Below are positions 1-64,000 of a stretch of DNA of 64,000 nt, one piece after another. The DNA lies in contig CM072909.1 of NCBI GenBank assembly GCA_037013685.1, positions 1,426,001-1,490,000 on the forward strand, written 5' to 3'. The notes beneath the pieces were generated by a model. That model saw only the letters and a list, made by a program, of their open reading frames with translations. It was not told the origin of the DNA and made no database searches. Both the position numbers and the translations under genes were made by a program. Each line of letters starts with the position of its first letter. Position 1 is the stretch's first letter. The DNA comes from Acridotheres tristis. Taxonomy: Eukaryota; Chordata; Aves; Passeriformes; Sturnidae.

Positions 1-304
1 GGGATTTTTCTGAGCGAAAATTGAAAAAAATCGGCTTTTTTCTGCCAGAAAATGTGATTTTCCGAGCAAAAATGGGATTTTTCTAAGGGAAAACTGAAAA
101 AATTGGCTTTTTCTGACAAAAAAATAAGATTTTCTGCGCAAAAATGGAATTTTTCTGAGCACAAATTGAAAAAAAAGCGGATTTTTCTGGCCAAAAATCT
201 GATTTTCTGAGTGAAAATGGAATTTTTCTAAGCGAAAATTGAAAAAAATCGGCTTTTCCCGGCCAGAAAATGTGATTTTCTGAGCGAAAATGGGATTTTT
301 CTAA

Positions 305-340
305 GCAGCAGCAGCACGGTCTGCGCGTTCATGCAGAAAT
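305..340 (-). pseudogene. TMEM127: Partial copy of TMEM127 next-exon 5' edge (copy B)
   Basis: The minus strand reads CTCTCAG then DFCMNAQTVLLLL, closer to the conserved protein than copy A because Met is kept. After about 35 bases it runs into the AAAATCCCATTTT satellite instead of the VIAAFCF-type continuation. It lies 1128 bp from copy A, the period of a higher-order repeat. The true exon is presumed to lie left of position 1. Confidence 0.85.
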
Positions 341-1433
341 CTGAGAGAAAAAACAGAATAAAAACGGGGTCAGACACAAAAACGGGGCGACGGGGGGATG
401 AAAGGGATTTTATATGAGAAAAATGGGAGAAAAGCGGATTTTCTAAGAGAAAAAATGGGATTTTTCGGAGCGAAAATGGGATTTTTCTGAGCGAAAATTG
501 AAGAAAAGCAGATTTTTCCGGCCAGAAAATGTGATTTTCTGAGCAAAAATGCAATTTTTCTGAGCAAAAATTGAAAAAACACGGATTTTTCCAGTAAAAA
601 AATGTGATTTTCCGAGCAAAAATGGGATTTTTCTGAGCTAAAACTCAGCCCCGCACCCAGGGGCGCTGCCCGGCCAGGGATGGGGGTACGGGGAGAAAAA
701 GGGAAAAAAACGGATTTTATAAGAGAAAAATTGGACAAAAGCAGATTTTCTGAGAGAAAAAATGGGATTTTTCCGAGCGAAAATGGGATTTTTCGGAGCG
801 AAAATTGAAGAAAAGTGGATTTTTCCGGCCAAAAAATGGGATTTTCTGAGCGAAAATTGAAAAAAATCGGCTTTTTTTCTGCCAGAAAATGTGATTTTCC
901 GAGCGAAAATGGGATTTTTCTATGCGAAAATTGAAAAAAATGAATTTTTGTGAAACAAAAATCAGATTTTCTATGCAAAAACGGATTTTTCCTGAGCAAA
1001 AATTGAAAAAAAATCGGCTTTTCCCGGCCAAAAATGTGATTTTCTGAGCGAAAATGGGATTTTTCTAAGCGGAAATTGAAGAAAAGCGGATTTTTCCGGC
1101 CAAAAAATAGGATTTTTCCGAGAAAAATGGAATTTTTCCGAGCAAAAATTGAAAAAAAAGCGGATTTTTCCGACCAAAAAATGTGATTTTCGGAGCGAAA
1201 ATGGGATTTTTCTAAGCGAAAACTGAAAAAATCGGCTTTTCCTGACAAAAAAATAAGATTTGCTGAGCAAAAATGGAATTTTTCTGAGCGAAACTTGAAA
1301 AAAAGCGGATTTTTCTGGCCAAAAATCTGATTTTCTGAGCGAAAATGGGATTTTTCTAAGCGAAAATTTTAAAAAATCGGCTTTTCCCTGCCAGAAAATG
1401 TGATTTTCTAAGCGAAAATGGGATTTTTCTAAG

Positions 1434-1468
1434 CAGCAGCAGCACGGTCTGCGCGTTCAGGCAGAAAT
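1434..1468 (-). pseudogene. TMEM127: Partial copy of TMEM127 next-exon 5' edge (copy A)
   Basis: On the minus strand, a pyrimidine tract and CTCTCAG are followed by a phase-1-compatible DFCLNAQTVLLLL, then the sequence falls back into the surrounding satellite. Human TMEM127 reads DFCMNPQTVLLL at this junction. Here the Met codon is Leu, and the rest of the exon (second membrane segment) is missing. It is an exon-edge duplicate inside the intron, not a usable full exon. Confidence 0.85.
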
Positions 1469-2480
1469 CTGAGAGAAAAAACCAAAATAAAAACGGGGTC
1501 AGCACAAAAACGGGGTGATGGGGGGATAAAAGGGATTTTATATGAGAAAAATGGGAGAAAAGCGGATTTTCTAGGCGAAAAAATGGGATTTTTCCGAGCG
1601 AAAATGGGATTTTTCGGAGCGAAAATGGGATTTTTCTGAGCGAAAATTGAAGAAAAGCAGATTTTTCCGGCCAGAAAATGTGATTTTCTGAGCAAAAATG
1701 GAATTTTTCCGAGCAAAAATTGAAAAAAAAGCGGATTTTTCCGACCAAAAAATGTGATTTTCCGAGCAAAAATGGGATTTTTCTGAGCTAAAACTCAGCC
1801 CCGCACCCAGGGGCGCTGCCCGGCCAGGGATGGGGGTACGGGGAGAAAAAGGGAAAAAACCCGGATTTTATAAGAGAAAAATGGGAGAAAAGCGGATTTT
1901 CTAAGAGAAAAAATGGGATTTTTCCGAGCGAAAATGGAATTTTTCCGAGCGAAAATGGGATTTTTCGGAGCGAAAATGGGATTTTTCCGAGCGAAAATTG
2001 AAGAAGAGCAGATTTTTCCGGCCAAAAAATGGGATTTTCTGAGCGAAAATTGAAAAAAATCGGCTTTTTTCTGCCAGAAAATGTGATTTTCGGAGCGAAA
2101 ATGGGATTTTTCTGAGCGAAAACTGAAAAAATCGGCTTTTTCTGACAAAAAAATAAGATTTGCTGAGCAAAAATGGAATTTTTCTGAGCGAAACTTGAAA
2201 AAAAAGCGGATTTTTCTGGCCAAAAATCTGATTTTCTGAGCGAAAATGGGATTTTTCTAAGCGAAAATTTTAAATAAATCGGCTTTTCCCGGCCACAAAA
2301 TGTGATTTTCGCAGCGAAAATGGGATTTTTCTGAGCGAAGATTGGAGAAAAAGCTGCTTTTTCCAACCAAAAAATGTGATTTTCTGAGCAAAAATGGGAC
2401 TTTTCTGAGCGAAAGTGGAAAAAATCGGCTTTTTCTGACAAAAAAATCTGATTTTCTGTGCAAAAATGGAATTTTTCTAA

Positions 2481-3080
2481 GCAAAAAATTTTTTTAAAAT
2501 CAGCTTTTTCCGACCAAAAAAATCTGATTTTCTGAGCAAAAAAAAGTCCCAAGAAATTCCACTTTTCCAAGCAAAAAAATAAAATAAATTAAAAAAAAGT
2601 CCGTCCAGGAAATCTGATTTTTTGCACAAAAAAAATCCACAAAAATTCCACTTCTCTGCCCTAAAAATTGCCCCAAAAAATTCTCCTTTTCCACCCATTA
2701 AAAAATCCCTTAAAAATCCACTTTTCCATCAAAAACATCCAATTTCCTGCCCAAATAATCTGATTTTACACCAAAAAAACTCCATAAAATCCCCCAAAAA
2801 ATCCGTTTTTGCACCCAAAAAAATTCTGGTTTTTCACCAAAACCTCCCCCAAAAAAATCCACTTTTCCCACAGGAAATCCACTCCCCCCAAAGCCCAAAA
2901 AATTCCAATTTCCCCCCAAAATTCTGCTTTTCCGCCCAAAAAATTCCATTTTCCACCCAAAAATTCTCTTTTTCCACCATAAAATTCCACATTTCCACGA
3001 TAAAATTTCGTTTTTCCACCATAAAATTCCCTTTTTCCACCCAAAATCTCTGCCCCAGGTCCTTCAACCCCTCCTGGATC
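2481..3080. repeat. Degenerate C/T-rich minisatellite
   Basis: Irregular units of about 20 bp of the type AAAATTCCACTTTTCCACC. No coding or splice-site signal was recognised. Confidence 0.7.
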
Positions 3081-3098
3081 TGAGCAGGAAACGGAATT

Positions 3099-3540
3099 TT
3101 GGTGGAAAATTGGAAATTTGGGGAATTTGGGGGAATTTGGGGGGGAATTTTTGGGAATTGGGGGGAATTTTGGGGGGAATTTTGGGGGGAATTTTGGGGG
3201 GAATTTGGGGGGAATTTCTGGGAAATTTGGGGGAATTTTGGGGGGAATTTTGGGGGGGATTTTGGGGGGAATTTGGGGGGAATTTCTGGGAAATTTGGGG
3301 GAATTTTTGGGGAATTTGGGGGGGATTTTGGGGGGAACTTTCGCAGGAATTTTGGGGGAATTTTGGGAATTTGGGGGGAATTTTGGGGGGAAATTTTGGG
3401 AAATTTTGGGAAATTTTGGGGAATTTTGGGGGAATTTTGGGGGAAATTTGGGGGAATTTTAGGGGAATTTTCGCAGGAATTTTGGGGGGAATTTTGGGAA
3501 TTTTTGGGAACTTTGGGGGAATTTGGGGGGAATTATCCCA
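3099..3540. repeat. GGGGGGAATTTTGGGGGAATTT minisatellite
   Basis: Short units alternate runs of four to seven G with AATTT or AATTTTT. The plus strand is extremely G-rich and could fold into G-quadruplexes. Nothing gene-like is seen in it. Confidence 0.85.
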
Positions 3541-6460
<2,920 letters not shown>

Positions 6461-6481
6461 GTGCCGGGGCTGGGCGCTCAC

Positions 6482-6722
6482 CCCGCAGCAGCTCGGGCCG
6501 CACGAAGCCCAGCACATCGGCCACGCCGAGCTCCTGGCGGCCGCACGTGCCGCCGTGGATGCGCAGCCAGGCGGGCTCGGCCAGCGCCGTGCACAGCGCC
6601 GTGATGGCCAGAGCGCCGGGCAGCGCCGACGCCAGGCTGCGCTCCGCCTGCTTCGGCAGCCCCGCCGGCCCCGCCGCGCCCCGCCGCCGCCGGCCGCCCG
6701 CCGCCGAGCCCGCCGCGTACAT
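6482..6722 (-). CDS. TMEM127: TMEM127 first coding exon (partial gene; later exons off the left edge)
   Basis: The exon encodes 80 residues plus one base, starting [10 protein letters not shown] and ending RPELLR. It matches the start of vertebrate TMEM127: an arginine-rich patch, [15 protein letters not shown], then the first hydrophobic segment [14 protein letters not shown] and IHGGTC-RQELGV-DVLG. TMEM127 is a multi-pass protein of the endolysosomal system that restrains mTORC1 and is a human phaeochromocytoma tumour suppressor (family knowledge). The exon ends in phase 1 at a consensus donor (GTGAGC, minus strand, GT at 6481-6480). The human exon also ends in phase 1, one codon later. The start is the only ATG giving the conserved N-terminus. 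The next exon should begin with codon D-F-C-M-N; that edge occurs twice at the left of the window but never in full. The gene is head to head with CIAO1, as in human. Confidence 0.95.
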
Positions 6723-7310
6723 ACCGGGAACCGGGAATGGGACCGGGACCGGGAATGGGGACCGGGAATGGGGACCGGGAATGGGAACCGGGAACGGGAA
6801 CCGGGAATGGGAACCGGGAACCGCGACCGCAATGGGAACCGGGGACGGGAACCGGGGACGGGAACGGGAACCGGGAACCGCGACCGCAATGGGAACCGGG
6901 AACCGGGAACGGGAACCGGGAACGGGAACCGGGAACGGGAACCGCGACCGCAACGGGGACCGGGAACCGGGAACGGGAACCGGGAACCGGGAACGGGAAC
7001 CGGGAACGGCAATGGGAACCGGGAACCGGGAACGGGAACCGGGAACGGGAACCGCGACCGCAACGGGGACCGGGAACGGGAACCGGGAACCGGGGACGGG
7101 AACGGGAACCGGGGACGGGAACGGGAACCGGGAACCGGGGACGGCAACCGGGAACGGGAACCGGGAACGGGAACCGCGACCGCAACGGGGACCGGGAACC
7201 GCGACCGCAATGGGAACCGGGAACGGCAACGGGGAACGGGGACCGGGAACCGCGACCGAAACGGGAACGGGAATGGAACCGGGAGCGGCACCAGGAATGG
7301 GACCGGGAGC
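6723..7310. repeat. GGGAACC/GGGACCGG minisatellite upstream of the TMEM127 start
   Basis: Hexamer-like GGGAAC and CCGGGA units with embedded CGCGACCGCAA blocks. It directly abuts the TMEM127 start codon on its 5' side. The plus strand shows no CT until about 7312, so the minus strand has no AG acceptor near the start codon. Confidence 0.9.
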
Positions 7311-7700
7311 ACTGGGAGCACCGGAAGCCGGGGCCGGGGCAGAGACACCCGGGTCACCGGTACCGGGACAGAGACACCTGCTCCCGGTTACCGGTACCGG
7401 CTACAGGATAACCGGCACCGGGTCAGCGACACCCGCCCCGGTACCGGCTCTTGGACCCCCGACACCCCGCCCCGGGATCACCGGAACCGACTCCGGGCCA
7501 CCAGCACCTACTCTGGGACTCCCGACACCCGCCCCGGGATAACCGGTACCGGCTCCGGACTCCCAGCACCCTCCCCGGGTCACCGGTACCGGCTCCGGGA
7601 TCCTCGACACCCGTCCCAAGCCAGCGGTACCGGCCCTGGGATCACCGGTACCGGCTCCGGGATCCCCCACACCCGCCCCGGTCGCTCCGAGCCCCGGCAC
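7311..7700. repeat. CCGGTACCGGCTCCGGGATC repeat region
   Basis: Degenerate GC-rich units containing ACCGGTACCGG and ACACCCGCCCCGG. They may overlap the first non-coding exon or intron of TMEM127, but no boundary can be assigned. Confidence 0.65.
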
Positions 7701-7958
7701 GCGCTGCGAACCCCCCGTGACACCGGCCCGGTGCCGGTGCCGATCCCGATCCCGGCCCGGCAGCGCCGTCCGCGGCCGCAGCGCCCGATCCCGGCCCGGG
7801 CCCCGGCAGCGGCTCCGGGCTCTGCTCAGCGGCCCCGCCCCGCCGCACTTCCGCTTCCGGTTTTGTTCCGCTTCCGGTTTTGTCCCGCTTCCGGTTTTGT
7901 TCCGCTTCCGGTTTTGTTCCGCTTCCGGCTCCGTCCCGCTTCTGGTTCCGGTGCCGCC
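7701..7958. promoter_or_regulatory. Bidirectional TMEM127/CIAO1 promoter and CIAO1 5' UTR
   Basis: A GC- and CpG-rich stretch between the divergent genes with no TATA box seen. It ends in the ETS-site array and the context GTGCCGCCATGC at the CIAO1 start. That context is a good Kozak match and also resembles a YY1 site (GCCGCCAT). Transcription start sites are not visible from sequence alone. Confidence 0.65.
7851..7950 (+). promoter_or_regulatory. 17-bp array of five ETS-type sites
   Basis: CTTCCGG (reverse complement CCGGAAG, the ETS/GABPA-type core) starts at 7854, 7871, 7888, 7905 and 7922, exactly 17 bp apart. A sixth degenerate unit, CTTCTGG, starts at 7939. The unit is roughly CGCTTCCGGTTTTGTTC. 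The array ends just before the CIAO1 start codon. Confidence 0.85.
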
Positions 7959-16669
<8,711 letters not shown>

Positions 16670-17960
16670 GGGGCCTCCCGGGGCTACCTGGGGCTACCTG
16701 CGGCCTCCCGGGGCTACCTGGGGCTACCTGCGGCCTCCCGGGGCTACCTGGGGCCTCCTGGGGCTACCTGAGACTACCTGGGGCTTCCCGGGGCTACCTG
16801 GGGCTTCCCGGGGCTACCTGCGGCCTCCTGGGGCTACCTGCGGCCTCCCGGGGCTACCTGGGGCTTCCCGGGGCTACCTGGGCCTCCTGGGGCTTCCCGG
16901 GGCTACCTGGGGCTACCTGCAGCCTCCCGGGGCTACCAGAGTCACCCAACATCCTCCAGGACAGCCCGGGGGCCTCTGGGAGCCTCCTGTGGCTACCTGG
17001 AGCCTCCTGTGGCTACCAGGAGGGCCTGGGGGCCTCCAGGAGCCTCCTGTGTGGCTACCAGCACAGCTCAGGGGCTCCAGGATCCTCCTGTGGCTACCAG
17101 GAGCTTCCTGTGGCTACCAGCACAGTTCAGGGGCCTCCCGTGACCTCCAGGACATGTCAGTGTCCCCAGGACCCCCCCAGGGCCCCTTCACATCCTCCAG
17201 GACCTTCCCAAGTCCTACAAGACCCTTCCAGGGGCCCCCAGGACCCATCTGGGACCTCCCAGTGTCCTCCAGGACCCCCCAAGTTTTCCAGGACACCTTC
17301 CAGGACCTTTCCAACTCCTCCAGAGCCCTGTCCAGGACCCCCCAGTGTCCTCCAGGGCCCCCCAGTGTCCCCCAGTGTCCCCCAGGACCCTCCCGGTGTC
17401 CCCCAGTGTCACCCAGGACCCTCCCGGTGTCCCCCAGTGTCACCCAGGACCCTCCCGGTGTCCCCCAGTGCCTCTCAGGTTCTCCAGAACCCCCCCAGAT
17501 TCTCCAGGACTCCTTCCAGAACCTTCCCAGGTTCTCCAGGCCCCCCCCATGTCCCCCCAGTGTCCCCCCAGTGTCACCCAGGACCCTCCCGGTGTCCCCC
17601 AGTGTCACCCAGGACCCTCCCGGTGTCCCCCAGTGTCCTCCAGGACCCTCCCAGTGTCCCCCAGTGCCTCTCAGGTTCTCCAGAACCCCCCAGGTTCTCC
17701 AGGACTCCTTCCAGAACCTTCCCCAGTTCTCCAGGCCCCCCCCCATTGTCCCCCCAGTGTCCCCCAGGACCCCCCCATGTCCCCCCAGTGTCCCCCAGGA
17801 CCCCCCCATGTCCCCCCAGTGTCCCCCCAGTGTCACCCAGGACCCCCCCCAGTGTCCCCCAGTGTCCCCAGTTGGGTTTGTGGGGTCGGGATGGGGTTTG
17901 GGCTCCCGGGATCCCTGCGGGGCTTCCTGGCCCAAAGCCAATAAATCCAAGGATTTCCTG
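16670..17960 (+). other. CIAO1: CIAO1 3' UTR with minisatellites
   Basis: From the stop to about 16930: GGGGCTACCTGCGGCCTCCC repeats. From about 17160 to 17870: CCAGTGTCCCCCAGGACCC repeats. It ends shortly after the AATAAA. The sequence between is degenerate CCTCCTGTGGCTACCAGGAG. Confidence 0.75.
17940..17945 (+). promoter_or_regulatory. CIAO1: CIAO1 poly(A) signal AATAAA
   Basis: The first AATAAA downstream of the stop on the plus strand, in GCCAATAAATCC context, about 1.27 kb after the stop codon. A second AATAAA at 19072-19077 is an alternative. Confidence 0.7.
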
Positions 17961-17999
17961 GGAAAACGGCCCCGAGGACTCGGGCTGGGGGGGGTTGGG

Positions 18000-18870
18000 A
18001 TCCGGGTTTGGGATTCCAGGGGTTGGGGATTCCAGGAATTTGGGATCCGGGTTTGGGATTCCAGGGGTTTGGGATCCGGGTTTGGGATTCCAGGGGTTTG
18101 GGATCCGGGTTTGGGATTCCAGGGGTTTGGGATCCGGGTTTGGGATTCCAGGGGTTTGGGATTCCAGGAATTTGGGATCCGGGTTTGGGATTCCAGGAAT
18201 TTGGGGTGTGGGAATTTGGGATCCGGGTTTGGGATTCCAGGGGTTTGGGATCCGGGGTTTGGGGTCAGCTTGAAGCCCAAAGGAGTTCGGGTGTGGGAAT
18301 TTGGGATTTCAGGAATTTGGGATCCTGGGGTTTGGGATTCCAGGGGTTCAGGATTCCAAGAACTTGGGATCCTGGGGTTTGGGGTGTGGGAATTTGGGAT
18401 CCTGGGTTTGGGATTTCAGGAATTTGGGGTCGGGGAATTTGGGATCCTGGGGTTCAGGATTCCAGGAATTTGGGATCCAAGAGTTTGGGATCCAGGAGTT
18501 TGGGATTCCAGGAATTTGGGATCCAGGAGTTTTGGGGTCCAGGAATTTTGGGGTGCAGGAATTTTGGGATCCAGGAGTTTGGGATGCCAGGGGTTTGGGG
18601 TCTCAAGACTTGAGGATGCAGGAATTCAGGCTCTGGGAATTTGGGATCCAAGAGTTTGGGATCCAAGAGTTTGGGGTTCAGGAATTTGGGGTGCAGGAAT
18701 TTTGGGATGCCAGGGGTTTGGGGTCTCAAGACTTGAGGATGCAGGAATTCAGGCTCTGGGAATTTGGGATCCACGAGTTTGGGGTTCAGGAATTTGGGGT
18801 CCCAGACTTTGAGATCCCAGAGTTTCAGATTTCAAGACTTCGGGATGCAGGAATTTGGGATCCAGGAGTT
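18000..18870. repeat. GGGATTCCAGGAATTTGGGATCC minisatellite (intergenic)
   Basis: Units of 16-24 bp such as TTTGGGATTCCAGG and GGGATCCGGG lie between the convergent genes. Open frames of GFGIPGVWD type are artefacts. Confidence 0.88.
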
Positions 18871-19160
18871 CGTTTGGGAATGGGGCGGGAAAAAAAACGA
18901 GTTTGGGTTTTTTTGGGGGGGATTTTGGGGCTCTGTGACCCTCGGGAATTTGGGAAAAACCAGGAATTTGGGAAAAGCAGGAATTCCCAAATCCTGGATC
19001 CCAATCAGCTCCTCATTAACCCCTCCCCCCCCCTTAATGAGCGCTCGGAATTCCCGGATTTAATAAATCGATCCCGATTTTCTCTCTTCCCAAAATTCCT
19101 CCCTCCCCCCTCCCAAAATTCCCCCAAATTCTCCAAAATCCCGGGAATTCTGTGGGGGAG
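18871..19160. other. Mostly non-repetitive intergenic sequence
   Basis: Low-repeat sequence between the two gene ends, with a plus-strand AATAAA at 19072-19077. No gene was recognised. Confidence 0.5.
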
Positions 19161-19167
19161 GGGCACC

Positions 19168-19173
19168 TTTATT
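19168..19173 (-). promoter_or_regulatory. PSD4: Poly(A) signal of the minus-strand PSD gene
   Basis: TTTATT on the plus strand is AATAAA on the minus strand (GTGCAATAAAGGTGCC), about 2 kb downstream of the PSD stop codon. Confidence 0.65.
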
Positions 19174-21189
19174 GCACAGCAGAGCGGGGGAAATCCCAAA
19201 TTCCCCCCCAAAATTCCCAAATTCCCCCCAGAATTCCCAAATTCCCCCCAAAATTCCCCCTAGAATTCCATTGCGGGGGGGGGCGGGGGATTCTATGGGA
19301 AAGGAAATTTTGGGATTGGGATTTTTGGGAATTGATTTTTTGGGCATGGGGGGAATTTCTGGAGATGGATTTTTGGGAATGGGGGATTTTGGGATTTGGG
19401 GGATTTTTGGGAATGGGGAGAGTTTTTTGGGAATTGATTTTTTGGGAATGGGGGGAATTTGTGGGAATGGATTTTTTGGGATTGGGATTTTCGGGATTGG
19501 GGATTTTTGGGAATGGGATTTTGGGGATTTTTGGGAATGGGGGATTTTCGGGATTGGGGATTTTTTGGGAATTCCCTGAGTTGTTCCCAATCCCGGGGGG
19601 CTCAAATCGCGCCCCCCCCCCCCCAAAAAAAAATCCTCGTACCGGTGGGGGAGGGGACACTGGGGGTGGGGGGTGGTGGCACTTTGGAATGTCGCTGTCA
19701 CGGGGGGGGCGGGGGTGGCACAGCAGGGCCCTGGTGGCACTTGGGGACACTCCCGCGTGTCACAGGCGGCCTCGGTGACACCTGGGGACACTCGTGGAGT
19801 GTCACTGGCGGCTGTGGTGGCACTTGGGGACACTCCCGGGGAGGGCTGGCAGTGTCACAGCCCGCCCTGGTGGCACTTGGGGACACTGGCAGTGTCACAG
19901 ACGGTCTCGGTGACACTTGGGGACAGTGGCGCGGGTGGCCCTGCGCTCCGAGATGTGTTGGTGGCACTTGGGGACACTCCCGGGGAGGGCTGGCAGTGTC
20001 ACAGCCCGCCCTGGTGGCACTTGGGGACACTGGCGGGTGTCACGGGCGGTCACAGTGGCGCTTGGCGACACTGCCGGGAGGATGGCAGTGTCACAGGCGG
20101 TCTCGGTGGCATTTGGGGACACTCCTGGAATGTCACAGGCTGTCTCGGTGACACTTGGGGACACTCCCGGGGAGAGCTGGCAGTGTCATAGGCGGCCGCG
20201 GTGACACTTGGGGACAATCCCAGGTGGCACAGCCGGCCCTGGTGGCACTTGGGGACACTCCCGCGTGTCACAGCCAGTCTCGGTGGCATCTGGGGACACT
20301 CCTGGAGTGTCACTGGCGGCTGTGGTGGCACTTGGGGACACTCCCGGGCAGGGCTGGCAGTGTCACAGGCTGTCGCGGTGGCACTTGGGGGCACTCCCGC
20401 GTGTCACAGCCGGCCCTGGTGGCGCTTGGGGACACTCCGGGGTGTCACAGGCGGTGACACTGGGGACAGTGTCGCGGGTGGCCCTGCGCTCCGAGCTGTG
20501 TCAGTGACACTTGGGGACACTCCGGGTGTCACAGCCGGCCGCGGTGATATTTGGGGACACTCCGGGGTGTCACGGGCGGTCTCGGTGACACTTGGGGACA
20601 CTCCGGGTGTCACGGGCGGTGACACTTGGGGACAGTGGCGCGGGTGGCCCTGCGCTCCGAGATGTGTTGGTGGCACTTGGGGACACTCCCGGGGAGGGCT
20701 GGCAGTGTCACAGCCCGCCCTGGTGGCACTTGGGGACACTGGCGGGTGTCACGGGCGGTCACAGTGGCGCTTGGCGACACTCCCGGGGAGGGCTGGCAGT
20801 GTCACAGACGGTCTCGGTGGCATTTGGGGACACTCCTGGAATGTCACAGGCTGTCTCGGTGACACTTGGGGACACTCCCGGGGAGAGCTGGCAGTGTCAT
20901 AGGCGGCCGCGGTGACACTTGGGGACAATCCCAGGTGTCACAGCCGGCCCTGGTGGCACTTGGGGACACTCCCGCGTGTCACAGCCAGTCTCGGTGGCAT
21001 CTGGGGACACTCCTGGAGTGTCACTGGCGGCTGTGGTGGCACTTGGGGACACTCCCGGGCAGGGCTGGCAGTGTCACAGGCTGTCGCGGTGGCACTTGGG
21101 GACACTCCCGGGTGTCACAGACGGTCCTGGTGACACTTGGGGACACTCCCGGGTGTCACGGGCGGTGACACTTGGGGACACTGCGGGTG
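19174..21189 (-). repeat. PSD4: PSD 3' UTR: two minisatellites, the second carrying last-exon edge copies
   Basis: About 19200-19590: GGGAATTGATTTTTTGGGAATGG units. About 19700-21180: units of about 40-60 bp of GGTGGCACTTGGGGACACTCC with GTGTCACAGGCGGTC. Blocks near 19915-19962, 20455-20500 and 20620-20670 match the end of the coding exon ([15 protein letters not shown] on the minus strand). Large direct duplications within it are evident, for example 19970-20210 versus 20670-20930. Confidence 0.85.
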
Positions 21190-21438
21190 TCACGGGCGGT
21201 GACACTTGGGGACAGTGTCGCGGGTGGCGCGGCGCTCCGAGATGTGTCGCCGCAGGCGGCGCGGGGCCGGCTCGGGGAGCAGCGAGGGGCTGGAGTGAGC
21301 CTTGGTGAGCGGCGCGGGGACACGGGGACACTGCGGGGGGTCCCCAATGTCCCCAATGTCCCCAGGGTCCCCAGGGTCCCCGATGTCCCCGCGCAGCCAC
21401 GCCTCCAGGGCCTGCACGTACGTCAGGGAGCGGTGGCG
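21190..21438 (-). CDS. PSD4: PSD4 last coding exon
   Basis: Eighty-two codons and a stop: [18 protein letters not shown], a [18 protein letters not shown] in-frame repeat, [43 protein letters not shown] and ISERR are the conserved EFA6 tail motifs. Acceptor CCCCGCAG. The GGGGACATT repeat replaces the region where relatives have a helical DDLERIEARLATLEGDDPS-type segment. Confidence 0.9.
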   Translation of the reverse strand, partial: RHRSLTYVQALEAWLRGDIGDPGDPGDIGDIGDPPQCPRVPAPLTKAHSSPSLLPEPAPRRLRRHISERRATRDTVPKCHRP

Positions 21439-24400
21439 CTGCGGGGACAGCGACAGCCAGCGGTCACCACGGGTGGCAGCGTGTCACCTGTGTCACCTCA
21501 GTGTCACCTGTGTGTCACCTCAGTGTCACCTGTGTCACCTGTGTCACCTGTGTCACCTCAGTGTCACCTGTGTCACCTCAGTGTCACCTCAGTGTCACCT
21601 GTGTGTCACCTGTGTCACCTCAGTGTCACCTGTGTCACCTCAGTGTCACCTCAGTGTCACCTGTGTGTCACCTGTCACCTTAGTGTCACCGCTGTGTCAC
21701 CCCTATGTCACCTCAGTGTCCCCACTGTCACCTCCCGCAGCAGGAAGTCGCCGTGTGCCCATTGTCCCCAATGTCCCCCCCGTGTCCCCGTTGTCCCCAG
21801 TGTCCCCCAACTGTCCCCGCTGTCACCTCCCGCAGCAGGAAGTCGCCGTGTCCCCAATGTCACCCCCGTGTCCCCAATGTCACCCCCGTGTCCCCATTGT
21901 CCCCCCCCTGTCCCCGGTGTCCCCGTTGTCACCTCCCGCAGCAGGAAGTCGCCGTGTCCCCAGTGTCCCCCCCCCGTCCCCATTGTCACCTCCCGCAGCA
22001 GGAAGTCCCCGTGTCCCCGATGTCCCCATTGTCCCCCCCCTGTCCCCGGTGTCACCTCCCGCAGCAGGAAGTCGCCGTGTGCCCGGTGCTCCTCCAGGTC
22101 CCGTCCCCGTCCCTCGGGCCGGAGCCGCTCGTGCTCCAGGAGCTGGCACGTCACTGTCCCCACCCAGCGGCGCAGCTGCGCCAGCTGCTGCTCCTGGGGA
22201 CATTGGGGACACCGGGGTGACACAGGGACATTGGGGTGACACAGGGTCACTGTCCCCACCCAGCGGCGCAGCTGCGCCAGCTGCTGCTCCTGGGGACATC
22301 GGGGACACCGGGGTGACACAGGGACATTGGGGACATTGGGGACATTGGGGTGACACAGGGTCACTGTCCCCACCCAGCGGCGCAGCTGCGCCAGCTGCTG
22401 CTCCTGGGGACATCGGGGACACCGGGGTGACACAGGGACATTGGGGTGACACAGGGACATTGGGGACACCGGGGTGACACAGGGACATTGGGGACATCGG
22501 GGTGACACAGGGACATTGGGGACATTGGGGACACCGGGGACATTGGGGACATCGGGGTGACACAGGGACATTGGGGACATTGGGGACACCGGGGACATTG
22601 GGGACATCGGGGTAACACAGGGTCACTGTCCCCAGCCAGCGGCGCAGCTGCGCCAGCTGCTGCTCCTGGGGACATTGGGGACACCGGGGTGACACAGGGA
22701 CATCGGGGACATTGGGGACATTGGGGACATCGGGGTGACACAGGGACACCGGGGTGACACAGGGACATTGGGGACATCGGGGTGACACAGGGACATCGGG
22801 GACATTGGGGACATCGGGGTGACACAGGGACACCGGGGTGACACAGGGACATTGGGGACATCGGGGTGACACAGGGACATCGGGGACATTGGGGACATCG
22901 GGGTGACACAGGGTCACTGTCCCCAACCAGCGGCGCAGCTGCGCCAGCTGCTGCTCCTGGGGACATTGGGGTGACACAGGGACATTGGGGACATCGGGGA
23001 CACCGGGGTGACACAGGGACACTGGGGTGACTCAGGGACATCGGGGACATCGGGGACATTGGGGGACATTGGGGTCACACAGGGACATTGGGGACACTGG
23101 GGTGGCACACCCCAAATTTGGGGCTTTGGGGTTTTTAGGGGTGTTTGGGGTTATTGGGGTTCCTATGGGGTTACTGGGGTTCCTATGGGGTTTTTAGGAC
23201 ATTTTGGGATAATTCAGGATAATTTTAGGATAATTTTGGGGTAATTTTGGGGTTTCTCACCGGGGCACAGCGGCTGGGGGCCGAGGGTCTCACGGGGTTA
23301 TTGGGGTTCCTATGGGGTTATTGGGGTTCCTATGGGGTTGGGGCTGTTCCTATGGGGTTTTTAGGCTATTTTGGGATAATTCAGGATATTTTGGGATAAT
23401 TCAGGATAATTTTGGGATATTTTGGGATAAGTTTTGGGGTTTCTCACCGGGGCACAGCGGCTGGGGGCCGAGGGTCTCACGGGGTTATTGGGGTTCCTAT
23501 GGGGTTGGGGCTGTTCCTATGGGGTTTTTAGGATACTTTGGGATATTTTAGGATATTTCGGGATAATTTTGGGATATTTTGGGGTAATTTTGGGGTTTCT
23601 CACCGGGGCACAGCGGCTGGGGGCCGAGGGCAGTACGGGATTGGGGTTCCTATGGGGTTGGGGCTGTTCCTATGGGGTTTTTAGGATATTTCAGGATAAT
23701 TTAGGGATATTTTGGGGTATTTTTTGGGGTTTCTCACCGGGGCACAGCGGCTGGGGGCCGAGGGTCTCACGGGTCTGACGAAGCGGTGCCGGGAGCCCAC
23801 GGCGGGGGGCAGGGGGGGGCTGGAGCAGAGCGCGGCCGCCGCGTTGATGGCGCCCACCCAGAGCCGCAGCTCCGCCCCGCTCCTGTGACGTCACACCGCC
23901 GTCACCGTGACGTCAGCGTGACGTCAGCGTGACGTCGTGCACGCGCGCACACATCCCCACGCTGATTTTCCCCCGCTCCGCCCCCAAGAGCACAAATATT
24001 GGGGGGAAAAAACCCGAACCCCAAATAGCCCGGAGTGACCCCAAAAACCCCAAATCCCCCCAAAATTCCAAATCCTGCATCCCCGATCTCCCAAATCCCC
24101 AAATCTCCAAAATCCCAAATCCCCCAAAACCCCTAAATCCCCCAAACCCCAAAATACCCAAATCCTACATCCCCAAAACCCCAAAATCCCCAAATCCCAA
24201 ATCCCCCAAAACCCCTAAATCCCCAAAACCCCCAAAAACCCAAATCCTACATCCCCAAAACCCCTAAATCCTAAAACCTCAAAATCCCATATCCCCAAAC
24301 CCCAAAATACCCAAACTCCAAAATTCCGAAATCCCCCCAAAACCCCCAAAATCCTCAAACCCACAAATCCTCAAACCCCCAAATCCCCCAAATCTCAAAC

Positions 24401-27400
24401 CTCCAAAAACCCCGAAATACCAAAACCCCCAAATCCCCAAATCCCAAACCCCAAATCTCCAAACCCTCAAATCTCCAAATCCCCCAAAACCCCCAAATCC
24501 CCAAAACCCCGAAATCCCCAAAATCCTCAAACCCCCAAATCCCAAAACCCCCAAATCCCCAAATCCTCAAATCCCAAATCCCTCAAAACTCCAAAATCCC
24601 AAATCCCCAGAATCCCAAATCCCCAAAACCCCAAATCTCCCAAATCCCAAAAAACCACAAAACCCCAAAATTCCCAAAATCCCAAATCCCCCAAATCTCC
24701 CAAAACCCCAAAATCCCCAAAACCCCAAAACCCAAATCCCAAAATCCCCAAACCCCAAAATCCCCAAATCCCCAAAATCCCAAATCCCAAAACCCCCAAA
24801 TCCCAAAACCCCAGAATCCCCAAATCCCCCAAAACACTAAATCCCCAAAACCCCAAAATCCCAAAACACAAAAACCCCTAAAACCCCCAAACCCCCAAAA
24901 TCCCCAAATCCCCAAAAACCTCAAAACCCCAAAATCCCAAATCCCAAAATCCCCAAATCCCCCCAGTCCCCAAAACCCCAAAAAACCCAAAATCCCCAAA
25001 TCCCCCAAACCTCCCAAACCCCCAAAACCCTCAAACCCCAAAATCCCCAAAACCCCAAAATCCCCAAATCCCAAAATCCCAAAACACAAAAACCCCTTAA
25101 ACCCCAAAACCCCCAAAATCCCAAAATCCCAAACCCCCAAAATCCCCAAACCCCAAAATCCCAAATCCCAAAATCCCCAAACCTCCCAAAACCCCAAAAT
25201 CCTCAAACCCCAAAATCCCCAAAACCCCAAAATCCCCAAAACCCAAAATCCTCAAATCTCCAAATGCCCCCAAATCCCCAAATCCCAAAACCCCAAAATC
25301 CCCAAAACCCCAAAATCCTCAAACCCCAAAATCCCCAAAATCCCAAATCCCCCAAAATCCCCAAAATCCCAAATCCCCAAATCCCCAAAATCCCCAAAAT
25401 CCCAAATCCCCAAAATCCCAAATCCCCAAAATCCCAAATCCCCCAAACCCCAAAATCCTCAAACCCCAAAATCCCCAAAATCCCCAAAAATCCCAAATCC
25501 CCCAAAATCCCCAAAATCCCAAATCCCAAAATCCCCAAAATCCCCAAAATCCCAAATCCCCAAAATCCCAAATCCCCAAAATCCCAAATCCCCAAAATCC
25601 CAAATCCCCCAAACCCCAAAATCCCCAAATCCCAAAATCCCCAAAATCCCAAAATCCGAATCCAAGAGTTTTAGGATTTGGGGTTTTTTTTAGGATTTGG
25701 GATTTTTTTTTTCCCGTTTTAGGATCTTTTCGATATTGGGATTTTTTCCAAATTTAGATTTTTTTTCCCCAATTCAAGCGATTTTTTAGGATTTTTAGGA
25801 TTTTGGGGTTTTTAGGATTTTTAGAAATTTTTTTTGGTTGTTTTTTTAGGATTTTTGGCATTTTTAGGATTTTTTAGAGTTTTTTTAGGGGATTTTTGTG
25901 ATTTTTAGGATTTTTAGGGGATTTGATTTGGTTTTGGATTTTTTTTGGTTTTTTTCGGTTTTTAGGATTTTTGGGATTTTGGGGTTTTAAGGACTTTTAG
26001 GGGATTTTTAGGATTTTTAGGGTTTTTGTGATTTTGGGGCTTTTTAGGATTTTTTACGATTTTTAGAATTCTTTATTTTTAGGGTTTTTTGGATTTTTAG
26101 GGTTTTTTAAGGATTTTGGGGGCTTTTAGGATTTTTAGGGATGTTTAGGGGATTTTTTGGGATTTTTAGGGATTTTAGGATTTTTGTGATTTTTAGGATT
26201 TTTACGATTTTTTTAGGATTTTTGTAATTTTTAGGATTTTTAGGAACTTTTTTTGGTTTTTAGGATTTTTGGGGGTTTTATGTTTTCATTTATTTTTAGG
26301 ATTTTCAGGATTTGGGGGGATTTTAAGGATTTTTGGGGTTTTTTAGGGGATTTTTGTTATTTTGGGGGTTTGTAGGATTTGTAAGATTTTTTTGGTGGTT
26401 TTTATGGGATTTTTGTCATTTTTAGGATAATTTAGAACATTTCAGGATATTTTAGGATTTTTGTGATTTTTTTTGTTATTTTTAGGGGATTTGGGGTTTT
26501 TTAGGATTTTTGTCATTTTTAGGATTTTTTAGGATTTTGGGGATTTTTGGGATTTTTTTGGTTTCTCGGATGTTTTGGGTTTTATTTTATTTTTAGGATA
26601 TTTTAATGATTTTAGGATTTTGAAGGTTTTTTAGGATTTTGGGGGAATTTTTAGAATTTTTGTGATTTTTAGGGGATTTTTGGGGTTTGGGGTATTTTTA
26701 GGATTTTTGCCATTTTTAGGATTTTTTAGAATTTTTGTGATTTTTTTTTATTTTTAGGATTTTTTGCATTTTGGGGATTTTTTCGGATTTTTAGGGGATT
26801 TTTTCTTTTCTTGGACGTTTGGGGTTTGGTTTTATTTTTAGGATATTTTTATGATTTCAGGATTTTTAGGGTTTTTAGGATTTGGGGGATTTTTAGGATT
26901 TTGGGAATTTTAGGAGATTTTGTGGTTTTTAGGATTTTTAGGATTTTTTTATTTTTAGGGGATTTTGGGGGTTTTTGGGGGTTTTTTGAATTTTTGTCAT
27001 TTTTAGGATTTTTAGGATTTTTGGGATTTTTTTTTACTTTTAGGATTTTTGTGATTTTTTTTTTACTTTTAGGATTTTGGGGGGTTTTGGGGATTTTTTG
27101 GGGTTTTTTTTTGGTTTCTCGGATGTTTTGGGGTTTGGGTTTTATTTTATTTTTAGAATATTTTTATGATTTTAGGATTTTTAGGGTTTTTAGGATTTTG
27201 GGAATTTTAGGAGATTTTGTGGTTTTTAGGATTTTTAGGATTTTTTTATTTTTAGGGGATTTTTAGGGGATTTTTGGGGTTTTGGGGGATTTTTACAATT
27301 TTTGTCATTTTTAGGATTTTTAGGATTTTAGGGTATTTTTTATTTTTAGGATTTTGGGGGGATTTTTAGGGGTTTTTTTTGGTTTCTCAGATGTTTTGGG

Positions 27401-30400
27401 ATTTTGGTTTTATTTTATTTTTAGGATATTTTTATGATTTTAGGATTTTTAGAGTTTTTAAGATTTGGGGAATTTTAGGAGATTTTTGGGGCTTTTAGGA
27501 TTTTTAGGATTTTTTTATTTTTAGGGGATTTTTAGGGGATTTTTGGGGTTTGGGGGATTTTTACGATTTTTGTCATTTTTAGGATTTTTAGGATTTTAGG
27601 GATTTTTTTATTTTTAGGATTTTTGGGGGATTTTTAGGGGATTTTTTGGTTTCTGGGATGTTTTGGGGTTTTGGTTTTATTTTATTTTTAGGATATTTTT
27701 ATGATTTTAGGATTTTTAGGGTTTTTAAGATTTGGGGAATTTTAGGAGATTTTTGGGGTTTTTAGGATTTTTAGGATTTTTAGGATTTTTTTAGGGGATT
27801 TTTAGGGGATTTTTGGGGTTTTGGGGATTTTTACGATTTTTGTCATTTTTAGGATTTTTAGGATTTTAGGGATTTTTTTATTTTTAGGATTTTTGGGGGA
27901 TTTTTAGGGGTTTTTTTTGGTTTCTGGGATGTTTTGGGATTTTGGTTTTATTTTATTTTTAGGATATTTTTATGATTTTAGGATTTTTAGAGTTTTTAAG
28001 ATTTGGGGAATTTTAGGAGATTTTTGGGGCTTTTAGGATTTTTAGGATTTTTTTAGGGGATTTTTAGGGGATTTTTGGGGTTTTGGGGATTTTTATGATT
28101 TTTGTCATTTTTAGGATTTTAGGGATTTTTTTATTTTTAGGATTTTGGGGATTTTGGGGGGATTTTTAGGGGATTTTTTGGTTTCTCAGATGTTTTGGAT
28201 TTGGGTTTTATTTCATTTTTAGGATATTTTTATGATTTTTATGATTTTTAGGGTTTTTTTTACTTTTAGGGATTTTGGGGTTTGGGGTATTTTTAGGATT
28301 TTTGCCCTTTTTAGGATTTTTAGGATTTTTGTGATTTTTTTTTTTTACTTTTAGGATTTTGGGGGATTTTTGGGATTTTAGGGGGATTTTTAGGGGAATT
28401 TTTGGTTTCTCAGACGTTTTGGGGTTTGGGGTTTTTTTTAATTTTTAGGATATTTTTCTGATTTCAGGGTTTTGAAGGTTTTTAGGATTTTTCAGATTTT
28501 TGGGATTTTTAGGAGGTTTTGGGGTTTTTTAGGATTTTTAGGGGATTTTTGTGATATTTGTGATTTTTAGGAGATTTTTTTAGGGGATTTTTGTGATTTT
28601 TAGGGGATTTTTAGGAGATTTTTGGGGTTTTTATTTTTATGATTTTTGTCAATTTTAGGATTTTTAGGATTTTTAGGATTTTTAGGATTTTAGGGATTTT
28701 TTTATTTTTAGGATTTTTGCGATTTTTGGGGGATTTTTAGGGGATTTTTTTGTTTTCTCGGATGTTTTGGGGTTTGGGTTTTATTTTTAGGATATTTTTC
28801 TGATTTTAGGATTTTGAAGATTTTTAGGATTTTGGGGGATTTTTAGGATTTTTGGGATCTTTTTAGAATTTTTTTAGGATTTTTAGGATTTTTGGGATTT
28901 TTGGGGGATTTTTAGGGTTTTTTTTGGTTTCTGGGATGTTTTGGGGTTTGGTTTTATTTTATTTTTAGAATATTTTTATGATTTTAGGATTTTTAGGGTT
29001 TTTAGAATTTTGGGAATTTTAGGAGATTTTTGGGGTTTTTAGGATTTTTAGGATTTTTTTATTTTTAGGGGATTTTTAGGGGATTTTTGGGCTTTTGGGG
29101 GATTTTTACAATTTTTGTCATTTTTAGGATTTTTAGGATTTTAGGGATTTTTTTATTTTTAGGATTTTTGGGGGATTTTTAGGGGTTTTTTTTGGTTTCT
29201 GGGATGTTTTGGGGTTTTGGTTTTATTTTATTTTTAGAATATTTTTATGATTTTAGGATTTTTAGAGTTTTTAAGATTTGGGGAATTTTAGGAGATTTTT
29301 GGGGTTTTTAGGATTTTTAGGATTTTTAGGATTTTTTTAGGGGATTTTTGGGCTTTTGGGGATTTTTATGATTTTTGTCATTTTTAGGATTTTTAGGATT
29401 TTAGGGATTTTTTTATTTTTAGGATTTTGGGGGGATTTTTAGGGGTTTTTTTGGTTTCTGGGATGTTTTGGGTTTTGGTTTTATTTTATTTTTAGGATAT
29501 TTTTATGATTTTAGGATTTTTAGAGTTTTTAAGATTTGGGGAATTTTAGGAGATTTTTGGGGCTTTTAGGATTTTTAGGATTTTTTTAGGGGATTTTTAG
29601 GGGATTTTTGGGGTTTTGGGGATTTTTATGATTTTTGTCATTTTAGGATTTTAGGGATTTTTTTATTTTTAGGATTTTGGGGGGATTTTTAGGGGATTTT
29701 TAGGGGATTTTTTGGTTTCTCAGATGTTTTGGATTTGGGTTTTATTTCATTTTTAGGATATTTTTATGATTTTGAAGGTTTTTAGGATTTTGGGGGATTT
29801 TTAGGACTTTTAGGAGATTATTGGGGTTTTAGGATTTTTATGATTTTTATGATTTTTAGGGTTTTTTTTTACTTTTAGGGATTTTGGGGTTTGGGGTATT
29901 TTTAGGATTTTTACCCTTTTTAGGATTTTTGTGATTTTTTTTTTACTTTTCGGATTTTTTGGGATTTTAGGGGGATTTTGGGGGGATTTTTGGTTTCTCA
30001 GATGTTTTGGGGTTTGGGGTTTTTTTTAATTTTTAGGATATTTTTCTGATTTCAGGGTTTTGAAGGTTTTTAGGATTTTTCAGATTTTGGGGATTTTTAG
30101 GAGGTTTTGGGGTTTTTTAGGATTTTTAGGGGATTTTTGTGATATTTGTGATTTTTAGGAGATTTTTTTAGGGGATTTTGGGGATTTTTAGGGGATTTTT
30201 AGGGGATTTTGGGGGTTTTTATTTTTATGATTTTTGTCATTTTTAGGATTTTTAGGATTTTTGGGGATTTTGGGGGATTTTTAGGGTTTTTTTGGGTTTC
30301 TCGGATGTTTTGGGGTTTGGGTTTTATTTTATTTTTAGGATATTTTTATGATTTCAGGATTTTTAGGGTTTTTAGGATTTGGGGGATTTTTAGGATTTTG

Positions 30401-33400
30401 GGGGAATTTTAGGAGATTTTGGGGGTTTTTAGGATTTTTGTGATTTTTAGGATTTTGAAGAATTTTTTTTACTTTTAGGGGATTTTTATGGGATTTTGGC
30501 CATTTTTATGGGATTTTAATGGGATTTTAATGGGATTTTTACGGGATTTTTACGGGATTTTTTTTATTTTAATCGGATTTTAATGGGATTTTTTTCATTT
30601 TAATGGGATTTTAATGGGATTTTAATGGGATTTTGTTCATTTTAATGGGGTTTTAATGGGATTTTAATGGGATTTTTACGGGATTTTTTTCATTTAAATC
30701 GGATTTTAATGGGATTTTTTTCATTTTTATCGGATTTTAATGGGATTTTTTTCATTTTTATCGGATTTTAATGGGATTTTTTTCATTTTTATCGGATTTT
30801 AATGGGATTTTTTTTATTTTTATCGGATTTTAATGGGATTTTTTTCATTTTAATGGGATTTTAATGGGATTTTAATGGGATTTTGTTCATTTTAATGGGG
30901 TTTTAATGGGATTTTAATGGGATTTTAATGGGATTTTTACGGGATTTTTTTCATTTAAATCGGATTTTAATGGGATTTTTTTTATTTTTATCGGATTTTA
31001 ATGGGATTTTGTTCATTTTAATGGGATTTTAACGGGATTTTTTTTATTTTAAAGCAATTTTTGGATATTTTCAGGGTTCCATCCTCAGCCTGGCAGAGGA
31101 ATTCCCGCCCATCCCCCATGGCGAGCAGGAACAGGAATTTGCAGATTTTGGGATTTTTATGGGATTTTGTTCATTTTAATGGGATTTTAATGGGATTTTA
31201 CTGGGATTTTAATGGGGTTTTAATGGGATTTTTACGGGATTTTTTTCATTTTTATGGGATTTTAATGGGATTTTTTTCATTTTTATCGGATTTTAATGGG
31301 ATTTTTTTCATTTTTATCGGATTTTAATGGGATTTTTTTCATTTTTATGGGATTTTAATGGGATTTTTTTCATTTTTATCGGATTTTGATGGGATTTTTT
31401 TCATTTTTATCGGATTTTAATGGGATTTTTTTATTTTAATCGGATTTTAATGGGATTTTTTTCATTTTAATCGGATTTTAATGGGATTTTTTTCATTTTA
31501 ATCGGATTTTAACGGGATTTTTTTCATTTTTATCGGATTTTAATGGGATTTTTTTCATTTTAATGGGATTTTAATGGGATTTTTTTCATTTTTATCGGAT
31601 TTTAATGGGATTTTTTTCATTTTAATGGGATTTTAATGGGATTTTTTTCATTTTAATCGGATTTTAATGGGATTTTTTTCATTTTAATGGGATTTTGACG
31701 GGATTTTTTTTATTTTAAAGCAATTTTTGGATATTTCCAGTTCCATACTCAGCCTGGCAGAGGAATTCCCTTCCATCCCCCATGGCGAGCAGGAAGACGT
31801 GTTCCCGTTTGCTGTACTGGGGGTGGGGCTGGGCCAGCGCGTGCGGGAGCCCCAAAACCTCGGGGGGGGCGTCGGGGGGACCCCGCAGGAACAGCAGAGC
31901 CCGCGGGCGCAGCTCGGCCCCGCAGCGCTTCCAGCCCCGCCGGCCCCACGGGGCTGGGAAAGAAAATTAAATTAAATTAAATTAAAATAGTGGGGGAAAA
32001 ACAAAAAAAAAATGACGAAAATCGCCCCAAAAATGACGAAAATCGCCCCAAAAATGGGGAAAAAAACCAAAAAAATGGGGTAAAAACTCCCAAAAATGGG
32101 ATAAAAGCCCCTAAAATGGGATAAAAACCCCAAAAATGGGATGAAAACTCCCAAAATGGGATAAAAACCCCCAAAAATGGGATAAAAACTCCCAAAAATG
32201 GGATAAAAACTCCCAAAAATGGGGTAAAAACCCCCAAAAATGGGATAAAAACCCCCAAAAATGGGATAAAAACCCCCAAAAATGGGATAAAAACCCCCAA
32301 AATGGGATAAAATCCCCGCAGCGCTTCCAGCCCCGCCGGCCCCAGGGGGCTGCGAAAATAAAATTAAATTAATTAGTGCGGAAGAAACAAAAAAAAAATG
32401 ACGAAAATCGCCCCAAAAATGACGAAAATCGCCCCAAAAATGGGATAAAACCCCCCAAAAATGGGGTAAAACCCCCCAAAAATGGGGTAAAAACCCCCCA
32501 AAATTGGGATAAAAACCCCACAGCGCTTCCAGCCCCGACGGCCCCACGGGGCTGGGAAAATAAAATTAAATTAATTAGTGGGGACAAAATAAAAAAAAAA
32601 TGACGGAAATCGCCCCAAAAATGGGGTAAAAACACCCAAAAATGGGGAAAAAAACAAAAAAATGGGGTAAAAACACCCAAAAATGCGATAAAAACTCCCA
32701 AAATTGGGATAAAAGCCCCTAAAAATGGGATAAAAACCCGAAAAATGGGATAAAAAACCCCAATAATGGGATAAAAACCCCAAAAATGGGATAAAACCCC
32801 CCAAAAATGGGATAAAAACCCCGCAGCGCTTCCAGCCCCGACGGCCCCACGGGGCTGGAAAATAAAATTAAATTAATTAGTGGGGAAAAAACAAAAAAAA
32901 AAGACGAAAATCGCCCCAAAAATGACGAAAATCGCCCCAAAAATGGGGAAAAAAACCAAAAAAATGGGATAAAAACTCCCAAAATTGGGATAAAAACCCG
33001 AAAAATGGGATAAAAACCCCCAAAAATGGGATAAAAACCCCCAAAATTGGGATAAAAACCCCAAAAATGGGATAAAAACCCCCAAAAATGCGGTAAAACC
33101 CCCCAAAAATGGGATAAAAAAACCCCACAGCGCTTCCAGCCCCGCCGGCCCCAGGGGGCTGGGAAATAAAATAAAATAAATTAAATTAAATGGTGGGGAA
33201 AAAACAACAACAAAAAAAGACGAAAATCGCCCCAAACATGACGAAAATCGCCCCAAAAATGGGATAAAACCCCTCAAAAATGGGATAAAACCCCCAAAAA
33301 TGGGATAAAAACCCCAAAAATGGGATTGGGGAAAGGAACACCAAGGATTGAAATCCCAAATTTTCCCCCCAAATTCCCCAAAATCCCCCAAAATCCACAA

Positions 33401-36400
33401 AAATCCCCCCAAATCCCCAGAAAATCCCATAAATTACCCCCAAATCCCCCCAAATCCACAAAAAATCCCCAAAATCCCCCCCAATCCCCCCAAAAATCCC
33501 CCCAAAATCCCCAAATTTCCCCCAAAATCCCCCCAAAAAATCCCCGAAATCCCCCCAAAATCCCCCCCAAAATCCCCAGAAAATCCCCGAAATCCCCCCA
33601 AAATCCCCTCAATTCCCCCCAAAATCCCAAAAATCCCCCAAATCCGCCCAAAAATCCCCCCAAAAATCCCCCAAATTCCCCAAAATTCCCCCATATTCGC
33701 CCGAATCCCCCAAAAATCCCCAAAATCCCCAGAAAATCCCCCAAAATCCCCCCAAAAATCCCCCTAAAAATCCCAAAAATCCCCCCCCAAATCCCCCAAA
33801 TTCGCCCAAATCCCCCAAAAATCCTCAGAAAATCCCCCAAACCCTCCCAAAATCCCCCAAAATCCCCAGAAAATCCCCGAAATTCCCCCCCATAAATTCC
33901 CAAAATCCCCCCAAAAATCCCCCAAATTCCCCCCAAAATCCCCAAAAATCGCCCAAATCCCCCAAAAATCCCCAGAAAATCCCCGAAATTCCCCCAAAAT
34001 CCCCCAGAATCCCCCCAAGAATCCCCCAAATCCCCCAAAAATCCCCCTAAAAATCCCAAAAATCCCCCCAAAAATCTCCCAAAATCCCCCAAAATCCCCC
34101 CAAAATCGTCCATATTCGCCCGAATTTCCCAAAAATCCCCCAAATCCCCCCAAAATCCCCAGAAAATCCCCCAAAATCCCCCCAAAAATCCCCCAAATCC
34201 CCCCAAAATTCCCAAATTTCCCCCAAAAATCCCCCAAAATCCCCCAAATCCCCCCAAGAATCCCCCAAAAATCCCCCAAATTCCCCCCAAAATCCCCAGA
34301 AAATCCCCCAAATCCCCCAAAAATCCCCCTAAAAATCCCAAAAATCCCCCCAAAAATCCCCCAAATTCCCCAAAATCCCCCAAAAATCCCCCTAAAAATC
34401 CCCAAAAAATCCCCCAAATCCCCCAAAAATCCCCCAAATCCCCCCAAAATCCCCAAAAAATCCCCAAATTTCCCCCAAATATCCCCAGAAAATCCCCCAA
34501 ATCCCCCAAAAATCCCAAAAATCCCCCCAAAAGTCTCCCAAAATCCCCCCAAAATCCCCCATATTCGCCCGAATTTCCCAAAAATTCCCAAAATCCCCCC
34601 AAAAATCCCCAGAAAATCCCCAGAAAATCCCAAAAATCCCCCCAAAAATCCCCCAAATTCCCCCAAAAATCTCCCAAATTCCCCCAAATCCCCAAAAAAT
34701 CCCCAAATTTCCCCCAAATATCCCCAGAAAATCCCCCAAATCCCCCAAAAATCCCAAAAATCCCCCCAAAAGTCTCCCAAAATCCCCCCAAAATCCCCCA
34801 TATTCGCCCGAATTTCCCAAAAATTCCCAAAATCCCCCAAAAATCCCCAGAAAATCCCCAGAAAATCCCAAAAATCCCCCCAAAAATCCCCCAAATTCCC
34901 CCCCAAAATCCCAAATTTCCCCCCCAAAAATCCCGAATTCCCCCCCAAATCCCAAAATTTCCCCCCAAAATCCCAAAATTCCCACCCAAAATCCCAAATT
35001 CCCCCCAAATCCCAAATTCCCCCCCCAAAATCCCAAAATTTCCCCCCCAAAAATCCCAAATTTCCCCCCAAAATACCAATTTCCCCCCCAAAATCCCAAA
35101 TTTCCCCCCAAAATCCCAAATTTCCCCCCAAAAATCCCAAATTCCCCCCAAAATCCCAAAATTTCCCCCCAAAAAATCCCAAAAATTCCCCCAAAATCCC
35201 AAATTTCCCCCCAAAATCCCAAATTTCCCCCCCAAAAATCCCGAATTCCCCCCAAAATCCCAAAATTTCCCCCCAAAATCCCAAAATTCCCACCCAAAAT
35301 CCCAAATTCCCCCCAAAAATCCCAAATTCCCCCCCCCAAAATCCCAAATTTCCCCCCAAAAATCCCGAATTCCCCCCAAAAATCCCGAATTTCCCCCTCA
35401 CCCTTTTTCCCGTCGCTCTCGCTGAGGATTTTCCTGTTCAGGACCCCCCGGCGGGCGGGGCCGGGACCCCCCGGGGGCTCCTCGGGAATTTTGGGGCTTT
35501 GGGGAAACCCCGGGGGGCTCCGGGGACCCCCCGGCGGCTCCTCATCATCATCGTCCCTGCGGGGGGGGAGGGGGGAAAAAAATCCCAACATTCCGCGGGG
35601 GATTCTGGGAAATTCCCAAAAAAAAATTCCCCCCGAAGGTTCGGGCAAAGGAAAGAGAAAATCCCCAAAAAATTCGCCCGAAATTCCCAAAAAATTCACC
35701 CGAAATCCCCAAAAATTCACCCGAAATCCCCAAAAATTCACCCGAAATTCCCAAAAATTCACCCGAAATTCCCAAAAATTCACCCGAAATTCCCAAAAAT
35801 TCATCCGAAATCCCCAAAAAATTCACCCGAAATTCCCAAAAATTCACCCGAAATTCCCAAAAATTCACCCGAAATTCCCAAAAATTCACCCGAAATCCCC
35901 AAAAATTCACCCGAAATTCCCAAAAATTCATCCGAAATCCCCAAAAAATTCACCCGAAATCCCCAAAAAATTCGCCCGAAATCCCCAAAAATTCACCCGA
36001 AATCCCCAAAATTCACCCGAAATCCCCAAAAAATTCACCCGAAATCCCCAAAAAATTCACCCGAAATCCCAAAAATTCATCAGAAATCCCAAAAATTAAT
36101 CCAAGATCCAATAAAATTAATCGAAAATCCCACGAAATTAATCAAAAATCCCAGGAAATTAATAAAAAATTCCCGAAAAATTCACCCGAAATCCCAAAAA
36201 ATTCACCCGAAATCCCCAAAAAATTCATCAGAAATCCCAAAAAATTCATCCGAAATCCCAAAAATTCACCCGAAATTCCCAAAAATTCACCCGAAATCCC
36301 AAAAATTCACCCGAAATCCCAAAAAATTCACCCGAAATTCCCAAAAATTCACCCGAAATCCCCAAAGAATTCACCCGAAATCCCCCAAAATTCACCCGAA

Positions 36401-39400
36401 ATCCCAGAAAATTCACCCGAAATCCCAAAAATTAATCCAAGATCCAATAAAATTAATCGAAAATCATACGAAATTAATAAAAAATTCCTGGAAATTCATC
36501 CAAAATCCAACAAAATTCATCCGAAATCCCACAAAATAATCCAGAATTCCCAAAAAATTCGCCCGAAATCCCAAAAAATTCACCCGAAATTCCCAAAAAA
36601 TTCGCCCGAAATCCCAAAAAATTCACCCGAAATCCCAAAAATTCACCCGAAATCCCAAAAATTCATCTGAAATCCCAAAAATTCACCCGAAATCCCGAAA
36701 ATTCATCCAAAATCCAACAAAATTCATCCAAAATTCCAGGAAATTCATCCCAAATCCCACATATTTACCCAAAAAATCCCACAAAATTCAACCAAAATCC
36801 TAAAAAATTCCCAGGAAATTAATCCAAAATCCCAGGAAATTAATTAAAAATTCCCGAAAATTCACCAAAAATCCCCAAAAATTCATCCAAAATCCCATAA
36901 AATTCATCCAAAATCCCAGGAAATTAATAAAAAAATTCCCAGGAAATTAATCAAAAATTCCCGAAAATTCATCAACAATCCCAAAAAATTCATCCAAAAT
37001 CCCACAAAATTAATCCAAAATCCCTGGAAATTAATAAAAAATTCCCGAAAATTAATCAAAAATCCCATAAAATTAATCAAAAATTCCCGAAAATTAATCA
37101 AAAATCCCAGGAAATTAATAAAAAAATTCCCAGGAAATTAATCAAAAATTCCCGAAAATTCATCCAAAATTCCCAGGAAATTAATCAAAAATTCCCGAAA
37201 ATTAATCCAAAATAAAAAAAAAAATCCCAGGAAATCCAACCCAAAATCCCAAAAATTCCCCCGAAATTCCCCCGAAATTCCCCCAAATTTCCCCCAAATT
37301 CCCCAAAATTTCCCCAAATTTTCCCAAATTTCCCCCAAAATTCCCCCAAATTTTCCCCAAATTTTCCCAAATTTTCCCAAATGCCCCCAATTTTCCCCCC
37401 AAATTTCCCCAAATTTTCTCCCAAATTTTCCAAAATTTCCCCCAAATTTTCCCAAATTTTCCCAAATTTCCCCCAATTCTTCCCCCAAATTTCCCCAAAT
37501 TTTCCCAGATTTTCCCCCAAATTTTCCCAAATTTCTCCCAAATTTTCCCGAATTTTCCCGAATTTTCCCCCAAAATTCCCCAAATTTCCCCAAATTTTCC
37601 CGAATTTTCCCCCAAAATTCCCCCAAATTTCCCCCATTTTTTCCGAATTTTCCCGTTTTTCCCCCAAATTTCCCCAAATTCCCCCAAATTTCCCCAAATT
37701 TCCCCAAAATTTCCCAAACTTCCCCAAATTTTCCCCCAAAATTCCCCCAAATTTTCCCCAATTTTTCCGAATTTTCCCCCAAATTTCCCCCAAATTCCCC
37801 CAAATTTTCCCCAATTTTTCCGAATTTTCCCCCAAATTTCCCCAAATTTTCCCCCAAATTTTCCCAAATTTCCCCAAATTTTCCCCCAAATTTCCCCCAA
37901 ATTCCCCCAAATTTTCCCCAAATTTCCCAAAATTTTCCCAAACCAAAATTCCACCAAATTTTCCCAAATTTTCCCAAATTTTCCCAAATTTTCCCAAATT
38001 TCCCCAAATTTTTCCCCAAATTCCCCCAAATTTTCCCAAATTTTCCCAAATTTTCCCAAATTTCCCCAAATTTTTCCCCAAATTCCCCCAAATTTCCCAA
38101 AATTCCCCAAATTTCCCCCCAAAATTCCCCCAAATTTCCCCCAATTTTTCCCAATTTTCCCAAATTTTCCCGAATTTCCCCAATTTCCCGTCCCCACTCA
38201 CGTGGCCCAGGGCAGTTTGTGGCTGCGGATGGATCCGTACAGAGCCTGCGGCAAAATAAAAAAAAAATAAAAATTAAAATTAAAAAATTCGATTTTTTTC
38301 CCGATTTTTGGGGGTTTTTTGGGTGAAAATCCCGATTTTTCCCCTTTTTGGGAATTTTTTAGGGTTTTTTTGGGGGTCAAAATGGGAATTTTGGGGGTTT
38401 TTGGTGCAAAAATCTCATTTTTCCATTTTTTTTTAATTTTTATTTTTGTGGTTTTTTTCTGATTTTTTTTTCCTAAAACAATCCCAAATTTGAGGTTTTT
38501 TGGGCTGAAAAAAATTCCCATTTTTTCACCTTTTTTGGGATTTTTTAGGATTTTTTTTTGGCATCAAAATCCAAATTTTCGGGTTTTTTTTTTCCTGCAG
38601 AATCTTCATTTTTCTAGAATTTATATTTTTATTTTTATTTTTTGGATTTTTTTTTTTTAACAAAGGCAAATTGGGGTTTTTTTGTTGGTTTTTTGGGGTG
38701 AAAAAAAAATCTCTTTTTTTTCCTCTTTTTGGGAATTTTTTAGGGTTTTTTTGGGGGGTGAAAATCGGAATTTTGGGGGTTTTTTTTTGGTGCAAAATTC
38801 TCATTTTTTCCGTTTTTTTAAATTTTTATTTTCGTTTTTTTTTTAGGTTTTTTTTTCTAGGTCAATCCCAAATTGGAGTTTTTGGGGGAAAATTCCTTTT
38901 TTTCCAATTTTGGGGTATTTTTTAGGGATTTTTTTTGTCAGAATTCAAATTTTTGGAGTTTTTTTGGTGCAAAATTCTCATTTTTTAAGATTTTTATTTT
39001 TATTTTTGCTTTTTTTTTCAGATTTTTTTTTTTTTAACAACGGCAAATTTGGGATTTTTTTGTTGGTTTTTTTGGGGTGAAAATCCCATTTTTTCCCCTT
39101 TTTGGGAATTTTTTAGGGTTTTTTTGGGGGGTCAAAATCCGAATTTTGGGGGGTTTTTTGGTGCAAAAATCTCATTTTTCCATTTTTTTTTAATTTTTAT
39201 TTTTGTTTTTTTTTTTCTGATTTTTTTTTTTCCTAAAACAATCCCATATTTGAGGTTTTTTGGACTGAAAAAAATTCCCATTTTTTCACCTTTTTTTGGG
39301 ATTTTTTTAGGATTTTTTTTTGGCATCAAAATCCAAATTTTCGGGTTTTTTTTTCCCTGCAGAATCTTCATTTTTCCAGAATTTTTATTTTTATTTTCAT

Positions 39401-42400
39401 TTTTGTTCTTGCTTTTTTTTCAGATTTTTTTTTTTTAACAACGGCAAATTTGGGATTTTTTTGTTGGGTTTTTTTTTGGGGTGAAAATCCCATTTTTTCC
39501 CCTTTTTGGGAATTTTTTAGGGTTTTTTTGGGGGGTCAAAATCCGATTTTTTGGGGGTTTTTGGTGCAAAAATCTCATTTTTCCAGGTTTTTTTAATTTT
39601 TATTTTTGGGTTTTTTTTTCTGATTTTTTTTTCCTAAAACAATCCCAAATTTGAGGTTTTTGGGGCTGAAAAAAATCCCATTTTTTCACCTTTTTTGGGA
39701 TTTTTTTAGGATTTTTTTTTGGCATCAAAATCCAAATTTTCGGGTTTTTTTTTTCCTGCAGAATCTTCATTTTTCCAGAATTTTTATTTTTATTTTTATT
39801 TTTATTTTTATTTTTATTTTTATTTTTGTTTTTATTTTTATTTTTATTCTTTGGATTTTTTTTTTTTAAACAAAGGTAAATTTGGGATTTTTTTGTTGGT
39901 TTTTTGGGGTAAAAAAAAAATCTCTTTTTTTTCCCTTTTTTGGGTATTTTTTAGGTTTTTTTTGGGGGTCAAAATCCGAATTTTTGGGGGTTTTTTGGTG
40001 CAAAAATCTCATTTTTCCAGGTTTTTTAAAAATTTTTATTTTTGGGTTTTTTTCTGATTTTTTTTTCTAAAACAATCCCAAATTTGAGGTTTTTTGGGGT
40101 GAAAAAAAATCCTATTTTTTCTCCTTTTTTGGGGATTTTTTTAAAGTTTTTTTTGGGGTCAGAACCCAAATTTTGGGGTTTTTTTTTCCTGCAGAATCTT
40201 CATTTTTCCAGAATTTTTATTTTTATTTTCATTTTTATTTTCATTTTCATTTTCATTTTTATTTTCATTTTTATTTCTATTTTTATTTTTGCGCTTTTTT
40301 CAGATTTTTTTTTTTTAACAAAGGCAAATTTGGGATTTTTTTTGTTGGTTTTTTTGGGGCGAAAATCCCATTTTTTCCTCTTTTTGGGAATTTTTTAGGG
40401 TTTTTTTGGGGGGTCAAAATCCGAATTTTTGGGGTTTTTTGGGGCAAAAATCTCATTTTCCCAGGTTTTTTTAATTTTTATTTTTGGGGTTTTTTCAGAT
40501 TTATTTTTCTAGGACAATCCCAAATTTGAGGTTTTTGGGGCTGAAAAAAATTCCCATTTTTTCTCCTTTTTTGGGATTTTTTTAGGGTTTTTTTTTTTTG
40601 GCATCAAAATCCAAATTTTCGGGTCTTTTTTTTCCTGCAGAATCTTCATTTTTCCAGAATTTTTATTTTTATTTTTATTTTTGTTTTTATTTTTATTTTT
40701 TGGATTTTTTTTTTTTTTAACAAAGGTAAATTTGGGATTTTTTTGTTGGTATTTTTGGGGTGAAAATCCCATTTTTTCCCCTTTTTGGGAATTTTTTAGG
40801 GTTTTTTGGGGGGTCAAAATCCGAATTTTTGGGGGTTTTTGGTGCAAAAATCTCATTTTCCCATTTTTTTAAATTTTTCTTTTTGTTTATTTTCTGATTT
40901 TTTTTTTCCTAAGACAATCCTAAATTTGAGGATTTTTGGGGTGAAAAAAATCCCATTTTTTCCCTTTTTTGGGCTTTTTTTTGGTGATTTTTTTGGGGCT
41001 CAAAATCCAAATTTTTTTTTTAATTTTTTTCCTGCTGAATCCTCTTTTTTTGACCTTTTTCCCTTTTTTTTTTTAATTTCCACCTTTATTTTTGCAGGAC
41101 GATCCCAATTTTGACTTTTGGGGGGAAAATTCCTTTTTTTCCTCATTTAGGTAATTTTTTTTTTGTATTTTTTTGTGTCAAAATCCGAATTTTCGGGTTT
41201 TTTTCCTGCAAAATCCTCATTTTTCCAGGATTTATTTTAATTTTTATTTTTGGGTTTTTTCAGATTTTTTTCTTGGACAATCCCAAATTTGACTTTTCGG
41301 GGAAAAATTCCCATTTTTTCCCTTTTTTGTGATTTTTTTTTTGGGTTTTTTTGCGTCAAAATCCAAATTTTTTTTTATTTTTTTCCTGCCGAATCCTCAT
41401 TTTTTCACCTTTTTTTCACCTTTTTTTTTAATTTCCACCTTTATTTTCACAAGACAATCGAAATTCGGGGGTTTTTTGGGAAAAAATTCAATTTTTTCCC
41501 TTTTTTGGGTATTTTTTGGGTCAAAATCCAAATTTTTTCTTATTTTTTTCCTAACGAATCCTCATTTTTTCACCTTTTCCCTCCGGGTTTTTTTTAATTT
41601 CCACCTTTATTTTTGCAGGACAATCCCAATTTTGACTTTTCGGGGAAAAATTCCTTTTTTCCCCTTTTTTGTGATTTTTTTTGGGTTTTTTTTGCGTCAA
41701 AATCCAAATTTTTTTTTAATTTTTTCCTGCCGAATCCTCATTTTTTCACCTTTTCCCTCCGGGTTTTTTTTAATTCCCACCTTTATTTTCTCAGGACGGT
41801 CCCGATTTGGGGGATTTTGGGGATTTCTATCGATTAATTTTATTTTTTTTTAATTTTTTTCGGGTCACCTTGAGCTGGGCGCGGGGGAAGTCGCGGCCGT
41901 CCATCATCCCGCTCAGGTTGGCCACGAACTCGGAGCAGCTCATGGCCCGCCCCAAACGCTGCCAGGGGAAAAAAAACAACAGAAATGGGGAAAAATCAGA
42001 CGGAAACGGGAAAAAATGGGGAAAAAAATCAAAATTTAGCGAAAACCGCAAAAAAAACGGGGAAAAAACGTCAAAATACGACCCAAAAATCAGACAAAAA
42101 TGGGGGAAAAATAACAAAATCCATCCCAAATTCCAACCCAAATCCAACCCAACATCACCCTAAAAGACACAGAAATGGGGAAAAATCAGATGGAAACGGG
42201 AAAAAATTAAAAATATATCGAAATTCGGGAAAAAATTTGGGGAAAAAACACCAAAATCCGGCCCAAAATCATCAAAAAATGGGAAAAAAAAAACAAAATC
42301 CATCCCAAAATCCACCCAAATCCAACCCAAAATCACCCTAAAATCAACAGAAACGAGGAAAAATGAGACGGAAATGGGAAAAAATGGGACAAAAAAAATC

Positions 42401-45400
42401 AAAATTTAGCGAAAATCGGGAAAAAAACGGGGAAAAAAACATCAAAATACGACCTAAAATCATAAAAAAAAGGGGAAAAAAAATACATCCTAAAATCACC
42501 CAAATCCAGCCCAAAATCACCCTAAAAGACACAGAAATGGGGAAAAATCAGACGGAAATGGGAAAAAATGGGGAAAAAAAAATCAAAATTTAGCGAAAAC
42601 CGCAAAAAAAACGGGGAAAAAACATCAAAATACGACCCAAAATCATCAAAAAATGGGAAAAAAATAACAACATCCATCCCAAAATCCACCCAAATCCAAC
42701 CCAAAATCCACCCAAAATCAACAGAAATGGGGAAAAATGAGACGGAAATGGGAAAAAATGGGGAAAAAAAAAATCAAAATTTAGCGAAAATCGGGAAAAA
42801 AACGGGGAAAAAACATCAAAATATGACCCAAAATCATCAAAAAACGGGAAAAAAACTCAAAATCCATCCCAAAATCCACCCAAAATCCACAGGAATGGGG
42901 AAAATCAGACGGAAATGGGAAAAAATGGGGAAAAAAAATCAAAATTTAGTGAAAATCGGGAAAAAAAAACGGGGAAAAAACATCAAAATATGACCCAAAA
43001 ATCCGACAAAAATGGGGAAAAAACCCCAAAATCAGACGGGAATGGGAAAAAAAAAAATCAAAATTTCCCGAGCAGGTGGGTGGGAGATTTTGGGGGGTTT
43101 TGGGGGTGATTTTTGGGGTGATTTTGGGGATTTTTGGGGTGATTTTTGGGGTGATTTTGGGGGTTTTGGGGGTGATTTTTGGGGTGATTTTTGGGGTGAT
43201 TTGGGGGATTTTTTGGGGGTTATTTTTAGGGTTTTTTGGGTTTTACCTGTCCATAAAGGTCGGTGTGATATTTGGGATTTTTGGGGTGATTTTTGGGGTG
43301 ATTTTGGGGTTTTTTGGGGTTTTTTTGGGTTTTTCCCTGTCCGTGCAGGTCGGTGGGATTTGGGGATATTTGGGATTTTTGGGATTTATTTGGGATTTAT
43401 TTGGGATTTTTTGGGGTGATTTTTGGGGTGATTTGGGGATTTTTTGGGATGATTTTTGGGGTGATTTTGGGGATTTTTTGGGGTGATTTTTGGGGTGATT
43501 TTGGGGATTTTTGGGGTGATTTTTGGGGTGATTTTGGGATTTTTTGGGGTGATTTTTGGGGTGACTTGGGGGATTTTTTGGGGTGATTTTTGGGGTGATT
43601 TTGGGATTTTTTGGGGTGATTTTTGGGGTGATTTTGGGGATGATTTTTGGGGTGATTTTGGGGATTTTTTGGGGTGATTTTTGGGGTGATTTGGGGATTT
43701 TTTGGGGTGATTTTTGGGGTGATTTGGGGATTTTTTGGGGTGATTTTTGGGGTGATTTGGGGATTTTTTGGGGTGATTTTTGGGGTGATTTTGGGGATTT
43801 TTTGGGGTGATTTTTGGGTGATTTGGGGATTTTTTGGGGTGATTTTTGGGGTGATTTTGGGGATTTTTTGGGGTGATTTTTGGGGTGATTTGGGGATTTT
43901 TGGGGTGATTTTTGGGGTGATTTGGGGATTTTTTGGGGTGATTTTTGGGGTGATTTGGGGATTTTTTGGGGTGATTTTTGGGGTGATTTTGGGGATTTTT
44001 GGGGTGATTTTTGGGGTGATTTTGGGGATTTTTTGGGGAGGATTTTTGGAGTGATTTGGGGATTTTTTGGGGTGATTTTTGGGGTGATTTGGGGATTTTT
44101 TGGGGGTGATTTTTGGGGTGATTTGGGGATTTTTTGGGGTGATTTTTGGGGTGATTTTGGGGATTTTTTGGGGAGGATTTTTGGAGTGATTTGGGGATTT
44201 TTTGGGGTGATTTTTGGGGTGATTTGGGGATTTTTTGGGGTGATTTTTGGGGTGATTTGGGGATTTTTTGGGATGATTTTTGGGGTGATTTGGGGATTTT
44301 TTGGGGATGATTTTTGGGTGATTTGGGGATTTTTTGGGGTGATTTTTGGGGTGATTTTTGGGGATTTTTTGGGGTGATTTTTGGGGTGATTTTGGGGATT
44401 TTTTGGGGATGATTTTTGGGGTGATTTTGGGGATTGTTTGGGGTGATTTTTGGGGTGATTTGGGGATTTTTTGGGGTGATTTTGGGGTTTTTTACCTGTC
44501 CGTGCAGGTCGGTGTTGAGCAGCATCAGGGCACAGGTCAGGGTGTGAACGGAGTCTGGGGGGAGTCGGGGGGTCAGGGCACCCCAAAACCCACACAGGGA
44601 CCCCAAAAACTCCCCAGGGACCCCAAAATCCCCCAAGGGACCCCAAAACTCCCCAGGGGACCCCAAAACCCACAGAGGGATCCCAAAATCCTCAAAGGGA
44701 CCCCAAAAACCCACAAAGGGACCCCAAAATCTCCCAGGGGATCCCAAAACTCCCCAGGGGACCCCAAAATCCTCAAAGGGACCCCAAAATCCCCTAAAGG
44801 GACCCCAAAACCCCCAAAACGACCCCAAAATCCACAAAGGGACCCCAAAATCCCCTAAAGGGACCCCAAAACCCCCAAAAAGACCCCAAAACCCACAAAG
44901 GGACCCCAAAATCTTCCAGGGGACCCCGAAATCCACAGAGTGACCCCAAAACTCCCCAGGGGACCCCAAAATCCACAAAGGGACCCCAAAACTCCCAAAG
45001 GGACCCCAAAATCCTTTAAAGGGACCCCAAAATCCCCCAGGGGACCCCAAAACTGCCCAGGGCACCCCAAAAACTCACAGAGGGATCCCAAAATCCTCAA
45101 AGGGACCCCAAAACACACAGAGGGACCCCAAAAACTTCCCAGGGGACCCCAAAATCCACAAAGAGACCCCAAAATCCCCCAAAGGGACCCCAAAACCCAC
45201 AAAGGGACCCCAAAATCCTCAAAGGGACCCCGAAATCCACAGAGGGACCCCAAAATCCTTTAAAGGGACGCCGAAATCCCCCAGGGGACCCCAAAATCCC
45301 CTAAAGGGACGCCAAAACTCCCAAAGGGACCCCAAACCCACAAAGGGACCCCAAAATCCGCAAAAAGACCCCAAACCCACAAAGGGACCCCGAAATCCTC

Positions 45401-48400
45401 CAGGGGACCCCGAAATCCACAGAGGGACCCCAAAACTCCCCAGGGGATCCCAAAACCCACAAAGGGACCCCAAAATCATCAAAGGGACCCCGAAATCCTC
45501 CAGGGGACCCCAAAATCCCCTAAAGGGACCCCAAAACTCCCCAGGGGATCCCAAAACCCACAAAGGGACCCCGAAATCCTCCAGGGGACCCCGAAATCCA
45601 CAGAGGGACCCCAAAACTCCCCAGGGGACCCCAAAACCCACAAAGAGATCCCAAAATGCTCCAGGGGACCCTAAAATCTCCAAAAGGGACCCCAAAACCT
45701 CCCAGGGGATCCTAAAACCCCCCAAAGGGACCCCAAAATCCCCCTAAGGGACCCCAAAATCCCCTAAAGGGACCCCAAAACCTCCCCAGGGGGCCCCAAA
45801 AACCCCCAAAAGGAACCAAAAATCCCCCAAAGGGACCCCAAAATCCTTTAAAGGGACCCCAAAAACCCCCAAAGGGGATCCCAAAAACCCCTAAAAGAAA
45901 CCCAAAACCCACAAAAGGAATCCCAAAACCTCCCCAGGGGACCCCAAAATCCTCCAGGGGACCCCAAAACTGCCCAGGGGACCCCAAAACCCACAAAGGG
46001 ACCCCAAAATCCTCAAAGGGACCCCGAAATCCACAGAGGGACCCCAAAACCCCCTAAGAGATCCCAAAATGCTCCAGGGGACCCTAAAATCTCCAAAAGG
46101 GACCCCAAAACCACCCAGGGGACCCCAAAATCCTCCAGGGGATCCCAAAACCTTCCAGGGACCCCAAAATCCCCTAAAGGGACCCCAAAACTCCCAAAGG
46201 GACCCTAAAATCCCCCAAAGGGACCCTAAAACTGCCCAGGGGACCCCAAAACAACCCAGGGGGCTTCAAAACCCCAAAAGGGACCCCAAAATCCTTTAAA
46301 GGGACCCCAAAATCCTTCAGGGGACCCCAAACCCCCAAAGGGATCCCAAAATCCTTTAAAGGAACCCCAAAATTCCCAAAGGGACCCCAAAAACCCCTGA
46401 AAGGATCCCAAAATCCCCCAAATGGACCCCAAAATCCCCCAAAGGGAACCCAAAACCCACAAAGGGACCCTAAAATCCCCCAGAGAGACCCCAAAACCTC
46501 CCCAGGGGATCCCAAAGTCCTCAAAGGGACCCCAAAACTGCCCAGGGGACCCAGAAATCCTCCAGGGGATCCCAAACCCCCCTAAAGGGATCCCAAAATC
46601 CACAAAGGGACACCAAAATCCCCTAAAGGGACCCCAAAAGGTTTTGGGGCGTGGGGGGGGAGGGGAAACTGAGGCACGGGAGGGGACAAAGGGGTTTGGG
46701 GGTTTGGGGGGATTTGGGGTTTTAGGGTCAGTTTGGGGTGGATTTGGGGATTTGGGGTGGATTTGGGGATTTGGGGTGAGTTTGGGGGGGATTTGGGATT
46801 TTAGGGTGGGTTGGGGGTTTTAGGGTCAGTTTGGGGGGATTTGGGGATTTGGGGTGGATTTGGGGTGAGTTTGGGGTGAGTTTGGGGGGATTTGGGGTGA
46901 GTTTGGGGTGAGTTTGGGGTGAGTTTGGGGTAGGGTTGGAGATTTGGGGGGGATTTGGGGATCTGGGAGGGTTTGGGGTTTTGGGGTGAGTTTGGGGTTT
47001 TGGGGTTAAGTTTTGGGGATTTTTGGGGTCAGTTTTGGGGTTTTTAGGGTCAGTTTTGGGGTCTCACCCGCCGAGGGAAATGCTCCAGGGTTGCAGGGGT
47101 GGATTTGGGGTAATTTTGGGGTAAATTTTGGGGTAAATTTTGGGGATTTTGGGTCTCACCAGCAGAGGGAAAGGCCCCGGGGTTGCAGAGGTGGATTTGG
47201 GGTAAATTTTGGAGTAAATTTTGGGGGTTTTGGGTCTCACCAGCCGAGGGAAAGGCCCCGGGGTTGCAGGAGTGGATTTGGGGTCAGTTTGGGGTAAATT
47301 TTGGGGTAAATTTTGGGGTTTTTGGGTCTCACCAGCAGAAGGAAAGGCCCCGGGGTTGCAGGAGTGGATTTGGGGTAATTTTGGGGTAAATTTTGGGGTA
47401 AATTTTGGGGATTTTGGGTCTCACCAGCAGAGGGAAAGGCCCCGGGGTTGCAGGGGTGGATTTGGGGTAATTTTGGGGTAATTTTGGGGTAAATTTTGGG
47501 GATTTTGGGTCTCACCAGCCGAGGGAAAGGCCCCGGGGTTGCAGGAGGGGATTTGGGGTAATTTTGGGGTAAATTTTGGGGGTTTTGGGTCTCACCAGCT
47601 GAAGGAAAGGCCCCGGGGTTGCAGAGGTGGAAGCGCTGGGAGAAGTGGCTCAGAACTCGCTCCCGCTCCTGAGTCTCCCCCGACAGAACCAGAGACCCCA
47701 AAAACTGCCTGAACATAGAAAATAGATAAAATAAAATAAAAATATATTAAAACAATCCCAAAACAGCCTCAAAGAGCCCCCAAAAACTGCCTGAGGGCAC
47801 AAAAAATGTAAAATAAAATTAAAATATATTAAAAAATTATCCCAAAATAACCCCAGAGAGCGCCCAGGAACTGCCTGAGCACAGGAAAAATATAAAATAA
47901 AATAAAAAAATATCCAAAAACATCCCAAAACAGCCTCACAGAGCGCCCAGGAACTGCCTGAGGGCACAAAAAATATAAAATAAATATTAAATAGATCCAA
48001 AATTATCCAAAAACAGCCTCAAAGAGCGCCCAGGAACTGCCTGAGCACAGGAAAAATATAAAATAAAATAAAAAAATATCCAAAAATATCCCAAAACAGC
48101 CCCAAAGAGCGCCCAGGAACTGCCTGAGAGCACAAAAAATATAAAATAAAATTAAAATATATTAAAAAATTATCCCAAAATAACCCCAGAGAGCGCCCAG
48201 GAACTGCCGGAGGGCACAAAAAATATAAAAATATATATAAAAATATAAAATAAACAGCCCAAAGTATCCCAAAATAATCCCAAAGAGCGCCCAGGAACTG
48301 CCTGAGAGCAGAAAAAAAATATAAAATAAAATAAAAATATATAAAAAAATATCCCAAAACAGCCTCAAAGAGCGCCCAGGAACTGCCTGAGGGCACAAAA

Positions 48401-51400
48401 AATATAAAATAAAATTAAAATATATCCAAAATTATCCAAAATTATCCCAAAATAACCCCAGAGAGCGCCCAGGAACTGCCTGAGGGCACAAAAAATATAA
48501 AATAAAATAAAAATATATAAAAAAATTATCCCAAAATAACCCCAAAGAGCGCCCAGGAACTGCCTGAGAGCAGAAAAAAATATAAAAAATTATTTAAAAT
48601 ATCCAAAAATATCCGAAAATATCCCCAAAGAGCACCCAGGAACTGCCTGAACATGGAAAATATATAAAATAAATATTAAATATAACCAAAAATATCCAAA
48701 AATAACCCCAAAGAGCGCCCAGGAACTGCCTGAGGGCACAAAAAATATAAAATAAAATAAAAATATATCCAAAAATATCCCAAATCAGCCTCAAAGAGCG
48801 CCCAGGAACTGCCTGAACACAAAAAATATAAAATAAATATTAAATTTATCCAAAATTATCCAAAAACAGCCTCACAGAGCGCCCAGGAACTGCCTGAGCA
48901 CAGGAAAAATATAAAATAAAATAAAAAAATATCCAAAATTATCCCAAAATAACCCCAAAGAGCGCCCAGGAACTGCCTGAGGGCACAAAAAATATAAAAT
49001 AAATATTAAATATATCCAAAATTATCCCAAAATATCCCAAAACAGCAACAGACAGCCCCCAGGAACTGCCTGAGAGCACAGAAAATATATAAAATAAAAT
49101 AAAAATATATCCAAAAATAGCCCAAAATATCCTCAAAGAGCCCCCAGGAACTGCCTGAGGGCACAAAAAGTATATAAAATATAAATAAAAATATAAAATA
49201 AACAGCCCAAAATATCCCAAAATAACCCCAGAGAGCGCCCAGGAACTGCCTGGACATAGAAAAAATATAAAATAAAATAAAAATATATAAAAAATTATCC
49301 CAAAACAGCCTCAAAGAGCGCCCAGGAACTGCCTGAGGGCACAAAAAATATAAAAAAATATATAAAAATATAAAATAAACAGCCCAAAATATCCCAAAAC
49401 AGCCTCAAAGAGCCCCCAGGAACTGCCTGGACATAGAAAATATATAAAATAAAATAAAAATATATAAAAAAAAATCTAAAAAAATCCAAAAACAGCCTCA
49501 AAGAGCCCCCAGGAACTGCCTGAGGGCAGAAATAGCCCCAAATTCCCCAAAAATTCCCCAAAAATTCCCTTAAAATCTCTCAAAACCCCCCAGAAATTCC
49601 CCCAATCACCCCAAAAAATTCCCCCAAAAAAATTCCAAAAAATTCCCCCAAATCCCCCCCAAACCACCCCCAAATCCTAAAAATCCCCCAAAAATCCCCC
49701 AAAATTGCCCCCAACCACCCCAAAAATTCCCCCAAAAATTCCCAAAAATTCCAAAAATCCCCCAAATCGCCCCCAAATCCCCCCAAATCCCCCAAAAATT
49801 CCCAAAAATTCCCTAAAATCCCCCCCAAACCCCCCAATCCCCCCAAAATTCCCAAAAAATTCCCCCAAATCCCCCCAAAATTCCCAAAAAATCCTTAAAA
49901 ATCCCCCCAAAATCGCCCCCAAATCCCCCAAAAATTCCCAAAAAATTCCCAAAAATTCCCCAAAAATTCCCAAATCCCCCCAAATCCCCCAAAAATTCCC
50001 CAAAAATCCCCGAAATCCCCCAAAAATCCCCCCAAAATCCCCCAAAATTCCCTAAAAATCTCTCAAAATCCCCCAAAATTGCCCCCAAATCCCCCAAAAA
50101 GTCCCCAAAAATTCCCCAAAAATTCCCAAAAATCCCCCCAAATCTCCCCCAAACCACCCCCAAATCCCAAAAATCCCCAAAAACTCCCCCAAATTGCCCC
50201 CAAATCCCCCCAAACCCCCCAAATCCCTCAAAAATTCCCCAAATCCCCCCAAAATGCCCCAAAAATTCCCAGAAAATCTCCCAAAATCCCCCCAAGCCCC
50301 CCCGAAATCCCCCAAAATTCCCAAAAAATCCTTAAAAATCCCCCCAAAAATCCCCCAAAATCGCCCCCAAATCCCCCCAAAATTCCCCAAAAATTCCAAA
50401 AAATTCCCCCAAATCCCCCCAAAATTCCCAAAAAATCCTTTAAAATCCCCCAAAATCCCCCAAAATCCCCCCAAAATTCCCCAAAAATTCCCCCAAAATT
50501 GCCCCAAAATTCCAAAAAAATTCCCAAAAAAATTCCCAAAAAAAAACCCCCAAACCCCCCAAGCCCCCCAAAATTCCCCAAAAAATTCCCAAAAATTCCC
50601 CAAAAATTCCCAAAAATCCCCCAAATTGCCCCCAATCATCCCAAAAATTCCCAAAAAAATCCCCCCCAAATCCCCCAAAATTCCCAAAAAACCCCCGAAA
50701 TCCCCCAAAAATTCCCAAAAAATCCTTTAAAATCCCCCCAAAATCCCCCAAAATCGCCCCCAAATCCCCCCAAAATCCCCCAAAAATTCCCAAAAAATTC
50801 CCAAAAAATTCCCCAAAATCCCCCAACCCCCCCCAAACCCCCCAAGCCCCCCCAGACCCCCCAAATTCCCCCAATTCCCCCCCGGTGACCTGAGCGCCTG
50901 CTCGAGGCTGAGCCCCCGGAACTGGAAGAGCTGCAGGAACTCCCGAGCCACGCGGGCACTGAACGCCGAGCTGGGATCCAAAAACACACACAACACACAG
51001 AAAAAACCACAAAACACAAAAAAACACAAAAAAACCACACAAAACACACAGAAAACATACAGAAAATACACAGAAAATACACAGAAAAACCACAAAATAA
51101 CACAAAAAAACCACAAAAAACCACAAAAAAACCACAGAAAACACACAGAAAACACAAAAAAACACAAAAACACCCAAAAAACCAGAAAACACAAAAAACA
51201 CAAAAAACACAAAAAACACAAAAAACACAAAAAGCACAAAAAACACACAGAAAACACAGAAAACACAAAAAACCACAAAAACCACAAAAAAACCACACAG
51301 AAAACACAAAAAAACCACAAAAAACACAAAAAACTCACAGAAAACACACAAAACACAAAAACCACACAAAAACCACAAAAACCACACAAAACCACACAAA

Positions 51401-54400
51401 AACACAAAAAACCCACACAAAACACACAGAAAACACACAAAAAAACCACAAAAAACCACAAAAAACCACAAAAAACACACAGAAAACACAGAAAACCACA
51501 AAAACCCACAAAATAACACACAAAAACACAAAAAAACACACAGAAAACACACAAAAACACAAAAAACACACAAAACACACAGAAAACACAAAAAAACCAC
51601 AAAAAACACACACAAAACACACAGAAAACACACAGAAAACACAAAAACCACACAAAAACACACAGAAAACACAAAAACACACAAAACCACAAAAACACAC
51701 AGAAAACACAAAAAAACAGAAAAAACACACAGAAACACACAAAAAACCACAAAAAACACACAGAAAACACACAAAACACACAAAACACACAGAAAACAGA
51801 AAAAAACACAAAAAAACCACAAAAAAACACACAAAAAACCAAAAAACACACAGAAAACACAAAAACCACAGAAATCCAAAAACCACACAGAAAACACAAA
51901 AACACACAAAAAAACAGAAAACACACAGAAAACACACAGAAAACAGAAAAAAAACCACAAAAAAACCACACAAAAACACACAGAAAACACACAGAAAACA
52001 CACAGAAAACACAAAAACCACAAAATAACACAAAAAAGCCACAAAAAACCACAAAAAAACACACAGAAAACACAAAAAAACACACAAAAAACATCAATTC
52101 CACAAAATTAACAAAATTCCCCGAAAATCCCTGAAATTCCCCCAAAAAACCCCGAAATTCCCCAAAAAAATACCAAAATTCCCCCAAAAATCAGCGAAAT
52201 TCCCCCCAAAAATATCCATCAATTCCCCCCAAAAAATATCCATCAATTCTAAAAATATCCATCAGTTCCCAAAAATATCCATCAATTCCAAAAAATAACA
52301 AAATTCCCCCCAAAAATACCGAAATTCCCCCCAAAATATCCATCAATTCCTCAAAAATATCCCAAAATTCCCCCAAAATATCCCAAAATTCCCCCATAAT
52401 ATCCATCAATTCCCAAAAATATCCATCAGATCCCAAAAAATAACAAAATTCCCCAAAAAATGCCGAAATTCCCCCAAAAATACCGAAATTCCCCCCAAAA
52501 AATCCCCGAAATCCCCCCCAAAAAATCCCCGAAATTCCCCCCCAAAAAATCCCCGAAATTCCCCCCAAAAAATATCCATCAATTCCCTCAAAAATATCCC
52601 AAAATTTCCCAAAATATCCATCAATTTCCCAAAAAATATCCATCAATTACCCAAATTTAACAAAATTCCCCCCAAAAATCCCCGAAATTCCCACCCCAAA
52701 ATCCCCAATTCCAAAAAAAATTCCCAAATTCCCACCCCAAAAATCCCCAAATTCCAAAAAAATCCCGTAATTTCCCCAAAATACCAAAATTCCAACCCCA
52801 AAAATCCCCAAATTAAAAAAAAAATCCCCAATTCCCACCCCAAAATCCACAATTCCCCAAATAAAATCCCAAAATTCCCCCAAAAAATCCCAATAAAATC
52901 CCCAATTCCCACCCCAAAAATCCCAAAATTCCCCCAAAACCTCAAAATTCCAAAAAAAAATCCCAAAATTCCCCCCAAAAATCCCCAATTCCCAAAAAAA
53001 ATCCGAATTTTTCTCAACCAAATCTTCATATTTTTTTTTTTTCCTGGAAATTTTCAGGGTTTTTTCCCCCCAAATTCCCATTATTTCCCCCCAAAATCCC
53101 CATTATTTTCCCCCCAAAAATCCCAATTTTTTTCCCAAAATACCCCTCATTTTACCCCCAAAATTCCCATTATTTTTTTTCCGAAATTCCCATTTTTCCC
53201 CCCAAAATTCCCATTATTTCCCCCCAAAATCCCTTTTTTTCCCAAAAAATCTGAATTTTCCCCCCAAAATCCCCTTTTTTTCCCAAAATCCCCATTATTT
53301 CCCCCAGAATCCATATTTTTCCCAAAAAATCTCAATTTTTCCCTCAAAAATCTCAATTTTTCCCCCAAAATCCCCATTTTTTCCCCAAAATCTCCATTTT
53401 CCCCTCCCAAATTCTCATTTTATCTCCCCAAAATTCCCATTATTTTCCCCCCAAAATCCCTATTTTTTTCCCCAAAAAATCTCAATTTTTTCCCCAAAAA
53501 ATCTCCTTTTTCTCCCCAAAATTCCCATTATTTTTCCCCAAAAATCCCTATTTTTTTTCCCAAAAATCTCAATTTTTTTCCCCAAAAAAATCTCAATTTT
53601 TCCCCAGAATCCCCATAATTTCCCCCCCAAATTCCCATTATTTGCCCCCAAAATTCCCATTATTTTCCCCCCAAAATTCCCATTATTCTTTCCCCAAAAT
53701 CTCCATAATTTTTCCCCTCAAAATTCCCATTATTTTTCCAGAATTTCCATTATTTTTTCCCCAAAAATCTCCATTTTTTCCCCAAAAAAATCTCCATTTT
53801 TCCCCAAAAATCCCTACTTTTTCCCCCAAAAATCTCAATTTTTCCCCCAAAATCCCCATTATTTTTCCCCAAAATCCCCATTTTTTCCCCAAAAAATCTC
53901 CATTTTTCCCTCCCAAATTCCCATTTTTTCTCCCCAAAATTCCCATTATTTTCCCCCCAAAATCCCATTTTTTTCCCCCAAAATTCCCATTTTGTTCCCC
54001 AAAATCCCCATTATTTCTCCCCAAAAAATCTCAATTTTTCCCCCACAATCCCCATTATTTTTCCCCAAAATCCGTTTTTTTTTCCCAAAAAATCTCAATT
54101 TTTTTCCCCCAAAAAATCTCTTTTTTGTTCCCCAAAATCCCCATTATTTCTCCCAAAAAAATCTCCTTTTTCTCCCCAAAGTCCCCATTATTTTTCCCTA
54201 AAATCCCTACTTTTTTTCCCAAAAATCTCAATTTTTTTCCCCAAAAAATCTCAATTTTTTCCCCAGAATCCCCATTATTTTTTCCCCCAAAAAATCTCAT
54301 TTTTCCCCCCAAAATTCCCATTTTTTCCCCCAAAATCTCCATTTTTCCCTCCCAAATTCTCATTTTTTTTCCCCACAATCCCCATTATTTTTCCCAAAAA

Positions 54401-57400
54401 AAATCTCCTTTTTCTCCCCCAAATTCCCATTGTTTTCCCCAAAATTCCCATTGTTTTTCCCCCAAAAAATCTCCATTTTTCCCCCCAAAATCCCCATTAT
54501 TTCCCCCAAAATTCCCATATTTTTTTCCCCAAAACCCCATTATTTTCCCCCCCAAAATCCATATTTTTCCCCAAAAAATCTCAATTTTTTTCCCCAAAAA
54601 ATCTAATTTTTTCCCCAAAATCCCCATAATTTTACCCCCAAAATTCCCATTATTTTTTTCCCGAAATTCCCATTTTCCCCCCCAAAATTCCCATTATTTC
54701 CCCCTAAAATCTCAATTTTTTTCCCAAAAAATCTCAATTTTTTTCTCCCGAAAATCTCCATTTTTCCCTCCCAAATTCTCATTTTTTCGCCCCAAAATTC
54801 CCATTATTTTTCCCCAAAAATCCCCATTTTTTTCCCCAAAATCCCTATTTTTTTTCCCAAAAATCTCAATTTTTTTCCCTAAAAAATCTCAATTTTTTCC
54901 CAATATTCCCATAATTTCTCCCAAAAAAATCTCAATTTTTTCCCCCACAATCCCCATTATTTCCCCTTAAAAAAATCTCCTTTTTCTCCCCAAAATCCCC
55001 ATTATTTTCCCCCCAAAATCCCTATTTTTTTTCCCAAAAATCTCAACTTTTTTTTCCCAAAAAATCTCAATTTTTTTCCCCCCAAAATCCCCATTTTTTC
55101 CCCCCAAAATCCCTATTTTTTCCCCAAAAAAATCTCAATTTTCCCCCCAAATCCCCATTATTTTCCCCAAAATCCCCATAATTTTTCCCCTCAAAATTCC
55201 CATTATTTTTCCAGAATTTCCATTATTTTTCCCCAAAAATCTCAAATTTTTTTCCCCAAAAAATCTCCATTTTTTCCCCAAAAAATCTCAATTTTTCCCC
55301 AAAAATCCCTATTTTTTTTTCCCAAAAATCTCAATTTTTTTCCCTAAAAAATCTCAATTTTTTCCCCCACAATCCCCATTATTTCTCCCAAAAAATCTCA
55401 TTTTCTCCCCAAAATTCCCATTATTTTCCCCCCAAAAATCCCTATTTTTTTCCCAAAATTCCCACTATTTTCCCCCCAAAATCCCTATTTTTTTTCCCAA
55501 AAAAATCTCAATTTTTTCCCCCAAAAAAACTCAATTTTTTTCCCAGAATCCCCATAATTTCCCCCCAAAATTCCCATTATTTACCCCAAAATCTCCATTT
55601 TTCCCTCCCAAATTCTCATTTTTTCGCCCCAAAATTCCCATTATTTTCCCCAAAGTTCCCATTATTTTTCCCCCCAAAATCCCCATTATTTTTCCCCAAA
55701 AATCCCTATTTTTTCCCCAAAAATCTCAATTTTTTCCCCAAAAAATCTCAATTTCCCCCCAAAATCCCCCTTATTTTCCCCCCAAAATTCCCATTATTTT
55801 TCCCCCCAAATTTCCCATTATTTTCTCCAAAATCCCCATAATTTTTCCCCAAAAAAATCTCAATTTTTCCCCCAAATTCCCATTATTTACTCCAAAATCT
55901 CCATTTTTCCCTCCCAAATTCTCATTTTTTCGCCCCAAAATTCCCATTATTTTCCCCAAAGTTCCCATTATTTTTCCCCCCAAAAATCCCATTATTTTTC
56001 CCCAAAAATCCCCATTTTTTCCCCAAAAATCTCAATTTTTTTCCCTAAAAAATCTCAATTTTTTCCCATAATCCCCATTATTTCTCCCAAAAAATCTCAT
56101 TTTTCTCCCCAAAATTCCCATTATTTTCCCCCCAAAAATCTCTATTTTTTTTCCCAAAATTCCCATTATTTTCCCCCCAAAATCCCTATTTTTTTTCCCC
56201 AAAAAATCTCAATTTTCCCCCAAAATCCCCATAATCTCCCCCCAAAATTCCCATTATTTTTCCTCCCAAAATTCCCGTTTTTTCCCCAAAATCTCCATTT
56301 TTCCCTCCCAAATTCTCATTTTTTCACCCCAAAAATCCCTATTTTTTTTCCCAAAAATCTCCATTTTTTTCCCTAAAAAATCTCAATTTTTTCCCCCACA
56401 ATCCCCATTATTCCTCCCCAAAAAATCTCATTTTCTCCCCAAACCTCCCATTATTTTTCCCCCAAATCGCCATTATTTCCCCCAATCCCCCTATGATCAT
56501 TATTAATTAATTATCAATTATTAATTATTAATTATTAATTATTAATTAATATTAATGATCCCCTCACTCTCTCCTCAGGTGCGCGGCCACCTCCGATCTC
56601 CTCACCCCGTCCAGGCGGAAAAGGCGCCGGGCCAGGAGAGCAGCGGGGTCTCTGAAATATCAATTAAATTAAAATATAAAATATAAAATAGAAATTAAAT
56701 AGAAATTAAAATATAAAATATAAAAATACAAATATAAATGTAATTAGAGAGAAAAGGCGCCGGGCCAGGAGAGCAGCGGGGTCTCTGAAATATCAATTAA
56801 ATTAAAATATAAAATATAAATTAAAATATAAATTAAAATATAAAATATAAAAATACAAATATAAATGTAATTAGAGAGAAAAGGCGCCGGGCCAGGAGAG
56901 CAGCGGGGTCACTGAAAATATAAAATATAAAATATAAATTAAACAGAAATTAAAATATAGATATAAAAATAAAAATATAAATAGAAATAGAAATAGAAAT
57001 AGAAATAGAAAAGGCGCCGGGCCAGGAGAGCAGCGGGGTCACTAAAAATATAAATTAAATTAAAATATAAAATATAAATTAAATGTAAAATCTAAAATAC
57101 AAAATATAAATATAAAATATAAAATAAAATATAAATGTAAATAGAGAGAAAAGGCGCCGGGCCAGGAGAGCAGCGGGGTCACTGAAATATAAAATATCAA
57201 ATAAAATAAAATGTAAAATATAAATATAAAATATAAAAATAAAAATAAAAATATAAAAATAAAAATATAAATGTAATTAGAGAGAAAAGGCGCCGGGCCA
57301 GGAGAGCAGCGGGGTCACTGAAATTAAATAAAATATAAAATAAAATATAAATTAAAATATAAATTAAATATAAAATACAAAAATAAAAATATAAATGTAA

Positions 57401-60400
57401 ATAGAGAGAAAAGGCGCCGGGCCAGGAAAGCAGCGGGGTCACTGAAATTAAATAAAATATAAATTAAAATATAAATTAAAATATAAAATAAAATGAAATA
57501 AAATAAAAATATAAATAAATTAAATTAAATTAAAGAGAGAGAAAAGGCGCCGGGCCAGGAGAGCAGCGGGGTCACTGAAATTAAATAAAAATAAAGTATA
57601 AAATATAAATTAAAATATAAATTAAATATAAAATACAAAAATAGAAATATAAATGTAAATAGAAAGAAAAGGCGCCGGGCCAGGAGAGCAGTGGGGTCAC
57701 TGAAATTAAATAAAATATAAAATAAAATAAAAAATATAAATTAAATTACAAAAATATAAATATAAATATAAATATAAATATAAATATAAATATAAATATT
57801 AATATAAATATAAATATAAATATAAATATAAATATAAATATAAATATAAATATAAATACAAATATAAATATAAATATAAATAGAGAGAAAAGGCGCCGGG
57901 CCAGGAGAGCAGCGGGGTCACTAAAAATATAAAATATAAAATATAAATTAAGTATAAATTAAAATATAAAAATAAAAATAAAAATAAAAATAAAAATAAA
58001 AATAAAAATAAAAATAAAAATAAAAATAAAAATATAAATATAAATAGAAATAGAAATAGAAATATAAATAGAAAAGGCGCCGGGCCAGGAGAGCAGCGGG
58101 GTCACTGAAATAAATAAAATGTAAAGCATAAAATATAAAACACAAAACATAAAATATAAAACACAAAATATAAAACAAAATATAAAACACAAACTATAAA
58201 ACATAAAACATAAAATATAAAATATAAAATATAAAAAAAAATAAAAATATAAAAATAAAAATAAAAAATAAAACTAAAAATTAAAACTAAAATTAAAATT
58301 AAAATTAATGTTAAACACAAGGGCATGGGGGGGGATGGGAATTTTGGGGGGATGGGAAAAATGGGGGGAGGGGACCCCAAAATCTGCCTGGGGGGGGAGG
58401 GGAACGGGGGGGGAGATTGGGGGGATTTGGGGGGTCGGGGGGGGGATTTGGGGTTTTTGGGGGGAGTTTTTGGGGCGGTTTTGGGGGGTCTGGGGGGGGG
58501 ATTTGGGGGTTTTTGGGGGGGGCGGGATGATTTGGGGATTTTTGGGGGGATCTGGAGGTTTTTAGGAGGATTTGGGGGGATTTTTGGGGGGGGATTTTGG
58601 GGGATTTTTGGGGGGGGTTGGGGGGGGGGATTTGGGGTTTTTTTTGGGGGGGGGGTCGGGAAGGATTTGGGGTCTTGGGGATTTTGGGGATTTTTTGGGG
58701 GGGGTTTGGGGATTTTTGGGGGGATTTTGGGGGGGTCTGGGGGGGATTTGGGGTTTTTTTTTTGGGGGGGGGCGGGAAGGATTTGGGGTTTTGGGGGGTC
58801 TGGAGGTTTTTAGGGGGATTTTGGGGGGGGATTTTTGGGGCGGCTTTGGGGGGTCTGGGGGGGGATTTGGGGTTTTTTGGGGGGGTCGGGAATGATTTGG
58901 GGTTTTGGGGGGATTTTTGGGGGAGATTGGGGGATTTTGGGGGGGTCTGGAGTTTTTGGGGGGATTTGGGGGAATTTTGGGGGGATTTGAGGGGGGTTTG
59001 GGGGATTTGGGGCGGTTTTGGGGGGTCTGGGGGGATTTGGGGATTTTTGGGGGGGGGATTTTGGGGAGTTTTTGGGGAGATTTGGGGGGTTTTTTGGGGT
59101 GGATTTTTGGGGGGTCCTGGGGATCCCCAAATTCTGCCCGGGCTGGGGGGGGGGGGAGGGGTTGGGGGATGGGCAGAGAGGATTTGGGGGGTCCCAAAGG
59201 GGTCTGGGGGGGTTTGTGGGGGGGGGTTGGGGGTTTTGGGGGGGGGTCCCAAAGGGGTTTGGGGGGTTTTGGGGGGGGTTGGGGGGGGGGTCAGGCAGAA
59301 TTTGGGGGGTCCCAAATGGGTCTGGGGGGTCTGGGGGGGTCAGTCAGGGTTTGGGGGGGGATTGGGGGGGGTTTTGGGGGGGCCCAAATGGGTCTGGGGG
59401 GGTTTGGGGGGGTTGGGGGGGTCAGGCAGAGTTTGGGGGGGTCTGGGGGGTTTTGGGGGGGTCCCAAAGGGGTCTGGGGGGTTTTGGGGGGGGTTTGGGG
59501 ATTTTGGGGGATTTTTGGGGGGGGTTTTGGGGGGTTTTTGGGGGGTTCCTCACCCGGGGGGGTCCCGCGGGGGGTCCGGGCCGGTTTCGGGGGGCGGCTC
59601 CTCAGGGTCGGGGGGCGACGCTGCGGGAGGGGGCCCCCCAAAACCCCCCGGGCTGGGGGGGGGGGGCTGGGGGGGGTCCTGGGGGGTCTGGGGGGCGTCC
59701 AGGGGGGATTTGGGGGGGTCCTGGGGGGATTTGGGGGGGCCCAGGGGGTTTTGGGGGGGTCCTGGGGGGTCTGGGGGGGGGCCCAGGGGGGGTTTGGGGG
59801 GGTCCTGAGGAATTTGGGGAAGGGTCAGGGGGGTTTTGGGGGGACTCTGGGGGGATTCGGGGGGGTCCTGAGCCGTTTTGGGGGGCTCCTGGGGGCCGGG
59901 GGGGCCCAGGGGGGATTTGGGGGGGCCCAGGGGGGTTTTGGGGGGGTCCTGAGCCGTTTTAGGGGGGCTCAGTGAGGATTTGGGGGGGCCCTGAGAAATT
60001 TGGGGGAGGATCAGGGGGGATTTGGGGGGGCCCAGGGGGGGTTTGGGGGGGTCCTGAGTGATTTTGGGGGGGTCCTGAGTGATTCTGGGGGGGCCCAGGG
60101 GGGGTTTGGGGGGGCCCCGCGGACTCTGGGGGGGTCTCAAATGGGTCTGGGGGCTCAGGGGGCCGGGGGGGCTCTGGACCCCCCATTTTGGGGGTAAATT
60201 TGGGGGGGCCGCGGGGGGTTTGTGCCCCCCTTTTTGGGGCAAATCCGGGGGGTTTTGGGGTCCCCCTTTTTGGGGCGAATCTGAGGATTCTGGGGGGTTT
60301 TGGGGTCCCCCTTTTTGGGGTAAATCTGGGGGGGCTGCAGGGATTTTGTCCCCCCCTTTTTGGGGAAAATCCGGGGGGATTGGGGTAATTTGGACGCCCC

Positions 60401-63400
60401 CTTTTTGGGGTAAATTTGGGGGAATTTGGGGGATTTGGGGTTCCCCTTTTTGGGGTAAATCCGGGGGGATTTGGGGTCCCTCTTTTTGGGGAAAATTCGG
60501 GGGGATTTGGGGGCTTTGGGGTTCCCCCTTTTGGGGTAAATCCGGGGGGATTTGGGGTTCCTCTTTTTGGGGAAAATTCGGGGGGATTTGGGGACTTTGG
60601 GGTTCCTCTTTTTGGGGAAAATCCGGGGGGATTTGGGGGATTTGGGGTTCCCCTTTTAGGGGCAAATCCGGGAGGGCTGAAGGGATTTTGTCCCCTTCTT
60701 TTTGGGGCGAATTTGGGGGGATTTGGGGTCCCTCTTTTTGGGGCAAGTCCAGGGGGATTGGGGGAAATTGGACGCCCCCTTTTTGGGGCAAATTTGGAGG
60801 AATTTGGGGTCCCTCTTTTTGGGGTAAATCTGGAGGAATTTGGGGGATTTGGGGTCCCTCTTTTTGGGGTAAATCTGGAGGAATTTGGGGGATTTGGGGT
60901 CCCTCCTTTTGGGACAAATCTGGGGGGATTTGGGGTCCCTCTTTTTGGGGTAAATCCGGGGGAATTTGGGGGATTTTGTACCCCCCTTCTTGGGGCAAAT
61001 CTGGGGAAATTTGGGGGATTTGGGGTCCCTCTTTTGGGGTCAAATGCGGGGATGTTTTGTGCCCCCCTTTTTGGGGTAAATCTGGGGGGATTTGGGGGAT
61101 TTGGGGTTCCCCATTTTGGGGCGAATCTGGAGGGACTGAGGTAAACTGGACGCTCCCTTTTTGGGGCAAATTTGGGGGGATTTGGGGTCCCTCTTTTTGG
61201 GGAAAATCTGGGAGGGCTGGGGAAGGTTGGACCCCCCCTTTTTGGGGTAAATCTGGGGGGATTTGGGGGCTCTGGAGTCCCTCTTTTTGGGGTAAATCTG
61301 GGGGGATTTGGGGGCTCTGGGGTCCCCCTTTTTGGGGTAAATCTGGGGGGATTTGGGGGCTCTGGAGTCCCTCTTTTTGGGGTAAATCTGGGGGGTTTTG
61401 GGGTCCCTCTTTTTGGGACAAATCTGGGGGGATTTGGGGGCTTTGGGGTGCCCCATTTTGGGGTAAATCTGGGGGGATTTGGGGGCTCTGGGGTTCCTCT
61501 TTTTGGGGTAAATCTGGGGGGATTTGGGGGCTCTGGGGTCCCCCTTTTTGGGGTAAATCTGGGGGGATTTGGGGGCTTTGGGGTTCCTCTTTTTGGGGTA
61601 AATCTGGGGGGATTTGGGGGCTTTGGGGTTCCTCTTTTTGGGGTAAATCTGGGGGGATTTGGGGGCTCTCCTCTTGGGACAAATCTGGGGGGTCCCATGG
61701 ACTGGGGGGGTCCCATCCCCCCCCCCTCTGGGGTGACCTCCGGGGGGGTGGGGGGGTCCGGGCCCCCCCATTTTGGGTCCATCCGGGGCTTGGGGGGATC
61801 CCCAAATTCCGGGGGTGGGTCCGGGGGGTCCCCAAATTCCAAGGGTGGATCCAGGGGGTCCCCAAATTCCGGGGGTGGGTCCGGGGGGTCCGAGAGCGCC
61901 GGGCTCGGGGGTCCTGGGGGAGGAGAAGACATCGGGGGGGGGTCCCCGTGAGCACCCATGTGACCCCCCCAAAATGAGCCCCCCTCCCCAAATTTGGGGT
62001 CACCGCACTCACCCCCGGCGCCGGCTCCTGCTGGGGGGTGACACCGGGGGGTGACACCCAGGGTGGCACCGTGGGGGCGCCAGGGGGGCACCCCCGGGGG
62101 CAGCGGGCTCTGGAACAGGGGGTTGGTGTGGAAATGGGGCTCCTCATCATCATCATCATCTTCATCCTCATCTTCATCCTCATCATCGTCATCGTCATCG
62201 TCATCATCGTCATCGTCACCGTCACCTTCCTCTTCCTCCCGGCTGTGGCCGGGGCTTTGGGGTCTGGGGGAGGTGGGACCACCCGTGGTGACAGGTCCGG
62301 ACAGGTTGGTGACAATCTCAGCCGGGTTGGTGACATCCCTGGTGACAATGTCAGCCGGGTTGGTGACATCCCTGGTGACAATCTCAGACAGGCTGGTGAC
62401 ATCCATGGTGACAATCTCAGCCGGGTTGGTGACATCCCTGGTGACAATGTCAGACACGTTGGTGACATCCATGGTGACAATGTCAGACAGGTTGGTGACA
62501 TCCCTGGTGACAATGTCAGCCGGGTTGGTGACATCCCTGGTGACAATGCCAGCCAGGTTGGTGACATCCCTGGTGACAATGTCAGCCAGGTTGGTGACAT
62601 CCCTGGTGACAATCTCAGCCAGGCTGGTCCCATCCATGGTGACAATGTCAGACAGGCTGGTGACATCCCTGGTGACAATCTGGGATGAGGTGGCCACATC
62701 CACGGGCTGGTGCTCCAGAGAGATTGTCCCAACCACGGTGACAGATTTGGGTGACACTGTCCCATCCGTGGTGACAGATCTGGGGGAGATGGGACCATCA
62801 GGGGTCACACATTTGGGTGACATTGTCCCATCCATTGTGACAGATTTGGGTGACATTGTTCCATCCGTGGTCACAGTTTTTGGGGACATTGTCCCATCCA
62901 CGGTGACATTCTGGGATTCAGGGTGTTCTGGGTGAATGGTCCCACCCGTGGTGACAGGTTTGGGGGACATGGGACCACCCGTGGTGACAGTGTCAGCCGG
63001 GTTGGTGACATCCATGGTGACAATCCCAGGTGAGATGTCCCCACCCCTGGTCATTGTCCCAGGTGAGATGTCCCCAGCCCTGGTGACAATCCCAGGTGAG
63101 ATGTCCCCACTCCTGGTCACTGTCCATAATGAGATGTCCCCATCCCTGGCCCCTGGCCCAGGTGAGTTGTCCCCACTCCTGGTGACAATCCCAGGTGAGA
63201 CACTCCTGTCCCTGCTCCCTGTCCCAGGTGAGACACTCCTGTCCCTGGTGACAATCCCAGGTGAGCTGTCCCCAGCCCTGGTGACAATCCCAGGTGAGAC
63301 ACTCCCATCCCCCAGCTCTCTCTCCCAGCCCTGGGCCGGGCTGTCGGTGGCCACAGGACCGGCTGGGGTGGCCCCGTCCGTTGTCCCCGGGCCAGGGGAG

Positions 63401-64000
63401 GTGTCCCCACCCATGGGTGCCTGCGAGATGCTCCCAAAGGGGAACTCAAAGCTCCGGGGCCTGGGAGAGGCCTGGGCTGGGAGGGACACGCCCAGGGACA
63501 CCTGGAGGGTGTCCCCAAAGGTGGACCCGGGGATTTGGAGGTTCTGGGAGATGTCCCCAAATGTGGATTCAGGGATTTGGAACTCCTGGGAGATGTCCCC
63601 AAAGGTGGATTCAGGGATTTGGAGGTTCTGGGAGATGTCCCCAAAGGTGGATTCAGGGATTTGGAGATCCTGGGAGATGTCCCCAAACGTGGATCCATGG
63701 ATTTGGAATTCCTGAGAGATGTCCCCAAAGGTGGATTCAGGGATTTGGAGGTTCTGGGAAAGGTTCCCATCCACGGGCACGGGTCTGGGTGGGATCTCCT
63801 CGTCCTTGGGCACGGGTTTGGGTGGGATGGAGCCACCCATGGACACCTGGGAGGTGTCCCCAAAGGTGGACCCCTGGCTCTGGAACTCCTGGGAAATGTC
63901 CCCAAACGTGGATCCGTGGATTTGGAGGTTCTGGGAGATGTCCCCAAATGTGGATTCCTGTTTTTGGAGCTCTTGGGAAATGTCCTCGAGCGTGGATCCG
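21190..64000 (-). CDS. PSD4: EFA6/PSD-family ARF6 guanine-nucleotide exchange factor, probably PSD4 (5' end off window)
   Basis: Thirteen exons in minus-strand order: >64000-62013, 59620-59554, 56651-56568, 50970-50890, 47708-47596, 44554-44496, 41958-41869, 38245-38202, 35556-35402, 31953-31749, 23882-23738, 22193-22056, 21438-21190. All phases agree, giving about 1138 residues here. EFA6 proteins exchange GDP for GTP on ARF6 at the plasma membrane. Domains in order: repeat-rich N-terminus with an acidic tract; Sec7 ([17 protein letters not shown] to [13 protein letters not shown]), with the exchange-competent glutamate expected in [13 protein letters not shown] ([29 protein letters not shown]); a C-terminal helical segment [10 protein letters not shown]; and the family tail KAHSSPSL and ISERR. 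PSD4 is preferred over PSD, PSD2 and PSD3 because of strong divergence and likely chromosome-2q-type synteny. The paralogue call is inference. Confidence 0.85.
21480..22055 (-). repeat. Four donor-edge copies of the coiled-coil exon, then TGTCACCTCAG repeat
   Basis: Copies of about 27 bases (CACGGCGACTTCCTGCTGCG, GGAG) followed by GTGACA lie at about 21727-21755, 21832-21858, 21928-21958 and 21985-22010. About 21485-21715 is a TGTCACCTCAGTGTCACC minisatellite. Confidence 0.92.
22056..22193 (-). CDS. PSD4: PSD4 C-terminal coiled-coil exon
   Basis: Forty-six in-phase codons: [40 protein letters not shown] and DFLLRE. It aligns with [21 protein letters not shown] and YRLKEHYLTFE of EFA6 proteins. 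Acceptor CCCCAG, donor GTGACACC. The only copy containing both edges. Confidence 0.93.
22194..23104 (-). repeat. Four acceptor-edge copies of the coiled-coil exon in a GGGGACATTGGGGTGACACA repeat
   Basis: Exon-start equivalents at 22290, 22403, 22665 and 22956. Each copies CCCCAG plus about 48 bases ([15 protein letters not shown], or LGTVT in two copies), then goes into CACCCC/TGTCCC filler. Long [11 protein letters not shown] frames are artefacts. Confidence 0.93.
23105..23737 (-). repeat. Three donor-edge copies of PH exon 2 in a TTTTAGGATATTTTGGG repeat
   Basis: Exon-end equivalents at 23261, 23448 and 23604, spaced 134-187 bp including the real end. Each copy holds about 35-40 bases (GTGAGACCCTCGGCCCCCAG, CCGCTGTGCCCCG) and an intact GTGAGAAACCCC donor. 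The copy at 23604 is diverged at its far end (CAGTACGGG). Confidence 0.92.
23738..23882 (-). CDS. PSD4: PSD4 PH-domain exon 2
   Basis: Encodes [37 protein letters not shown] and [11 protein letters not shown]. It aligns with the PH C-terminal helix ([44 protein letters not shown]). Acceptor GTCACAG, donor GTGAGAAACC. An internal GTGAGACCC inside the exon is a potential cryptic donor. The exon ends in phase 0. Confidence 0.93.
23890..25664. repeat. CCCCAAAATCCCAAAT minisatellite
   Basis: From about 24000, units of 8-10 bp (CCCCAAAAT, CCCAAATC). The first ~100 bases hold a TGACGTCA-rich stretch (TGACGTCAGCGTGACGTCAGCG near 23908-23936), itself a 10-bp repeat. No coding signal. Confidence 0.9.
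25665..30469. repeat. TTTTTAGGATTTTTAGG minisatellite with ~270-bp higher-order unit
   Basis: A 4.8-kb T/G/A array of 8-9-bp units. A landmark (GGTTTCTCAGATGTTTTGGG, then TTTTATTTTTAGGATATTTT) recurs near 26565, 26810, 27115, 27385, 27650, 27925, 28180, 28400, 28750, 28925, 29190, 29455, 29715, 29995 and 30295, mostly 245-290 bp apart. Not telomeric. Confidence 0.92.
30470..31748. repeat. GGGATTTTAATGGGATTTTTTTCATTTTTATC minisatellite
   Basis: Units of about 30 bp, interrupted only by the exon-edge copy at 31075-31135. No other signal. Confidence 0.9.
31085..31130 (-). pseudogene. PSD4: Partial copy of PH exon 1 donor edge with GT lost
   Basis: Copies about 45 bases ([16 protein letters not shown]) of the exon end in the downstream intron. 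The position of the GT donor reads GG (GAGGATGG versus GAGTATGG), so it cannot act as a normal donor. Confidence 0.88.
31749..31953 (-). CDS. PSD4: PSD4 PH-domain exon 1
   Basis: Encodes [40 protein letters not shown] and [20 protein letters not shown], then REFLCQA. It aligns with TPRGKRGWKSFHGILKG, HHALA, YSKRPHVF and WRVFLFQA of EFA6 PH domains. Acceptor TTTCCCAG, donor GTATGG, phases 1 to 2. This is the only copy with both edges and a GT donor. Confidence 0.93.
31954..33334 (-). repeat. AAAAATGGGATAAAAACCCCC minisatellite with four acceptor-edge copies of the PH exon
   Basis: Units of about 20 bp. Four blocks of about 33 bases copy the PH exon 1 edge and its CAG acceptor, with exon-start equivalents at 32349, 32551, 32854 and 33158 (CCCCGTGGGGCCG-type, then GGCTGGAAGCGCTG). 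The blocks lie about 200-300 bp apart. Confidence 0.92.
33335..35401. repeat. CCCCCAAAATCCCCAGAAAATCC minisatellite
   Basis: About 33340-34900: units of 10-30 bp with CCCCAGAAAATCCCC. About 34900-35395: AAATTCCCCCCCAAAATCCC. The transcript strand is G/T-rich (GGGGATTTTGGGGG), with stop-free frames of [10 protein letters not shown] type that are artefacts. Confidence 0.9.
35402..35556 (-). CDS. PSD4: PSD4 linker exon into the PH domain
   Basis: Encodes [18 protein letters not shown], then [18 protein letters not shown] and [14 protein letters not shown]. The end matches the PH start of EFA6 proteins (GVL-RKIHADMDGKK). Acceptor CCCCGCAG, donor GTGAGG, ends in phase 1. The Asp run at the start is encoded by GAT repeats. 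Confidence 0.9.
35560..37224. repeat. AAAAATTCACCCGAAATCCC minisatellite
   Basis: 19-20-bp units run from about 35660 to 37220. Towards the right, CACCCG is replaced by AATCAAAA or CATCCAAAA variants. The first ~90 bases are a GC-rich transition from the exon acceptor. Confidence 0.9.
37225..38190. repeat. CCCAAATTTTCCCAAATTTCCCC minisatellite
   Basis: C/T/A units of about 12-25 bp, G/A-rich in the transcript (GGGAAATTTGGGG). No coding signal. Confidence 0.88.
38202..38245 (-). CDS. PSD4: PSD4 Sec7 last exon
   Basis: Encodes [14 protein letters not shown] plus two bases, matching ALYSSIKNEKLEWA at the end of the EFA6 Sec7 module. Acceptor TTGCCGCAG, donor GTGAGTGGGG. Confidence 0.93.
38270..41850. 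repeat. T-rich minisatellite with ~400-bp and ~175-bp higher-order units
   Basis: From 38270 to about 41000, a block AACAAAGGCAAATTTGGG recurs near 38660, 39036, 39437, 39872, 40319 and 40721, giving 375-450-bp units. They include GCAGAATCTTCATTTTTCC and a (TTTTTA)n stretch. From about 41090 to 41800 a shorter unit of about 175 bp (GCAGGACAATCCCAATTTTG) follows. Intronic. Confidence 0.88.
41869..41958 (-). CDS. PSD4: PSD4 Sec7 exon 5
   Basis: Thirty in-phase codons, [20 protein letters not shown] then [10 protein letters not shown], matching [27 protein letters not shown]. Acceptor CCTGGCAG, donor GTGACC. No edge duplicates were noticed around it. Confidence 0.95.
41970..43079. repeat. GGGGAAAAATCAGACGGAAATGGG repeat with ~185-bp higher-order unit
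   Basis: A block starting CAGAAATGGGGAAAAATCAG recurs near 41977, 42170, 42350, 42532, 42722 and 42890. Each unit also has AAAATTTAGCGAAAA and CATCCCAAAATCCACCC parts. No coding signal. Confidence 0.88.
43080..44495 (-). repeat. GGGGTGATTTTTGGGG minisatellite with two donor-edge copies of Sec7 exon 4
   Basis: Units of about 15-35 bp (GGGGTGATTTTTGGGGTGAT plus TTTGGGGATTTTTT). Near 43247-43268 is a partial exon edge reading TDLYGQ with GTAAAA intact. Near 43337-43354 is a second, TDLHGQ, whose donor reads GGGAAA instead of GTAAAA. Confidence 0.9.
44496..44554 (-). CDS. PSD4: PSD4 Sec7 exon 4
   Basis: Encodes [19 protein letters not shown], the Sec7 hydrophobic-groove segment (human [17 protein letters not shown]). 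Acceptor CCCCCCAG, donor GTAAAA. Starts with two bases of a split D codon and ends in phase 0. Confidence 0.96.
44575..46639. repeat. AAAGGGACCCCAAAATCCCC minisatellite
   Basis: About 2 kb of 17-19-bp units, GGGACCCCAAAATCC plus ACAAA, CCAG or TAAA linkers, over 100 copies. Intronic. Confidence 0.92.
46640..46999. repeat. GGGGTGGATTTGGGGATTT minisatellite
   Basis: Short G-rich units on the plus strand in the intron between Sec7 exons 3 and 4. Nothing coding. Confidence 0.8.
47000..47595 (-). repeat. Six partial copies of Sec7 exon 3 donor edge
   Basis: Exon-end equivalents at 47068, 47160, 47241, 47333, 47425 and 47516. Each holds about 35 bases matching CTGCAACCCCGGGGCCTTTC and TCTGCTG, then GTGAGACCCAAAA, with 75-92 bp spacing. 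The donor GT is intact in all six. Copy 1 (47068) is the most diverged. Confidence 0.92.
47596..47708 (-). CDS. PSD4: PSD4 Sec7 exon 3 (exchange motif)
   Basis: Encodes [20 protein letters not shown] then [28 protein letters not shown] is the diagnostic EFA6 Sec7 segment containing the catalytic glutamate. Acceptor ATGTTCAG, donor GTGAGACC, starts in phase 2 and ends in phase 1. Confidence 0.95.
47709..49539 (-). repeat. Array of about 21 partial copies of Sec7 exon 3 acceptor edge
   Basis: Unit about 85 bp. On the minus strand each has a tract of TATTTTATATTTTT, then TGCCCTCAG or TGCTCAG, then about 25 bases of exon edge (GCAGTTCCTGGGCGCTCT, RQFLGAL), then TTGAGGCTGTTTTGGG. Copies start beside the real exon (first near 47785) and run to about 49515. 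Most read GCGCTCT where the real exon reads GGGTCTCTGG. Confidence 0.93.
49540..50889. repeat. CCCCCAAATCCCCCCAAAATTCCC minisatellite
   Basis: C/A-rich plus strand, G/T-rich in the transcript. Units of about 10-35 bp include AAAAATTCCCAAAAAATCC. No coding signal. Confidence 0.88.
50890..50970 (-). CDS. PSD4: PSD4 Sec7 exon 2
   Basis: Encodes [20 protein letters not shown] then SLEQALR, matching [27 protein letters not shown] of the family. The acceptor is GGATCCCAG. The donor is GTCACC, poor after the GT, but phase and homology demand it. Confidence 0.92.
50971..52094. repeat. AAAACACACAGAAAACACAAAAACC minisatellite
   Basis: About 1.1 kb of A/C-only units on the plus strand, so the minus strand is T/G-only. 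It begins a few bases from the exon acceptor. The long minus-strand [13 protein letters not shown] frames are artefacts. Confidence 0.92.
52095..53039. repeat. AATATCCATCAATTCCC and AATTCCCACCCCAAAAATCCCC minisatellites
   Basis: Two adjoining families, switching at about 52660. Intronic, with no coding signal. Confidence 0.85.
53040..56567. repeat. TTTTTCCCCAAAATCCCCATTATT minisatellite (intron)
   Basis: About 3.4 kb of units of 20-25 bp: TTCCCATTATTTTCCCCCC, AAAATCTCAATTTTTTTCCCC and variants. It ends at about 56480, followed by a TTAATTA run (56495-56555) next to the exon donor. Confidence 0.9.
56568..56651 (-). CDS. PSD4: PSD4 Sec7 exon 1
   Basis: Encodes [20 protein letters not shown] and VAAHLRR, matching the RLYNLDGFRKSDVARHL start of EFA6 Sec7 domains. 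It starts with one base completing a codon and ends GA at donor GTGAGG. Confidence 0.92.
56652..58319 (-). repeat. Array of 10 partial copies of the first Sec7 exon's acceptor edge
   Basis: Each unit has a TTTCAG acceptor, then about 35-38 bases matching the exon start (GACCCCGCTGCTCTCCTGGC on the minus strand; [11 protein letters not shown]), then a TATAAA/AAATTA filler. Exon-like blocks lie near 56755, 56882, 57011, 57150, 57290, 57412, 57545, 57668, 57890 and 58075. Fillers expand into (TATAAA)n at about 57745-57880 and (AAAAAT)n at about 57965-58035. Most copies have the acceptor as TTTCAGTGACC rather than TTTCAGAGACC. Confidence 0.93.
58320..59553. repeat. GGGGGGATTTGGGG minisatellite (intron)
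   Basis: Highly G-rich plus strand (C-rich in the transcript). Units of about 20-70 bp include GGGGTTTTTGGGGGG and GGGCGGGAAGGATTTGGGG. Nothing coding is seen. Confidence 0.9.
59554..59620 (-). CDS. PSD4: PSD4 exon preceding Sec7 (short, proline/acidic)
   Basis: Acceptor CTCCCGCAG, donor GTGAGGAACC. Encodes [20 protein letters not shown] and ends GG in phase 2, completed by the first base of the next exon. Both phases fit the neighbours, but the sequence is low-complexity, so it is supported mainly by splice sites and phase. Confidence 0.65.
59621..62012. repeat. Intron between PSD4 N-terminal exon and next exon: 45/54-bp minisatellite, stop-free in the coding frame
   Basis: About 60180-61690: units TTTTTGGGGTAAATCTGGGG plus GGATTTGGGGGCTCTGGGGTCC. 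About 59640-60170: GGGGGGTCCTGGGGGGATTT. The upstream exon's frame stays open through it to 59959 as [16 protein letters not shown] repeats. An alternative acceptor (CTCCCCCAG, exon start 61913) precedes [12 protein letters not shown] repeats. Treated as an intron because the flanking sites match in phase. Confidence 0.7.
62013..64000 (-). CDS. PSD4: PSD4 large N-terminal exon (partial at window end)
   Basis: Open in one frame from 64000 to the donor GTGAGT (GT at 62012-62011, phase 1). It contains three in-frame repeat blocks: 14-residue [14 protein letters not shown] units (about 63520-64000), 10-residue units of [10 protein letters not shown] or [11 protein letters not shown] type (about 62280-63330), and an acidic tract of about 35 Asp/Glu-dominated residues (about 62130-62225). 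It then ends [16 protein letters not shown] to PAGAGAG. The N-terminal half of EFA6 proteins is poorly conserved, so identity rests on the downstream exons and phase match. Confidence 0.75.
62280..62690 (-). repeat. In-frame 30-bp coding minisatellite [10 protein letters not shown]
   Basis: About 13 units of 10-11 codons (GACATTGTCACCAGGGATGT on the minus strand). They encode [10 protein letters not shown] variants and are part of the N-terminal exon. Confidence 0.9.
63515..64000 (-). repeat. In-frame 42-bp coding minisatellite STFGDISQ
   Basis: At least ten units of 14 codons with the core STFGDIS followed by QNLQIPE, QEFQIHG or QDLQIPE. The frame is open through the window edge. Confidence 0.9.

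Follow-up and report, generated by a model that had tools for sequence, protein, structure and literature searches.

Exon-end copies that include splice sites in the introns of three neighbouring genes of Acridotheres tristis: exon stuttering with variants that respect the reading frame

The minisatellite of the human 6-16 gene (IFI6) provides multiple splice donor sites, each of its tandem units having a donor at the exon edge; its units are very short, it concerns one gene, and some of its donors are used. Tandem repeats at exon–intron boundaries in human segmental duplications are described in PMC2812944 as forming novel introns. The closest described system is exon stuttering in chicken, a phenomenon linked to dot chromosomes (Hron et al. 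2026, PMC12954441). The main text of that paper reports 1,345 matches in 115 genes and 236 introns, 190 of these on dot chromosomes, in which the lateral part of an exon is copied together with its splice site. The exonic lengths are 20–187 bases (median 36) in a screen for at least 20 bases, and there are 1–44 copies, with a median of 4. Strong length variation between individuals is also described there, and support from raw nanopore reads is shown for PHF8. The mechanism is left open in that text, with replication stress or meiotic conversion being named. A literature search with the terms of that paper found no second paper.

We analysed a stretch of 64,000 nucleotides of A. tristis (hereafter, the window), of which 88 % is tandem repeats, introns and the remainder taken together (Tandem Repeats Finder). 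It holds three neighbouring genes (Table 1). The CIAO1 protein of 335 residues matched human CIAO1 (3fm0) over its whole length (E 2.5e-173), and the exon 4/5 junction formed by the innermost splice sites aligned to it without a gap. The second gene, on the minus strand, encodes a Sec7 domain (PF01369) and a PH domain (PF15410); following the preliminary description, we take it to be PSD. Its twelve exons form a single open frame from 59,620 to 21,190, and residues 28–181, in Sec7, aligned without a gap to ARNO. In both CIAO1 and PSD, the reading frame passes cleanly across the innermost splice sites, and this continuity with 3fm0 and ARNO suggests that the innermost sites are the real ones. 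The exon structure of PSD above 59,620 is uncertain, and a frame that stays open across the junctions placed at 62,012 and 61,912 makes both of them doubtful. An open frame of 1346 residues at 59959–63999 (minus strand), likewise with uncertain exon borders, consists mostly of repeated protein motifs and may represent a coding minisatellite near the N-terminus of PSD. Kilobases of intron repeats at 26001–30000 and 52001–56000 have a GC skew of about +0.85 and −0.91 to −0.96, respectively, which is an extreme strand asymmetry. The minus-strand gene at the start of the window is presumably TMEM127, a name from the same source; its first exon had no match in Pfam or PDB. A search of Rfam at gathering thresholds was negative.

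Table 1. Genes, exons and copies of exon edges, with positions in the window
Feature	Position	Strand	Real exon border	AG or GT	Remarks
CIAO1	7959..16669	+			seven coding exons, 335 residues
CIAO1 exons	7959-8097, 10021-10169, 10654-10765, 11928-12019, 14207-14399, 15347-15425, 16426-16669	+
PSD-type (Sec7 + PH) gene	21190..64000	-			twelve exons, 59620 down to stop 21190
TMEM127 first exon (presumed)	6719-6482	-			name from the preliminary description
TMEM127 acceptor-edge copy	304..340	-			CAG and about 37 exonic bases; source exon outside the window
TMEM127 acceptor-edge copy, second	1432..1468	-			same edge as 304..340; source exon outside the window
CIAO1 exon 4 donor-edge copy	12096..12128	+	end 12019	GT kept
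CIAO1 exon 4 donor-edge copy, second	12241..12273	+		GT kept
CIAO1 exon 5 acceptor array, 19 copies	12682..14167	+	start 14207	AG kept 19/19
CIAO1 exon 5 donor end, one copy	14916..14945	+			ends before the junction
PSD exon d acceptor array, 10 copies	56751..58104	-	start 56651	AG kept 10/10	array GC 0.21, G4 motifs 0
PSD exon f acceptor array, 21 copies	47773..49519	-	start 47708	AG kept 20/21
PSD exon f donor array, 6 copies	47068..47544	-	end 47596		7 variants, 7/7 synonymous
PSD exon g donor, 2 copies	43247..43355	-	end 44496	GT lost in one
PSD exon k acceptor, 4 copies	32314..33158	-	start 31953		3 variants, 3/3 synonymous
PSD exon k donor, 1 copy	31085..31131	-	end 31749	GT lost	2 variants, 2/2 synonymous
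PSD exon l donor, 3 copies	23261..23629	-	end 23738		core equals exon exactly
PSD exon m acceptor, 4 copies	22246..22956	-	start 22193		nearest two in frame and open
PSD exon m donor, 4 copies	21732..22010	-	end 22056		three in frame and open

For 38 junctions in the window (12 of CIAO1, 25 of PSD including the two doubtful ones and one of TMEM127), up to 48 exonic and 12 intronic bases were used as a query against the whole window on both strands, and a match with at least 12 exonic bases was taken as a junction-spanning copy. This unrestricted scan detected 59 junction-spanning matches at 11 of the 38 junctions, with none on the opposite strand. Shuffled exon edges (20 rounds, one strand) yielded a mean of 0.75 matches per scan, with 0.2 junction-spanning. 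Ten further matches, none of them junction-spanning, were found at PSD b (2), j (2), l acceptor (3), k acceptor (1) and m acceptor (1) and at the donor end of CIAO1 exon 5 (1); of these, we counted the CIAO1 match alone as a copy, and its donor side is the twelfth affected exon end. A permissive search found partial copies of the exon end at 12 of the 38 junctions, a total of 77 in numbers as assembled (1, 1, 2, 2, 3, 4, 4, 4, 6, 10, 19 and 21 per junction; median 4). At the CIAO1 exon 5 acceptor, the unrestricted scan counted 20 and the permissive search 19; at the PSD f acceptor, the numbers were 3 and 21. With about 10 % mismatch allowed, neither strand of the window contained any of the 12 exonic cores at another place.

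The preliminary description had reported exon edges with their AG or GT repeated in the introns of three neighbouring genes, at 'at least nine' junctions and with only one full exon at each. The 77 copies and the two in TMEM127 bear this out, nine being an undercount. The exonic cores compared were 18–47 bases long and the measured extents 6–47 bases; values below 18 occurred only at the PSD f acceptor, whose copies have mismatches to the exon at neighbouring positions. Since no extent exceeds 47 bases and the exons have at least 59, none of the 77 copies is a complete exon.

In the unrestricted scan, all 41 acceptor matches lay upstream of their exon and all 18 donor matches downstream. The permissive search covered the expected side only, within 3 kb, and is therefore no test of direction. 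The rule of direction proposed earlier thus stands as an observation, but not as additional evidence for duplication, because the geometry of tandem duplication forces acceptor copies upstream and donor copies downstream. Recurrent, local, junction-spanning tandem duplication, as also proposed, is itself well supported by the contiguous arrays, by copies at both ends of PSD exons f, k and m, and by the CIAO1 exon 5 array, where 18 copies break off after 33 exonic bases and one after 44, which makes two breakpoints. The single longer copy, at 13896–13939, reaches 11 bases further into exon 5 than the other 18 and represents a second breakpoint or a later exchange. Duplication alone is nevertheless insufficient, in view of the mosaic units and the frame-specific coding signature described below.

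Three sets of sequences lie outside these counts. In the TMEM127 intron (1–2600), a block of about 1.1 kb is duplicated and has carried the exon edge along, the two blocks being 87 % identical across 1182 aligned columns (73 gap positions). Copies of the last PSD exon's 3' coding end lie at 19957, 20500 and 20666 in a downstream array (19900–20670, minus strand); by eye, they have amino-acid changes, and one has a one-base deletion. A degenerate fragment was also seen by eye near 12,544.

Compared with the chicken system as described in the main text of PMC12954441, the window has the same partial copies of exon ends with donor or acceptor in the adjacent intron, the same imperfect tandem units and the same introns filled with simple repeats. 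Richness in simple tandem repeats and direct tandem exon copies in the adjacent intron, two features of exon stuttering, are both found here, and at 11 of the 12 affected exon ends the copied stretch extends to the exon border and takes in the splice site. The number of copies (1–21, median 4) compares with 1–44 (median 4) in chicken, and the exonic cores of 18–47 bases with lengths of 20–187 (median 36). Against the chicken screen for at least 20 bases, the PSD f acceptor and g donor have cores of 18 and extents of 6–19 and 19–20, respectively, and the other ten exon ends have at least 27. Unlike in that description of chicken, several arrays here lie in AT-rich introns. The phenomenon itself is already published, and the window is a new case of exon stuttering; CIAO1, TMEM127 and PSD were not found in the main text of PMC12954441, whose gene list is in the supplement.

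Minisatellite expansion at an exon–intron boundary is shared with the repeats of PMC2812944, but those are described as altering exons or making new introns, whereas here the exons are intact and the copies intronic. With respect to intron gain by tandem genomic duplication, the copies are intronic and the proteins are continuous with their homologues in the CIAO1 and Sec7 alignments, which gives no hint of such a gain. As in human 6-16, the tandem units carry a donor site at an exon edge; in 6-16, the units are very short and belong to a single gene, and some of the donors are used.

The splice sites of the copies were assessed in 76 instead of 77 cases, the donor end of CIAO1 exon 5 being set aside because the core compared ends before the true junction. 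The AG or GT was kept in 73 of the 76 junction-reaching copies, with one loss each at the PSD f acceptor, g donor and k donor. The donor 9-mer was identical to that of the real site in 15 of 18 copies (CIAO1 exon 4, 2/2; PSD f, 5/6; g, 1/2; k, 0/1; l, 3/3; m, 4/4), which makes it plausible that the spliceosome chooses one site among many decoys, as had been suggested. Only nine of the 76 copies would be in frame and free of stops if they replaced the real site (three at the CIAO1 exon 5 acceptor, one at the PSD f donor, two at the m acceptor and three at the m donor), the three in CIAO1 being those nearest the exon; the other 67 would cause a frame shift or a stop. No copy was readable at the PSD f acceptor (0/21), k acceptor (0/4) or k donor (0/1), and one of six was at the f donor. 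The splicing puzzle can thus be put in numbers: 73 copies with an intact dinucleotide lie beside 11 exon ends, and most would be harmful if used. Among all pairings of sites, the innermost one yields the shortest exon that contains the real exon body, and the decoys are therefore probably mostly ignored.

Variants in the copies were compared with the real exon, each position and base being counted once per array. Of 35 variants, a small sample from this single locus, 21 were synonymous and 14 nonsynonymous; without constraint, 8.6 to 10.2 synonymous variants would be expected (P 2e-5 to 1.3e-4). In the two wrong frames, the same 35 variants gave 10:25 and 2:33. The variants in the copied exon pieces therefore respect the reading frame. 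The excess comes from PSD (20:7) and is absent in CIAO1 alone (1:7), where the exon 4 donor gave 0:4 and the exon 5 donor end, whose three nonsynonymous variants were kept in the total, 0:3. In a model with equal time in the exon lineage and full constraint, the overall excess was marginal (P 0.010 to 0.053), and that of PSD alone was still significant (P 0.0005 to 0.003). Left out of the 21:14 were both TMEM127 copies (with a difference of one base between them, an amino-acid change by eye), the three 3' coding-end copies of PSD and the fragment near 12,544; adding them would make the excess a little weaker.

The signal is clearest in variants shared among copies. All 11 polymorphic variants present in more than one, though not in every, copy of an array were synonymous, compared with 1/11 and 0/11 in the wrong frames; the product of the expected fractions is 1.7e-6, although variants within an array are not independent. 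When fixed differences were included, the ratio was 11:2 for variants in at least two copies and 10:12 for private variants (Fisher P 0.025), and in arrays of at least three copies the ratios were 11:1 and 6:5 (P 0.059). One nonsynonymous difference from the exon is common to all 21 copies at the PSD f acceptor. The word 'synonymous' was not found in the main text of PMC12954441 and, as far as that text goes, the frame-specific signature is not described there and is new here.

The exonic parts were less diverged than both 60-base flanks in seven of eight arrays, the exception being the PSD f donor array, where the exonic part was not less diverged than the left flank. Because the flanks are of low complexity and prone to slippage, part of their divergence reflects slippage, and low exonic divergence alone is no proof of selection; we therefore relied on the frame control. 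In a separate comparison, nearer copies were not significantly more exon-like than distant ones (P 0.16 over nine arrays), and such a polarity was not upheld. Four-gamete pairs between unit segments, the mark of mosaic units, were found in all five arrays with testable pairs, namely, CIAO1 exon 5 (9/11), PSD d (32/48), f acceptor (36/39), f donor (1/1) and k acceptor (6/6), neither PSD m array having any; such pairs can also arise from recurrent mutation or slippage.

The simplest account would be one old junction-spanning duplication per array, followed by amplification among the intronic copies only and by free drift. The near-neutral private variants (10 synonymous, 12 not) and the decayed copies at the CIAO1 exon 4 donor and exon 5 donor end agree with this, but a set of shared variants that are synonymous without exception, and in the true frame only, is unexpected under drift. 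Being sorted by codon position, the shared variants do not look like the product of free drift after a single capture, and we regard this account as unlikely.

The copies might instead be selected themselves, as functional alternative splice sites or coding extensions. The retention of AG or GT, the conserved exonic parts and the nine readable copies, among them the nearest three CIAO1 exon 5 acceptors and five of the eight copies at PSD exon m, could be read in this way, yet 67 of the 76 would shift the frame or introduce a stop, and homologous proteins are without such inserts. The clearest coding mark, moreover, stands in arrays that are mostly unreadable, the f and k arrays of PSD, which makes direct selection on the copies very unlikely. 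With both free drift and direct selection disfavoured, the shared variants would have reached the arrays via the real exon.

We therefore consider it probable that the window represents exon stuttering in which the real exon edge takes part in the turnover of the array, with selection on the exon filtering the copies; the frame-specific signature suggests such participation. Short local tandem duplications in unstable introns would often cross a junction, and the exon end and its splice site would thereby be copied. Each duplication would leave one intact exon, which is the innermost copy in the anatomy described above, and would be tolerated for that reason; as the duplication spans one junction, the only copy still joined to the exon body is the exon. 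The arrays would then turn over by exchange among units, with the real exon edge serving as a repeated template for new units or as a partner in gene conversion. Given this involvement of the exon, selection on it would filter the exon-edge variants that spread through the array, a step suggested by the frame-specific synonymous signature. Shared variants would be those passed through the real exon, a passage with which the mosaic units are compatible, and private variants would reflect later, unconstrained change. Most decoys would be ignored by splicing.

Repeat-rich DNA is difficult to assemble, and single-copy junctions might have been wrongly expanded. The copies within arrays differ, however, in flanks and spacing, although the exact copy numbers may still be wrong, and their differences follow the codon frame, which is not expected of assembly error. 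The same structure was checked against raw nanopore reads in chicken PHF8, as the main text of PMC12954441 reports. An assembly artefact is, in our judgement, scarcely credible.

As to what drives the duplications, replication stress due to G-quadruplexes or GC content inside the array is proposed, among other causes, in the main text of PMC12954441. The exons have 70–72 % GC, and the two strands of the window carry 203 and 267 G4-type motifs, in line with such a driver, but four of the nine array regions counted, including the three richest in copies, are without any such motif, and the PSD d array has only 21 % GC. The duplications thus do not require a G-quadruplex inside the array, and we regard this driver as rather unlikely; one outside the array but nearby might contribute.

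These results add three linked genes to exon stuttering and provide, in the frame test, a means of separating exon ends that were copied once and are drifting from those whose exon takes part in the turnover. If copies carry a coding frame and yet cannot be read, the exon itself must feed or correct the array. We further raise, tentatively and with slightly less than even confidence, the reading that the real exon edge is a continually re-used template and that the arrays are archives of past synonymous states of the exon, preserved in the intron through re-copying or conversion. If this is true, a single genome could suffice to read the recent history of an exon edge, and non-coding repeat arrays would be shaped by selection on proteins.
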